From contig OZ025820.1 in the NCBI GenBank assembly GCA_964019425.1, forward strand, positions 620,001-684,000: 64,000 nt of DNA, given 5' to 3'. Source of the DNA: Flectonema sp. DT1601 (taxonomy: Eukaryota; Euglenozoa; Diplonemea; Diplonemida; Diplonemidae). The notes beneath the pieces were generated by a model, which made no database searches, had not been told where the DNA came from, and saw only the letters and a list, made by a program, of their open reading frames with translations. Numbering within the stretch: position 1 is the stretch's first letter; each line of letters starts with the position of its first letter. The translations under genes and the position numbers were made by a program. Positions 1 through 64,000 of the stretch are shown here, piece by piece.

Positions 1-1024
1 TGCTACTGATATAGAGAACAGTATGAGAATATGGAATAAACAAGCCTGGAACGTTGTTCACATGAACAGATTAATGTCTCAAAATAAAACAGATCCTAAT
101 GAAGAAGAAGTTGCAACAATCACATCAGTCAAAACAGAGAATTCACCATCATCACATCCGGAAGATGAGTTGGTCGATCAAAGTACTTCATTTGAAAAAC
201 CTGAAAATAGAATGACATGGGTGCGACTAGCTGAAAATGATCGTTCTTTTGAAAAAACGTCTTCACCATCACTGATACCTCTTTCAAAGAAGACGAGCGA
301 AGTAATTCAAGAAACTAAATCGGATACTCTAACCTTGTGGGAACGGTTTGAAAAGTCTATAGCAGAATTAGATATTCACATCTCAGATATGATAAAGTAT
401 CCTGAAGGAGAACGAACTCTCTTAATTAAAGAATTGGGATTCACTCCCGTTGAGGTTTTTCGAATTAATAAAAAACTTTCAGAACTAAGTGACAAATACA
501 ATGAATCTAACGCTAAAGAAACGATGAAAAATAAAATGAACACCATCTTAAACAGAGATAAGCATCAAGAGAAACCACAACCTAAGTTAACTGATCTAAG
601 TGGACGTGGTACACATCAAGTTCAGTCAGCTGCGTTAATGTCGGAGAATTTCCCTGAAACGCCTTCGATGACTAATGACGTTTACAGCATGCAGAGGATC
701 ATCTCACAAGAATATGGAATGTTGTCGCAGGCGGAGTCAAAAACAGTTGACGACGCCCTTCGTGTTATGCAAACTCGTAAGAAACTTCTAAACTATAATC
801 GCGCAATAGAACTTCTTGAGAAACAGCCTCGTAGGCCTCCATCCCAGCCAGGTTTGATACCACAGTCGGCTGTTTTATATCCCCAACAACCACCAGCGGT
901 ATCATATCCGCAACCACCGGTAGTGTCATTTCCCCCACCACCACCTCTTGGTTATCATCAACCGCCAAACATTGGTTTTGGTAATCAGATTCCACCGTAT
1001 GGAGGAAATCAACAATATTGGTAG
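1..1024 (+). CDS. Unrecognised protein, 5' end possibly outside the window
   Basis: The reading frame is open from the left edge; the first ATG is at 23, giving 333 residues, but the frame continues upstream without a stop, so the true start may lie outside the window. The first ~110 residues are polar and low in complexity. Residues ~105-175 look helical, and ~215-270 form a second helical stretch. The last ~60 residues are rich in proline, glycine, tyrosine and glutamine (repeated PP, PPPPP and GGNQQ segments), a composition common in adaptor or RNA-associated proteins. I recognise no family and assign no function. Confidence 0.6.
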   Translation, partial: ATDIENSMRIWNKQAWNVVHMNRLMSQNKTDPNEEEVATITSVKTENSPSSHPEDELVDQSTSFEKPENRMTWVRLAENDRSFEKTSSPSLIPLSKKTSEVIQETKSDTLTLWERFEKSIAELDIHISDMIKYPEGERTLLIKELGFTPVEVFRINKKLSELSDKYNESNAKETMKNKMNTILNRDKHQEKPQPKLTDLSGRGTHQVQSAALMSENFPETPSMTNDVYSMQRIISQEYGMLSQAESKTVDDALRVMQTRKKLLNYNRAIELLEKQPRRPPSQPGLIPQSAVLYPQQPPAVSYPQPPVVSFPPPPPLGYHQPPNIGFGNQIPPYGGNQQYW

Positions 1025-1165
1025 TACCGATTATCTCCAGGAAGGGAAAAAAAAAAAAAAAAAAAAAAAACTCACCGGCCGAAAGGTTCGGTTTGTCAAC
1101 CCTTACGGAGAAGCTATCGTTTCTTCAACACTAACCTCCAGCTGGTTTGTTGTTATTGTTTTTCT

Positions 1166-1199
<34 letters not shown>

Positions 1200-1774
1200 G
1201 ACATTTCTTTATTACCTTATTTTTGAGTGCTTAAACTCTCCAAGTCAGTTCTGGTACAGAATTTTAATCGAGGAGAGCTTGGTACCGAAAACCGGAAAAA
1301 CAACAACAACAACAGTAAAAGAAAGTTTCTTGTGTGTGTGTTGTGCGTCGCGTTTTTTTTTTTTCATTTTTTACTTTCCTATCTTAAGATCTACCTTTAT
1401 TCTATAATCAGATTTAATTATTTTTTCCATACTAGAAGTAGCGAACTCGAATCCATTTAATGGTCGATAGACGTCTTTTAGGATAAAAAAAAGAAGAAAA
1501 AAAAAAAACGATGGTATAATTTTATTGTCGGTCTTCGTATTCTTTCCTACTGCTATGCCATGGTTTTTAAAATTTTTTTTAATTTTTTTTATTTTTTAAA
1601 TTTTTCACCTTGGAAAAAGGTCTTTTGTGATTTCTTTTTGCATTGTTCAGTTTTATTCAACTCTGGTACTGTGAGTTCTTCTTATGATTTGATTTTTCGA
1701 CCAGATTTTTTTTTTTGTTGTAATTAATTTATCTTTATCTTTTCATATGAAGGGATTTATCTCAGAAAAAAAAA
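1025..1774. other. Intergenic, homopolymer-rich
   Basis: No gene seen. The stretch holds a run of about 20 A near 1050, more than 25 T near 1170-1197, and several shorter T runs. A T-rich tract followed by CAG lies just upstream of the next start codon and could be an acceptor site or simply leader sequence. Confidence 0.6.
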
Positions 1775-4700
1775 ATGAATTTGCTGGCCAACCTCCAAAG
1801 TCTTGGAATCGTTTCAAGAGTATGCAGCGAACTTGATAACCATTTTGGCAAAGATGAAGAAAACCGAATATTAGCTGATTTCATCATAGAAAAAGCCAAG
1901 GAGTGTAAGAATTTTACGGGTCTGAAGAACATTGTATTAGAAGGAGATGATGAGTTCCCAGTTGATCTACTTGAGAGGTTGTACGACATGATATCATTGA
2001 TGAGTAAGCCAGTCGCAGTGACAAATAAAAAAGAATCACCACCACAACCACAACCAGTCATTACCCCTCCTTCAGGCGAAGATGTTGAACGCAAACGACG
2101 ACTTGAGCAAAAACGACGTCGAGAAGAAGAGCAACTCCTCGAAGATCTCGAACATAAAAAGAAATGTGACGATCTCGAACAATACGCAATATACGAAGGA
2201 ACTGTCCAAGGGACTAAAGACTTCGGTGCATTTGTTCTTCTTCAATACACTGTTCCTGAAAAATGGCGTGTATCAGGTAAACGAGAGGGTCTCTGTCACA
2301 TAAGTAATATCTCAACTAGGGAAGATTCTTGTAGAGATTTGTTCCGTCGTGGAGACACTGTTTTTGTTAAAATAATGGCGAAGACAGAAAATAGAATCTC
2401 ACTCTCAATGAATGAAGTTAATCAAGAAACTGGTGCTGATCTTCGAAAGAGGGTTCCTAAATCTCAGGAAGACTCAATAAAAATAGCGGAGGCTCAGAGA
2501 AATGATGATGAAAACATTAGCGGACTCACACTGAGAGACAGCAAAGACACTGCAGCTAAGAAAAGACGAAAGCCAACGATAGCAACCTTAACAGGACACG
2601 AGCTTTGGGAACGTGCGACCCTTCAGAGAGTTGGAGCGTTTGATGGTGAAAATATAACCGACGATCCTCTTTATGATAACGATCGGGGAGTGGAGTTGGA
2701 ACTTAACGACGCAGACGATCTCGACTACACTGTTGAAGTTAATCAAGCAAGACCAGCATTTCTATCATCTCAAAAAAAACAAAAAACCTTATCCAGCCCA
2801 GTAAAACTAACCCGAGGAAATGAATCCCAACTTATGAAAGCAGCTGAAGCTGGCAGGAGTTTTGCAAAAGAAAGACAACAGCTAAGAGACGATGAGTTCA
2901 GAGCGCAACATCAGCGAGGAGCCAGATCCAGACAAGACGCATGGGAAGACACGAATACACTTCAAGAAAACCTTGATGTACAAGATGAAAAGATTCTCGA
3001 TTGGAAGAAAAAAGCCTTCGGATCTGCCACAACGTTCGGTAAAATATCCACAATGTCAATAACTGAACAACGACAGGAGCTTCCAATATTTAAACTACGA
3101 GACACGCTAATCGAAACAGTAAAAAGTAATCAAACACTTGTTGTAATCGGTGAGACAGGTTCAGGAAAGACAACACAAATGACTCAGTACCTTGTAGAAG
3201 CTGGATTCGCAGAAAATGGAAAGCGAATCGGATGTACCCAACCAAGACGAGTTGCCGCGACATCAGTAGCTAAACGTGTTAGTGAAGAGTATGGTTGTAA
3301 GTTGGGTGACGAAGTAGGTTATGCCATTCGATTCGATGATATGACATCGCCAATGACAAAAATAAAATACATGACCGACGGTATGCTTCTCAGAGAGTCA
3401 CTCACAGACTCGAACTTAGAAAACTACAGCGTCGTTATGCTTGATGAAGCTCACGAGCGTACCGTCAACACGGACGTATTATTTGGACTAATGAAGAAAG
3501 TTCTTTCTAAGAGAGCAGACATTCGTTTAATTGTAACATCAGCGACTCTTGATGCGGAGAAGTTTTCAACCTATTTCAATAATGCTCCAATCTTAACTAT
3601 TCCTGGAAGAACACATCCAGTAAAAGTACTTTACGCATTGGAAGATAAGTCTGATTATCTTGATGAGGCTCTTCAGACTGCCATGCAGATTCATTTAGAA
3701 GAGCCCCCGGGTGATATTCTCATCTTCTTAACTGGTCAGGAAGAGATCGATACAGCAGGAGAAATGCTTCATGAATACATGAAAAAATTAGGACCGAAGG
3801 TACCTGAAATGCGTGTGTTACCGGTATATGCTCAACAGCCTAGTGAGATGCAAAGTAGGATTTTTGAACCTGCACCTCCGGGAACTCGAAAGGTTGTGAT
3901 TGCTACGAACATTGCTGAGGCTTCAATTACTATTGATGGGATTTATTATGTTATTGATCCTGGGTTGAGTAAACAAAAACGATACAATCCTAAACTTGGA
4001 ATGGACTCTCTAGACGTAGCTCCTATATCACAAGCTTCAGCAAAACAACGTGCGGGTAGAGCGGGTCGAACTGGACCAGGAAAGTGTTTTCGATTATACA
4101 CAGAACAGGAATTCAAGACTAATATGCTTCCTATGACTGTTCCGGAAATTCAAAGAACTAATTTAGCTAATACAGTCTTGACATTGAAAGCGATGGGTAT
4201 TCATGATCTGATTACATTCCCGTTTATGGATGCTCCTCCTCAAGAAACAATTATAACTGCTATGGAAACACTATATGCATTAGTTGCCTTGGATGATGAA
4301 GGGATGTTAACTCGTGTAGGAAGAAGAATGTCTGAATTTCCATTGGAACCTCCCCTCAGTAAAGTTCTCATTACTGCTGTTGATTTTGGATGCGCTGATG
4401 ACATCGTCACCATCGTAGCGATGTTGTCGGTTCAGAACATCTTTTACAGACCAAAAGACAAACAGAATCAAGCTGATCAGAAAAAATCAAAATTCCACCA
4501 ACCAGAAGGAGACCACATCACTCTTTTAAATATCTACGAGTCTTGGAAAAATAACAGATTCTCAATTCCGTGGTGTGTCGATAACTTTCTTCAGGGAAGA
4601 AGTCTTAAAAGAGCCCAAGATGTTCGTAAACAGCTCACACTTTTATTAGAAAAACAACGATTTTCAATTAAATCTGCCGGTAAAAACTACACCACAATAA

Positions 4701-5071
4701 TGAAAGCAATCACCTCAGGATTCTTTTTTCATGCTGCGAAGAGGGATCCGAACAACGGCTATCGTACAGTAGCTGAGGATCAATCTGTTTATATCCATCC
4801 ATCTTCAGCTCTATTTCAAAAGAACCCTGAATGGGTTATATACCACGATTTAGTACTAACAAGTAAGGAATATATGAGAGAAATTATGGCTATTGAGGCA
4901 AGCTGGCTTCCTGAACTTGCTCCTCGTTTCTTCTCTATTCATGATACTGCTACGGTAAGTAAGAGCAGACAAAAAGAAAAGATTCAGCCGCTGCACAACA
5001 AGTACGAGGCTCCGGATGAATGGAGGCTGAGTAAAGCATTAAAGGCTGCAGCAAAGTCAAAAAGAAGATAA
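1775..5071 (+). CDS. DHX8: DEAH-box spliceosomal RNA helicase Prp22/DHX8
   Basis: This 1098-residue protein should release spliced mRNA from the spliceosome in the nucleus. Residues 1-75 match the conserved N-terminal helical domain of DHX8 (LVSKVCTELDNH-like start). Residues ~139-215 form an S1 RNA-binding domain. The helicase core has the Walker A motif GETGSGKTTQ at 459, DEAH at 557, SAT soon after, the LTGQEEID segment, ATNIAEASITIDG and QRAGRAGRTGPG. HA2 and OB-fold regions follow and the protein ends in a basic tail. Length and domain order fit Prp22 rather than Prp2, Prp16 or Prp43, because only Prp22 carries the S1 domain. It is one open frame without introns. The ATG follows a poly(A) stretch directly after a TCTCAG. 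Confidence 0.95.
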   Translation: MNLLANLQSLGIVSRVCSELDNHFGKDEENRILADFIIEKAKECKNFTGLKNIVLEGDDEFPVDLLERLYDMISLMSKPVAVTNKKESPPQPQPVITPPSGEDVERKRRLEQKRRREEEQLLEDLEHKKKCDDLEQYAIYEGTVQGTKDFGAFVLLQYTVPEKWRVSGKREGLCHISNISTREDSCRDLFRRGDTVFVKIMAKTENRISLSMNEVNQETGADLRKRVPKSQEDSIKIAEAQRNDDENISGLTLRDSKDTAAKKRRKPTIATLTGHELWERATLQRVGAFDGENITDDPLYDNDRGVELELNDADDLDYTVEVNQARPAFLSSQKKQKTLSSPVKLTRGNESQLMKAAEAGRSFAKERQQLRDDEFRAQHQRGARSRQDAWEDTNTLQENLDVQDEKILDWKKKAFGSATTFGKISTMSITEQRQELPIFKLRDTLIETVKSNQTLVVIGETGSGKTTQMTQYLVEAGFAENGKRIGCTQPRRVAATSVAKRVSEEYGCKLGDEVGYAIRFDDMTSPMTKIKYMTDGMLLRESLTDSNLENYSVVMLDEAHERTVNTDVLFGLMKKVLSKRADIRLIVTSATLDAEKFSTYFNNAPILTIPGRTHPVKVLYALEDKSDYLDEALQTAMQIHLEEPPGDILIFLTGQEEIDTAGEMLHEYMKKLGPKVPEMRVLPVYAQQPSEMQSRIFEPAPPGTRKVVIATNIAEASITIDGIYYVIDPGLSKQKRYNPKLGMDSLDVAPISQASAKQRAGRAGRTGPGKCFRLYTEQEFKTNMLPMTVPEIQRTNLANTVLTLKAMGIHDLITFPFMDAPPQETIITAMETLYALVALDDEGMLTRVGRRMSEFPLEPPLSKVLITAVDFGCADDIVTIVAMLSVQNIFYRPKDKQNQADQKKSKFHQPEGDHITLLNIYESWKNNRFSIPWCVDNFLQGRSLKRAQDVRKQLTLLLEKQRFSIKSAGKNYTTIMKAITSGFFFHAAKRDPNNGYRTVAEDQSVYIHPSSALFQKNPEWVIYHDLVLTSKEYMREIMAIEASWLPELAPRFFSIHDTATVSKSRQKEKIQPLHNKYEAPDEWRLSKALKAAAKSKRR

Positions 5072-5538
5072 TTTTTTTTTTTTTTCCCCATCATTTTTTT
5101 TAATAGTTGGAAAGTAGAGACCATGCATACCGTGGTGTCCGCATTCTCAATTTATGATTGATCTTCCAACAACAAAAAAAAGGCATCTTCGCTTCGGCGA
5201 AAAAAAAAAAAAAAAAAATATATGTAACATAAGGATCGTTGGTTCTGAGGGTTTGCTCTCTGCTATACCTGCCTTTTCACCTCCTCAAAAAAAACAGGAA
5301 AAAAAAGAAAAAAAAAAAAAAAAAAAAAAGATGAGGGGAAAAAAATTAAGTGACTATCCTATTGTGAGTCGAATCATGTAATCAAAAAAAAAAAAAGTAA
5401 CATTTCTTCTTTTTTACAGATAATAACATTGCAATGTTGATGAGCGACAGGCCCTGTTCTTTCATAATCAATCGAAAATATTATTATTTTTTTTAAATTT
5501 TTTTTTTAAAAAAAAAAAACAAAGCCAACTCCCAAATA
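5072..5538. other. Intergenic, homopolymer-rich
   Basis: No gene seen. Several A runs of 12-22 bases and mixed A/T runs occur. A polypyrimidine tract ending in ACAG at about 5419 could be an acceptor for a leader exon of the RING gene. Confidence 0.5.
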
Positions 5539-6246
5539 ATGATAATCCATTTAAAATGTGACGGGATGCTGACAAACGAAAAAATCGTCATCTCTGTACT
5601 GAATAACAAACGACCTATAGGTAGTATGTTAGGAATGATACTTAAAAAATTAAAATTAAATTCAATGGAAGGAATGGGTATGTGGACCTGTTGTAAGGAC
5701 ACTGATGACATATCACTTCCAATGATCCCCATTGAGAGAACTGATTCACCTGCGAAAGTAAATTTATGTGAGGGTGACGTGTTATATTTTAAGAGGGAGT
5801 CCAACAAGGAACGTCGAGTTAGCACGAATGAATGTCGTAACGTGATAAATGTTAAAACGCAAGATCCTGCTGCTTATCGAACTTGGTTGAAATGCGCAAA
5901 GCAAATAGAAACATCGAGGCAGCAGGTTGCTCGTAAGATTACAGCAATGCGGTTGCTCGGATCAGAGTGGACGCAGCTCGATCCTGAGACACTTAGTGAT
6001 GATTTGACATGTACGATTTGTCTTCATCCTCTTTCAATGCAGCCATTCTCCCCAATCGAATTATCACTTTGTTCACATAGATTTCACGAATCTTGTTTAT
6101 TTTCTTGGATAGGTAAGGGAACAGGTCTAGCAACCAGACGATGTCCAGTCTGCAGATCTCAAATTAATAACAAACACGACTCTTGTTCTGATTCCAGTGA
6201 CGATGACTTACCTCCACCGAGAATTCGTTCTGCTAGAGAAATATAA
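5539..6246 (+). CDS. RING-H2 finger protein, probable E3 ubiquitin ligase
   Basis: A 235-residue protein with a C-terminal RING-H2 finger whose ligands are visible: C158, C161, C178, H180, H183, C186, C202 and C205. The loop between the sixth and seventh ligands is 15 residues and contains a tryptophan after the sixth ligand (CLFSW), typical of E2-binding RING-H2 domains. Residues 1-85 read like a beta-rich, possibly ubiquitin-like fold ending in GDVLYF; this is inference. The tail is acidic and serine-rich. No membrane segment is seen, so it is probably a soluble ligase. Its substrate is unknown. Confidence 0.85.
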   Translation: MIIHLKCDGMLTNEKIVISVLNNKRPIGSMLGMILKKLKLNSMEGMGMWTCCKDTDDISLPMIPIERTDSPAKVNLCEGDVLYFKRESNKERRVSTNECRNVINVKTQDPAAYRTWLKCAKQIETSRQQVARKITAMRLLGSEWTQLDPETLSDDLTCTICLHPLSMQPFSPIELSLCSHRFHESCLFSWIGKGTGLATRRCPVCRSQINNKHDSCSDSSDDDLPPPRIRSAREI

Positions 6247-6635
6247 ATATTAGTTTGCAGATACTCATATAAATCTTTTTCACGATACGATTAAGTTCGT
6301 TGACGTCATTCTAATATTACACACACACCTCGTTATATCCCTACTTTGATTTCTTATTTTGTTTCTTTCTATAGTTCACAGTTAGTTGTGGTTAGGCATT
6401 ACTCTTGTTGGGGGTGTGATTCTTATTTTAAAAAAAAAAAAAAATTCAGCAAAATCATTCTACACAAAAGGTTTTTTAAAAAAGATATGAAAAAGCGGTT
6501 GAGTCACAAGTTTTTTATTTTGTATTTTATACGACATTAATCATACGGTATTTTTTAGGTTGGGGTGAGAGGGGGAGTGAAAAAGGTGTTTTTTTGAGTA
6601 ACTAACATATATAAAAAAAAAAAAAAAAAAAAGCA
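6247..6635. other. Intergenic
   Basis: No gene seen. It has AT-rich sequence with A runs near 6430 and 6613 that reach almost to the next start codon. Confidence 0.5.
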
Positions 6636-9131
6636 ATGCCTTATCTTAAGTATGAAATTATAGCATATCTGTTTCTACTGGTGAGTGTAGTATCAGCAAG
6701 AGATGATGAGATAGGATATGGACACACTCAGCATGATCCAACCATCAGAAGAATTTTATTATTATTATTGATACCTATAACAGCAGTTGCTGGATGGGTT
6801 GGGTTCAGAGCTTACTTTCCAGAACAAGAATCAAAACAGAGTGAAAATATAGCAAAATCAATAAAAAAAGCAAAAGCCAAACTACCTGGATGGTGGGAAG
6901 GTGGTGCTCTAGGCGAAGGAAGTAATCTACAGACACTTCATGACACGGGTGAGATATCAGCACACTTAGAAATTGATATAAACCCTCCGGAGCAACCACC
7001 AATGGAAATGGATCTTAAATTAACAAAAACAATTGAAAAACAAAAATCCATCCCTCCAATATCCAACACCACCACCTGTCAACAACAACTTCCTAAAATA
7101 AGCGAAGATTCAATTCATATTCAAGAACCAATTCAGAGAACACGCATTGATCGTTCAGCAATGGAAGGATACATTCAACTACTTAGAGAATGCGACTTAG
7201 AAGTACGTAGAGTAAACCTTACTCAGCAAAAACATCTATTCGCAGATGAAAGCACCACGAGAGAATATATTAGACTAGAAGAAGACAATGACTACAGCAA
7301 AGTTTTCATGAAAATTTGGGAAGATTCTGCGGCAATTCAACAAATTTCTGATAACGAAACAGACGTGCGCTACGCTGTCGTTTATGGAGAGAGATGTCAA
7401 TATGCCGAGCTTGTAGTGGAAATGCATGATTCTTATTTGATTGCTTCAACAGCAAAACTTCGATACCAACTTTCTGATGATGAAAACCAATCCAGAATAT
7501 CAATACAAAAGCTCTTTATAGAGATAACACCCCCTCTATTGCTAGCTATCAACGAATCCATTGAGAGATTTATAATCGAAGAAGATCAATTATGTGATCT
7601 TGAGAAGTCGTTTAACCAGTACTGGTCATGCTCTCGAATACTACTACAAAACGACATCGATTTCTATATAAGTGAATTAGATTTGAGGGAGAATTCATCT
7701 CGGTTATTGATACGGTCGGTTGAGAGTCAGATAATATTGGAATTGGGTGGGGCGTTTAGGTCTGAAAAATGTGACTTATCGACAAAGAAAATGAGGGTTG
7801 TGGTTAACGGTGCCGTTGTAAGGGAGAGTTCAGATCGCAGATCTGCTAAAGTTGGAGTGCTATCTGAGAATGAAATCGTTCAGGTTGAAGAAATTAAATA
7901 TGGAAGAGCACTTCTGAGATTACCTCGCGGATGGGTATCGATCGAGAATCAAGCAGGGATGACTATCCTTGAAGAGCTATCAACAGATTCAGCTGAAGGC
8001 TCAGTTAATGAAAATATATCCAGCACACCCTCTACTCCAGAACCTAAAATTAAATCTGCTGTTCTATCTAATGCTATATCATCTGTAAAGAGAAGCATCT
8101 CTTCTCCAAAACACATCACAGATAGCAGGAAGGAATCACACGAGTCTGATGTGGCTGCTGATAGTGTTGTTGATTCTCCGTCTGAAATACAAACCCCAGT
8201 TGCTTTAAGTCCAACAGGTGATGTCGTAAATGATGAAATCACCGATGATAATAGCCCCTCACCTTCTATACATACTCCACAAACTAAGGAAGAACTTGTT
8301 CCTCTTTCAGTTGATAAGAAGCCCTCTCTTACTATTGAGACTCCTCAAAGAAAACCCGTTTTAATGTCAAAAAAACAGCGAGTTACACCATCAAAGGATG
8401 ATAATTCAGTTACGTTATATACAAAAGTCGTGTCTCGAAATATAATAGTGAAAACAGCACCGACTCGAAACTCTGCTAAGTCTGGTACACTTGTTGAAGG
8501 TGACATTGTAGAGATTGAAAGAGAGTTAGTTGATAAGAATTTAGTATTAATTAAGAATCCAAGGGGATGGATACCTGCAGCATGTTTAAAGGGAGCTCAC
8601 GTTCACATGGTGAGTTCATGGAGCCCTGTGTCACAAGACTACAGTCAGACAACTCCTCCGAGATCTCCTTCGTTGGCGTCCTTTGCTAGTTCAGTTCAGT
8701 CAACTCTTATTGATGATTTTCGTGAGATTGTTTTGCATAAATCGGAGGAACAAAAACTTGGAATATGCTTCGCTGATAAATCTCGACTTGTTCTGGAATC
8801 GTGTGTCGATGGTTCAGCTTCTCAACAAAATGGATTGGAATCGGTTCTAGGACATCGTCTTATAAAGATAAACGGCATTAATGTTCGTGAAAAACCCGAT
8901 GTTGTTCCGTTCGTTAAAGAGACTACCCTTCACCTTGTGTTCTCAAAGTCTGCTGACCCTGGTTGGGATGCTGCGACACAGACCTGGTCGCGTCGCAGAA
9001 AGTCGAGCACTCCTTCTCCAGCTCAAGTAGCAGACAAGTTTGCATCGATAGCTTTCAGTGGGTTTCAGGGTATTAAAAAATGGTCATCGAAGTCTGAGAA
9101 ACCAACCGCAGCTGTTTCGAAACTTGACTAA
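6636..9131 (+). CDS. Membrane-anchored protein with two SH3b-like domains and a PDZ-like domain
   Basis: An 831-residue protein. Residues 1-21 look like a signal peptide (hydrophobic, ending VVSA), and residues ~38-58 are a strong membrane segment. After a basic stretch, residues ~170-370 form an unrecognised folded region. Residues ~385-450 and ~590-655 are two copies of one small beta domain (VVxxxxxVRxxxxRxSAKxGxLxExxxVxVE...PRGW), which I read as SH3b-like. Residues ~700-770 resemble a PDZ domain (LGICFADK, then GHRLIKINGINV). Serine- and proline-rich linkers separate the domains. PDZ and SH3b folds suggest a scaffold or sensor at a membrane. The family is not recognised. Confidence 0.7.
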   Translation: MPYLKYEIIAYLFLLVSVVSARDDEIGYGHTQHDPTIRRILLLLLIPITAVAGWVGFRAYFPEQESKQSENIAKSIKKAKAKLPGWWEGGALGEGSNLQTLHDTGEISAHLEIDINPPEQPPMEMDLKLTKTIEKQKSIPPISNTTTCQQQLPKISEDSIHIQEPIQRTRIDRSAMEGYIQLLRECDLEVRRVNLTQQKHLFADESTTREYIRLEEDNDYSKVFMKIWEDSAAIQQISDNETDVRYAVVYGERCQYAELVVEMHDSYLIASTAKLRYQLSDDENQSRISIQKLFIEITPPLLLAINESIERFIIEEDQLCDLEKSFNQYWSCSRILLQNDIDFYISELDLRENSSRLLIRSVESQIILELGGAFRSEKCDLSTKKMRVVVNGAVVRESSDRRSAKVGVLSENEIVQVEEIKYGRALLRLPRGWVSIENQAGMTILEELSTDSAEGSVNENISSTPSTPEPKIKSAVLSNAISSVKRSISSPKHITDSRKESHESDVAADSVVDSPSEIQTPVALSPTGDVVNDEITDDNSPSPSIHTPQTKEELVPLSVDKKPSLTIETPQRKPVLMSKKQRVTPSKDDNSVTLYTKVVSRNIIVKTAPTRNSAKSGTLVEGDIVEIERELVDKNLVLIKNPRGWIPAACLKGAHVHMVSSWSPVSQDYSQTTPPRSPSLASFASSVQSTLIDDFREIVLHKSEEQKLGICFADKSRLVLESCVDGSASQQNGLESVLGHRLIKINGINVREKPDVVPFVKETTLHLVFSKSADPGWDAATQTWSRRRKSSTPSPAQVADKFASIAFSGFQGIKKWSSKSEKPTAAVSKLD

Positions 9132-9401
9132 AATCTATCCTTGATTTGTTATTTATTTATTTTTTTTTTTCCCCCTGTTTTTTTTTTTCCTTTAAAAAAA
9201 AATTTTTAAATACTAACTACCTGTTTTTATAACCTCATTTTTTTTTACCTTGTTACCAATATTGTCGTGCCTGCTGTTTTATTTTTCGCATGACGTCTTA
9301 CAGAGATCTAGGCGCCGAAGTGTATTTGCGTTATTAGAAAGTCTGTTGTATTGGAATTTTCGTATTTTTGTTTATTTTTTTTTTTTCAGGTGATGGCCAG
9401 A

Positions 9402-9434
<33 letters not shown>

Positions 9435-9512
9435 AGAACGTTGGCAAGCTACTGGTAAGCGCTTCCTTTCATTTTTCAAGTCAGCATATTTTTCAAACAG
9501 CTCGACAATAAA
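9132..9512. other. Intergenic, homopolymer-rich
   Basis: No certain gene. It holds many T runs, then a T-rich tract ending in CAG at about 9389, directly followed by GTGATGGCC and about 35 bases of almost pure A. An ATG at 9393 opens a lysine-rich peptide that stops at 9456; I could not join it in frame to the next gene by a normal intron. Confidence 0.4.
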
Positions 9513-10001
9513 ATGTTTTTTGAATTGCTTCAGCAGTGGCAAGTAGTTTGCAAAGTAGTAGAATGGGGAAAACACCATTTCAGAGTTGAAGATTTACCTT
9601 TTGTATTATGCGGTGGAGATAATGAGTTGGAGAGGTTTCACAATTTTTTAGAAATTGCGGGAGAATCTGGTTTCAGCATTCAGGATCTTACAGTAATGCA
9701 TTCCGATGACCTTACACAGGTATTTAATGAATGTCACACACCTGCTACTACTCGTATTGTCGTTCGGAGGGTTGTTTCATTTCCTTGTACAGCAATGGAT
9801 GGTTTATGGAATGTTTGTAAAGCCGTATTGATGACGATAATGTTCTCAACGAAATGTATAAAGCGAATGATACGACCAATGCCACTGCTGTTACTTACTG
9901 CTGCGGGTACGTCGGCTGTCGTATTCGTTCAACAGAATCCTCGACGAATATCTGAATTAACAGAATCAAATAATGATTATGAACCAGATCCGTCACACTA
10001 A
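9513..10001 (+). CDS. Small protein with a C-terminal membrane segment, unrecognised
   Basis: A 162-residue open frame. Residues ~30-95 are helical, with a FLEIAGESGFSIQDLTVMHSDDL stretch that resembles a SAM-like or death-like helical bundle; this is weak. Residues ~105-140 are hydrophobic and could span a membrane once or twice, followed by a short acidic tail. The start is the first ATG in the frame, but an upstream exon cannot be excluded. Confidence 0.5.
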   Translation: MFFELLQQWQVVCKVVEWGKHHFRVEDLPFVLCGGDNELERFHNFLEIAGESGFSIQDLTVMHSDDLTQVFNECHTPATTRIVVRRVVSFPCTAMDGLWNVCKAVLMTIMFSTKCIKRMIRPMPLLLLTAAGTSAVVFVQQNPRRISELTESNNDYEPDPSH

Positions 10002-10422
10002 TGATATATTCCCGTATTACTACAACTTGATATTTCTTTTTTTTTTTTTTTTTTTTGTTGTTATTATTTGTCTGCCACTGTGATGGTTTTTTGTTTTGCG
10101 ATATTCTCGGTATGCTATGTCAATTAAAAAAATAATCTTGCCTCTATTTTTTTTTTTTTTGGCTTCAAACACACCGTCAAAAAAAAAAAAAAAAAAGAAA
10201 ATAATCTTTTTAAGATGACAGTTTGTTGTTGTTATGTTTTGCTGTGAGATAATTTTTTTTTTTTTTTTTTTTCAAAACTAATTAGAGATGGAATTTGTTT
10301 ATTATTATTATTTTCCATCAGGTGAAGCAGTTTTATGCCCTGATTGAACGAGTAATTCACATTTAAGCATTTAAAAACCTATCTTCTTTTCTTAAGTGGG
10401 GGGGAATGCGTTGCGCAAATAC
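10002..10422. other. Intergenic, homopolymer-rich
   Basis: No gene seen. There are runs of 17-24 T near 10030, 10145 and 10253, an A run near 10181, and a T-rich tract ending TCAG at about 10321. Confidence 0.5.
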
Positions 10423-12003
10423 ATGCAGCCTCACCGACCTGAGGAGGGGCAGATGTTTCTGAGGCCAACAAGCGCACGATCAAATCGCTGTACTTCAAAA
10501 ACATCCATGGTGTATATGGCAAAGAGACTGCGAGGTCAAGAGCGAGAAGCCTACAACTTAATGAGGCACGTCCGTGTGCGTTGGACTACGTTGATGTTGT
10601 TATTAAAGTTACGGAGATTCGAAAGGTCTGTAGCACACTCAGTCTTGCAGCAATACTATAATAAGTGGCCTTACCCTGTATTAACTGGTTTGTATACATC
10701 AGCACAGATATTTTCAATAAACATGAAGGACATGCACCAGCTTCAGGTTTCAGAATTATTTGACAGAAGAGCAATATGTCGTAAAGCTGACGTTGCACGT
10801 TGTAGGATCGCAAAACTCTCACCCATATCAACTATCCCTAAAAGTCCTGTTGCAACCTCTCCCAGAATCTTCCTTGAAATACCCTCTGAAAAGTTACAAC
10901 AGGCACGACAGTACTTGGAAAGAGGAAGACCCGGGTCTAGAGGCAGAGCCAGGTCATATTGCATCAAAGTCAGTTCTGAGCAATGCGCATGCATCAGTGC
11001 GTTGGTTACGGTGGTAGCAGTGTTACATTCTCATTTTCAATTACTGAAACTGTCTGGAGTGAGGTCCAGTTTGATTCTCAGTACTGAGGTCGCTGCGTGC
11101 TCAGCTTCATTGTTATCCGTTGTTAACACTTGTATTCAAATAGAAGATGATGCAACACTTCTCTTTGAAGCAGCTACACCGAACTGTAAAGTTATATCTG
11201 AGCAGGTTGCACTAGTCACAGCGTTGACGGTAGTCGCTTGTATCTCACGAGCTGAACTGAAATCAAAAACACTGAAAATCTTTGCAGGGCAATCTGCTTG
11301 TTCGGTAGCCCTACTCGCTGTAACAATAGCTGTGAGTGATGCTGGACCCTTTTTAAAGGTTTTAACAACTGTTACTTCTGTCTTAGTATTACGACCTGAG
11401 GATAGAGATGACTGTTCTCACTCTACCACTACTGATATAGAATCATTAACTTCAATGAAAGCTGTAATATCTCCTTCTGAATTCAGACGGAATATTGATT
11501 GTGATGATGAAATTCCGGTTCCTCGAGCGATTGTCAGAGTTGCTTCAGCACCCATAGCGCCTTCAACACAACGAAGTAGTTGTGGACAGAAACCGACCAG
11601 TCTTGGAGGCAATTCAGTTTCTAGTTCCCTGAAACCTCATGTAACGAATGAGTCAGTTCTTTCTGTACAATCGGAAGATGCTTTTTGGAGAAGTCAGTAC
11701 ACACAAACCATTCCAAGGCTTTCAGGAGATAAATATCATACAATATCATCAAGAAGAACAAGAAGTTTTTCTTGTCAATCACAATCTAGTTCAATAGTAT
11801 CTAATGATGGAAGATTTACAAAGTTATCAGAAACTAGTTCAATGCAACCTCGTATCTCAAATGACGGCTGCGGAACTAAAAGATCTCTAGGCTTTACTTC
11901 AGGATGTTGCACCCCGTTATCTGAGGATCTGGTACTGTCATACAGTGATACTGATGCACTGCGACAACCTGACGAACGAGGATCAAATCATTCTGTGGAA
12001 TGA
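10423..12003 (+). CDS. Unrecognised protein with internal Ala/Cys/Val-rich repeats
   Basis: From the ATG at 10423 the protein has 526 residues; the frame is open upstream to about 10396, where only GTG precedes it, so an upstream exon is possible. Residues ~20-110 are basic and helical. Residues ~175-325 hold about four imperfect repeats of roughly 35 residues with the shape (S/A)xQxAxxxALLxVxxxV, for example SEQCACISALVTVVAV, STEVAACSASLLSVV, SEQVALVTALTVVA and AGQSACSVALLAVTIAV. They may form helical hairpins or membrane segments. The rest is serine-rich and probably disordered. No function is assigned. Confidence 0.6.
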   Translation: MQPHRPEEGQMFLRPTSARSNRCTSKTSMVYMAKRLRGQEREAYNLMRHVRVRWTTLMLLLKLRRFERSVAHSVLQQYYNKWPYPVLTGLYTSAQIFSINMKDMHQLQVSELFDRRAICRKADVARCRIAKLSPISTIPKSPVATSPRIFLEIPSEKLQQARQYLERGRPGSRGRARSYCIKVSSEQCACISALVTVVAVLHSHFQLLKLSGVRSSLILSTEVAACSASLLSVVNTCIQIEDDATLLFEAATPNCKVISEQVALVTALTVVACISRAELKSKTLKIFAGQSACSVALLAVTIAVSDAGPFLKVLTTVTSVLVLRPEDRDDCSHSTTTDIESLTSMKAVISPSEFRRNIDCDDEIPVPRAIVRVASAPIAPSTQRSSCGQKPTSLGGNSVSSSLKPHVTNESVLSVQSEDAFWRSQYTQTIPRLSGDKYHTISSRRTRSFSCQSQSSSIVSNDGRFTKLSETSSMQPRISNDGCGTKRSLGFTSGCCTPLSEDLVLSYSDTDALRQPDERGSNHSVE

Positions 12004-12320
12004 TTTCTGAAAGATCTGTGACATGAAAATGAGGACTATTAATTTCAAATTCTGCTAAAGGGACAAACAATAAGGAAATCGGTGCACAACTTGGCAAATT
12101 TCGAAGGTCCGCTCTTAACTTATTTCTCACGATCTCTGACATCTCTAAAAGAGTAGGCATATCGGTCTCATTGCTCAACTAAGTCGATCGTGTCCGTTCT
12201 TTTTGTATTTCCCGACGAGGGCTAAAAGTACCTTCTTCTTTACAGTATAAGGTGTGACGACCTCTGTAAGTCTACAAGATAGCAATTTATGTAATATTCA
12301 TTACCCCCCGCAGAGGGTAA
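12004..12320. other. Intergenic
   Basis: No gene seen. It ends in CCCCCCGCAG shortly before the next ATG. Confidence 0.4.
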
Positions 12321-12881
12321 ATGTCAAACAGTCAGTCGCCACAGCGGTTAGCTAAATATGAACCTCGATATGTACCACAATCTGTGACTGCTCCACTAAC
12401 TAACGACTACCGGACTGTTGCAGATCAGACATCAAGTGGAGTAGCAGTCAGTAGTAGGAGTGAGACTCCTTCTCCACAGCGCCTTGCTAGATTCGATTGC
12501 AGGTATGTTCCTCAACCTGTTACTGCAGAGGAGCCTGTTGTAGCCGCACAGATTACTTCACCACCGCGTCAAAAGAGCACCACTCCCTCCCCTCAACGCC
12601 TTGCGCGATTCGATCCACGATACGTGCCACAGAGTCGGGCTGGAGATGAAGCTGACATGCTGAGGGAAACAGATTTACCTTGTGCCTCATCTCTGGTTAG
12701 CGGATCCTTAAAGCTGAATAATCAAAAGAGCTCACCATCCCCGAAGAGGCTTTTCAGGGCTGAGTCTCCTTATGAAACTGAAGATGCGAGATGCTCTCAA
12801 GGTGGTTATTCTTCTCAAATATCCGATTCTGTTAAATTCATTCCAAAACCGTTCAGCAGCGAACCAAATCCTTATTCATGA
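12321..12881 (+). CDS. Short repeat protein with SPQRLARFDPRYVPQ motifs
   Basis: A 186-residue protein built from a short repeated motif. Three near copies read SPQRLAKYEPRYVPQ (residues ~6-20), SPQRLARFDCRYVPQ (~51-65) and SPQRLARFDPRYVPQ (~88-102); a fourth, degenerate copy reads SPKRLFRAESPY (~138-149). The linkers are rich in serine, threonine and proline. The regular basic-aromatic-proline motif suggests repeated docking sites for one partner. Family and function are not recognised. It has no membrane segment or signal peptide. Confidence 0.65.
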   Translation: MSNSQSPQRLAKYEPRYVPQSVTAPLTNDYRTVADQTSSGVAVSSRSETPSPQRLARFDCRYVPQPVTAEEPVVAAQITSPPRQKSTTPSPQRLARFDPRYVPQSRAGDEADMLRETDLPCASSLVSGSLKLNNQKSSPSPKRLFRAESPYETEDARCSQGGYSSQISDSVKFIPKPFSSEPNPYS

Positions 12882-13053
12882 GAAGTTAAGTTATTCAAAC
12901 CTTAGCTAATGTGAGATTCGTTTCTTAATTAGTATGAAAAATAAAATTGTACTTGTTCTTTTTATTGTTATTTCATTACTTCACTAAATATAAACATTTA
13001 TCGTATCGTATCAGATTAATATTATAAATCTGATCAGGTTTCACTCACTTGAA

Positions 13054-16000
13054 ATGATGGATCACGATAACGAGCCATTTATAAAATCAGGAAGGGAAGA
13101 CACGAAAGTCAAAATAATCATAAAAACTACTCTATACGGTGGCATCCATGATGTCTTTTTGCAGCAGTATGTTCCTGTATGGAAGCTATACTCTTCTGTG
13201 AAAGAGTTATCGTCTTTAATATTAGGAAGCTTTGACATAATAGCGGTAACAAACGGATCTAGAGTAAATTTAATCCCTTCAGGTAAGATAGTATCGATGA
13301 AGAATGTAGAGGTAGAAGTCACTGACTCGATAGTCTCTCCGAGAAACCTTATTGGAAAGTGGTTGGAATATCGAACACTTGATGATAAGGGCGACGATGT
13401 TATCTCTGCAGCACATATTACAGATGATCTGCAGGGCTGTAAACTATTAATAGATACGGGGTTAGAAAAAATTGACTTACACTACTTGTCCCGAAACATC
13501 GCCCCAATAGGAACTTGTGTGAAATCTGACATAACTAATAAGAAAGTATACTACAAAGGAAGTTATGTTGTATGGCAAATGTTCTTAACTGAAGTGGATG
13601 GCAAGGCAGCTTCTGCGTATGATTACTTTTTTACTAAGTCTAAACGTGATTATTTCTCGTACCCGGGACCGAGCGATGTGGTCCAACTTCGAAACTGGTC
13701 TGTCTCTGACGATAATATAAAAGTATGGATGGAAGGAAAGACTTCAGAATTCGATACTGAAACTTGCGACCCAAGTGAATTACATAACCTAATTAAACTT
13801 TTAGACGTCACTAAAGACAACGACCTCACAATACTTTTTATAAGATTTGTTGATTTCTTGTCAGATCGATTCTACGGATCTACAATGCGAGCTGAGCGTC
13901 AAGTTCCTTATGAAAATTCGAGCCCAGCCCCTTGCGAAGAGGTATCGAATTACCATGAAGGGACGTTACTTGCAATGATAAAGATGATTGAAATAGATCT
14001 TGATAATTCACTGAAACTACCGAGTGGTTTTTATCCCAACATACCCTACTTAAGAAATAACAAATCACTTACCTTCTCATATAGTCTAAAGGACATCTCA
14101 TCGGGCACGCCACACATTTTGGAGACGAACTTCTTCTCGAAGTTTGCGGTTATTGAAAAATTCATCGACAAGTACGAATTCGATTGCGATCTTTCAACTC
14201 GCAGATACATTAGAAGGTTGCGATTCCATTGTGAAAGACTAAAAGAGGAAAACCTAGATTGGGTAGAAATAATAACGTTGCAGGAAAATCGCTTCTATTC
14301 TTTAGCAAGGCGGTTGCTTTCAGATGGTCACAATGATATTTCAATGATTGATGATGTTGCGTTGAATACGTTTAGAAATCTCACCTTCAATCCGAAGGCT
14401 ACCAAAGAACAACTTGAGGAGACCAGAGACATCAGTAGCCTATTCCTGACTGTGTTATTAGCAGGAAATTGTACCTCAGGTGTCGACTTATCAATTCCTT
14501 TTGGGGAGAGAGAGGTGTTGCTCTGTTTGCGTAACGAACACATCGTTACAAGATTGGGTAGACTAGCGGTAGGGATAGATAATTTACGATCTGAGAGAGC
14601 TTTTCAGCAAAGAGAATATATACGTGTGAAGCAATACCTGGACATAACCCCCGAATTTTTAGAAAGAGAGCATGAATTTGTCTCTCTATATCGATATGCT
14701 ACAGGCCACAGCTCAATTAAGTTTGCTTCATTTACACAGCATCTCCTCAGTTTGTCCGATCGACATGGGAGTTGTAAAACTCTCGGTGATATCCTACTTG
14801 TAGATATTAAGGAAGAGAGAAATACACATGTTAAGGACACCAAGCGTCAATTGTTAGAAATCAATAAATGCGTGTGTGGTGTACTTCAAGGGATGTCTAC
14901 TATAAAACCTGTTGGAGATATCATCCAACAAATAAAATTACTCAACCGTTTCTGTGAACTCTATGAGGGTTCGATGATGAAAGAGTTAAATAGCGGCAGT
15001 TCTCTAGTTGTTAGTTGTCTTCGGGAGTTCTACACTGGACATCCCATCCTTAGGGCAGATTTGATTTCAGATTTGGTTCCTAACTTTGAAGACCAATCCT
15101 CATCAAAGTTATTCAAGTATAGTGAGGTCGTTAAAAGAGAATCCACTACCACAGACGACGCATATTTCTGTCTGTTGTTACGATGCTTGCTTGATGGCTT
15201 CTCTGAAGTAGCACCATTTCCAGATAATCTGAATAGGTTGAAATCCAAGGCAGATAATCTGCGACCTGATTTCGAAGTCTGCTCCTCCAATGAAGAAAAT
15301 ATTGTCGCAAAAACGTTTTATAATTGTTTCCATCCTCCGGAGCCGCTGCTAACTACATTTCGTCCTTTTGTAGCGAAAGTAGGTATTGATATGAATGAAA
15401 TGTTTTCCATGAACATGTTAGATGATATACCGCTTCTTGTCGCTCGTCGAATTCAACTTCAACTATCATACTGGAAGTGCGGGGATTGTGATTCAAAAGT
15501 GTTCAAATGGTTTGAAGCTGTTAGTGAACTTCATGAAGAGATGTTTCAAAGAGAATTGCCAAAAGTAGAAGTCCCACCTGTCGAATTTAAAAATGATCTC
15601 AGAGAATTATCGTGTGACTCTGCAGCTTTACTAACAGTGACGTCTGATGTGATTACAATTCGTAAGTATCTCAATGAGTTTATTGATTGTTGGTCAATCA
15701 ACGCTACTGAAACACCAATCAATACTTTTGAAGAAAAAGTTGTGACGGTGTTGGGACAGAAGAATGATCAGTTAGTTAATGATATTTGTTATAAAATGGA
15801 TTCATATTTCGTAGAGAATGACAGTCTCAAATGGATAATTGGAAGTAGTAAAGCAGGAAATGAAAGTTTAGAAGAGTACATGGCTTCAGAAAGTGAGCGT
15901 GTTAGCGAACTGGATCCAAGAAAAAACGGGAAACTGTACAATCCTGAGACTCGAAGCAATTTCGATATTGCGATAGCTGGACGAAGTAGAGAGCTTATAC

Positions 16001-16134
16001 GAAGAGGTGAAACAAAAGAAAAGACCAAAGAGCTCGAAGAAAGCAGTTGGAATGTCATAGAAAATCTAATGGTAGAAGGTGAATCCGACAGAGCGACAAA
16101 AATTGAAAGTTGCCTTCAACGAGAGGGAAGTTAA
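13054..16134 (+). CDS. Large protein of unknown function (1026 residues)
   Basis: This single uninterrupted frame starts MMDHDNE. The first ~170 residues look beta-rich; the remainder is largely alpha-helical and charged, with no signal peptide or membrane segment. The end (~960-1026) is basic and acidic mixed, with an SELDPRKNGKLYNPETRSN stretch that could be a linear motif. I see no catalytic motif and recognise no family. Confidence 0.7.
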   Translation: MMDHDNEPFIKSGREDTKVKIIIKTTLYGGIHDVFLQQYVPVWKLYSSVKELSSLILGSFDIIAVTNGSRVNLIPSGKIVSMKNVEVEVTDSIVSPRNLIGKWLEYRTLDDKGDDVISAAHITDDLQGCKLLIDTGLEKIDLHYLSRNIAPIGTCVKSDITNKKVYYKGSYVVWQMFLTEVDGKAASAYDYFFTKSKRDYFSYPGPSDVVQLRNWSVSDDNIKVWMEGKTSEFDTETCDPSELHNLIKLLDVTKDNDLTILFIRFVDFLSDRFYGSTMRAERQVPYENSSPAPCEEVSNYHEGTLLAMIKMIEIDLDNSLKLPSGFYPNIPYLRNNKSLTFSYSLKDISSGTPHILETNFFSKFAVIEKFIDKYEFDCDLSTRRYIRRLRFHCERLKEENLDWVEIITLQENRFYSLARRLLSDGHNDISMIDDVALNTFRNLTFNPKATKEQLEETRDISSLFLTVLLAGNCTSGVDLSIPFGEREVLLCLRNEHIVTRLGRLAVGIDNLRSERAFQQREYIRVKQYLDITPEFLEREHEFVSLYRYATGHSSIKFASFTQHLLSLSDRHGSCKTLGDILLVDIKEERNTHVKDTKRQLLEINKCVCGVLQGMSTIKPVGDIIQQIKLLNRFCELYEGSMMKELNSGSSLVVSCLREFYTGHPILRADLISDLVPNFEDQSSSKLFKYSEVVKRESTTTDDAYFCLLLRCLLDGFSEVAPFPDNLNRLKSKADNLRPDFEVCSSNEENIVAKTFYNCFHPPEPLLTTFRPFVAKVGIDMNEMFSMNMLDDIPLLVARRIQLQLSYWKCGDCDSKVFKWFEAVSELHEEMFQRELPKVEVPPVEFKNDLRELSCDSAALLTVTSDVITIRKYLNEFIDCWSINATETPINTFEEKVVTVLGQKNDQLVNDICYKMDSYFVENDSLKWIIGSSKAGNESLEEYMASESERVSELDPRKNGKLYNPETRSNFDIAIAGRSRELIRRGETKEKTKELEESSWNVIENLMVEGESDRATKIESCLQREGS

Positions 16135-16366
16135 ATGGCAACCAGAAGGGATGTCGAAATTTCCATAGATCAAATGTTACTATAAATGTACTAGTTATTA
16201 ATTGCCTCCTCCTCGTCACATAATTTCTGGTATCGCTAACATACCTTCGTACTCTTCGTACTCGTTACACTCTAATGATATCTTTGATAGTGATAATGGG
16301 TGTATTATAATTATCATGTATTCTTGTTGTACAGCTTTATATCAAAAAAAAATAAAAAAAAAAAAA

Positions 16367-16834
16367 ATGGGAAAGTTAAAAAAACAACGAAAAAAAGGGT
16401 TCAACGACAACCCGGTCATAGAAGAGCATCTAGATATCAACACCGAGGAAATAAAAAAAATGACTAAGGGAGAATTGCAAAAAAAGCAAAACATGGAATG
16501 GAAAAAATTAAGGAAAACGTTGGCAGACTTAGCCAAAGAGAAGAAGACTTACAGTAACAAAGACACTGATGAGAAAAAAGAGAAAAAGGTACTTCGTAAA
16601 CACATGATTGAACTTAAAGAACAAATGGAGGAACGACACAAACGAGAACTTGAAGAGTGGGACAGGTTTGTTGTTTCACTTTTTTATCTCAATTCGTATT
16701 CGACAAAAAAAAACAATAAAAACAGACGACTTGAAGAAGAAAAAAATCAGAAGGAGCTCGATAGTATACAAGCACCGAAATTATCGACCTCCGAACAGGC
16801 TAGACTCAAGCAAATGTTTAACAGCTTCCTGTAG
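16367..16834 (+). CDS. Small charged coiled-coil protein, OTUD6 N-terminus-like
   Basis: The likely start is the ATG at 16367 (MGKLKKQRKKG); the frame reads further upstream only from a non-ATG codon. A 60-nt intron at 16666-16725 (GTTTGT to AACAG) is a multiple of three and leaves the frame open, so it is easily missed; splicing joins EEWD to RRLEEEKNQ. The product is 135 residues (exons 16367-16665 and 16726-16834). The KKVLRKHMIELKEQMEERHKRELEEWD stretch resembles the N-terminal coiled coil of OTUD6-type deubiquitinases, but no OTU protease domain follows. It is probably a nuclear or cytosolic helper protein. Confidence 0.6.
   Translation: MGKLKKQRKKGFNDNPVIEEHLDINTEEIKKMTKGELQKKQNMEWKKLRKTLADLAKEKKTYSNKDTDEKKEKKVLRKHMIELKEQMEERHKRELEEWDRFVVSLFYLNSYSTKKNNKNRRLEEEKNQKELDSIQAPKLSTSEQARLKQMFNSFL
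16666..16725 (+). other. Intron in frame, 60 nt
   Basis: GT-AG intron. The spliced product restores a continuous charged helix, while the retained version would insert 20 residues rich in Ser, Tyr, Phe and Lys. Confidence 0.65.
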
Positions 16835-17228
16835 TACGGAGTCAGTAATATATATCTGGCTGTAGAACACCGAATGACTGAGCAGTCATTGTGTGTGAAG
16901 CGTCGATAAGACATGAGGAATTAAAATCAATTACTGTCTGTCGCGCAATACAAACACACACACGCATCAGTTTCTTATTATCAATTTATGTAGGTCGATT
17001 TTTTGATTTGTATTTATGAATGCCATTAGGGCCAAAAAAAAAAAAAAAAAAAAAAAACTCCACCAACACAACAAAATCACTATTCCAGGAAGCAGTCAAA
17101 ATAAAAATATAATATTTTAGAGAACGAGGGGTTCGGATCATTGATGTGTTTTTTTAAACAACCAAAAAAAGACATCAAAAAATAATTTTTTTTTATAACA
17201 AATCTCTGTAACAGTTTATGACACTAAA
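16835..17228. other. Intergenic
   Basis: No gene seen. A (CA)n-like stretch lies near 16955 and an A run of more than 20 near 17035. Confidence 0.5.
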
Positions 17229-18530
17229 ATGAAGGCTTGCGGACTACTGGCAATACTGCTGACAGTGGAGTGTACTGCGAAATGTATTATTAAACACGTT
17301 GAGCGTCGATACAGTTGCGACACTGCTGAGGATGTCAGAGAAGAACTAATACGAAATTGGAAAAAACCAACGTTTCCGCAAGTTTATGAGCAACTTGAGA
17401 ACGAATTTGTTAGGATGATGACTGAGGGTGTGATCGACATACCGAAACCTCAATGGGATGAATTAGGAAGGATAGAAACAAAGACTTTGTCGACTAAGAA
17501 ATTCGTGAAAGACTACGAAGTAGTTGGCAAGCCGGTAGTTTTATCAGACCTACTTGATGTCGTGACAGGAGGTCATGGTCAAGATTGGAATAGCGATTAT
17601 TGGATTAAGGAATGTGGTAGTGCTAATGTTCTTCCTCATGACTACACTCGTGGATCAAACGAATGGGCATCCCACACCCCTCGTGTTGAAGTACCATTTC
17701 GTGAATTTGTCGAACGAAGTGAAGAAGAAAAATGGTACATAATAAACTTTTCATTGGCTCTTCGTTGTCCGCATGTTCTAAAAGATTTTATGGTTCCGAA
17801 ATTCTTTTCATCGGATTTATTTCAAAAAGCACCCAATGCTGAGGCACGTTTTATTAAAGATTCCTGGCCTTGTCTCAACGTTGGACCATCAGGAACTAAA
17901 ACAGGTCTGCACACAGATAGCTTTGGTACTCATTTTTGGATGACATTACTTTTTGGTGAGAAAGAGTGGTACGTCTTTAACCAAACAGAAGCAGCAATTT
18001 TACAACGGCCAGATGGATCTGAACTCTTCAGAGATATTGAAGTGTGGGACTTGGAGAGTTCTTTTGAGAAGTTTCCGCTTCTTCGCCTGTTAAGAGGCTC
18101 CAAAACTGTTCTACAGGAGGGTGAGACGATATTCGTTCCTTCAATGATTATCCACGCAGTGAGGAATAGAAAACCTAACTTTGCTTTATCCTCCAACTAC
18201 ATAACTCGTTCAAATGTTGCAGTGGCAGCCTCTATGATTGCTGAACATGAAGACGTTCGTCGAATTTCAACTCACAAGCTCTCCTTAGCACTCCGAAAAC
18301 TTGCTTCAAAAAAACCAGCAAAGACATACCGAGATCGTCACCTTGCCTGGTATGAGTATAAAGGATGGGATAATAAAAATGAAATTATATCTCCATATAT
18401 GAAATCTATTCATAAGTCACGTTGTCCAAAAGAACCAATTGATGAAGTGACAATAAACAAAGAGGGATACCCATGGGCATGTCGCTTTAGCAGAGAGTAT
18501 CTCCGCATTGCTGACAATGATGAGCTGTAA
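17229..18530 (+). CDS. JmjC-domain (cupin) hydroxylase with signal peptide
   Basis: A 433-residue Fe(II)/2-oxoglutarate dioxygenase of the JmjC/cupin_8 type. Residues 1-17 form a signal peptide (MKACGLLAILLTVECTA), placing it in the ER or secretory pathway, unlike nuclear histone demethylases. The metal triad is visible: H228 and D230 in GLHTDSFGTHFW, and H309 in SMIIHAVRN. The GPSGTKTGLHTD stretch resembles JMJD6-like hydroxylases, and the luminal location resembles JMJD8. It probably hydroxylates a protein side chain; the substrate is unknown. One frame, no intron. Confidence 0.85.
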   Translation: MKACGLLAILLTVECTAKCIIKHVERRYSCDTAEDVREELIRNWKKPTFPQVYEQLENEFVRMMTEGVIDIPKPQWDELGRIETKTLSTKKFVKDYEVVGKPVVLSDLLDVVTGGHGQDWNSDYWIKECGSANVLPHDYTRGSNEWASHTPRVEVPFREFVERSEEEKWYIINFSLALRCPHVLKDFMVPKFFSSDLFQKAPNAEARFIKDSWPCLNVGPSGTKTGLHTDSFGTHFWMTLLFGEKEWYVFNQTEAAILQRPDGSELFRDIEVWDLESSFEKFPLLRLLRGSKTVLQEGETIFVPSMIIHAVRNRKPNFALSSNYITRSNVAVAASMIAEHEDVRRISTHKLSLALRKLASKKPAKTYRDRHLAWYEYKGWDNKNEIISPYMKSIHKSRCPKEPIDEVTINKEGYPWACRFSREYLRIADNDEL

Positions 18531-18794
18531 TTATTAGTGATAGATTGACACAGACACCACACTATGTTGTTTTTGATTGTGCGAAACCGGAAACAATCCT
18601 ATAAAGTAAAAAGGTGTTAACGTTACGCTGCTACAGTTCTCTTTCCGCTCGTAAAAAAAACATATCCTTGAGATGAAAACAAGAGTCTTACTTGTTTACG
18701 TTCGTTTCACAGTTTTTGTGGTCTTTTTTTTAGTCTGTCAGTCATTTTATTTACATATTTCAGTTTTTTTTTTAAAAAATAATTAAAATAAGAA

Positions 18795-19289
18795 ATGTCA
18801 ATCACAATAATAAGCACGGGAGGAACCATAGATAAAGAATATCCAAAAACTGTTGGAGGATACGCCTTTGAAATGGGCGAGAGTGCAGCAGCTAAAATCA
18901 TGCAACTCGCTAATACAAAAGTTAAAGTCAACGTGATTGAATTAATGAAAAAAGATAGTCTTGACGTAAACGACACAGACAGACAAACAATGTCCGACTG
19001 CATAAAAAACACTCCTCACAGTAACATAATATTAACACATGGAACCAGTACAATGACAAAAACAGCTGCGTTTCTATCTCGAAATGTGTCTGACAAAACA
19101 GTTGTTTTGACAGGTGCCTTCAAACCAGCATGTATGATACATTCGGATGCTCCATTTTCCGTTGGACTTGCATGCGCAGCAGCTCAGCTTGCCGCTCCGG
19201 GGATATACATTGCGATGCAAGGGAGGGTATATCCTTGGGATAAGGTGATACAGAATGAACAGACTGGCTCGTTTGAGTCGAAATTATAA
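18795..19289 (+). CDS. Short asparaginase-family protein (N-terminal domain only)
   Basis: A 164-residue protein matching the N-terminal domain of type I/II L-asparaginases: STGGTIDK at residues 7-14 carries the nucleophile threonine, and ILTHGTSTM carries the second motif. Full asparaginases are about 330 residues; single-domain versions of about 160 residues are known mainly in bacteria. The usual HGTDTM reads HGTSTM here, so the aspartate that binds the substrate amino group is serine. Activity on asparagine is therefore doubtful. The gene has no intron and may be of bacterial origin; that is inference. Confidence 0.8.
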   Translation: MSITIISTGGTIDKEYPKTVGGYAFEMGESAAAKIMQLANTKVKVNVIELMKKDSLDVNDTDRQTMSDCIKNTPHSNIILTHGTSTMTKTAAFLSRNVSDKTVVLTGAFKPACMIHSDAPFSVGLACAAAQLAAPGIYIAMQGRVYPWDKVIQNEQTGSFESKL

Positions 19290-19473
19290 CAAAAAAAAAA
19301 TTCTTTTTTTTTTTAGAAAAGAAAATAATAATAATTAATCTGTATTACAACTGTAAAACAGAAACCACAAAAAGACACAAAGCATCGTTGCTAGCAGCAT
19401 CTTGCGCAACTCAATTAATGGAGTATTCATGTCTTATTAACATATGTTTTTAGAACACACACAGGTTTTATAT

Positions 19474-20253
19474 ATGATGGATCCCTTGCAAGAGAAATAT
19501 ACCTACATATCTCAGTGGTGTCATGATTTGGGGGTGACGATACTACCGATGGACGACATGACTCCGTCGGATGTAAATAGGTTATATGGATGGGCAAGAG
19601 AAGAAGAGGCATTAGACAGAGTTGATCATGGTCTCAGAAAGAAAATTAGACAAATGGAGAAAGACAGCATCGCAATAGAAACAACGCTTTCAACACTACA
19701 ATTATTAGATACCAATAAAAGTAATTTATTGAAAGATACGATTACCGTTGCGGCTAAGTTGGGTGTAAAACAAGTCGATCCGATACTGATAACATCGTCT
19801 ATGTCTGACCTTCGTTCTATTGTAGACGAGGGTGAAACTGAACTTGAGGAAATCACAGAGCAACTGTCAGTTGCGAAGATTAATTTGTCAGATTTAAAAT
19901 CAACTTCTTCATCATTAGATACTTTTGAGCATCTCTGGACTGAAGACATTCCCAGAAGGGAAGCAACAGCTGCTTCTAATGATGTGAAGACATCAACACA
20001 CCTTGAGAAGGTTTCTGAGTATCAACATCGTCTTTCAAAAATGCAATCTCGATCTCTTCATCTTGGCATGTCAACTCAACTAAAACACTCATCTCTTACA
20101 TACTTACTTGAAGACTACATTTCTAGTGTAGATAAACTTACTGATATGCAAAGTAAAGTAGCAAATCACAAACTCCCTCCAAACATCTCCAAAGCAAGAG
20201 CTGCTGTTATGGAATTAGAAGCTGAAGTTAAAAACTTACAGAGACGAAAGTAA
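19474..20253 (+). CDS. HAUS1: Probable HAUS augmin-like complex subunit 1
   Basis: From the ATG at 19474 (MMDPLQEKY) the product has 259 residues, close to the ~278 of human HAUS1. The protein begins with a short WCHDLG segment followed by coiled coil to the end. Several positions align by eye with HAUS1: the opening tryptophan segment, a MSTQLKHSSLTYLLEDY stretch (human MDASLSHQSLVALSEKL), and the ending KLPPNISKARAAVMELEAEVKNLQRR (human LMPNPSLAQVKIEEAKRELDSIEAEL). Augmin branches microtubules from existing ones in the spindle. The frame opens earlier, at an ATG at 19444, but a T-rich tract with TTTTTAG makes the later start likelier. Other coiled-coil identities are possible. Confidence 0.6.
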   Translation: MMDPLQEKYTYISQWCHDLGVTILPMDDMTPSDVNRLYGWAREEEALDRVDHGLRKKIRQMEKDSIAIETTLSTLQLLDTNKSNLLKDTITVAAKLGVKQVDPILITSSMSDLRSIVDEGETELEEITEQLSVAKINLSDLKSTSSSLDTFEHLWTEDIPRREATAASNDVKTSTHLEKVSEYQHRLSKMQSRSLHLGMSTQLKHSSLTYLLEDYISSVDKLTDMQSKVANHKLPPNISKARAAVMELEAEVKNLQRRK

Positions 20254-20497
20254 CCTTTTTCATCTTTACTGTTAGACTTTATTAGATTATTTATTTTTGT
20301 TTTGATATTCCGACATGTCCTCAAATTTTAGTTCCATTCTTCAGAAAAACTTTAATAAATTATGCCTCCCTGCTGGTGTTTTGGCTTGTAAATTGTTTTG
20401 TGGAGACTTTTGTTCTTTTCCCGTTCTGTTTTCTGAGTGAAGCCATGCTTTCACACCGTGGATCGATACGAAGGTATTTTCCTGAACCTGTCTTGTA

Positions 20498-20585
20498 GTT
20501 GGAGGATGAAACACTACACCCGGCGAAGGGAATTCAATTGCCTGCTGAAGGCCTTAAAAAATACTGATTTAATGAGCCTGACAAC
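20498..20585 (+). ncRNA. C/D snoRNA, A type copy 1 (SSU guide)
   Basis: 88 nt between the terminal stem arms GTTG and CAAC. Box C is AGGATGA and box D is CTGA, directly followed by CAAC; internal CTGA is a possible D'. The bases before box D, ACTGATTTAATGAGC, are the reverse complement of GCTCATTAAATCAGT, a universal stretch near the 5' end of SSU rRNA. By the rule that the fifth base before box D marks the target, the A in GCTC-A-TTAAATC is predicted to be 2'-O-methylated. That is the site served by yeast snR51 (A100) and human U57 (A99), numbers from memory. Confidence 0.85.
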
Positions 20586-20648
20586 ATCTTTTTCTACTTT
20601 CCTTTTTCTCATTATCGCTGTGCTCTCTGCGACCGCTCTGTTTCCTGA

Positions 20649-20726
20649 ATGATGACAAATTATAACCAAAACACCATCTTTCGAGTTTGAGTACATCGTG
20701 ATACGAACATCCCATTTGGTAACTGA
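20649..20726 (+). ncRNA. C/D snoRNA, B type copy 1 (LSU guide)
   Basis: 78 nt from box C (ATGATGA) to box D (CTGA). The internal D' is TTGA and C' is GTGATAC, so all four boxes are present. The guide before D' (CACCATCTTTCGAGT) is the reverse complement of CGAAAGATGGTG plus flank, a universal LSU rRNA stretch. The fifth-base rule points to the G of CGAAAG, which I recall as yeast Gm805 (snR39b). The second guide before D (ACATCCCATTTGGTAA) is conserved in all copies but has no target I recognise. No terminal stem is seen; ACCAAA and TTTGGT inside the RNA can pair. Confidence 0.82.
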
Positions 20727-20848
20727 CTCCAACTCTTTTACACAAAGCGTAGCATTCTTGTCGGGCTGCAGGTCTAATCCAACTCTCTGTCAGATCCTTT
20801 CATTTAATGAGCTCTTCTGATTTCCTTTTCATTATTTCTGTGCTTTCT

Positions 20849-20936
20849 GTTGGAGGATGAAACAATACACTCGGCGAAGGGAATTCAATTGCCTGCTGAA
20901 GGCCTTAAAAAATACTGATTTAATGAGCCTGACAAC
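20849..20936 (+). ncRNA. C/D snoRNA, A type copy 2
   Basis: Stem arms, box C, box D and the SSU guide are intact; one base differs (ACTCGG for ACCCGG) after box C. Followed by cassette F. Confidence 0.85.
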
Positions 20937-21068
20937 ATCTTTTCTGATTTCCCTTTTCTCATTGCCTGCTGTGCCTTGTGCAAATCATCAGCACACATGC
21001 TTGTCGCTGCATCTTAACGTCGCTGTCTTCTTAATAAGATGATACTCTACGACCGCTCTGTTTCCCAC

Positions 21069-21146
21069 ATGATGACAAATTATAACCAAAACACCATCTT
21101 TCGAGTTTGAGTACATCGTGATACGAACATCCCATTTGGTAACTGA
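21069..21146 (+). ncRNA. C/D snoRNA, B type copy 2
   Basis: All four boxes intact, leader TTTCCCAC. Followed by cassette C. Confidence 0.82.
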
Positions 21147-21250
21147 CTCCAACTCTTTCCAACTTCTGGGAACTTCATTTCCTGAAGTTGGATCTGCAGT
21201 CACTTTATTGTGTGCACTTGTTGTTCTTGTTCTGTCTTTCTGTTTCCTGA

Positions 21251-21326
21251 ATGATGACAAATTTTAACCAAAACACCATCTTTCGATTGAGTACTCCGTG
21301 ATACGAACATCCCATTTGGTAACTGA
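21251..21326 (+). ncRNA. C/D snoRNA, B' variant copy 3
   Basis: In the B' variant the D' box reads CGATTGAG instead of CGAGTTTGAG, moving TTGA two bases closer to the guide. The fifth-base rule then points to the second A of CGAAAG (Am807 in yeast, from memory). This copy keeps ATGATGACAA and is 76 nt. Followed by cassette D. Confidence 0.78.
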
Positions 21327-21452
21327 CTCCAACTATCTAACACGCGATGTTGTTGCCGTCTGTAGTCTTAACTTGATTCTAGCACACCTGCTGAGTCAAG
21401 ACATCGCTACGTTCTTAGTAAGTTGATACTTTGAGATCTTTCTGTTTCCCAC

Positions 21453-21530
21453 ATGATGACAAATTATAACCAAAACACCATCTTTCGAGTTTGAGTACAT
21501 CGTGATACGAACATCCCATTTGGTAACTGA
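21453..21530 (+). ncRNA. C/D snoRNA, B type copy 4
   Basis: Boxes intact. Followed by cassette C. Confidence 0.82.
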
Positions 21531-21634
21531 CTCCAACTCTTTCCAACTTCTGGGAACTTCATTTCCTGAAGTTGGATCTGCAGTCACTTTATTGTGTGCA
21601 CTTGTTGTTCTTGTTCTGTCTTTCTGTTTCCTGA

Positions 21635-21709
21635 ATGATGATAATTATAACCAAAACACCATCTTTCGATTGAGTACTCCGTGATACGAACATCCCATTT
21701 GGTAACTGA
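21635..21709 (+). ncRNA. C/D snoRNA, B' variant copy 5
   Basis: 75 nt with ATGATGATAA at box C. Followed by a shortened cassette D (ATCTAGCACGCG). Confidence 0.78.
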
Positions 21710-21828
21710 CTCCAACTATCTAGCACGCGTGCCGTCTGTAGTCTTAACTTGATTCTAGCACACCTGCTGAGTCAAGACATCGCTACGTTCTTAGTAAGTT
21801 GATACTTTGAGATCTTTCTGTTTCCCAC

Positions 21829-21906
21829 ATGATGACAAATTGTAACCAAAACACCATCTTTCGAGTTTGAGTACATCGTGATACGAACATCCCATTTGGT
21901 AACTGA
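21829..21906 (+). ncRNA. C/D snoRNA, B type copy 6
   Basis: Boxes intact; TGTAACC replaces TATAACC after box C. Followed by cassette E. Confidence 0.82.
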
Positions 21907-22056
21907 CTCCAACTCTTTTACACAAAGTGTAGCATTCTTGTCGGGTTGGAGCCTTGATGACTTGGAGGTCAGCAATCCAACTCTCTGCCAGCTCATCTCA
22001 GGATGTGCGACCATTCTGTTTTCTGAGTGAAGATATTTTCCTGAACCTGTCTTGTA

Positions 22057-22144
22057 GTTGGAGGATGAAACAATACACCCGGCGAAGGGAATTCAATTGC
22101 CTGCTGAAGGCCTTAAAAAATACTGATTTAATGAGCCTGACAAC
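22057..22144 (+). ncRNA. C/D snoRNA, A type copy 3
   Basis: Boxes, stem and SSU guide intact. First element of the 762-bp duplicated block. Confidence 0.85.
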
Positions 22145-22207
22145 ATCTTTTCTGATTTCCCTTTTTTCATTACCTGCTGTGCACTCTGCGACCTTTCCAT
22201 TTCTCAC

Positions 22208-22285
22208 ATGATGACAAATTATAACCAAAACACCATCTTTCGAGTTTGAGTACATCGTGATACGAACATCCCATTTGGTAACTGA
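22208..22285 (+). ncRNA. C/D snoRNA, B type copy 7
   Basis: Boxes intact; leader reads TTTCTCAC. Followed by cassette C. Confidence 0.82.
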
Positions 22286-22389
22286 CTCCAACTCTTTCCA
22301 ACTTCTGGGAACTTCATTTCCTGAAGTTGGATCTGCAGTCACTTTATTGTGTGCACTTGTTGTTCTTGTTCTGTCTTTCTGTTTCCTGA

Positions 22390-22464
22390 ATGATGATAAT
22401 TATAACCAAAACACCATCTTTCGATTGAGTACTCCGTGATACGAACATCCCATTTGGTAACTGA
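22390..22464 (+). ncRNA. C/D snoRNA, B' variant copy 8
   Basis: Boxes intact with the shifted D'. Followed by a full cassette D. Confidence 0.78.
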
Positions 22465-22590
22465 CTCCAACTATCTAACACGCGATGTTGTTGCCGTCTG
22501 TAGTCTTAACTTGATTCTAGCACACCTGCTGAGTCAAGACATCGCTACGTTCTTAGTAAGTTGATACTTTGAGATCTTTCTGTTTCCCAC

Positions 22591-22668
22591 ATGATGACAA
22601 ATTGTAACCAAAACACCATCTTTCGAGTTTGAGTACATCGTGATACGAACATCCCATTTGGTAACTGA
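22591..22668 (+). ncRNA. C/D snoRNA, B type copy 9
   Basis: Boxes intact; shares TGTAACC with copy 6, exactly 762 bp upstream. Followed by cassette E. Confidence 0.82.
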
Positions 22669-22818
22669 CTCCAACTCTTTTACACAAAGCGCAGCATTCT
22701 TGTCCGGTTGGAGCCTTGATGACTTGGAGGTCAGCAATCCAACTCTCTGCCAGCTCATCTCAAGATGTGCGACCATTCTGTTTTCTGAGTGAAGATATTT
22801 TCCTGAACCTGTCTTGTA

Positions 22819-22906
22819 GTTGGAGGATGAAACAATACACCCGGCGAAGGGAATTCAATTGCCTGCTGAAGGCCTTAAAAAATACTGATTTAATGAGCCT
22901 GACAAC
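22819..22906 (+). ncRNA. C/D snoRNA, A type copy 4
   Basis: Boxes, stem and guide intact; 762 bp from A copy 3. Confidence 0.85.
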
Positions 22907-22969
22907 ATCTTTTCTGATTTCCCTTTTTTCATTACCTGCTGTGCACTCTGCGACCTTTCCATTTCTCAC

Positions 22970-23047
22970 ATGATGACAAATTATAACCAAAACACCATCT
23001 TTCGAGTTTGAGTACATCGTGATACGAACATCCCATTTGGTAACTGA
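22970..23047 (+). ncRNA. C/D snoRNA, B type copy 10
   Basis: Boxes intact; 762 bp from copy 7. Followed by cassette C. Confidence 0.82.
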
Positions 23048-23151
23048 CTCCAACTCTTTCCAACTTCTGGGAACTTCATTTCCTGAAGTTGGATCTGCAG
23101 TCACCTTATTGTGTGCACTTGTTGTTCTTGTTCTGTCTTTCTGTTTCCTGA

Positions 23152-23226
23152 ATGATGATAATTATAATCAAAACACCATCTTTCGATTGAGTACTCCGTG
23201 ATACGAACATCCCATTTGGTAACTGA
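23152..23226 (+). ncRNA. C/D snoRNA, B' variant copy 11
   Basis: Boxes intact; TAATCAAAA replaces TAACCAAAA upstream of the LSU guide. Followed by a truncated cassette D. Confidence 0.78.
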
Positions 23227-23306
23227 CTCCAACTATCTAACACGCGATGACATAACATTGCTTCGTTCTTAGGAAGTTGATACTCTGCGATCTTTCTATT
23301 TCCCAC

Positions 23307-23384
23307 ATGATGACAAATTATAACCAAAACACCATCTTTCGAGTTTGAGTACATCGTGATACGAACATCCCATTTGGTAACTGA
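23307..23384 (+). ncRNA. C/D snoRNA, B type copy 12
   Basis: Last copy of array 1; the repeat ends four bases after box D. Confidence 0.82.
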
Positions 23385-23510
23385 CTCCTTTATATGTGAA
23401 ACTGTTTATGATCTCAAACAGTTATTGAATTCAATCTTATTTATTAGTGAGTTGTAATTGTTAAGATCTCTTAATTAATATTTATCAAATCAGATCTTAT
23501 AAAGATAACA

Positions 23511-24248
23511 ATGGCAGCTAAGGGTGTACGTTGGGTAGCCATTGGGTGGGCTGGATTCATCGGAGAAAATTTACTTATGTCTGAGAATCGAGATTTAATA
23601 ATTGAACAGTTTAGTAAGAATGGATACCACGGTTTGTATGGAGCCTTATCAACAGTTTCAATGGGTTCAGTAATTTATGGTACTGTGAAATACAAGACTC
23701 CTCGGGGTACCGTTGTGGCTTCGAGAAAAGTAGTATCAATCGCACTAAAGATGATGGGTGCTATGGGAATCTCTCAGGCGTTACCACCACTTCGGAATAT
23801 AGGCTTTGATGCCCCAATCCCGGTTGTAGAATCATCGTCGGCGGCGAGGCCCACATCATCAATGTGTCCTATAGATTTATCTTGGAGAAAAAATGCTGAA
23901 GGAAAAGAAGTATATGGCATAAAGAGAATAACAAGGCATCCACAGCTTTGGGCATTATCATTTCTAGGTGCAGGAGTTGCTGTTGGAACTGCGTGTCCCG
24001 TAGTAGCAACAGCTTCATTAGGAATCGTACCTGTAACTTTAATCCTTGGTTCTCACCAGGATAGTCGTTTCAAACGTGGAATCGGACAACAGATGTCTGA
24101 AAATGTTGTAAATACTACTTCTCATATCCCGTTTGGTGCTGTAGTTACTGGGGATCAATCACTTGGTCAGGCGTGGTACGAATCAAAGAAAACCAATGCT
24201 GTCGTAGCAGCTGTTGCCACAGCTGTATACAGTGGAGTCAGGATGTAG
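23511..24248 (+). CDS. NnrU-family membrane protein
   Basis: A 245-residue multi-pass membrane protein. Residues ~135-200 hold the NnrU signature: GIKRITRHPQLW, then a hydrophobic segment, then LILGSHQDSRFKR. NnrU proteins and the plant zeta-carotene isomerase Z-ISO share this fold and coordinate haem in the latter. The N-terminal ~100 residues are also hydrophobic and glycine-rich. Its role in this organism is unknown. The start ATGGCAGCTAAG is the first in frame and lies about 125 bp after array 1. Confidence 0.75.
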   Translation: MAAKGVRWVAIGWAGFIGENLLMSENRDLIIEQFSKNGYHGLYGALSTVSMGSVIYGTVKYKTPRGTVVASRKVVSIALKMMGAMGISQALPPLRNIGFDAPIPVVESSSAARPTSSMCPIDLSWRKNAEGKEVYGIKRITRHPQLWALSFLGAGVAVGTACPVVATASLGIVPVTLILGSHQDSRFKRGIGQQMSENVVNTTSHIPFGAVVTGDQSLGQAWYESKKTNAVVAAVATAVYSGVRM

Positions 24249-24781
24249 AATATTTTAATATCACGTAAGTCGATAATAAGCGCCTTCACAGTGCGGAAAT
24301 CGTTGTTCTTATTTCCATATTGTGACATGTTTTAAACATGTCATTTGAGTTGTTAACTTTTAGTTGTTGTTTCGCATCCTCTGACACGCGCAACAGCTAA
24401 TGAGCGTTTTCTTAAAGTTGTTGATCGGAATTTTCGAGGAATCTACAACGGTTATTAAACTTGCAAGAAAAAATGAAAAAAACAGACAACAGACAACAGA
24501 AAAAAAAAAAAAAAGAAGAAAAAAAAAGTGATTCGAAAAGGCATCAGCTGGCACTATCTCGACGAAGCGGGAAAAAAAAAAAAAAAAGAAGAAACGCTCG
24601 TAGATTTACTGATGGTGTATTTTATTCTCTCTGTTGCGATTCTCATTCAGTTACAGTTTCAAACAAATCAGTCGAAATAGGTAGAGTTTGTCGTGGGGGT
24701 GAGAAATATGAATTTTTTTATTACATTAGTTTTATCACCATAAAGCATCATATTCTCCCTTTTAAAGAACAACATAAAATA
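24249..24781. other. Intergenic, homopolymer-rich
   Basis: The sulfotransferase frame stays open through this stretch back to 24461, but it begins with TTG and codes for lysine runs from poly(A), so I treat it as leader. A palindrome-like ACATGTTTTAAACATGT lies near 24327. Confidence 0.5.
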
Positions 24782-26095
24782 ATGCAAAATCTCTTTCCGG
24801 TTTACTATGGTCACGGAGTGGAGAAATCATTCCCAGATTCGCTACGTCCACGGAGATCGATTTCATTGGTGTTGGGTAACGTAGTGATGAGCTTAGCATG
24901 GACGTTGGGTCTTCATGATGGCATCTTAAGTAGGATGGAGCCATCGCTTATATTAAAAAAAGCTTGTAAGGAAACAGGATTAAGTAATTTCGATGATCCT
25001 GATGGAGCGATGTTTGATAATTTAACAAAGGCACTCGACTGTATAGAAGACTCTACGCAATTACATTCTCTTGGCAGGTATCTTATTCACCTTACTTTTC
25101 AGCATTATGCTAGAAACCGTTTACGTGTCGTGGATTATATTGACAAGAATCCCACGGTTCGAGACCAAAGAATCAGATCACCAATCTTCATCATCGGAAT
25201 GGCAAGAACCGGAACTACTTTTTTACACGGATTGCTGTCATGTGATGAAAAGTTACGTTCACCGACTTATTTTGATATGGCGTATCCGCAATTCCCACCT
25301 CTTCCAAATGGTAAAATAAACAAAACATCTGCTGAATATCTTAAAGCCGAAAGAGAACTAGCACAATGGAAAACAATAGTCAATAACATTGATGAAACAC
25401 ACTTCATGTCTGTTGAAAGTGCTGAAGAATGTCTTGTGATATTAACACAGAACTGGTCATCACTGTCGCTCGTAATGTATGGTTGTTATGATTTTTTAAA
25501 ATCATACATGAAAAAGGAAGCAGTTGATTCTTTTATTTATCATAAAAAGTTTCTTCAATACCTGCAATCGAATTCCGATGATAAACAGTGGCTGTTGAAG
25601 TCTCCTTGGCACTTGAATCAAATTGAGACTATTAAAAAAGTTTATCCAGACGCGAAGTTTATTTGGACTCACAGAGATCCAAAAGAAGCCCTTCCCTCAT
25701 GGTGCTCTCTCGTCACTAAAATTATGGGATCGGTGACAAATCATCTCGACTTAGGTTTTCAGGGTAAGAAGAATTTAGAATTATTCTCAAATCTTGTTAA
25801 CAAGGCAATGGAACAATCAGATCAGCTTCCGCAGTCTGACATCGCCCACGTCGCTTTTAAAGATATCCGTGAGAATCCGTTGGACGTTATAAATGCGATT
25901 TATGACCAGTTTGGAATGGAAATTACTCCGAGTCTTCAGTCAAAAATGAAATACTTCATCGAAGACTTTGGTAAACAAGCCAAAAAAGTTGGTAAACACA
26001 AACATCAATTGGAATGGTTTAAGTTAACTTCTGATCAAGTAGACGAGTCATTCAGTAATTATACTGCTAGGTATAAACAGTATCTGGAAAAGTAA
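24782..26095 (+). CDS. Sulfotransferase family protein (Sulfotransfer_3 type)
   Basis: A 437-residue PAPS-dependent sulfotransferase. The 5'-phosphosulfate loop is visible as IGMARTGTTFLH at residues ~138-149, and the 3'-phosphate-binding segment as FIWTHRDPKEALPSW further on. The size and the MARTGTT form of the loop fit the Sulfotransfer_3 family found in bacteria and many protists. There is no signal peptide, so it is probably cytosolic and acts on small molecules; the acceptor is unknown. The ATG at 24782 is chosen because the codons before it encode poly(A)-derived lysines and low-complexity sequence. Confidence 0.88.
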   Translation: MQNLFPVYYGHGVEKSFPDSLRPRRSISLVLGNVVMSLAWTLGLHDGILSRMEPSLILKKACKETGLSNFDDPDGAMFDNLTKALDCIEDSTQLHSLGRYLIHLTFQHYARNRLRVVDYIDKNPTVRDQRIRSPIFIIGMARTGTTFLHGLLSCDEKLRSPTYFDMAYPQFPPLPNGKINKTSAEYLKAERELAQWKTIVNNIDETHFMSVESAEECLVILTQNWSSLSLVMYGCYDFLKSYMKKEAVDSFIYHKKFLQYLQSNSDDKQWLLKSPWHLNQIETIKKVYPDAKFIWTHRDPKEALPSWCSLVTKIMGSVTNHLDLGFQGKKNLELFSNLVNKAMEQSDQLPQSDIAHVAFKDIRENPLDVINAIYDQFGMEITPSLQSKMKYFIEDFGKQAKKVGKHKHQLEWFKLTSDQVDESFSNYTARYKQYLEK

Positions 26096-26923
26096 TATTT
26101 TTCTTTTTTTTTTTTTTGATGAAAACGGCATTTGCAGAAACTTATTTGCTTGGATTTATCCACAGAAAGCATGGATTTTTCCCCTTTCTCATTCCCCTCC
26201 ATGTTAGTCAGGTACTTGATATTAATTTTGTTTTTAATACCTAAAGTTGTTACTGTTTTTGCATTTCACCCTCATCTCGGAGATATATATTTTGCGAGAA
26301 AGGGAATTGCGGTTGCGTACAAACAAAAACAAAAGTGTGAGAGAATTATTTAGTATGGAGAAATCTCAAAGACCATCTATCGTTTTCAAGAATTTTCGTC
26401 CTGCTTTTCCCCCCTTTTTTTCTTTTTTTTTTTTTTTTTTTTTTTTGTATTTTGAAGTGCAAAACAATCAACCATGTTTTGCGCTTCTGTACCGCGACCT
26501 GCTAATTATCGACCGTCGTCATCACTTTACGTTTCTTTATCCGTTGGAAGCGTGGGATAATAATCGTTTCTTGCTCTTCTTTTTTTTGTACTGTAGTACA
26601 CGTTTTCAAAAAAAAAAAAAAATATAACTATTCAGTTAAAGCTTTTTTTGTATTTTCGTTGAACGCAGAATACGTGTCGCATTGAGCCTTTCAACATTTC
26701 CATCGTTTTTTTTTTTTTTTTTTTTGGTGCGCAAGACTCTAACAAAGGTCTTTCAAGTCACGCATAGGTAAAATCTTACACCTTGATAAAAAGTAACAAT
26801 CTTCTGTGTGGAGAATATGTGATTATTGTGGTTTTTCTTTTTTAAAATGATATTATTGTGTGTCTTGTTTGTTTGTGTGTTTAGATATATTTTTATACAG
26901 CTTTTATCAAAGTAAACAAGACA
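26096..26923. other. Intergenic; first copy of a duplicated upstream region
   Basis: No gene seen. The segment from about 26447 to the start codon recurs downstream (about 27978-28222 and 29075-29190). T runs occur near 26425 and 26706, and an A run near 26610. Confidence 0.7.
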
Positions 26924-27939
26924 ATGGGAAAGCTACAGACCCTGGGTGAACTCGGAGGGTTAGCAACGATCCACACGTTGTTATCCAAGATATTAACTCA
27001 AGAAAGAGGAAGGAAACTATTCCCAGGATGTGACGAGGAAGAGATAAAGAGAAAGAGAACTCTTTTATGTGCTGCGGGTGCAGCTTTGGTTATTTCTCAA
27101 AGATGGCAGTCAATGAACAAAAGTCTCTTATTGGGAGTATTATTGGTCAAGTTTTTAAACTTATTTGATGGACCTGATAATTATAATAAAGCAATGGCGA
27201 GCTTCTTATTCTGTCCTATCGGCGCAATAATGTTTCGCAGATGGGGAGAAGCTGCAGCAGGCAGAGACTTAGCAGTGCATCCTGAATTTGTAGGAACTAT
27301 GGGAATGTTGCTTGGACTGAAGAACAAAGCCAGTATGTAGTTTATTTTTTTTTAAGTTGAATTTTTTTCTCTTTTAGCCAACACAACACAAATACAGACA
27401 TAAAATTGTATGCATCAGATCCAGCTGCTGCCAATATAGGATACCTGCAACCGCTAATAGCAGGAATGAAGCATAGTTTGAGAGTGCTCACTACCGTATA
27501 CCTCATGCAGGCAATCGTTAGTTACGCTATGAAGAAGAATAAAAAATTGAGTAATCTCGCTCATAAGATAAAAGAAGCATTTCAACGTGCCATTAGAACT
27601 TCATTAGTATATCAATGCTGTGCGACTTACAGTACTTGGGCTTATCAATACTATGGAAACACACCTCCAGTTTGGGCTGGTTGGGCAACTTTGGTTTTCG
27701 TTTTTGAACCGCTTCCGCGTTTTGCAACGATCACCGAATATTACTGTTCTCACTTTGCTTCTGCTGTGTATCAAGATTTCAGATTATCTCTTGCGAGATC
27801 ATCATCACCTCTTGTTGCATCTTCGATGGGTCTTATTCATGGATACGCAATGGCCTTTGGCATACCTTCAATGCTATTAATTCACTCGTTGTATGGCTCT
27901 GGGACACCACTTCCACTAATGAAATCCTTGACACAATAG
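26924..27939 (+). CDS. Multi-pass membrane protein, unrecognised
   Basis: Two exons, 26924-27332 and 27398-27939, joined across a 65-nt intron (GTATGT to ATACAG), give 316 residues; splicing yields LKNKANIKLYASDP and keeps the frame. The nearer TTTTAG at 27377 would break the frame, so the acceptor at 27397 is preferred. Hydrophobic segments lie at about residues 48-62, 66-80, 94-104, 150-175 and 210-230, with another near the C-terminus. I considered TMEM135-like or Tim17-like proteins but see no diagnostic motif. A broken copy of its 5' end lies at 29128. Confidence 0.65.
27333..27397 (+). other. Intron, 65 nt
   Basis: GT-AG; T-rich in the middle, acceptor ACAG. It contains in-frame stops, so splicing is needed to join the two hydrophobic halves. 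Confidence 0.65.
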
Positions 27940-28222
27940 AGAGGACTTTTCTTTTCTTTCCATTCCTTTTTTTTTTTATGTTTTGAAGTGCATACCAATC
28001 AACCATAAAAATGTTTTGCACTTCTGTACTCCGACCTGCTAATTATCGATCGTATTCCATCGCTTTTTTTTTCTCTCTGTGCGCAAGACTCTAACGAAGT
28101 TCTTTAAGTCACGCAAAGGTAAAATCTTACACCTTGATAAAGTAACAATCTTCTGTGTGGAGAATCAGCGATTGTAGTGGTTTTTTTTTCTTTTTTTCTT
28201 AGTGATATCATTGTTTCCTTGT

Positions 28223-29074
28223 TGCTGTTGGTACGGCGCAGTTATGACCCTTAAACTGACTGTCGTCTTACCTGATCCTTTTGATTTTCATTTCTTGCTG
28301 AGTGATATGGCTATGTGCTGCCCAATTTTTGTGGTACAATTCTAAAGCTCCGGGGTACTGTTCGGGGTTTTCTGTTTTCTTTTGTGGTATGTGGGCATAT
28401 GGCACATATGGTTGTATTATAGAGAAAGGTTCATAATAGCCCATAATACCTGTTATGTAAGTAAAAAGATTTTTTATTTTTTTTTCACCTTCCCCCACTC
28501 CCAGATCATTTCCCTTTTTTTTTTTTTTTTAATGGTTTTCAACCTCTTAGCCTCTGGGCAAGAGCTGGAAGTCGATCACTTCCAGCCGAAGCTATAAAAC
28601 TACGATTCTTCGCGATTGGGTCCTTACTGAGGCGGGTCACTCAGACCCCTCATCAGTTCTGTATTTTGCTAACTAACAAACTTTCAATAAAACTTCAATC
28701 TGATACAGATAGAACCATCGATGGTAGTTAAAAGCAAAATAGATGACGACTCAACTAATTACTCGACTGTAATAGTGAAACGAGCAGACGACGAAGTTTT
28801 AATTTGAATAAAAAAAAAAAGCAAACAAACATTGCTGGCCCTATCCTGGCGAGCTCTGATGGATTATTATCTTAAAACGATAGCAACTTCAACATAGAAT
28901 GAAGTTCCTTAGAACTTAATGATAAAGACCTAAAAAAATGGACGAGTAGTATAAGATTAAAGTCTGAAACTACATTTTTAGATGTTAGGAAACTGCAGAA
29001 ATGAATACTTTTATTTTACTTATCTTTTATTTTTTTTTGTTCTCACTTTTCTATAATAAAATAAATGATACTAA
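28223..29074. other. Insert with hairpins, no coding gene
   Basis: About 850 bp found only in the second copy of the duplicated region. It contains a perfect 9-bp hairpin (GCTGGAAGT, loop CGATC, ACTTCCAGC) at 28564-28586 and a two-part hairpin at 28618-28648 (GGGTC outer, TGAG inner). An AATAAAA lies at about 28686. No open frame is convincing. I do not recognise the element. Confidence 0.45.
28564..28648 (+). ncRNA. Candidate structured RNA
   Basis: Two hairpins 31 bases apart in otherwise low-structure AT-rich DNA. The first is a perfect 9-bp stem; the second nests TGAG/CTCA inside GGGTC/GACCC. GC content is well above the surroundings. No known snRNA, SRP or RNase P motif is seen, so the identity is open; a 3' untranslated region is an alternative. 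Confidence 0.3.
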
Positions 29075-29127
29075 TTTGTTTGTTTATATATATTTTTTAT
29101 ACAGATTTTATCAAAGTAAACAAGACA

Positions 29128-29217
29128 ATGGGAAAGCTACAGACCCTGGGTGAACTCGGAGGGTACCACACGTTGTTACCAAGTTTGCGGATTTGCGGGG
29201 GGTTTTCTTTGATGTAG
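29128..29217 (+). pseudogene. Truncated copy of the 26924 membrane-protein gene
   Basis: The first twelve codons (MGKLQTLGELGG) are identical to the functional gene. Small deletions then remove part of the next codons (LATIHTLLSK becomes YHTLLP) and the frame stops after 29 residues. The rest of the gene is absent. Confidence 0.75.
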
Positions 29218-29319
29218 AGATATGCAGAAAATGTTATGTGCTCTGGTTATTAAGCAAGATTTCTTTAACTGTTCTCATCGCTGTTTTTTTAATTATTATT
29301 CGCAGGACTTAATACATAA

Positions 29320-29623
29320 ATGTCTCGTCGTTACGTTGGAAGTCCCCCAGCAGCCTCAACAGGTGTTGGTGACACGATTATACACTTAGATCTTGAGGTA
29401 TGGGAAAGTTCGTTGTTGTTATTTCGTATCACATATGTTCTTCCGGGAAAAAAAAAAAAAAAAAAATCAGACATGTAGTACGAGGGAGCTACGAGAGGCT
29501 ATAAGCAAGATAACTCGCACACTCGAAGCCCGCTTGGATGCTTACGAAAAAAACAATCACAAACTGGTTAGTATAATAAGAAAATGGGAAGATGATGCCA
29601 CAGGTAATCTGTATGGAGACTAA
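29320..29623 (+). CDS. Small coiled-coil protein of 76 residues
   Basis: Two exons, 29320-29397 and 29471-29623, joined across a 73-nt intron (GTATGG to ATCAG), give MSRRYVGSPPAAS at the start and a helix with charged heptads to the end (RELREAISKITRTLEARLD). Size and shape resemble small subunits of BLOC/BORC or kinetochore complexes, but no identity can be claimed. The gene begins ~100 bp after the pseudogene. Confidence 0.6.
29398..29470 (+). other. Intron, 73 nt
   Basis: GT-AG with 19 consecutive A just before the TCAG acceptor. Confidence 0.6.
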
Positions 29624-29822
29624 CTTGTCCACACTTCTTACGAAGTCGATACACTTCACTCGTGCGAAATCAAAACAAAAAACAAAACAAAACAAAACAA
29701 AACTCTCCTTCTGTATTCATTTTGTGTTCATATTGAAAACCAGCGACTAGTAGAGCTGAAAACTTTACAATTTGAGTTGAATTGTTGACATAAATCTTAT
29801 TATTTCATAAAGTCTTATAAAT

Positions 29823-31268
29823 ATGCCGAACTTAAGATTGGTCAGTACGCTAACTGATACAAACCTTCACCAGAGTGGTATACCTTATGTTCCACATACA
29901 CCGCAACAGTTGAGTTTCATACGGAAACCGTCTCGATTGCCGAGAGATACGTTAATAACGTCTGCGAGGTCATCGGTATCCGAAGATGGCAAACATGGAG
30001 AAATTGGAAATGATTCCGATAGCACTGACAGCAGTAGCAGTTCAGAAGTAGAAGTGACTCGAAAAAAGAAAGTTTCATTATCAAAGGTTGCGCACACTAT
30101 TGGAATGGTTGCCTACAATTTAAAATGTCGAAAAAGAAATAGCGTTGCTGAAAGTAAAAACAATTCTCAACGACAAACTAAATCACTATACGACGATTAC
30201 GAAGATGGAAGTGAATGTCCTTATTATATTCATGATGTAGAGTTCTGTTCAGGGATGGCAATTCAATTTCTCCCATCAGCTGTCGTAAGCACAATTGAAA
30301 ACGTTGCTGCTTATCGTTTGTATTTATTATTATTACCAATCATAACCTTAAGAAGACATCGGCTTCGAGCAAGAAAACTATTAGCTGAGAACAAATCAAT
30401 TCAATTGCCTTCGTTAGACCAACTTAAGAGTACTTGTCGATTGCTTTCGTTATTTCCACCAGATATGTTGGCAACAGCAATGAGAGAATCTGTTTTAAAA
30501 GTTTATCAACCCCATGAATGTATCGTTCTCAAGAAATGTACAATTAACAGAACATTAATGGTTCTCGTTCAAGGAAATACTGTAATGAAAAAGTTCAGGC
30601 GATCCATAGTATTGAAATCTGGTACGGTTCAGGGTGATCTTTTTGAAACCTTTCCAGATGAAGGTACTCAACACGTTGGTATCTATGCCGGTCCGGAACC
30701 ATGTATTGTATTTCATCTTAAGCAAGCAAGGGTTAGAACGATGATGCAGCGTGTGGATCCAAGCAACGTCAGAGCACCCAAACTTGCTAATGCGATTAGC
30801 AAACAAGCTCAACTTAATTACACAGTTGGTGCTGTCGGTACCTTAAGAAAACTATCTGGAAGAAAAGCCCCTTGTGTTAAAGCAAAAAAACTACAAGAAA
30901 TGTTCAACCAGCTAAAACACAAACAAGATGTCGGTCACGATTATTTCTTTGAAGACTTTCATGCTTCAGCAACTATTCCTTTTGGTACTACGGCAGCAAA
31001 TGTTAAACAATTTCCTTTGATATTATCGACATTTGGTAATACTCCGAAATATCTACAACAAATAGCAGATCAATTACCTTTACATCCCCGATGGCCTGTA
31101 CCTCGTCCGACTAAAACGACGACTCGTCAGGAACACATTTTTTATTCGAAATATCCAAGATTTACTCCAAGCTGTCCTTGCTACACTGAAGAAGGAAGAT
31201 GGCGACTAGCACCAGTTCCTCGGTCTTATACACGACGGATAGGATTTACTGATGATGATTATTTTTGA
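29823..31268 (+). CDS. Protein with a cyclic-nucleotide-binding-like domain
   Basis: A 481-residue single-frame protein. The first ~130 residues are disordered, with a serine/aspartate-rich stretch. Residues ~195-290 (LLSLFPPDMLATAMRES, KVYQPHECIVLKKCTINRTLMVLVQGNTV) have the hydrophobic pattern of a cNMP-binding beta roll, including the helix before it. The phosphate-binding cassette motif (GExA...R) is not visible, so nucleotide binding is doubtful. The C-terminal third is basic and tyrosine- and proline-rich, as in some ciliary or axonemal cNMP-like proteins; that comparison is inference. Confidence 0.6.
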   Translation: MPNLRLVSTLTDTNLHQSGIPYVPHTPQQLSFIRKPSRLPRDTLITSARSSVSEDGKHGEIGNDSDSTDSSSSSEVEVTRKKKVSLSKVAHTIGMVAYNLKCRKRNSVAESKNNSQRQTKSLYDDYEDGSECPYYIHDVEFCSGMAIQFLPSAVVSTIENVAAYRLYLLLLPIITLRRHRLRARKLLAENKSIQLPSLDQLKSTCRLLSLFPPDMLATAMRESVLKVYQPHECIVLKKCTINRTLMVLVQGNTVMKKFRRSIVLKSGTVQGDLFETFPDEGTQHVGIYAGPEPCIVFHLKQARVRTMMQRVDPSNVRAPKLANAISKQAQLNYTVGAVGTLRKLSGRKAPCVKAKKLQEMFNQLKHKQDVGHDYFFEDFHASATIPFGTTAANVKQFPLILSTFGNTPKYLQQIADQLPLHPRWPVPRPTKTTTRQEHIFYSKYPRFTPSCPCYTEEGRWRLAPVPRSYTRRIGFTDDDYF

Positions 31269-31528
31269 AGAGTGTAGTTTCTTAGTAGATTATTTGTTAT
31301 ACTTCAAAACATTTACACGTGTTATGTTTTTAACTGGTAGGCTTCTGTCTGCCGGTTTTTTTTTTTTTTTTTTTTTTTGTACTGCCGGGAGTTTTATCGC
31401 TTGTGTAAAGCTTACTTAGCTTCATTCTGAAAACAGGCGGCACACAACAATATGATCTATTAGAGTGAACAGTCATAAAAAAATAAACCAACGGAAGGGA
31501 AAACAAAAAAAAAAAAAGAATACACAAA

Positions 31529-34497
31529 ATGAGAGAAAGCTGCCACTTACGTGAAGTCCTTATAGTGTTATTATGTGTGGTGGTGGGAGGGACGGGGAAC
31601 GGAAGGATACCTGATGGACCAATTGTGAGATGGATTAAGGCAACAGATTTTATTGGAAATATGGTAACGAATGTTGAAAGAAAAGGAAAGAGTCCTCAAG
31701 GATTCACAGTAGTGACTTCAACAGACTTACAGTCACTAAGTCAAGTTAGTGTCCTTGATATGGTTACCGGAGAGAAGCATTGGAATGCACCAACAGGTGG
31801 AGCTGGTATCAGAGTTCCAGTCGTCCTCGATGATATTATTTGTACAGTTGCAGGAACAAGTCCCTGCAGGTTACGTTGCTACCCAGTCACTTCGAGTACC
31901 CAAATGTGGAGTTGGGAACAACCTGGTGGGGACAGTTTATCTGGTGCCACAGTTTCAACTAAATTGCAACTCTTTTTCTTGGTGTCTGTTAATAGCGAAT
32001 CTACTTCTTCAACATCCTACGCTGTTAAACATTCATCAGATGGTGCTGGGGCTATTGTTTGGTCTTGTCAACATAATTACACCAAGTATGCTAAATCGTA
32101 TCCAGAGATACCACCAACTCCAACCTACGACCCAATAACTGGTATGAAATTTAATATTCATTTCGTTTAATGTAATGTGATGTGGTTATTCTTAATAATA
32201 AAAAAAACAGGCATATTAATTTCTGGAGGGAATGGGTTCCTCGCTGCAATGAGCGACAGAGGAATTACTTTGTGGAAGATAACTGATATCGCAATTGTGA
32301 CTGGATCACCAGTAATTATAAATACAACAATAGTTGTGAGTTGTGTAATCTACAAAGAGCATCCCGGAGTTGTTGCATTCGACCTACTAACAGGAACCTA
32401 TTTATGGATGATAAGAACACCAGCACGGTTGAATTCACCAATTGAGGTCGATGGTAAAATAGCTTATGCTTCATCGGAGATTGATCCAGTCTTTGGAATT
32501 CAATCTCCTGGGATATATATATTGGATGGTTTTGACTTAAAGTTTACAAAGCTTTCAGAGAATGTTGACTGCTTGGGAGGTGAAGTAAAAAAACCAAACT
32601 CATCGACAGATTCCATTAAATACATTGGGCAATACGATAATACCGCTGATTGCAAACTTGGTTGTGAAGCAGCTTTTCGAAATACAACTTCCTTTACTTA
32701 TTACGACACGACATACGTTAAACCTGCTTGGGTACAGGGTTGCTACTGCCGAACTGATGGCAAGTGGATGTCTCAACCTATAACTGGTGCTACTTCCGGT
32801 TTTTGGGAACCGCCTGGTGTAGAGCACTTCTTCTCTTGGCCTACGAGTATGCTTTATTTTAATTTACTTCAAAAAAAAAAAAAAAAAAAAAAAGCAACAA
32901 CGTCAAATATGCAATTAAAAAAACAGATACTTGGTGGTCCAGTGCTGTAGAAAAAGATGGATTTCTGTATATCGCAGGTTTCAATACCACTCATGATGTT
33001 TACTTGTCGTTATCAACTTCATCGGGATTAGTACAGTGGAGGAATGACGTCGAACTTGAAACTGCTGGGCTTGCAGTAGGCTACGGACCATCAATAAATT
33101 CTGTTGAAGTGGTATTCCCTTCTCGAGGCAAAGGGGGTTCTGTTATTGCTTTCCAGACTTCAAAAATTCCACCTCCGATTATTCCACCTTCACCAACACC
33201 TTGGTATAAACAAGCCGGGTATTTATCATCTCTAATTGTTGGTTCGATTGCGCTCATAGTTCTTGTTGTTTGTATTTGTCTTAGTAAGAATGAACGTGGG
33301 GGGTTGGATCACGCATCACCTGGTCGTAAATATCAAGTCATCACTAAATTAGGTTCTGGTTCTTACGGAGTTGTATTTTTAGTAAAAAGGAAAGCCGACA
33401 AGGTTCCATTCGCTCTCAAGTATTTAAGTTGTGACTCTGATGAGGCTCAAGAACGAGCACTTTTAGAATTCAGAACAATGAGAACGTTTCAAGGACATCC
33501 GAACATGATCAGAGTTCAAGAAACGTTCATGAACTGGAAAGACAGCAGTCAATGTAGTGAAGAACGTTCTAAAGAAGTTGAACCTCTTCTTGATGACATT
33601 AGAAAGTTTGGCAGCCCTAAATACGTTTGTTTAGTAATGCCGTTCTACAGACAAGGTGATCTTAAAAAATTCGTCTTAGAAACCGAAGGATCAATCGGAG
33701 AAGAATTGTTATTAGATTTCACTGCTCAGATTTGCAGTCTAATGGAGTTTTTACACAGTAAAGAACCTCCCCTTATTCATAGAGATCTGAAACCCGAAAA
33801 CATTCTTCTAACTGACGACTGTAAATCCGTTGTTGTTACTGATTTTGGACTAGCTAAAAGGATGCATAATCAGTACTGCGCAACCAGAGCTGGAACCCTC
33901 TGCTACATGGCTCCAGAGTGTTGGGCACATCATTATAGCAAAGAAGCTGACATGTGGGCAATAGGATGCATTCTCTACAGCGTTGCTACAAAAAGACTTG
34001 AAGAATACAACATTAGAGTAATGTTTAGTGAAGCATTGCAGACAGAGTCCTTTCAGCCGTCTGTATGTATTGTTTAATTTTCTTATTTTAATAAATAATG
34101 ATAAAAAAAAACGATTTTATTAAAACGATAACAGATTGAGGAAGAGCTTGCTTCTCTGGGATACCCAACAATTGGAAAAATAGCATCCGCACTTGTTGAA
34201 CCGAATTATCACATTAGGCCTAGTGCAAGGGAAGTGCTGAATTGGGTATGTGTTTAAAAAAAATCTTCGGCGAAAAAAAAAAAAGAAAAAAAAAAAAAAC
34301 AGCTCGGGGTTCAAAAATACGACCCATACAATCCCACCATTCCAATTGCTAGAAATTCTCAAAGCGCAGTACCAATCGTATCTTGGCAAGAGAACAAATC
34401 TCGTGCAGCAATGATTGAACAGACATCAAGCCCGAGTCCTGCAGTACAAATGGGTTCATTAAATAATAATTTTAATTCAACTTTACAAAGTAATTGA
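31529..34497 (+). CDS. Transmembrane Ser/Thr kinase with PQQ-like propeller ectodomain
   Basis: Five exons (31529-32141, 32211-32846, 32927-34062, 34135-34245, 34303-34497) encode 896 residues. A signal peptide (LIVLLCVVVGGTGNG) is followed by a PQQ-type propeller with recurring G-x2-3-W blades (LDMVTGEKHW, FDLLTGTYLWM, STSSGLVQW). A cysteine-rich insert at about residues 350-405 resembles a PAN/WSC domain. A membrane segment lies at about 516-537. The kinase starts near 552 (GSGSYGVV) and has K581, HRD at 701-703 and DFG at 722, so it should be active. The propeller-TM-kinase layout recalls IRE1 and PERK, but no RNase domain follows. It is probably a receptor or luminal stress sensor. Confidence 0.82.
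32142..32210 (+). other. Intron 1 of the propeller kinase, 69 nt
   Basis: GTATGA to AACAG; joins PIT-G to ILISGGNG. Confidence 0.75.
32847..32926 (+). other. Intron 2 of the propeller kinase, 80 nt
   Basis: GTATGC to AACAG, containing 23 consecutive A; joins SWPT to NTWWSSAV. Confidence 0.75.
34063..34134 (+). other. Intron 3 of the propeller kinase, 72 nt
   Basis: GTATGT to AACAG; joins ESFQPS to IEEELASLG in the kinase C-lobe. Confidence 0.75.
34246..34302 (+). other. Intron 4 of the propeller kinase, 57 nt
   Basis: GTATGT to AACAG; joins REVLNW to LGVQKYDP. Confidence 0.7.
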
Positions 34498-34600
34498 CGT
34501 TATCTGTTTTAACTACGGTTGGAATTTAATTATTGGTTGACCCTACATGATTTGGTGGTGGTCTTTGTTGTTGTCTATGTGTGGGAAAATTTTATCATAT

Positions 34601-34762
34601 GAGAGGATGCCAAAAGTAGGGTACAATTTTGGGCCACGGGTATCTGACAGTCCCTAAGTGTGAATCCGACCACTTTTCACAAGATATTTTATACTCAAAA
34701 AATGCAATTCCGTGTCTGGGAAGTGATTTTACTCACCGCTAGTTTCAAAATTCCATATTTCC
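34601..34762. repeat. Left terminal inverted repeat
   Basis: Starts GAGAGGATGCCAAAAG and ends near TTCCATATTTCC. Confidence 0.85.
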
Positions 34763-35254
34763 TTCACTAAAGACCCCTCTTTGTAGGCTAACAGGCCTTT
34801 GTCCTGTATGAACCATTTTTGCTGCCTTTTTAAATCATGTCGTTTATTTATCTGAAACCAGTTAAATTCCTACAACATCCAGAAACATGCAAGAAAAAGT
34901 TGTTATCTCGCGGTTCAAAGAGATAATGACAGAAATGGGTGAGCAGCTCCAATAGGGGGAGCGAAACAGTGCTAGTGGGTCGACAAAGAGATGGGTGACA
35001 TTAGCGAAACAGCTGCTTGAGTGCCTTTCAGGAGGCGATGTTGACAGCATGCTCAGGGATGTTATTGGCATATCAAGTCTGTGGAAATGTGTTGCTCCCC
35101 CTTGTGTAGGTGAGATGATAAGTAGTTTAGAAGTTGGAAAGAGGAGGAGAGTTTTTAAAACACTTGACAGCAACGGGTGGAAGTTTTAACACTTTGCAGA
35201 AGCCGGTATTAAGATCGGAAGGAAGGCATGGGATGAGAGAAACGTGAGGCTCAG

Positions 35255-36100
35255 ATGCTAGGACGGCCAAGAAAAACCAATGAGGAGATGGCAGAAGTTG
35301 TCGACAGCGAGCACAGGGCAGCATCGGCGGAAACCTCTATCACACTGAAGAGGCTGTCGAAGGTGCGAGACTCAACCGTCACCATCCAGAATGTCTTGCC
35401 AACTTTCCGGAGCATCTATGAGAGCAGCTCTCTCAGAGATAAGATTTCAATGACAACCTTTCGTAGGATGAGAAAAGAAGAATTCCGCAAACTGGCCCGC
35501 CGAACTGATGTTTGTAACTACTGCCTGGCAGGCCAGTCAATCAGGAAGAAACTGGGGAAGCTCCTTAAAAGTGCTAAAGGGAAGTCCGGTTACTCAATGA
35601 GTGTCTGGAATGTCTCTCGCTCAAGTGGTCTTATTCTCCAGTGCATGCTCAATTCTTCTGGAAGTGTACCCCAAAATATTAAACTTCAGGCTGCAGAATA
35701 CATTCAGCAACTCGTAGAGATTGATCTTCACACTGAGGAATTCCGACGCCAGAACGCGATTTACGCTGAAAAAACACAAGACCCAGGTGACAGTCTGGTG
35801 ATCACCCTAGACTACAAAGAAAAGGGTACATTGCCACAGGTTCCGCAGGAAGGCAACAGCCATTTCTACGAGCAGGATTGCTTGGGGGAAAAGGGACACA
35901 GATACCCAAAAGGAAAAGAAAGCAGCGGCAGTGTAAGGGGTGCGGTGGGGTTGACCACGACTTGCGCAACTGCCCTAGATCAGAATTTGAAAGCAGCACC
36001 AGTAGCATCATTACCAGTAGTGACAATATGTGTATCAGTGTCAGTAGTACCTGTGCTAGTAGCAGTACTTCCAGTACTCCCAGTGACGTGTAGCAATTAA
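35255..36100 (+). CDS. Transposase-like protein of the TIR element, probably incomplete
   Basis: A 281-residue frame starting MLGRPRKTNEEM. It contains a possible zinc-binding pair (CNYC), a long helical stretch ending LHTEEFRRQNAIYAE, and a SLVITLDYKEKG strand whose aspartate could be the first acidic residue of an RNase H-like catalytic core. The last ~60 residues are low-complexity, and no later catalytic residues are evident. Related frames upstream (34995-35189) suggest an N-terminal part in another frame, so the transposase is probably inactive. Confidence 0.55.
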   Translation: MLGRPRKTNEEMAEVVDSEHRAASAETSITLKRLSKVRDSTVTIQNVLPTFRSIYESSSLRDKISMTTFRRMRKEEFRKLARRTDVCNYCLAGQSIRKKLGKLLKSAKGKSGYSMSVWNVSRSSGLILQCMLNSSGSVPQNIKLQAAEYIQQLVEIDLHTEEFRRQNAIYAEKTQDPGDSLVITLDYKEKGTLPQVPQEGNSHFYEQDCLGEKGHRYPKGKESSGSVRGAVGLTTTCATALDQNLKAAPVASLPVVTICVSVSVVPVLVAVLPVLPVTCSN

Positions 36101-36229
36101 GAACTTCAGCAAAATCAATGATTTTTATAAAAAAGAAAGCACATCATTGTATTATCAGTACTGCCTATTAAGCACCTGGTCGAACTTAGTATCACTACCA
36201 TTCTCCTTATACTACAGGTAAGCTCTTAG

Positions 36230-36392
36230 GGAAAATATGGAATTTTGAAACTAGCGGTGAGTAAAATCACTTCCCGGACACGGAATTGCATTTTTTGAGT
36301 ATAAAATATCTTGTGAAAAGTGGTCGGATTCACACTTAGGGACCGTCAGATACCCGTGGCCCAAAATTGTACCCTACTTTTGGCACGTTCTC
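36230..36392. repeat. Right terminal inverted repeat
   Basis: Reverse complement of the left repeat, ending CTTTTGGCACGTTCTC. Confidence 0.85.
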
Positions 36393-38501
36393 ATATTATG
36401 ATTAGTTTTAAAAAATAATATAAATTATTGACAACGAACTTGCTTATTATACTTTTATGTTGTGTTTTATTTTTTTTTTTTATCATTGTACATTTACTGC
36501 CTTTTTTTTTAAAAAAAAAAAAAAAAAAAAACTGGAGAAGATTCATTCTGTGTTTGCTCTCCTATTTTTGTTTTATTGGCGAGATCCGTGTGATTATTTC
36601 TACTCTATAACTTTCCTCTAGTTTTTTTTTTCTTCTTTTTTTTTTTTTTTTATATATTTTCTTTTTTTTACAAAACTAACACTATTATCAGAAGAAGTTA
36701 TTAATTTCCCCCCAAAAAATGAAAGTACAACCAGTCGGGTCTCTTGATGAAGCCCGATTGTTGTTCCTCTTCAGAAAAATTCTAAGTGTTGAGAAGAAAC
36801 AATCAAAGAAAAAGAAAGGAGAGACCGAGAAAACAAAAGACTAATGGCAAAAGGTTAGAGGTCCGCAAAAGTAGAACGCACGGCGAAGAGAACAGCCGAT
36901 GCTCCTGAAAGAAAAATGGATCCTTTTGAATACGGTGAGGGAGTCTGAGACTCTCTCACCTCTATTTGAATTAGATAATCAATTAGAAGATAAAACAGTT
37001 AACGTGAGGATTCCGTTAGCGTACGTACACAAGTCAATGAGTTAAATGGTCTACTTGGGTACTTCATTTCTCTGCCAAGGTTTACTCTGCGGGTTTTATT
37101 AGAAACTAAATCCACCATTGTTATGTTGCAGACGAGCGACTTACAACAAGCAAAAAACACTGGGGAGCCCCTAAACACCCCCACGGTAACATTCAGTGGT
37201 TCAAATAAACTTGGAATCGTTTGTACGGCATCGTCGTTTAGCTACCTACGTTCCTCGCTCGGGGTATGCCCTGTTCTGCGGTAGGGGTAAATACAGAATC
37301 AATACCGAGTCTTCGGAAACAGTTACGGATTAGGTCCTCTGTTGCTGTGAGTATACAAGTTTTTCATATTAAAAATACTAACAAGAATGTTGGGTAGGGG
37401 GAATGGTCGGAAGAAAGATTTTTTAATTTTTAGCCCCGAAACCCCGACCATTATTTGTTTGTTGTCTTGCGAATTTTTGATTTGATTTTTTTTGATTGAC
37501 TAGTACCTATTAATACTAACAAACAGAAAGGTTCCTTTTTTTTTTTTTTTTTATATTTTAATTTAGTTCAATATCTTATAATAAACTCATATTCTAACTA
37601 ACAAGAAAGAAGGAAAGAAAAAAAAAAAATGTTGATTAGCGCACGACGCAAAACCAACACCCATATTTGGTATGTTGGTTTGCTGTTTTGTGCTCCATTA
37701 CTTATTTCTGACCTAGTTAAAGCTATATTCCCTCTTTTTTTTAAAGTCTGTTTTGTCCTCAGTTTTATGTCATGGTCGAGGTACTGCTCTGTGACTTACC
37801 AATGAGCAGTGGTATCGACAGGTGCTCTGTGTGCACCCCCACCGAGTTCCACGTGTTGCGAAAAAGGAATGATGTGTGCGGCACATATTCCCTCCTAATT
37901 CTTATGGGCGTTTTTAAACCGTTGAGTTATCATGGGAGTTTTTTTTATGTTGCTACGTATTAGTTGGTTTTCCCTTTCCCTCTTTCTATAAATCCCATTC
38001 TGATTCATTATGCTTTTGTTTATTATGTCTTCATCTGAAATTTATTTGTTTTGTTGTTCATCTTCTGGTAATTTGTTGGACTCGCTAGCTAACTATTTTT
38101 GCTGAACCAACCATTATTTGTTTGTTGTCCTACGAAGTTGTTTTTTTTGCATTTGATTTTTTAATGCTAACATATTCTGCTCCTCAATTTGAAAAAAAAA
38201 AAATAAAAATAAAAATATGCACCTGATATTCGCAGTATTTAACAAAACAGTGTAGACGTTATTTATCATTATCGTTGCTATTTTTTATTTATTTGTTTTT
38301 TCTTTTCTTTCTTTTTTTTCTTTTCATATATGGTTTATATTTGTTTTCGTCTCGTACTCTTTGTGATTGTAAAACTATTCGTTACAGTCACCTTCAGCTC
38401 TCTCACAGGTTATGATGCAATGCACTTAGTTGATTGAGATTGAAGTATTGATTGAGTTTTGTATTTTATTATTCTCCTCCCCAGATATTGAATTTACACA
38501 A
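36393..38501. other. Gene-free stretch of 2.1 kb with hairpins and a direct repeat
   Basis: No open frame over 65 codons. A 12-bp hairpin with loop TGA lies at 36934-36960 (GGTGAGGGAGTC and GACTCTCTCACC), and a smaller one (TCGGG/CCCGA) near 36737. The stretch ACCATTATTTGTTTGTTGTC occurs at about 37449 and again at about 38109. Long T and A runs occur at both ends. The middle (36720-37340) is less AT-rich and could hold an RNA gene, which I cannot name. Confidence 0.5.
36934..36960. other. 12-bp hairpin
   Basis: One G-T pair, loop TGA, in a region without genes. Confidence 0.6.
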
Positions 38502-40853
38502 ATGAGGTCTTCTATGGCGATACTGCTGGCGCTTTCAACGCTGGCTCAGGGTCAGCAGATCTGGAACACCATAAACTGTCCTGTAACAGGTAATAGCTGT
38601 TCCTACACTAATGACAAAGCAGTTGATGAAGCTGTCACCCTGTTCTTCCAGGCTGAGCAGCAGTCTGACACTGCTACAATTTCTTGCACGATCGGAAATG
38701 CCGTCACATGCTACCGTTCATACCCAGCCTCCGACACCGGAAGTGCTGGAGGATGCTTCTTTGTCATCCCAGCAGGAGCTGAGATGAGCTGTGATGTTCA
38801 GGGAACTATTAATATTATTGGTAGCCATGTGTCACCACTTAAGGGAGCATTGTTGGACACAAACACTAAAAGTATTTCATGCAACAATGGAGACTGCAGC
38901 TACAAGAACACCGGAAACCAAGACCTTTGGGTATCACAGCGTATGCAGGCTCGTAACAATGGCATCAACGAATTCAGCTGCAAGTACAGCAACATGGAAG
39001 TCTGTGCCTACGCTGTGAACGGTACTCAGGGAGGGTTCTCTTGCAACTTCATCCTTCCAGCTGGAGGAGATCTGAAGTGTACTACCGTGAGTGGTGCATT
39101 TGATGGTACCTCTGAGGGATTTCCATTTAAGCAGAATGTTATGCAATTAGATTCGCAGACTGTTCCAATGAACTGCCCTAACGTAAGCTACCCAAAGCCT
39201 AACATGTGTGACTGCGCTTACACTAACGACAGACAAAATGATTTGGTGGTATCAGTTGTGTCGTCGAGCACCAACGAGGACTACAACTCATTCCACTGCT
39301 ACTACGGAGGAGCTAACGTCTGCTCGTGGGGGTCGAACCGTAATAATAAGGGAAACAGAGGAGGATGCTACTTTGTTCTGGCTGCTGGTCAGGAGTTCAC
39401 CTGTGCTATGCAGTGGGGAGCTGCTTCATTCTCTGTCACTGTTGCCAAACAATTAGAAGGTTCTCTCTGGGCATCTTCCCTGGAGTCCGCTAAGGCAAAC
39501 ACTCCAAAACGTGCTGCACCTCTTGAAGAACCAGTCGATAATTCAAAGAACATTACTCAGCATCAGGAACTATTCGCTAAGTGGAAGTTGGCTCACGACA
39601 AGACTTACTCAACAAAAGCTGAGGAACAGCAGCGTTTCAACAACTTCCGTAGACACTTAAACCTTTTCTACTCGCAGGGAAACACTGGACTTCCAAACAA
39701 CCTCGCTGACTGGTCAAAGGCTGAGTTTGAGACCCACTTGAGAGACTGCGCCTTTCCAACTGGAGACCTTCCACCTCCACCTGCTGAGAGAACCATCACT
39801 GAGGAAGATATTCTTAACATCCCAGAGTCAGTTGATTGGAGAACTAAGGGAGTTGTAACTCCTGTTAAGGATCAGGGACAGTGTGGATCGTGTTGGTCTT
39901 TCTCTACTACTGGAGTCACTGAGTCTGCTTGGGCTATCGCAGGAAACAGCCTTCAGAGCCTTTCAGAACAAAAACTTGTCAGCTGTGACAAGGGATCTAA
40001 TGGATGTAATGGAGGATGGCCATACCAGGCAATTAAATGGACTTCCGAAAACGGAGCTGATACTGAGGCATCATACCCATATGTTTCAGGAACTGGTAAT
40101 GTTCCTGGCTGTCACGCTGGTAGCCCAGCAGATGTTAAGGTCACTGGTTACTACAACGTTAACAGAACTGAGGAAGCCATGGCCGCTGCCGTTGCCAAGT
40201 ACGGACCTATCTCAATTGCTCTCGACGCGATGACTCAGATCTGGTGGCCATACAAAGGAGGAATTGTAAACAACTGCTGCAACAAGCAACCTGACCACGC
40301 TGTTCTTATTGTCGGGTACGGTATTGATAAGGGTCAGAAGTACTGGTTGATTAAGAACTCTTGGAACGCACAGTGGGGAGAGAACGGTTACATCAGACTG
40401 GAGAGAGGAAGTGACCAGTGCGGTATTACTTCTGCCCCTGTTCAGGCACTTGTCCAGGGAGGAGTCACTCCTCCACCAAGACCACCACCATCAACTGCAT
40501 GCCCTCCAGAGACTACTACTACAGTTGTTGGAGACAAGCACACCTGTACCTGGACTAACAACACCAAGGGTTTGAAGCTTCCACCTGTTTCATCACAGCT
40601 TCATGAGTACTGCGACTACTTCTCAAAGGGAGGATACTTTGGGTACTCCTGGAGTGTTGCCAGTGCCAGCCACTTTGACTTCCCTTGTCCACCACACTCA
40701 CGTTACGGAACAGCTACCGGAAACGTTGGTTTCTGCACCTTCCAGAATGGTTCAGACCCAACTACCGGTGTTTACGTTCCAACTGGTGGATCTGTTGACT
40801 GCAGTCAACTTGCTCAGGGAACTTTTTCATACAGCTTCACTGCAAGCAAATAA
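38502..40853 (+). CDS. Cathepsin-type cysteine protease with cysteine-rich repeats at both ends
   Basis: From the ATG at 38502 the protein has 783 residues and a signal peptide (MRSSMAILLALSTLAQG). Residues ~25-335 hold three repeats of ~100 residues with six or more cysteines (CSYTN...C...GGCFFVxPAG...C). An I29 inhibitor propeptide follows (HQELFAKWKLAHDKTYS). The papain domain has the oxyanion and nucleophile segment DQGQCGSCWSFS with C464, then H599 in DHAVLIVGYG and N619 in NSWNAQWG. After a proline-rich hinge a fourth, diverged repeat ends the protein. It should be lysosomal or secreted. The codon choice is more GC-rich and regular than in its neighbours, suggesting high expression. Confidence 0.92.
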   Translation: MRSSMAILLALSTLAQGQQIWNTINCPVTGNSCSYTNDKAVDEAVTLFFQAEQQSDTATISCTIGNAVTCYRSYPASDTGSAGGCFFVIPAGAEMSCDVQGTINIIGSHVSPLKGALLDTNTKSISCNNGDCSYKNTGNQDLWVSQRMQARNNGINEFSCKYSNMEVCAYAVNGTQGGFSCNFILPAGGDLKCTTVSGAFDGTSEGFPFKQNVMQLDSQTVPMNCPNVSYPKPNMCDCAYTNDRQNDLVVSVVSSSTNEDYNSFHCYYGGANVCSWGSNRNNKGNRGGCYFVLAAGQEFTCAMQWGAASFSVTVAKQLEGSLWASSLESAKANTPKRAAPLEEPVDNSKNITQHQELFAKWKLAHDKTYSTKAEEQQRFNNFRRHLNLFYSQGNTGLPNNLADWSKAEFETHLRDCAFPTGDLPPPPAERTITEEDILNIPESVDWRTKGVVTPVKDQGQCGSCWSFSTTGVTESAWAIAGNSLQSLSEQKLVSCDKGSNGCNGGWPYQAIKWTSENGADTEASYPYVSGTGNVPGCHAGSPADVKVTGYYNVNRTEEAMAAAVAKYGPISIALDAMTQIWWPYKGGIVNNCCNKQPDHAVLIVGYGIDKGQKYWLIKNSWNAQWGENGYIRLERGSDQCGITSAPVQALVQGGVTPPPRPPPSTACPPETTTTVVGDKHTCTWTNNTKGLKLPPVSSQLHEYCDYFSKGGYFGYSWSVASASHFDFPCPPHSRYGTATGNVGFCTFQNGSDPTTGVYVPTGGSVDCSQLAQGTFSYSFTASK

Positions 40854-41720
40854 TCTTATTTTCGAGCAGCTTTCAGCGACGCAGAAGAACTTGAATCGCT
40901 GTAGGTCAGATCCTTTCCTCGAATCACCTTTCCAGCTTGACTGCTTGACAAGTCAAAAGACGTGTGTTTTGTGATTGCGTACCTCTTTGTGAGGTGTTAA
41001 TGTTGTTAACGTCTACTACATCAACAATTAATGAATTCTATTCATGAGATTAATACTAAAAGAGCGCTCTCGAGTATTTCTTATTATTTCTCTTCCTTTT
41101 CATAAGGAAGATGAAACCACTTCATGTGGTACACAGATTCCATTGTCGGAGTTATCCTTTATCTACAGTACGGGAGGTACTTTTCTTTTGTTTAGAATAA
41201 AATCACTCTCTGTGGCATAAGTTATGGCTGAGTATTCCCCTTTTGTTGGTTTTCCCCCAAAACTTTTCCCAGGTGCTGTTGTCGCGTTTATACTCACTGT
41301 GCATACGTATGTTATCTTCAGAACCGTCCCTTTTCCCCAACCCCATTTCTTTTTAAATCACTCTGTGAGTCCTCTCTGTTTTTCCACGTTCAAGGTTGTA
41401 GTACTGCTGTCTCATTGCCGTTATCAATATAGTTATTGATTGGCGAAATGATAGATTCAAAATAGACAACTCGCATTGTGCTTGTTGTCTTGTTTGTTGT
41501 GATGGTTTTACGCAAACTGAGTCACCTCTACCCGGCATACTATGTCACTGAGAATTCATTGGCCTTTGAATGAACAGTTTCAGGTTATAGCTTTTCTTTA
41601 TTATAATTATCTTCTCACAGGATATTACACACGTTGCAATAAATATTTGCACAGAAATTAATTTGAAAAGAGTTACTTTTAATTATAAAACAGCATCTTT
41701 CTACAAAACACATCCAAACA
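40854..41720. other. Intergenic
   Basis: No gene seen. It probably holds the protease 3' untranslated region. An ATAGCTTTTCTTTATT...TTCTCACAG acceptor-like tract ends at about 41620, upstream of UBE2C. Confidence 0.5.
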
Positions 41721-42200
41721 ATGGCAAGCGTAAAGACTGTAACGAAGCGACTTCAGCAGGAGTTGATGGCGTTGATGAGTGCGAAGGCTCCGGGGGTATC
41801 AGCTTTCCCGATGGGTGATGATATATACAGCTGGGTTGGTACTATTAAGGGAATCCCAGACACACCATACGAAGGCTTAGAATTCAAGCTGTCACTGAAA
41901 TTCCCGACAAGTTATCCCTACTCACCACCGACTGTTAGGTTTGAAACAGCTTGCTTTCATCCAAACGTTGATCAATACGGTAATATCTGTCTCGATATAT
42001 TAAAAGAACAATGGTCATCTGCTTATGGTGTTGCTCAAATCCTTTTGTCAATTCAATCACTTCTTGCTGAACCAAACAATAACAGTCCATTAAACACATA
42101 CGCTGCGTCTATTTGGGAAAATCAAACGGAATATACAAAAGTACTTCGCGTCAAGTACCATGAGAAGTGTCAAGCTTCTCAAATAAACGCTGAGGAATAG
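41721..42200 (+). CDS. UBE2C: Ubiquitin-conjugating enzyme E2 C
   Basis: A 159-residue E2 with the HPN motif at 80-82 and the active cysteine C90 in [11 protein letters not shown]. It aligns by eye along its whole length with UbcH10/UBE2[37 protein letters not shown] and [21 protein letters not shown]2C works with the anaphase-promoting complex to ubiquitinate mitotic cyclins. No long N-terminal extension is present. A single exon. Confidence 0.93.
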
Positions 42201-42679
42201 CATTGTGACGTTGGTACTTTTATAAAAAAAAAAGTCTTCCTTATTTAGGGATCATCTTATCGAGTACCGTAATACACACAGTAAGAGATTCATACAAGAC
42301 GCTGACATGCTTCTCTCCGAAACGCAGCAATCAAAAAAATTCTTTTGTAGACCCCCTTTTTTTTTTTTAGTTTTTATATTCTGTTCCCTTGTTTTCTTAT
42401 TATTATTTTACTTTTTTTTTTTTTTTTTTTTCCTTTTCATCCTCCCACACTTGTTATCTTACGCATTCTTAGATTGTACCAAACCGAAAGACAAGAACAA
42501 AAAAAAAAAATAAAAAATAAAAAAAAATAAAGTTAAAAAACGTCTGTCAATCTTGATCACGTTCACCATTTATGAACTACATGTTATATTCTCAGGAGTT
42601 TCGTTTTTTCTTTTTTTTAAAGAAAAAGATCCCTGTCATCGAACAGTCAATATTATTTTTTACCTAACAGCATACCAAT
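42201..42679. other. Intergenic, homopolymer-rich
   Basis: No gene seen. T runs near 42355 and 42413 and an A run near 42500. Confidence 0.5.
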
Positions 42680-45600
42680 ATGCAACGTGACGAGGGGTAC
42701 ACCCACGTTGAGTCTTGTACCTTCAATGAAGTACCAGGTTGGAAGGCTAGTCCGAATCCAACTGGACTGTTGTCAGGGTCAGGAGGACTACACAAAGGAA
42801 AGATGTGGAAGAGAAAAAGAAGTAATTCAAATTCTGGTTCAGGGAATTTAAGTACACAAGCAGGATACGGGTATTCAGAAGAGATAACAATGCCTTCTGT
42901 AAAAGGGAAACACTTGGAGAATCTTTACGGTGATGATATTTCTTATAAAATTATCGGAAAAGGTGAATGTAAACAATCCCTTCACCAATATAAGTTACCA
43001 GACGATCAAACCAGATCCTCATCTCCAACAGAAACCTTTACAACGACTTCTCGTCAAAGTACAACAGGTTCTTCAAATCCGAGAGTGGTTGTTAAGCCTC
43101 ATTCAGTAACTGTTAAAGGTCAGAGAGTGGTTGTTAATATTGAGCCACCTGCTGTGAGTGAATCGAGTGCTCATCCACATTTACTTCATAAAAGAGTTGC
43201 TGCAAAACCCAGCAATTTAAAAGAAATTTCCGAACGTGTTTCATACCTCGAAAGAATGGCAACTACAACATCTGGTGACCTAAATAAGGCATCAGATATC
43301 AAACAGGAGATAAATGAATTGAAAGACTTGGTTGTTATTCATCAAAAGACTCTTCAACTTGACAGTGAACTCTCTCTTGTAAATGCTATGAAAGGAGCAG
43401 TCACAACTCAATTAAACTCACACGTCAGATGTAGTGGACGTGTCAGTCCAGAGGCACCTCTAAACCCATCACTACCTCAGAGTGGACAAGCTATTCGTGT
43501 TGAAGCTACTCAACAAGGTGAATTGTTAGTGTCTCGTTCAGACTCTGTTGGTATTAAAACAGTTAGTCAACAGTCAGATGTTGGTTACGTAGCAGCCTCT
43601 AAAGTAATTCCTGAACAGTTATATGATGAGACATCACAGCCGTCATCAGAGAAAACTCACACTGAGTTAACCGACGCTAGAGTTCAACTACTTCAGGCAA
43701 TGCGTGAAAATAATACTCTTCAATATACTATTGGAGAGATCGCTGATGATAATTTAAAGTTGAGAAGTGAGTCTGATTTTCTAAGAGACGAAGCTGCTAA
43801 CATGGAAGTTGAAGTTGAGGTTCATAAAAAAAGAGCGAACACAGCTGAAGCAACTCTTCTTCACATTGAATCCACGTCATTACAACAACAACTTGCAAAT
43901 GGTACGTCAGAAGCCACAACAAACAGCAGAAGTACGAGTGATTCACAAAGAAGTCAGGACACAGCAGAACCTCCACCAGAACAAGCTGCCGCAATTCTTC
44001 ATCAAATAGCTGACTACCACAATAGAGAACTGTCGCAACAACAACAGAAAATTGTTCATCTGGAGTCTATTGTAAAAGCACACAATATAAAAATTTCAGA
44101 CACAGATAAACGATCAATACCAAAACAACCATCGAGTGAGTTAAGTTACAAAACACAATCATCACGCAGACAGAGTAGTGACTCATTGAACGTGTTACGT
44201 GAAGAAGGTACTCAAGTGACTGCTACTCACGTCAACCAAATACGACGACCTTCAACACAGGACAGGTATGAAGACACAACAGTGAAATCATTCAAACCTG
44301 TACCAGTTGTACAGAATGTCAGATTACCATCTCAAGAACGTGAGTACTACGAAGAGAAGATTCAACATTTAGAAGCAACACAACAACAAGAAGTACAACA
44401 GGCGACGACTTCAACTCCTGCTGTCGGTCTTTCAACAGAAGACCGAAAGTACTACGAAGAGAAGATTCATCAATTAGAGATCGAGCAACACAACAATAGA
44501 ATTATTAATACGGAACCTCAACAACAACAACAACAACTAAACCTACCAACTGAAGAACAGCAATACTACGAAAGTAGAATTAAACAACTGTCTGGAACTG
44601 TTAGTGAACAGAAACACACTCAACAAGAATTAACACCTGACACAAAGCAAGATATTCCGTCACCTATGAAACCAAAAGGAATTATACTTCGAGAATATTA
44701 CGAAAGGAAGATTGCAGAGCTGCAGCCGTCATCGATGGATTCAGTTGTTCAACAACAACATAGTAAGGTAGACCTTCTTGAAGAACAACTTGTGTTATTG
44801 AAAGAGAATCAACAGGCGGTTTTGAAAGAAAAAACAACTGAATTCGCTTCGAAAATTGAAAATCTTGAAAAAACAGTTTCAAATCAGCTCTCAACACAGC
44901 AAGAAGCTATTTCACTTCAAACGAAAATAGCCGAACTGGAACAACAAGCAATCGAGAACAAAGCGAATTACTCAAATCTACAAGAAGAATATAACATCAT
45001 GAAAGCAGACAAAGATAACTTATCACAGAGACTTCAGCTCAGCATGGAGGAGTCTAATTCACAAAAACAGGAAATAATCGACTTGACTAAAGCTAACACT
45101 GGATTACGAGATTTAACTGAGAAACAGTCATCAGAAATAAGATCATTAGAAAAAACTTTGGAAGACAGAGACAAATCTCATTCAGAGAAGATTGAAGAGC
45201 TTCAAAAAGATTTAAATTACGCGAAAGATGGAATTCAAGAAACAGTTTCGTCATTTAAAAGTAAAGAAATCTCATCTTTACAAGAAATTGAAGTTCTTAC
45301 GCAAGACAATCACCGCCTACGAGATACCCTCGATGACTGGAATACTCAAATAGCTCAGCAGTCAGAAGAAGTAGCAGTAGTAACTCTCGAAGGAGTAAAT
45401 CTTAAGAATACTCTCGTTGAAATTAACCAAAAACAGCTCCAATCAGACAAAATAAATGAAAATCTCACAAAAAAATTGAGAAGCGCTGAACAGTACATGG
45501 ATTCTCTTGAGAAGGAACGATCAGCTCTGAAGGAAAATCATAAAAAGATTGCTTTTGAAATTAATGAATTGAATGAAGAAAGCAGCATACTCCGCAAAGA

Positions 45601-45979
45601 GCTTCAAACACTTCGAACGGTTGTTCCTGAGAGGGATAGCTTAAGGAGTGAGTTACAAGGACTCACAAAACTTCAACTTAAAAACAGTGAAATCATAAGC
45701 GAGTTAACCACCAAAGCATCTCAATTAAACTTTGCTGAGAGCGACTTGCGTACCACTCAATCAAAGTACAGCACTGTTTCAACGGAATTACAAAGTATTC
45801 GAGCGGAAAAAGATGTGCTGGTAAGCCAGATTCAATTTCTGCATTCGGAAGCAGATGAGGCAGCTGGCATTCAGATCAACTTGCGGGGACATATTCAAAA
45901 ATTAAAGGAAAAATCAAACATTAAAGATGAAGAGAAGGCTGCCTTAGTACACAGAATACACAATTTAGAAGAAAAATCA

Positions 45980-46020
<41 letters not shown>

Positions 46021-46459
46021 ACAACAACAACAACAACAACAACAGCAGCATCCAGTGTCTCAATCACAAGAGTGTATGCAGTGTCACTGTTTGTTAAAGG
46101 CTTTAGACAACAGAGCTGTAGAGTTGGAAAAATTGAAATCACAACTTTTATCAAAACCGATCTCTTCTTCATTCACTGCAACGGTTACGACGGAGAAGCC
46201 TCGACCTGCTCCAAATACAGTCGCTTGGGCCAATCAACTTGAAGCTATTGAGTGTGATTATGACAGCCATTCTAATACTGAAACACTTCCTGCTGAATCT
46301 GAACCAGTAAAACCATTAAAACAGTCAAACGTTTCATCATCTCATCAATATCGTAGACCTATGCAGCCTGTTCATGACAATCACGAAATATCCTCGAGAG
46401 GTAAAGTAAGGAGACGTTCAAACCATTCTATTCATCGGTACGTCTACGTTGATACTTAA
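42680..46459 (+). CDS. Large coiled-coil protein with YYE repeats and a polyglutamine tract
   Basis: 1259 residues in one frame. The first ~170 are disordered. Coiled coil begins near 185 and dominates from ~690 to ~1110. Between about 550 and 680 a motif recurs four times: EREYYEEKIQHLE, DRKYYEEKIHQLE, EQQYYESRIKQLS and LREYYERKIAELQ. A run of 23 glutamines (45980-46048, mixed CAA and CAG) interrupts the coiled coil near its end. The C-terminus is basic. It is probably a cytoskeletal or centrosomal scaffold; no family is recognised. Confidence 0.7.
45980..46048 (+). repeat. CAA/CAG microsatellite coding for 23 glutamines
   Basis: The first half alternates CAA and CAG; the second half is mostly CAA, which suggests two phases of expansion. 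Confidence 0.9.
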
Positions 46460-47014
46460 TTATATAATTTTAGATATTTTATTCCCCTCCCTTTCTCTCC
46501 CCTGCTTTCTTTTTGTTTCTTCTGATTTCTAGTTGCAAAATCAGATTTCACACAGACATTTCTTTTATGTTATTTCCTCCTGTTTCCCCCTTTCCCCTAG
46601 TTTGTTTACACCCGACGATAGTCGGGAGAACGGAACTATTCAGATTGAAAAAAAAACCCATATTTCTGCGTAACGAAATATAAGGTTTAATCTATAAAGG
46701 GGGTTTTTTTTTTTAAAAAACACACATTTTTTTTTTTTTTTTTATATTTAGATTGTCAACAGACTCTTTGCTTAGATTGTTTTCAAAGGAACATCCCCCC
46801 CAATCCAGTTATAATGATTCATGTCTAATTGGTTGCGTGTTAACCTTGATTTATTTATCCAAGTCCCCCCCCCGTGATTTTTATAGATTATTGTGTAATA
46901 TTAGTCAATAGTAGAAAAAAGAAAGATTGAAGGTAAAAAAAAAATAAAATAATTTTTTTTTTTTTTTTTTGTTTTTTCATAGAAAAATCGAAAACACAAA
47001 AACGATATAACAAA
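46460..47014. other. Intergenic, homopolymer-rich
   Basis: No gene seen. A palindrome ACCCGACGATAGTCGGGA (CCCGAC and GTCGGG, 46610-46625) is a short hairpin. T runs lie near 46705, 46727 and 46950. Confidence 0.5.
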
Positions 47015-50000
47015 ATGGGATTACATAAAATAGAGAGAATCCTGATTGCGAACAGAGGTGAGATCGCACGTCGTGTAATTAGAGCATGTGATCAAATGGG
47101 ACTAACAAGCATTGCCGTCTATACCGAAGTTGACAAGTCACTTCCGTATGTTGGAGAAGCAAAAACAGCTGTCTGTTTAGGATCTGATACTCAAGCTTAC
47201 TTAGACATGAAAGCGATCATCAAAGCTGCTAAGGAAACAAAAGCTGATGCTATTCACCCTGGATACGGATTCTTATCAGAGAGAGCAGACTTTGCAAGAG
47301 CAGTAGAGGCTGAGGGTATCGTATTCATTGGTCCTACTCCTGAAACTATTGACTCGATGGGTTCAAAGATTGGTGCTAAGAACCTTCTCAAAGACACAGC
47401 TCCACTCGTACCAGGAAGAACTTCTGGCACTGTCGAAGAATGGGTTGCTGCATCTGAAGAAATGGGCTACCCTGTCCTAGTGAAGGCATCCGCTGGAGGA
47501 GGCGGTCGCGGAATGCGAGTTGTCTGGAACGCTTCTGAACTGAAGGAAGCTATGAAAACCGCTGAAGGTATTCACTTTTCCTTTGTAAAAAATTGTTTCT
47601 CTTGGAAATCAGTAGGTTAACTTTTATTTTTGGTTTCATTCTGTTTTCTGAGTGAAGATATTTTCCTGAACCTGTCTTGTAGTTGGAGGATGAAACAATA
47701 CACCCGGCGAAGGGAATTCAATTGCCTGCTGAAGGCCTTAAAAAATACTGATTTAATGAGCCTGACAACATCTTTTCTACTTTCCCTTTTTTCATTACCT
47801 AGTCTGCGATCTTTCTGTTTCCCACATGATGACAAATTATAACCAAAACACCATCTTTCGAGTTTGAGTACATCGTGATACGAACATCCCATTTGGTAAC
47901 TGACTCCAACTCTTTCCAACTTCTGGGGACTTCATTTCCTGAAGTTGGATCTGCAGTCACTTTATTGTGTGCACTTGTTGTTCTTGTTCTGTCTTTCTGT
48001 TTCCTGAATGATGATAATTATAACCAAAACACCATCTTTCGATTGAGTACTCCGTGATACGAACATCCCATTTGGTAACTGACTCCAACTCTTTTACACA
48101 AAGCGTAACATTCTTGTCGGGTTGGAGCCTTGATGACTTGGAGGTCAGCAATCCAACTCTCTGCCAGCTCATCTCAGGATGTGCGACCATTCTGTTTTCT
48201 GAGTGAAAATATTTTCCTGAACCTGTCTTGTAGTTGGAGGATGAAACAATACACCCGGCGAAGGGAATTCAATTGCCTGCTGAAGGCCTTAAAAAATACT
48301 GATTTAATGAGCCTGACAACATCTTTTCTGCTTTCCCTTTTTTCATTACCTGCTGTGCCTTGTGCAAATCATCAGCACACATGCTTGTCGCTGCATCTTA
48401 ACGTCGCTGTCTTCTTAATAAGTTGATACTCTGCGACCTCTCTGTTTCCCACATGATGACAAATTATAACCAAAACACCATCTTTCGAGTTTGAGTACAT
48501 CGTGATACGAACATCCCATTTGGTAACTGACTCCAACTCTTTCCAACTTCTGGAACTTCATTTCCTGAAGTTGGATCTGCAGTCACTTTATTATGTGCAC
48601 TTGTTGTTCTTGTTCTGTCTTTCTGTTTCCTGAATGATGATAATTATAACCAAAACACCATCTTTCGATTGAGTACTCCGTGATACGAACATCCCATTTG
48701 GTAACTGACTCCAACTATCTAACACGCGATGTTGTTGCCGTCTGTAGTCTTAACTTGATTCTAGCACACTTGCTGAGTCAAGACATCGCTACGTTCTTAG
48801 TAAGTTGATACTTTGAGATCTTTCTGTTTCCCACATGATGACAAATTATAACCAAAACACCATCTTTCGAGTTTGAGTACATCGTGATACGAACATCCCA
48901 TTTGGTAACTGACTCCAACTCTTTTACACAAAGCGTAACATTCTTGTCGGGTTGGAGCGTTGATGACTTGGAGGTCAGCAATCCAACTCTCTGCCAGCTC
49001 ATCTCAGGATGTGCGACCATTCTGTTTTCTGAGTGAAGATATTTTCCTGAACCTGTCTTGTAGTTGGAGGATGAAACAATACACCCGGCGAAGGGAATTC
49101 AATTGCCTGCTGAAGGCCTTAAAAAATACTGATTTAATGAGCCTGACAACATCTTTTCTACTTTCCCTTTTTTCATTACCTGCTGTGCACTCTGCGACCT
49201 GTTTCTCACATGATGACAAATTATAACCAAAACACCATCTTTCGAGTTTGAGTACATCGTGATACGAACATCCCATTTGGTAACTGACTCCAACTCTTTC
49301 CAACTTCTGGGGACTTCATTTCCTGAAGTTGGATCTGCAGTCACTTTATTGTGCGCACTTGTTGTTCTTGTTCTGTCTTTCTGTTTCCTGAATGATGATA
49401 ATTATAACCAAAACACCATCTTTCGATTGAGTACTCCGTGATACGAACATCCCATTTGGTAACTGACTCCAACTCTTTTCCAACTTCTGGGGACTTCATT
49501 TCCTGAAGTTGGATCTGCAGTCACTTTATTGTGCGCACTTATTGTTCTTGTTCTGTCTTTCTGTTTCCTGAATGATGATAATTATAACCAAAACACCATC
49601 TTTCGATTGAGTACTCCGTGATACGAACATCCCATTTGGTAACTGACTCCAGTCGCTGCTGTTGTTCTGAATCCGTCTTTATAACAACTGATGTGATGCT
49701 TTGATGAGTGTGATAACTAGTTTGTAAATATCCCTTATCCTAAAACAATTAAAACAGGTGAAGCCCTTCGTGCTTTTGGAGAAGGATCAGTTATGCTTGA
49801 GAAGTACTTTAATGAAGTTCGTCACATTGAAGTTCAGATCTTTGGTGATGCATACGGTAATGTAATTCACCTTCTTGAAAGAGAATGTAGTATCCAAAGA
49901 AGACATCAGAAAGTTATCGAAGAAGCACCATCACAGTTTCTGACTCCAGAACTTCGTAAGGAAATGTGCGACAGCGCAGTTCAAATCGCGAAAACTATCA

Positions 50001-51473
50001 ACTACAGAGGTGCTGGTACTGTAGAGTTTATTGTGGATCCAAAGACTAAGAAGTTCTACTTCCTTGAAGTTAATACTCGTCTTCAAGTTGAGCATCCTGT
50101 AACTGAATTAGTTACCAACTTAGATCTCGTAATGCTTCAGATTCTTGTTGCCATGGGAGTCCCAATGGTGAAAGCCCTGCCACAGGTGTGTAGTAGTTTA
50201 AGTTTGGTATTTGTCATTATTAAATGGAAGAAAAAGAAAAAATTAACAGGTTCGCCTCGACAAAACATTGCCGGCCCTCACTACCAGTCCAACTGAACCT
50301 CTCGGACATGCTATTGAAGTTCGTGTCTACGCAGAAGATTTTAATTTGATGCCAACAGTTGGGGATGTAGAGTTGTGGCACACATTACAAAAACCAAGCG
50401 ACACTTACTACCACAACGCTGTTGAAACAGGTACCACTATCTCTGTTCACTACGACAACATGATCAGCAAAGTTGTAACATGGGATGCTTACAGCAGAGA
50501 CTCTGCTATTAGAAAGTGTGTTCGTGCCTTGAGAAATACCGCATGCTTTGGATTAACGAACAACAAACTCTTCCTGTTATCAATGTTGGTTGATGAGCAG
50601 TTCATTGAGGGGTCACAGTTATGTACGAAGTGGATCACTGACAGGTTCGAGGCATTGAAATCTACAGCTTTCGGAATGCTCTCACCCGACTTAATTAAGT
50701 TATCAGGACAGGTAGCAACTATTTGGTTCACAGCTCATAAGAAACGCGCTCATCTTCGTCATATTCCAGCTGGTTGGTCGAATGTAGGAAATAGAACAAT
50801 CGAATCTATTTTGAAAGTTCGAAAGTCAGCACACGGAATTCTTCCACCAACTCCTTATAATCTTGCGGCAAATGCTGTTGAAGCAAAAGACGAAACAGGG
50901 GACATTCCAATAGTTATTAAATATTCACGTGATAGAAGAGGTGTATTTAATTTCTTAGGATCAAACGACTCTGTTGAACTCATTGAATTAACAGACAATG
51001 GTGTCTTCTCAATCGTAAAGGTTCAAGCCAACGGTAAGTTAGAATCATTTGTAGTAAATTGCAAGTCACCATCACAGATTGAAGAGTGTGAGGTTTCAGT
51101 AATGCGTATCGAAGACGGTATTGAAGTCACATTCCAAAAGATTCCAGCTCTGCTATTCCCTCAAAATGAAGTTGCAGAAACACCATCGACTCGTCCACCA
51201 ACTCAAACAAACTACACCTTCTCAGGAGACCAAGACGCTGCTCCAGAAGAGGTTGGTGTCACAGGCAACAAGGTCGTCTCACCAAAAATGGCCAAGGTTT
51301 TCAAAATAGTAAAACCTCAAGGCAGCACTGTATCAAAAGGAGAGACTGTTATTATCTTGGAATCCATGAAGATGGAAACAAAAGTCTTATCCAACTTTGA
51401 TGGTAAGCTTAATCTCAAATGCAAAGAAAATGACCTCGTTCGAACTGGAAAAACCCTCTTCGTTGTGGAATAA
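47015..51473 (+). CDS. Biotin-dependent acyl-CoA carboxylase alpha subunit, host of snoRNA array 2
   Basis: Three exons, 47015-47567, 49758-50185 and 50250-51473, encode 734 residues. The biotin carboxylase domain has [13 protein letters not shown] at the start, the ATP-grasp loop [30 protein letters not shown] and [14 protein letters not shown]. The C-terminal carrier domain has the biotin site ESMKMET with K701. The layout matches the alpha subunits of propionyl-CoA or methylcrotonyl-CoA carboxylase; I cannot decide between them. The protein begins almost at the catalytic domain ([11 protein letters not shown]), with no mitochondrial targeting peptide, so it may be cytosolic. Intron 1 carries the snoRNA array. 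Confidence 0.92.
47682..47769 (+). ncRNA. C/D snoRNA, A type copy 5
   Basis: Stem, boxes and SSU guide intact; opens the intronic array. Confidence 0.85.
47826..47903 (+). ncRNA. C/D snoRNA, B type copy 13
   Basis: Boxes intact. Followed by cassette C with GGGGAC in place of GGGAAC. Confidence 0.82.
48008..48082 (+). ncRNA. C/D snoRNA, B' variant copy 14
   Basis: Shifted D' present. Followed by cassette E rather than D. Confidence 0.78.
48233..48320 (+). ncRNA. C/D snoRNA, A type copy 6
   Basis: Stem, boxes and SSU guide intact. Followed by cassette F. Confidence 0.85.
48453..48530 (+). ncRNA. C/D snoRNA, B type copy 15
   Basis: Boxes intact. Followed by cassette C with one base missing (CTGGAACTTC). 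Confidence 0.82.
48634..48708 (+). ncRNA. C/D snoRNA, B' variant copy 16
   Basis: Shifted D' present. Followed by a full cassette D. Confidence 0.78.
48835..48912 (+). ncRNA. C/D snoRNA, B type copy 17
   Basis: Boxes intact. Followed by cassette E with GAGCGTTG for GAGCCTTG. Confidence 0.82.
49063..49150 (+). ncRNA. C/D snoRNA, A type copy 7
   Basis: Stem, boxes and SSU guide intact. Confidence 0.85.
49210..49287 (+). ncRNA. C/D snoRNA, B type copy 18
   Basis: Boxes intact; leader shortened to GTTTCTCAC. Followed by cassette C. Confidence 0.82.
49392..49466 (+). ncRNA. C/D snoRNA, B' variant copy 19
   Basis: Shifted D' present. Followed by a second cassette C, which makes a C-B'-C-B' tandem. 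Confidence 0.78.
49572..49646 (+). ncRNA. C/D snoRNA, B' variant copy 20
   Basis: Last copy of array 2, 111 nt before the 3' splice site of the host intron. Confidence 0.78.
50186..50249 (+). other. Intron 2 of the carboxylase gene, 64 nt
   Basis: GTGTGT to AACAG; joins MVKALPQ to VRLDKTLP. A normal short intron next to the giant one. Confidence 0.8.
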
Positions 51474-51860
51474 ACATACTACACATCAACATCTTTAGTG
51501 CATTGTAAAATATAGCTATTTCTTATTTTTTTTTGGCTTCCCCTATGCTACAAGAGAAAAGCTGTTATTTTTCTTCTATGTAAAAAAAAAAAATATGCAA
51601 ACATTTTTTTTTTATGAAGAGAATACATGTATGTATTGCCTTTACGGAAAAAAAAAAAAAAAAAAAAAACTTTTATTTTCTAATTAACGATTTATTTAAT
51701 TGTCGGGGGTTGAGTAACGTACCACCCGAATACGCTATTCCGACCAACTCAATATTCCAATATGACGACGCTTAATGCTTCTGCTTTTGTTTTATTTTTC
51801 ATATATTTTTTTTTTTAAATTTCCTCTTTCTTCCAGCCATAGAAGGATCAGGGCTCTAAA
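51474..51860. other. Intergenic, homopolymer-rich
   Basis: No gene seen. A run of more than 20 A lies near 51650; a T-rich tract with CTTCCAG ends at about 51837, 23 bp before the next ATG. Confidence 0.5.
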
Positions 51861-54800
51861 ATGGTTAAAAATAGATCAACTAATCCTAACGGAACTCTAT
51901 GGGCTAACAATAAGGATAAATTAGGAGCAAAGTTACTTGCAAAGTGGGGATGGACGGAAGGAAAGGGATTAGGTAAGAATGAAAATGGAATGACTGAGCA
52001 TGTTAAGGTTACAAAGAAAGATGACAACACGGGAGTAGGAACTTCAATGAATGTGAGCAGCTGGACAGGAAATACACTTCGGTTTGAAGACACCCTTGCG
52101 AGACTGTCAGGTAATACTTCGAAAAAGAAAAAGAAGAGATCAGGTAGCGTCTGCAGTTCTTCCTCAGAAAGTAGTGCTGCTTCTGTCAAAGACGTGTACA
52201 TTCCAAGAAGTCCAAAGGTTGGCGCCACAAACCTGATGTCTAATCGAAGAATTTATAACAGAAAACGCATTGCTGCAAAGTCCGAAATAAAAAGCAACGA
52301 TGAAGGTCGTAAAATCATTGTAGGTAAACGTCCTGATGAACTTCCCTGCCATCCAAAAGATACGAAACCTCAAAAGGTTGACCACACAGCTGATCAGCTG
52401 ACTGAAATTCAGACCTTCGCTGCCGTCAGCATGTCTGACTATTTTGCCAAGAAGGTGTGTTTTCTTTCTTACTTTACACCAGTCGTTCTCTCTGCGACCT
52501 TTCTGTTTCCCACATGATGACAAATTATAACCAAAACACCATCTTTCGAGTTTGAGTACATCGTGATACGAACATCCCATTTGGTAACTGACTCCAACTC
52601 TTTTACACAAAGCGTAGCATTCTTGTCGGGTTGGAGCCTTGATGACTTGGAGGTCAGCAATCCAACTCTCTGCCAGCTCATCTCAGGATGTGCGACCATT
52701 CCGTTTTCTGAGTGAAGATATTTTCCTGAACCTGTCTTGTAGTTGGAGGATGAAACAATACACCCGGCGAAGGGAATTCAATTGCCTGCTGAAGGCCTTA
52801 AAAAATACTGATTTAATGAGCCTGACAACATCTTTTCTGCTTTCCCTTTTCTCATTACCTGCTGTGCCTTGTGCAAATCATCAGCACACATGCTTGTCGC
52901 TGCATCTTAACGTCGCTGTCTTCTTAATAAGATGATGCTCTGCGACCGCTCTGTTTCCCACATGATGACAAATTATAACCAAAACACCATCTTTCGAGTT
53001 TGAGTACATCGTGATACGAACATCCCATTTGGTAACTGACTCCAACTCTTTTCCAGCTTCGGGGGACTTCATTTCCTGAAGTTGGATCTGCAGTCACCTT
53101 ATTGTGTGCACTTGTTGTTCTTGTTCTGTCTTTCTGTTTCCTGAATGATGATAATTATAACCAAAACACCATCTTTCGATTGAGTACTCCGTGATACGAA
53201 CATCCCATTTGGTAACTGACTCCAACTCTTTTACACAAAGCGTAGCATTCTTGTCGGGTTGGAGCGTTGATGACTTGGAGGTCAGCAATCCAACTCTCTG
53301 CCAGCTCATCTCAGGATGTGCGACCATTCTGTTTTCTGAGTGAAGATATTTTCCTGAACCTGTCTTGTAGTTGGAGGATGAAACAATACACCCGGCGAAG
53401 GGAATTCAATTGCCTGCTGAAGGCCTTAAAAAATACTGATTTAATGAGCCTGACAACATCTTTTCTGTTTTCCCTTTTCTCGTTACCTGCTGTGCACTCT
53501 GCGACCTTTCTGTTTCCCACATGATGACAAATTATAACCAAAACACCATCTTTCGAGTTTGAGTACATCGTGATACGAACATCCCATTTGGTAACTGACT
53601 CCAACTCTTTTACACAAAGCGTAGCATTCTTGTCGGGTTGGAGCCTTGATGACTTGGAGGTCAGCAATCCAACTCTCTGCCAGCTCATCTCAGGATGTGC
53701 GACCGTTCTGTTTTCTGAGTGAAGATATTTTCCTGAACCTGTCTTGTAGTTGGAGGATGAAACAATACACCCGGCGAAGGGAATTCAATTGCCTGCTGAA
53801 GGCCTTAAAAAATACTGATTTAATGAGCCTGACAACATCTTTTCTGATTTCCCTTTTTTCATTGCCTGCTGTGCCTTGTGCAAATCATCAGCACACATGC
53901 TTGTCGCTGCACCTTAACGTCGCTGTCTTCTTAATAAGTTGATACTCTGCGACCGCTCTGTTTCCCACATGATGACAAATTATAACCAAAACACCATCTT
54001 TCGAGTTTGAGTACATCGTGATACGAACATCCCATTTGGTAACTGACTCCAACTCTTTCCAACTTCTGGGAACTTCATTTCCTGAAGTTGGATCTGCAGT
54101 CACTTTATTGTGCGCACTTATTGTTCTTGTTCTGTCTTTCTGTTTCCTGAATGATGATAATTATAACCAAAACACCATCTTTCGATTGAGTACTCCGTGA
54201 TACGAACATCCCATTTGGTAACTGACTCCAACTCTTTTACACAAAGCGTAGCATTCTTGTCGGGTTGGAGCCTTGATGACTTGGATGTCAGCAATCCAAC
54301 TCTCTGCCAGCTCATCTCAGGATGTGCGACCATTCTGTTTTCTGAGTGAAGATATTTTCCTGAACCTGTCTTGTAGTTGGAGGATGAAACAATACACCCG
54401 GCGAAGGGAATTCAATTGCCTGCTGAAGGCCTTAAAAAATACTGATTTAATGAGCCTGACAACATCTTTTCTGCTTTCCTATTTCTAATTATCGCTGTGC
54501 ACTCCGCGACCTCACATGATGACAAATTATAACCAAAACACCATCTTTCGAGTTTGAGTACATCGTGATACGAACATCCCATTTGGTAACTGACTCCAAC
54601 TAGCAAGATTTTTCATCTGCAACGCTCGCTGTATTTCACTTCACCCCATGTTTAACTTATCAATTATAATAAACAGGCTGCTGGTGCTGGAGAAGTAGTT
54701 GAGGAAACATCGAAAAACACTATCTCCAGTTTTGCTGCATTTAATGCTGGTTTGTCTTCAGGAAAAACATTCGACGTCGCAAAGGAGACAAAACATGAGC

Positions 54801-55021
54801 AACACAAGAAAGATAAAGAGCACAAAAAAGATGAGAAGGAAAAAGATGCATTAAAAAAGTTTAAAAAGGAGAAGAAAGAGAAGAAGGAAAAGAAAGAGAA
54901 GAAAGCAGAGAAAGAGAAGAAACCAAAGAAAGAAAAGAAGGATAAAAAAGAGAAGAAAAAAAGAAAAGAATTGGAAGGAATCGACGGTGATTCGAAGAAG
55001 CTTAAAAAGCAAAAGAAATAG
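51861..55021 (+). CDS. PINX1: PINX1-like G-patch nucleolar protein, host of snoRNA array 3
   Basis: Two exons, 51861-52454 and 54677-55021, encode 312 residues. Residues ~15-65 form the G-patch (LGAKLLAKWGWTEGKGLGKNENGMTEHVKV...GVG). The DYFAKK motif at ~193-198 matches the EYFAKRM helix of human PINX1 and yeast Pxr1, and the intron lies exactly behind it. The tail is almost pure Lys, Glu and Asp with KKEKK repeats, typical of nucleolar proteins. G-patch proteins of this group activate the DEAH helicase Prp43 in rRNA maturation. A nucleolar rRNA-processing protein hosting rRNA-modifying snoRNAs makes biological sense. GPATCH4-like is an alternative. Confidence 0.82.
52514..52591 (+). ncRNA. 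C/D snoRNA, B type copy 21
   Basis: First element of array 3, 59 nt after the 5' splice site. Followed by cassette E. Confidence 0.82.
52742..52829 (+). ncRNA. C/D snoRNA, A type copy 8
   Basis: Stem, boxes and SSU guide intact. Followed by cassette F. Confidence 0.85.
52962..53039 (+). ncRNA. C/D snoRNA, B type copy 22
   Basis: Boxes intact. Followed by a diverged cassette C (CCAGCTTCGGGGGAC). Confidence 0.82.
53145..53219 (+). ncRNA. C/D snoRNA, B' variant copy 23
   Basis: Shifted D' present. Followed by cassette E. Confidence 0.78.
53370..53457 (+). ncRNA. C/D snoRNA, A type copy 9
   Basis: Stem, boxes and SSU guide intact; no cassette F, B follows directly. Confidence 0.85.
53521..53598 (+). 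ncRNA. C/D snoRNA, B type copy 24
   Basis: Boxes intact. Followed by cassette E. Confidence 0.82.
53749..53836 (+). ncRNA. C/D snoRNA, A type copy 10
   Basis: Stem, boxes and SSU guide intact. Followed by cassette F with one change (GCACCTTAACG). Confidence 0.85.
53969..54046 (+). ncRNA. C/D snoRNA, B type copy 25
   Basis: Boxes intact. Followed by cassette C. Confidence 0.82.
54151..54225 (+). ncRNA. C/D snoRNA, B' variant copy 26
   Basis: Shifted D' present. Followed by cassette E with GGATGTC for GGAGGTC. Confidence 0.78.
54376..54463 (+). ncRNA. C/D snoRNA, A type copy 11
   Basis: Stem, boxes and SSU guide intact; the linker after it is diverged (CTATTTCTAATTATCG). Confidence 0.85.
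54516..54593 (+). ncRNA. C/D snoRNA, B type copy 27
   Basis: Last copy of array 3, 83 nt before the 3' splice site. Leader shortened to CTCAC, as in copies 7, 10 and 18. Confidence 0.82.
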
Positions 55022-55376
55022 AGCAGCCAATTCTCAACTAGCCCTTGCGCATTACTGTCGGTGGTTATGCGCTTGATTCTGTTTAAAAAGTTTTGTTATA
55101 GTAATCACATCAGACAGCGAGCAATCACTCAAAGTCACTATTGGATTTCCTCTTCCGATCTGACAGGTCAAAGTACCTATTCCGTTTTCAAATGTTATGT
55201 CATTATGGTATCACATCAGACTTCTTATAACACATCAGTAGCTTTATTAAATCACCTTTGTTCCCTCAGCAGTTATACAACATAATCAGTTTTGTGTTTT
55301 ATCTTGTTATAAAAAATATTTTGTTTTACTTCTTATTAACTAATTTTTCTAAACAAGTAAATTAACACTATGGACA
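55022..55376. other. Intergenic
   Basis: No gene seen. CATCAGAC occurs twice (about 55108 and 55206) and the sequence is AT-rich before the next start. Confidence 0.4.
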
Positions 55377-57143
55377 ATGTCCGAGGAAACGAACCTGGAC
55401 TTCGCATCGAGAGTGTTGAAGAAAGTAAAAACAGTAAGCACTATGGAAGGATTAGGAAGGCTGACCAGTGATAATATTTTCAATGAAGAAGTAGATAAGA
55501 ATGGACCTCTAAAATCAGGAAAATTAGCTCGTTTTGGATTATTTGATAAGGAAAAGAAAGAAGTGGAACCACCGAAGGTAATATCTCCGGGAGTTGAACG
55601 TGTAAAAATTCAATTTCAAAAGCAATTCACAAGTCAAATTGTACTCAAAATGAAACTAAATGCATCAGCTGCAAGAAACCTGATCACTGACCAGAAACTG
55701 TCAGCTGCGCAGGGTATGATTCAAACTAATAATTGCGTATCAATATCTTCAATCTTACCATCTAAAAAAATAAAACAAACAGAAGAAAATACCACACTAA
55801 AGCAACAGCTTACGTACACCAAACGTCAACTGGAAGATGAACGCGAGAAGACTACCGACCTGACGAATATTTGCATGTCTACTAGTGTTGATCCCACGCA
55901 AGCCCAGCTGGGAAAACGAGGAAGTTGGGCAGAAGGCAGACCAATGCCCAGAAAAGATTCAAAGAAGACTATAACCGACAGAGTCCAAAAAGAAAAGGCT
56001 GCAATGATGTTAAGTAATAAGTTAAACAAATGTAAAAACGGAATTCGTGACTTAGTAATTGCTATTAGATCGTTTTTAGAGGAATTTAAAAACATGGCCA
56101 CCGACATTCAAATAGAAGTCTCAGAATTCGGAGCCTGTCTCAAACCTCTTTTTGAACAAGAAATACGAACCGTTGAATTGGCGTATGCAACACCAATGAA
56201 ACCGGCATCTCCAAAACAACAGTCGCCTCTGCAAAAAATAAAATGCATCTCGACTCAGACAAAGCAAACTACTTGTCGTTCTTTTCATACACAAACCGAC
56301 GTTAACAAAACGAATGTTATTAAAAAAAATGTTCCGACACCTATCCAAGACCCTATTGTAAGAGACAACCCGACATCACAACCTGAATCAGTTCCAGAAG
56401 AAGTAATCACAAAAGATATTATTCCTAATTTAATAACTGACCTGTCAGCTATTAAAGATGACCAACCACTACCCACTTCGAATGATCCTGTACCTTCGGT
56501 ATGAATCACTCTTTATGTTGGAAATAAGGTTTACTACATCAAACAAAACAAAGCAAAACAGTCAATCAGTTCTGTGATCGATGTTGTCGGAAAACTAAGC
56601 AGCATTGAAACTGAAATTATCGCAGCAACAAAAGAACTTAAGAAGATACATGTAATAGTTAAGCCTGTTGAACCAGTGAAGTCGACACGGATTCAGTCGA
56701 CGGATGTCTTGCAGAGAATGGCTGATTTCGAAGAAAGAAGTAGAATCCGATGGGAAAAAAGATATCGAGAACTGGTACAGATGAGAACATCTCAATTAGA
56801 AAAACTGTTGGTCGCTATTCAAACGAATCAGTCGATCTCAGCAATTCAAGATTGTGTTGTTAGAACAAGGTTCGATGACTATGTTAAAGTTATATCAAAT
56901 GAGCTTTATGCCTTGCAGACTTCAGGAATTCATTCTAAGCTGTACGAGCAAAGCTCTCGTCAACAACTACCAAGACATCGATCTCCAGGTAATTCATTGG
57001 GTGATATCTGTGGTGTTGGTATTAGCAAGTTCTCAAACACCCAACGTCTTCACCGTGAATTCTCGCGTAGTCAAAATCAAAATCAACGTCAAACTCAAAG
57101 ACGAGATGCTCCTTTGAGACTTCCTCAACTGGGTTTCAGCTGA
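55377..57143 (+). CDS. Coiled-coil protein of 567 residues, unrecognised
   Basis: Two exons, 55377-56498 and 56562-57143, joined across a 63-nt intron (GTATGA to AACAG), link SNDPVPS to SISSVIDVVGK. Coiled coil is likely at about 130-165, 205-265 and 375-450. Between about 270 and 370 the protein is disordered, with two degenerate STQT/HTQT motifs (CISTQTKQT, SFHTQTDVN), which can be dynein light chain LC8 docking sites. The C-terminus is glutamine-, arginine- and serine-rich. The next gene also encodes a coiled-coil protein, so a shared cytoskeletal role is possible but unproven. Confidence 0.65.
56499..56561 (+). other. Intron, 63 nt
   Basis: GT-AG. Without splicing the first frame stops soon after and the second has no ATG at its start. 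Confidence 0.7.
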
Positions 57144-57342
57144 CACAAACAATACTTTTAACCTCTCTAATCGCCTATCGATCCTTGTTTTTTTTTATTC
57201 TCGCTTTTTGTTTCCACAAAAGCCTTTCATTCTAACGAATTTACACCGCAATGCGTGATTATTATTTTATAATAGACACTAGTTGCACTCACAGAATAAT
57301 TTAAGATCCACCTTTTTCAAAGTTCAATGATACATAAGGAAT

Positions 57343-60300
57343 ATGTCAAGCGCTCATAAGGCTGCAAATCTTATAAATGTTGAAACCCACAAGGCTTCAA
57401 ATGAAGAAATAGCAGCATTGCAATTTGGCTGTGTTCAACGTGAAGAAGAATTTCAAGTAGAAAAACTCCCTGACAAGTACTACGAAAATCTTCATCAACA
57501 TCTGCAGGTCGATCCCGGAGATGACAACGTTGAACTGCTAAGGGCTAGACTTATTGAAATTGATAAAAAAGACAAACTTATTAAGTCTATGCAAGATGAT
57601 TTTATGAATGAAAAACGAGAAACAGTTTCAGCAACAACCAAAATGGTAAAAGTACTGATTCAACACGTCAACTGCAACCTACTCGCAATGAAATTACATC
57701 TTTGCAACATGCTTGATATATACACAGGAAAACAAGAAGAGGTTGAGATTGCTCAAAGCTCCATTGAAATTGGTTGGGTGTCGGTAGCTGCTAGAAAAAA
57801 ACAACAACAGCAGACACTGAGAGGGAGTGCATCTGCTAAGAAAGAAGAAATTGATACGATGTTTAAATATATCTTAGATGAGATTGGTATCAGATGGTCA
57901 ATTGCTAAGACTAAGTACACTCTTCATAATGGTCAAACTAGTTCTGAATATCGTCAGCTGTGGGAAGATCAACATTCGACTATTGAAAAACTCACATCAG
58001 AACTCAGTAACTCCCGTAGACAACTCGCATTATCTGAATCGCGATCTTCTTCTTTACAAGCTCAGGTTGATTCTTTAAAAGCTGACATGCATCGAACTCG
58101 AAAACACTACTTCACTGAACTCCTCCTTAAAAACGACAGAATTCGTGAACTAGACACAAAACTATCGTCATTATTAGGACCAGGACACGTCATCAAATCA
58201 ATCCCGAAAATAGCTCACTTTGGAGATGACGAAGACGAAGACGATCCATCTGAAGCAGAACCTGAAGAAGAAGATCAAGAAAAAGCTTTAATCTCCAGGC
58301 TAAACGAAGAACTAGAATTAGGAAGAAGACAAGTAATAGAAAAGACAAGACAAGCTACAATGATGGCAACAGATATAAAGAAATATCGATCACAAATAGA
58401 GGAATTGAAGATCGAATTAGAAAGGAAATGGTCTCTTGAGGACATCGAGACATACGAAAGCTCTGAGGCATCAGAACCGATATCTCAACCGGAAGAACAA
58501 AGTTTTCAACATGACTGCTCAAGCGATGCATCCATTGGATCTGAGCAATTCCAATCAGACTCACTATCAGTTTTAGGATCTGACGTTCCTGTTGATGGAA
58601 CGTTTGTTGAGATAGCGTTACAAGAAATGATCTTGTTAGGAACAATTCGAACCCTCTGTCTGAAGAAAAAACTCAAAGACCCAATTGACACTACTAACAT
58701 TCTTCATATTGAAATCACTAAACAATGTCCAGCAGTTTTAATTGATTCATCAGAACAAGATATTAAAAATAGTTTTCAAAGCAATGGATCAATCAGTGAT
58801 AAGGCTGTTGAGCGGCATTCGGTGTTGCATTCACGAGCTGCTTCGTTGTTTCCGGTTAGGAAATCCGTATCAATCTTAGAGCAGATATCAACAGAAAGTT
58901 ATCACACGCTGGAACAAGAACTGCAGGAATCTCATGAGAATTGTCAACGTTATGAAATTCTGAATGACTTTTTCGAAGACTTCACGGATTTATATCAAGA
59001 ATGTAGTCGTGAACTCCTTGCTATCCATCCCCTCCAAACAACAACAGAATCAACGAAAGATTCCTCTCAAGAACTAACCATCATCGACAACGAAGAAATA
59101 TCCAATCTACAAGAAAAAATAAAAACCCTTGAGAAAATAATATCAGAAAAGAACGACGCGATTAATGAATTAGAACGTAGGTTTCAAGAAGAAGCAAGTG
59201 ATCAATTGGTACAACTATCAGAGAGGTTGTCATCATCAGAAGAACAGATATTACAACAAGAAATATTAATAAGTGAATACAAACATTTAAATAATGTTCT
59301 AAGAAACCAGTTTGTTGCCGCATCAAAACAAGATTCAATCGCAATCACGAACTCTAGTACTGTTGAAAATTCAAAACAATCAGCAGATCAACACTTAGAA
59401 GAAAATAAAAGACTTAGAAGAAGCATTGAACACCTAAAACTCGTTTTGGAAGATGGCAGATCAAACTTAAGATTACTACGAGAAGCACAATGCTCTTTAA
59501 TAGCTGATTTCAGAGTGTATAAAGAAGACCATAGGAATTGTTTTAATGAAGACATTTCAGTTGACGAAAGTCTTAATCAGTCTTTGTGGGGTATTAGAGG
59601 AGCCGCTGGTGAAACCACACAAGATATTTTACGACGTATCGTCATCGATGATATTCTTGTTAAGAATCAAACAAAACAAGACGTTGCTCCGTTAGAATCA
59701 CTTCTACTTGACGCGATATCGAGTGGTCAGCTTCCTGCTAGTTATTTACTTCACTTTTTAACTGATGAGCAGCTTTCAACTTTGAATGAAGAAGCTGAGG
59801 AATTTCATCGAAATTCACAAAAAATTGATTCGCACGCAGCGGATGGAAATTCATCATCAGAAACGATTGCGATGTTAATGTCTCTGACCGATCAAACGGA
59901 TAATAAAAGTCATCCTACTGAGGAAGGCAATCGAAGTAATAATTCTCCGGAGGCTTCGATATTTGGACACCCGTTTTCACCAATTATGAACACTCGTGTT
60001 GATAACAACAATCCTATTATCGAATCGAAAACACCACAAACGCCACAAACAACACAAACGCCACAAACAAAAAACACCATCATCCCGGTTGTTGAAAACA
60101 ATAATAACATTACTGACAATACGGAACCAGAACTACTATCTAATACCCACCAGAACGAATGTAAATCACAAGACGACATCGTAGTAAGTGATAGTAAGCA
60201 AACAGACCGATTGGTAACCGTTATTCAAAAGCATGATGATGATGATGATGATGATAATAAGAAAATAGAAAAACAAACGATAATCCACACGAAAGAAGAT

Positions 60301-61788
60301 AACTCAATCAAAAGACATAATCCAACTAATGATAGAAACGTGAAGAGGCAGACTGAGAAGGAACTGATTAGTAAACCGTTAGAGTTAGAAAATATATCAA
60401 CAGTCGCATCGGTATTAACAACTTCAAAAAGAAATGAAGCAGAACCTGTTAAAGTAAATAATACCACTCCTAACCAGGTGATTGATTCAGTTTCGATGAC
60501 CAAAACTATTGCAATGACCACAACCACAACAACTACAACAACAACTCAAGTGAGTGAGTCTATTCCTCACCCGGTTACAACTTCTTTTATATCTGGTGTA
60601 CTGTCAATGCATTTTACTGAAGTGCTTTCCCAGTATCCGGAATTTACAGAAATGATAATTAGACTCCCAGAGCATTCGGCATCTTCTGTTAGAGAGCAAT
60701 GGCTTGGTCCCAATTTATCATCAGATGCGCTTCGCCTCACAGTGACGACGTGTTTTAATGAAATAGCTCGTTCTCGAAGGAGGGATAAAGACATTAGAGA
60801 AGCCGCGTTGAGGCAGTCTAACATATTAAGAAAATCGGTGTTTGCGAGGGTTAACGTGAGGGAAAAACTCCTTGCGGGCAGAGCCGTTCCCAAAATACTA
60901 CGAGAATATCAGAAGAGGAAATCTCTTTTGGAGAATTCGAATGTGATGCAGCCACCTGCTACTGAAAGGATCGATGTAGAGGCAGTTACTGACACTGTGG
61001 CAGTTCCTCTTCCTTCATTGAATCTCAAGAAGCAAGGACCTCATCCATATGAACTTCCTCCCTGCATTGATATGGACATCTGCAATGAGAAGAAAGAACG
61101 ATTAATTAACTTATTGAACACAGAGTTCCCAGGTTACAATACTGCTTTTGAATATCTTGATTTGATTGAGTTGGTCGGGCTTATTAAGGTTGAGGTTACT
61201 GATCTTGTGAATATGCAAATTGAGATTAACAGATTTAAAAGTGAATTGGCATCACATCCTACTAATAATGAACAGAAAGAATATAAGAAATTATGTGCTG
61301 ATAGAAACGTTTTGGTGGAGAAATTCAAAATTTATCGAAAAATAGAAGCGTATGCTTCCATGACGTTGTTTAAATTACGTAGGCGAAAAGAAAACATTCT
61401 TCGGTCGAGAGAAGAGCAGTTATCAAAAGTACTTCGGACGGTTGGACATCTATCGAAAACTCGTCCAAAGGAAGTTCGTTCCTTGTTAAATATCAGTAAA
61501 GAAAGCAGCAGATCATCACTGGAACCTCCCATCATTTATTGCGAGTCCCCGATCCTTTCACGGGTTCGGCGGAATGACAGTCCGAAAGTTAAAAAAATCC
61601 CTCGTGTCAGAACTGCCCCTCCCGGACCAACCCAGGAGTGGGCAATTAAAAAGGAAGTTTTTCGAAAGGTAGAAATAAAAAAAACCCTTGAAGCGGTATC
61701 AGTACCAATGCCACTGTCAAAAGCTGCAGTGAGACAACGTCCAGCGTCTGCCATACCTTTTAAGGCAATGCTGGCGAGTGGAAGTTAA
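57343..61788 (+). CDS. Giant coiled-coil protein (1481 residues), possibly ciliary or cytoskeletal
   Basis: One uninterrupted frame. Coiled coil is strong at ~190-275 (WEDQHSTIEKLTSELSNSRRQL, then ADMHRTRKHYFTELLLKNDRIREL), a pattern seen in large flagellar and basal-body coiled-coil proteins of protists. Acidic stretches lie at ~290-310. Further coiled coil runs at ~525-730. A disordered, Asn/Thr/Gln-rich middle (~850-1070) contains runs of seven Asp and about ten Thr. The C-terminal ~400 residues are helical and basic. Function is inferred from shape only. Confidence 0.7.
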   Translation: MSSAHKAANLINVETHKASNEEIAALQFGCVQREEEFQVEKLPDKYYENLHQHLQVDPGDDNVELLRARLIEIDKKDKLIKSMQDDFMNEKRETVSATTKMVKVLIQHVNCNLLAMKLHLCNMLDIYTGKQEEVEIAQSSIEIGWVSVAARKKQQQQTLRGSASAKKEEIDTMFKYILDEIGIRWSIAKTKYTLHNGQTSSEYRQLWEDQHSTIEKLTSELSNSRRQLALSESRSSSLQAQVDSLKADMHRTRKHYFTELLLKNDRIRELDTKLSSLLGPGHVIKSIPKIAHFGDDEDEDDPSEAEPEEEDQEKALISRLNEELELGRRQVIEKTRQATMMATDIKKYRSQIEELKIELERKWSLEDIETYESSEASEPISQPEEQSFQHDCSSDASIGSEQFQSDSLSVLGSDVPVDGTFVEIALQEMILLGTIRTLCLKKKLKDPIDTTNILHIEITKQCPAVLIDSSEQDIKNSFQSNGSISDKAVERHSVLHSRAASLFPVRKSVSILEQISTESYHTLEQELQESHENCQRYEILNDFFEDFTDLYQECSRELLAIHPLQTTTESTKDSSQELTIIDNEEISNLQEKIKTLEKIISEKNDAINELERRFQEEASDQLVQLSERLSSSEEQILQQEILISEYKHLNNVLRNQFVAASKQDSIAITNSSTVENSKQSADQHLEENKRLRRSIEHLKLVLEDGRSNLRLLREAQCSLIADFRVYKEDHRNCFNEDISVDESLNQSLWGIRGAAGETTQDILRRIVIDDILVKNQTKQDVAPLESLLLDAISSGQLPASYLLHFLTDEQLSTLNEEAEEFHRNSQKIDSHAADGNSSSETIAMLMSLTDQTDNKSHPTEEGNRSNNSPEASIFGHPFSPIMNTRVDNNNPIIESKTPQTPQTTQTPQTKNTIIPVVENNNNITDNTEPELLSNTHQNECKSQDDIVVSDSKQTDRLVTVIQKHDDDDDDDNKKIEKQTIIHTKEDNSIKRHNPTNDRNVKRQTEKELISKPLELENISTVASVLTTSKRNEAEPVKVNNTTPNQVIDSVSMTKTIAMTTTTTTTTTTQVSESIPHPVTTSFISGVLSMHFTEVLSQYPEFTEMIIRLPEHSASSVREQWLGPNLSSDALRLTVTTCFNEIARSRRRDKDIREAALRQSNILRKSVFARVNVREKLLAGRAVPKILREYQKRKSLLENSNVMQPPATERIDVEAVTDTVAVPLPSLNLKKQGPHPYELPPCIDMDICNEKKERLINLLNTEFPGYNTAFEYLDLIELVGLIKVEVTDLVNMQIEINRFKSELASHPTNNEQKEYKKLCADRNVLVEKFKIYRKIEAYASMTLFKLRRRKENILRSREEQLSKVLRTVGHLSKTRPKEVRSLLNISKESSRSSLEPPIIYCESPILSRVRRNDSPKVKKIPRVRTAPPGPTQEWAIKKEVFRKVEIKKTLEAVSVPMPLSKAAVRQRPASAIPFKAMLASGS

Positions 61789-61983
61789 ATTAAATTACAC
61801 TAAAAGACTAATAGTAAGCTTACCAGCTTTGCTTTTTTTTTTTTACAATGTTTTTGAAAACTTATTTTTAGTTTCGTCGTATTCGTTGTTAATTAGAAGG
61901 TAGAATTTTTTATAAAAAAGTTAATTAATTCTTTCTGATTATAGGAAGGAATAAATACCTAAAAAGAAAAAAAAAAAAAGAAA

Positions 61984-63093
61984 ATGTGGAGACGTAGACT
62001 TCTTGGTTTGGGACTCGGTGTTGGATGTGCAACAGGTTTTGGAATGCAACAAGCCGCATGGGCGAAACCTAAAGACGTACCTGACTACTTGATGCCGTAT
62101 TACCTAACTACTCTGAGAAGAAGATTTAACCATTATGCGACTGCAATTGGAGGTGATGGTAAGCGTAGTATGACTTCTGAGGATTTCGTTAGAGCACTTT
62201 TATGTGCTAGAATGCCAAACGCAGAAATTCCTGCAAGTGTTTCAAGAGACTTGGATGGACTCTTCCGTTTAGTTGACGCAAACTGTGACGGGCTATTATC
62301 ATTTACAGAGTTCTCGTTGTTTATGTTGTTTTTGACAAATTCAAAAAAGACTTTCGAAGTAGCTTTTCAAATGTTTGATACCAACGAGAGCGGAACAGTC
62401 GATGTCGAGGAATTCAAAGAAATTTGCAGCTGCATCAGCATAGATAAAACTGTAAAATTGAACTTTCAAGGTGGAATAACCCAAACCTTCTTCGGTAACG
62501 ACTACTGCAGACAACTCAGCATGGAAGAATTTTGGCATTTCGTTGAGTCTCTTCGTCGTGAAGTTTGGAGAGCTGAGTTCCGTCAGTACGATGCAAACGA
62601 CACTGGATTCATAAAGCCTGAATACTTCGCTAAGTTAGTAACAGACAGTATGCTTGGATCTCATGTTCCTTTCTTTATTGTTGACAACATCCGAAGGCTA
62701 AAAAATAAAAAAGGTGGAACCCTTTCAAAAGGTGTCTCATTTCACACTTGGGAATCCTTCAACAAACTAATGTTGGAAGCTCCTGCAGTAGGAAGAGCAT
62801 TACAGGCATACACAAAAGCTGGTCTTCCAGTTGGAAAAGATGATTTCAAAAGGGCGATTGACATTGCGTTGGAAGATAGAACAGCAGCAGATCACAAGCA
62901 AGAAGTTGACTTAATATTCTCAGTCTTTGATCGTGATGGAGATGGTCATCTTGAATTTGATGAATTCTTAGCAGTTGCTCGCAGTAAATTTTCATTCAAC
63001 TCTATGCATGAAAAGAAGAAGGATGCTCCTCCAGCAGCAGCTCTGTTCAGCCAATGTGTTGGAAAGGCCTGGCAAGAAGCATGGGGTGAATAA
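61984..63093 (+). CDS. MICU1: Mitochondrial calcium uptake protein (MICU family)
   Basis: A 369-residue EF-hand protein. The start MWRRRLLGLGLG is basic and hydrophobic, fitting a mitochondrial targeting or inner-membrane sequence. The core follows MICU order: RRRFNHYA, MTSEDFVRALL, then EF loops DANCDGLLSFTE (98-109) and DTNESGTVDVEE (132-143), the TFFG segment, LRREVWRAEFRQYD, a degenerate loop at 203-214 (no acidic residue at its end), and a final complete loop DRDGDGHLEFDE at 316-327. MICU proteins gate the mitochondrial calcium uniporter in the intermembrane space, so this organism should have energised mitochondria. Which MICU paralogue it is cannot be told. Confidence 0.85.
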   Translation: MWRRRLLGLGLGVGCATGFGMQQAAWAKPKDVPDYLMPYYLTTLRRRFNHYATAIGGDGKRSMTSEDFVRALLCARMPNAEIPASVSRDLDGLFRLVDANCDGLLSFTEFSLFMLFLTNSKKTFEVAFQMFDTNESGTVDVEEFKEICSCISIDKTVKLNFQGGITQTFFGNDYCRQLSMEEFWHFVESLRREVWRAEFRQYDANDTGFIKPEYFAKLVTDSMLGSHVPFFIVDNIRRLKNKKGGTLSKGVSFHTWESFNKLMLEAPAVGRALQAYTKAGLPVGKDDFKRAIDIALEDRTAADHKQEVDLIFSVFDRDGDGHLEFDEFLAVARSKFSFNSMHEKKKDAPPAAALFSQCVGKAWQEAWGE

Positions 63094-64000
63094 TACTCTT
63101 TTTGCTTAAATGTTCTTCCACTAGTCCACAATGTTGACAATAGCAGAATGAGGAAATAACAGGCAATCGTTTAACGACGATAATTGCATGCACAAGTTTT
63201 GCACCTTAGTCGATTGCAGACAGTAATGATTGACTACCTAATTCAGGTACGCCTTAGTTGAAATCCGGTACTGCTTTTTTATGCTTTACCCGTTCCTTGT
63301 TGTTCTTTTACGAAGTCGATTTTTTTTCTTTTCGTTTTTTTTTTTCTTTTGTACCTACAAACCCATTGTTCGGTAGAAAGAGAATTGTACTGGTAGCGCA
63401 CAAAACAAAACAAAAGTGTGAGTAAAAAAAAGTAAAAAGTGAAGTTTGCCGATTCTTTTTTTTTTTTAATGCTCTGAAGTTGATTGTTCTGTGGAAGGGA
63501 ATTCTTTTTTATAAATTTTCTCTTGTTTTAAAGAAAGTAAAGGACGGAACTGCATGACGTGTAAATCACGTGGGGTATGATAAGTATTTTGTAGTGTGCT
63601 ATTATCGCTTAGCGAAAGAACAGTAAATAAAAAAAAGAAAAAAAAAGTAAAGTGAGGTCTTTATGTTTTTTTTTTAATTTTATTTTGGCGACTGAAAAAA
63701 GGAGATTTTGTCCTCCGTTTTTTTTTTTTTTCTTCTTTTTTTTTTCTTTTCTTGGTTCCTATTTGTTGTTATGTTTAAAAAAAAAAAAAAATAGTTTTTC
63801 CCCTAATGATATCCCGCCTGTCAGCCATAAACACATTATTGGTGTTGCTTTTATCGTGCGGTAGTTTTTATTCCTCCTCATTTACGAGGGAGGAGGTTGT
63901 TTGCAACGTCAGACTTTTAATCTCTCTCTGCAATAGTATACTGGGGTGTGAACTTTTTTTTTTCCTCTTTTTTCTTTGTTCCTTTTTTAATTTTATAACC
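63094..64000. other. Intergenic to the right edge, homopolymer-rich
   Basis: No gene seen. Many T runs of 9-14 and A runs occur. A palindrome of TCCTCATTTACGAGGGAGGA type lies near 63875. Confidence 0.5.

Follow-up and report, generated by a model that had tools for sequence, protein, structure and literature searches.

Three arrays of predicted box C/D guide RNA genes in a diplonemid, two of them within introns of protein genes

Thirty-eight short genes in Flectonema sp. DT1601, arranged as three arrays of permuted units, were interpreted as copies of three diplonemid box C/D methylation-guide RNAs (A, B1 and B2), whose output would be set through copy number (probability about 0.9). Box C/D snoRNAs are stable 70-90-nt RNAs bound by fibrillarin, Nop56/58 and 15.5K/Snu13. 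At the level of sequence their identity as box C/D guide RNA genes is supported. All copies have a C box (consensus RUGAUGA) and a D box (CUGA) close to their 5' and 3' ends, respectively, and in 38/38 an antisense element at least about 10 nt long, complementary to rRNA, adjoins D or D'. The repeated guide genes form part of a one-strand gene run, as in euglenozoan reiterated clusters.

The window was the 64,000-nt stretch 620,001-684,000 of contig OZ025820.1 (assembly size 89.5 Mb). Of its ORFs of at least 120 aa, 35/38 are on the + strand, and the three on the minus strand all overlap + strand ORFs or arrays. An uncharacterised ORF was used as a query and no relatives were found. Every gene listed here is on the + strand, and was found by a box-pattern search and matched to the organism's own rRNA by a mini-snoscan search.

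Array 1 (20421..23388, edges set by inspection) contains 4 A, 8 B1 and 4 B2 in the order A B1 A B1 B2 B1 B2 B1 A B1 B2 B1 A B1 B2 B1. It is flanked by an ORF with a HAUS1 domain (19444-20253) and an ORF with an NnrU domain (23511-24248). Its A genes are at 20498..20585 and 20849..20936 (one substitution each), 22057..22144 and 22819..22906. The B1 genes are at 20649..20726, 21069..21146, 21453..21530, 21829..21906 (one substitution), 22208..22285, 22591..22668 (one substitution), 22970..23047 and 23307..23384, and the B2 genes at 21251..21326 (a 76-nt variant), 21635..21709, 22390..22464 and 23152..23226 (one substitution).

Arrays 2 and 3 were placed in introns by the preliminary description, and this was borne out by GT-AG ends and by a reading frame that is kept when the exons are joined. 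The intron with array 2 (47568..49757) belongs to a biotin-carboxylase gene, whose exons 1 and 2 match biotin carboxylases over adjacent, successive portions. It holds 3 A (47682..47769, 48233..48320, 49063..49150), 4 B1 (47826..47903, 48453..48530, 48835..48912, 49210..49287) and 4 B2 (48008..48082, 48634..48708, 49392..49466, 49572..49646), ordered A B1 B2 A B1 B2 B1 A B1 B2 B2. The intron with array 3 (52455..54676) belongs to a G-patch gene and holds 4 A (52742..52829, 53370..53457, 53749..53836, 54376..54463), 5 B1 (52514..52591, 52962..53039, 53521..53598, 53969..54046, 54516..54593) and 2 B2 (53145..53219, 54151..54225), ordered B1 A B1 B2 A B1 A B1 B2 A B1.

The pattern search recovered all 27 B and 11 A copies where they had been reported. 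The earlier count of 38 copies was retained, and the number of RNAs was raised from two to three, B splitting into B1 and B2. The pattern requires the boxes, so that broken copies would escape it; genome-wide DNA similarity searches with no box requirement gave the same 27 B and 11 A places, and no further A or B copy was found among their best-scoring candidates. The window contains 53 ATGATGA motifs (14.7 expected), a number reached in 0/100 shuffles.

ATGATGA and CTGA are present in 27/27 B copies, with 75-78 nt from C box to D box, and internal D' (TTGA) and C' (GTGATA) boxes were seen by inspection, all as first described. A copies have an AGGATGA C box, one position off the RUGAUGA consensus, and a CTGA D box in 11/11, and are 88 nt long including the GTTG/CAAC ends. 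These ends were recognised by inspection; the minimum-energy fold of A does not pair GTTG with CAAC. B has no evident terminal stem. Fifteen of the 17 B1 copies are identical and two share one same single substitution; eight of the 10 B2 copies are identical and two are variants. B1 has a GAGTTTGA junction and differs from B2 by 2 nt in length between guide and D' box.

The organism's own rDNA was located and one unit was fetched as the pairing reference. The rRNA segments that the guides had been proposed to match are present in it: the A D guide pairs with SSU 94-107 (14/14 Watson-Crick) and the B D' guide with LSU 856-867 (12/12 Watson-Crick). The mini-snoscan search with this rRNA, a check that the preliminary description had proposed, matched 38/38 copies and nothing else within the three arrays; with 20 rRNA shuffles the mean was 1.15-1.65 matches per array. 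When the guides were shuffled, 1/200 equalled the A D-guide score and 7/200 the B D'-guide score somewhere in rRNA; complementarity like that of B is by itself no rarity. A first genome search for the A guide complement matched the arrays only, because 15 bases were required and the own SSU matches 14; this outcome does not count against the guide.

Targets were predicted as the nucleotide to be methylated, 5 nt upstream of D or D'. For A, acting from its D guide, this would be SSU A98 (yeast 18S-A100). B1 and B2 have a common 12-nt antisense element upstream of the D' box, and the 2-nt change in length from element to box would shift the +5 position between LSU G857 (yeast 25S-G805) for B1 and LSU A859 (yeast 25S-A807) for B2. 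With G857 set to yeast G805, the same letter was found at 10/11 other yeast LSU modified nucleotides tried, including A859 at A807; with A98 set to A100, it was found at 2/3 others in SSU. In yeast the corresponding sites are described as methylated, chicken has counterparts of them, and the yeast guides are given as snR51 (18S-A100), snR39b (25S-G805) and snR39/snR59 (25S-A807). A, B1 and B2 resemble yeast snR51, snR39b and snR39/snR59, and vertebrate U57, snR39B and U32/U51, in that their predicted target nucleotides are counterparts. The likeness to these guides is mostly in boxes and guide, and Rfam scores are below gathering.

Rfam at gathering scores gave no match of any kind in the whole window. 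In a scan of 861 bases of array 2, the two A copies (47682..47769 and 48233..48320) matched SNORD57 (25.5 bits, gathering 47), one B2 (48008..48082) matched SNORD51 (31.9 of 50, E 0.0018) and one B1 (47826..47903) matched SNORD96 (28.7 of 43, E 0.0039), all below gathering. A agrees with SNORD57 at 24/25 bases over guide and D box, and the SNORD96 consensus has the longer guide-to-box spacing, as in B1. SNORD57, SNORD51 and SNORD96 are described here as putative functional counterparts of A, B2 and B1, not as families to which these belong.

Neither the A D' guide (197/200 shuffles as good) nor the B D guide could be given a convincing target when rRNA and the rDNA unit were searched. LSU 2690-2706 was considered for the latter and rejected (G-U-rich, one mismatch, 21/200 shuffles scoring equally). 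A genome-wide antisense search with the B D guide gave no convincing target: its complement has three one-mismatch matches outside the arrays (reversed-pattern control 0, random estimate about 2). No further guide with a 10-nt exact run adjoining a YTGA box was found in the window spacers.

Four guide patterns for conserved sites were used as genome probes; two gave no match genome-wide, and one of the two successful patterns was B's own. These probes showed that guide arrays are not peculiar to the window and that the design recurs elsewhere in the genome. A guide for LSU G960 was found in 42 copies genome-wide, 40 of them in three arrays on one contig. A second A859 guide has 23 copies in two arrays on contig C77, with the A859 spacing in 23/23; its D guide pairs over 11-12 nt with LSU from 2517. 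Short stretches are common to this RNA and the 3' half of B, which may possibly hold a decayed paralogous guide. In total three arrays (arrays 2 and 3 and one elsewhere) are intronic, each in a GT-AG intron of a different protein gene; the remaining arrays lie between ORFs where placement could be read. Single matches for 'LSU T13' and 'SSU G485' were omitted, and an 'SSU C88' match on contig C9 overlaps an ORF start and was taken as chance. A search for U3 gave no match, but its control was silent too, and it was uninformative.

B1 and B2 could instead be one guide whose 2-nt difference is neutral drift, both or neither serving a single site. This is unlikely, though it is the best of the alternatives. 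The guide of B1 is mismatched at +3, variants can spread in arrays by chance, the separate C77 family already has the A859 spacing, and a B1 copy also gives a weak Rfam match to SNORD51 (E 0.26). Against this, the guide-to-D' spacing is kept in 17/17 B1 and 10/10 B2 copies, the two spacings land on the equivalents of two different nucleotides that are methylated in yeast and have chicken counterparts, and the top Rfam family differs between B1 and B2. Genome-wide, the pattern matched no guide with the G857 spacing apart from B1.

Variation was compared between cores and spacers. Pairwise diversity within class is 0.004 (A), 0.003 (B1) and 0.008 (B2) for the cores and 0.022-0.165 for the five spacer classes. 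When B1 and B2 are pooled the value rises to 0.0225, close to that of the least variable spacer class, because B1 differs from B2. The description of intact boxes and guides among varying spacers was upheld for the cores, which are less variable; the spacers themselves fall into a few repeated, more diverged classes. A 498-base array stretch including spacers matched nothing beyond the three arrays. That the spacers are also repeated would suit mostly inert, satellite-like tandem repeats holding a few working genes, and tandem arrays of about 400 bp in D. papillatum are described as adjoining genes and absent from mature mRNA (PMC10161547). Such a reading is improbable here, since, class by class, variation in the cores is several-fold below that in the spacers, the variable core columns lie between C box and D' region, and boxes and guides are kept in 38/38 copies. 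Assembly is difficult where array units are nearly identical, but multiplication of a smaller array by the assembly is very improbable: the three arrays differ in unit order, each has flanks of its own, spacer changes are specific to single copies, and similar arrays of other guides are present on other contigs. The exact copy numbers could be off.

Under the preferred reading of three guide RNAs, the array genes would be transcribed inside long pre-mRNAs of the one-strand gene run. Arrays 2 and 3 would be carried in cis introns, and array 1 in the region that separates two ORFs, where a trans-splice site probably follows downstream, so that all would occupy segments thrown away by splicing. 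C/D proteins would assemble on each core, nucleases would trim the spacers, and the resulting RNPs would methylate rRNA. If single genes have no promoter of their own, more copies would mean more output, which may account for the tens of copies. It is conceivable, though doubtful, that in this lineage many rRNA methylation guides exist only in large homogenised arrays within splicing-discarded RNA, and that a 2-nt slip made two guides competing for one rRNA segment, with the G857/A859 balance set by copy number.

Several known systems were compared. Mammalian SNORD115/SNORD116 comprise tens of tandem C/D copies, one per intron of a non-coding host, and are not known to have an rRNA target. The arrays resemble them in having tens of tandem, intronic copies of one C/D RNA, and differ in having many copies per single intron, protein gene hosts and predicted rRNA targets. 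Intronic snoRNA gene clusters are known in Chlamydomonas and rice, and in green algae and rice, as here, several guide genes share an intron. Polycistronic transcription of Euglena snoRNA clusters was reportedly described by Moore and Russell in 2012. In O. tauri, 2/12 snoRNA clusters are described as intronic, with genes single copy save three exceptions (PMC7671301), whereas in the diplonemid one RNA is reiterated up to 15 times per array.

Guide RNA genes in repeated clusters are described for trypanosomatids (PMC2656528), and snoRNA gene clustering for trypanosomatids and Euglena (PMC2784804). The diplonemid arrays are likewise repeated guide genes in a euglenozoan; unlike those clusters, some lie within cis-spliced introns of protein genes. 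Trypanosomatid clusters mix C/D and H/ACA genes; in the window arrays the genes recognised, by boxes, rRNA pairing and Rfam, are box C/D only, and hairpins are present in the predicted fold of the spacers. A full-text literature search, in which subscription papers and preprints are thinly covered, found no paper on diplonemid snoRNAs, and in the main text of the D. papillatum genome paper the word snoRNA is absent (PMC10161547). Diplonemids are regarded as the third main euglenozoan group (PMC9082867), and so add a third group to the question of the origin of reiterated guide-RNA clusters. Between-gene and cis-intron arrays occur in one genome, where both modes can be compared directly, and B1 and B2 have the look of a guide that was retargeted when its length changed by 2 nt within homogenised repeats.

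The host of array 3 has a Pfam G-patch, and its best PDB match was 'Protein PXR1' (E 1.7e-9, query residues 7-64), the likeness being over the G-patch. In yeast, PXR1 is a G-patch protein that serves the helicase Prp43 as cofactor. On depletion of Prp43 in yeast, snR39b, snR39/snR59 and snR60 are described among the snoRNAs retained in pre-ribosomes (PMC2806949); they correspond to B1, B2 and the G960 guide, respectively. To the doubtful reading of homogenised arrays with competing guides, a PXR1-like host, together with these Prp43-linked counterparts, would add a possible loop at array 3.

This genome makes recurrent use of one design, arrays of two or three guide RNAs in many repeats, of which the window holds one instance. 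Its predicted box C/D guide RNAs, A and B, were counted by pattern scan (27 B and 11 A copies), and the count of the C-box word was far above chance. DNA searches of the 89.5-Mb assembly returned the same 27 B and 11 A places, and no others, among the best-scoring candidates, in agreement with the copies placed in the preliminary description. Its 'two RNAs' became three, as B splits into B1 (+5 at LSU G857, +5 being the predicted methylation target counted from the D or D' box) and B2 (+5 at LSU A859). The three arrays are permuted A-B1-B2 modules. Array 1 (20421-23388) reads A B1 A B1 B2 B1 B2 B1 A B1 B2 B1 A B1 B2 B1, array 2 reads A B1 B2 A B1 B2 B1 A B1 B2 B2, and array 3 reads B1 A B1 B2 A B1 A B1 B2 A B1. 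B1 directly follows A in 11/11 A copies. A 498-base array stretch including spacers had no match beyond the three arrays among the best-scoring candidates of an assembly-wide DNA search.

Within-class pairwise diversity of the cores was 0.004 for A (n = 11), 0.003 for B1 (n = 17) and 0.008 for B2 (n = 10), with the variable columns between the C box and the D' region. Pooling B1 and B2 gave 0.0225 because the two classes differ. The 35 spacers fell into five classes with diversities of 0.022, 0.035, 0.068, 0.070 and 0.165. The earlier statement that spacers vary holds in that they are more diverse than the cores, but they themselves form repeated classes; the spacers are thus repeats as well, though freer to change than the cores. 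Two spacer classes were slightly more similar within than between arrays (0.015 vs 0.021; 0.016 vs 0.025), and two others were not (0.046 within, from a single within-array pair, vs 0.033 between; 0.169 vs 0.167). Within- and between-array diversity being similar, there has been little divergence between the arrays; recent spread and continuing exchange, named here without ranking, would each predict this. The spacer directly 3' of the D box of B (21907-21951, 21147-21191 and equivalents) starts with CTCCAAC; fold predictions pair this with GTTGGAG as a hairpin or place a CCAACTTC/GAAGTTGG hairpin after it. Hairpins at this place are possibly a processing signal.

rDNA was located via a universal SSU motif, one unit was read, and SSU, 5.8S and LSU bounds were taken from Rfam. 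The motif had 31 exact matches, on contigs C92, C39 and C79 and at scattered single sites on others; the tandem unit is ~6.88 kb. The complementary rRNA segments claimed for the guides are present in this unit: the D guide of A forms 14/14 pairs with SSU 94-107 (+5 at A98), and the D' guide of B forms 12/12 with LSU 856-867. The +5 positions of B1 and B2 follow from the junctions CGAGT-TTGA and CGA-TTGA, respectively. With LSU G857 set to yeast G805, the same letter was found at 10/11 other yeast modified nucleotides tried (exception 898); with SSU A98 set to yeast A100, at 2/3 others (exception 120). By this register check, A98, G857 and A859 are the counterparts of yeast 18S-A100, 25S-G805 and 25S-A807, for which snR51, snR39b and snR39/snR59 are described as guides (PMC8307265, PMC2806949, PMC5295604); chicken counterparts of these sites are also described (PMC2653536). 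A low-threshold Rfam scan of a chosen 861-base stretch of array 2 matched a B2 copy to SNORD51 (E 0.0018), a B1 copy to SNORD96 (E 0.0039) and two A copies to SNORD57 (E 0.0078 each), all below gathering score, with a weaker SNORD51 match for the B1 copy (E 0.26). At gathering scores there was no match anywhere in the window. Shuffled guides reached the A score in 1/200 and the B1 score in 7/200, and the B1 guide has a mismatch at +3; register, Rfam and conservation carry most of the target case for B. No target was found for the D' guide of A or the D guide of B by pairing scored against shuffles, or, for the latter, genome-wide.

Arrays had been described both within introns of protein genes and between genes, and the intronic placement was borne out. 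Array 2 occupies a GT-AG intron (47568-49757) whose removal keeps the frame; the exons on either side match successive segments of biotin carboxylases (e.g. 7ybu_A residues 63-243 and 248-382). Array 3 lies in an intron (52455-54676) of a G-patch gene, with the frame again kept on joining. Array 1 is flanked by two ORFs, in what may be an outron, a UTR intron or free intergenic DNA. From the end of the last RNA to the 3' splice site the distance is 111 nt (array 2), 83 nt (array 3) and 108 nt (an intron on contig C55). The nearest PDB match to the first exon of the array 3 host is PXR1, over the G-patch region (residues 7-64). PXR1 activates Prp43 in yeast. Yeast Prp43 is reported to help free a set of snoRNAs that includes the counterparts of B1 and B2 (PMC2806949).

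The genome was probed with four guide patterns, that of B among them, two of which had no match genome-wide. The pattern for LSU G960 (yeast 908) was matched 42 times, with 40 of the copies in three C55 arrays and the other 2 on C9; 41/42 have a full C-to-D core, and one at an array edge appears truncated. These arrays carry further guides for predicted LSU C920 (n = 19) and G2743 (n = 18). The C920 guide falls 1 nt past the counterpart of yeast G867, which may mean a one-nucleotide error in the prediction or a different site. Another protein gene hosts array C55b in an intron; C55a, C55c and the C9 array were between ORFs on inspection. The B pattern matched the 27 B copies and 23 places in two C77 arrays, with B2 spacing in 23/23. 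A second predicted LSU A859 guide is present in 23 copies at 199.4-202.0 and 219.2-222.1 kb of C77 (regions L048 and L053), and a DNA query with B did not retrieve this RNA. Its D guide has G2520 as predicted target (20 copies with an 11-12-nt run, pairing LSU from 2517); B has a similar stretch at that place, but its pairing is poor. Candidate guides for SSU C1723 (n = 9) and C946 (n = 10, runs just 10 nt) also occur in the C77 arrays. With shuffled rRNA as null, the three arrays of the window, L048, L049 (C55) and L050 (C9) averaged 0.4-1.75 matches each. Rfam gave no match in L048-L050 at gathering score; with the limit at E 0.5, the C77 RNA showed resemblance to snoMe28S-Am982, which shares a clan with SNORD51, and one C9 RNA to snR67.

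Most likely, the guide RNAs would be cut from discarded parts of pre-mRNA, with guide output most likely proportional to gene copy number. The diplonemid arrays share clustered guide genes with trypanosomatids, where reiterated clusters are described (PMC2656528), and with Euglena (PMC2784804), and intronic clusters with green plants (PMC7671301). The combination of reiterated and intronic guide clusters, in a diplonemid, is a variation on these known arrangements. A JmjC-domain protein encoded in the window shares 51% identity with a protein of Diplonema papillatum and 75% with one from a EukProt transcriptome. The + strand carries 35 of the 38 ORFs of at least 120 aa in the window, and the remaining 3 overlap + strand ORFs or arrays; this bias and the intron type fit the description of D. 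papillatum, with gene clusters on one strand and GT-AG introns (PMC10161547). A (CAACAG)n repeat at 45980-46047, within the ORF at 42680-46459, encodes a glutamine run.
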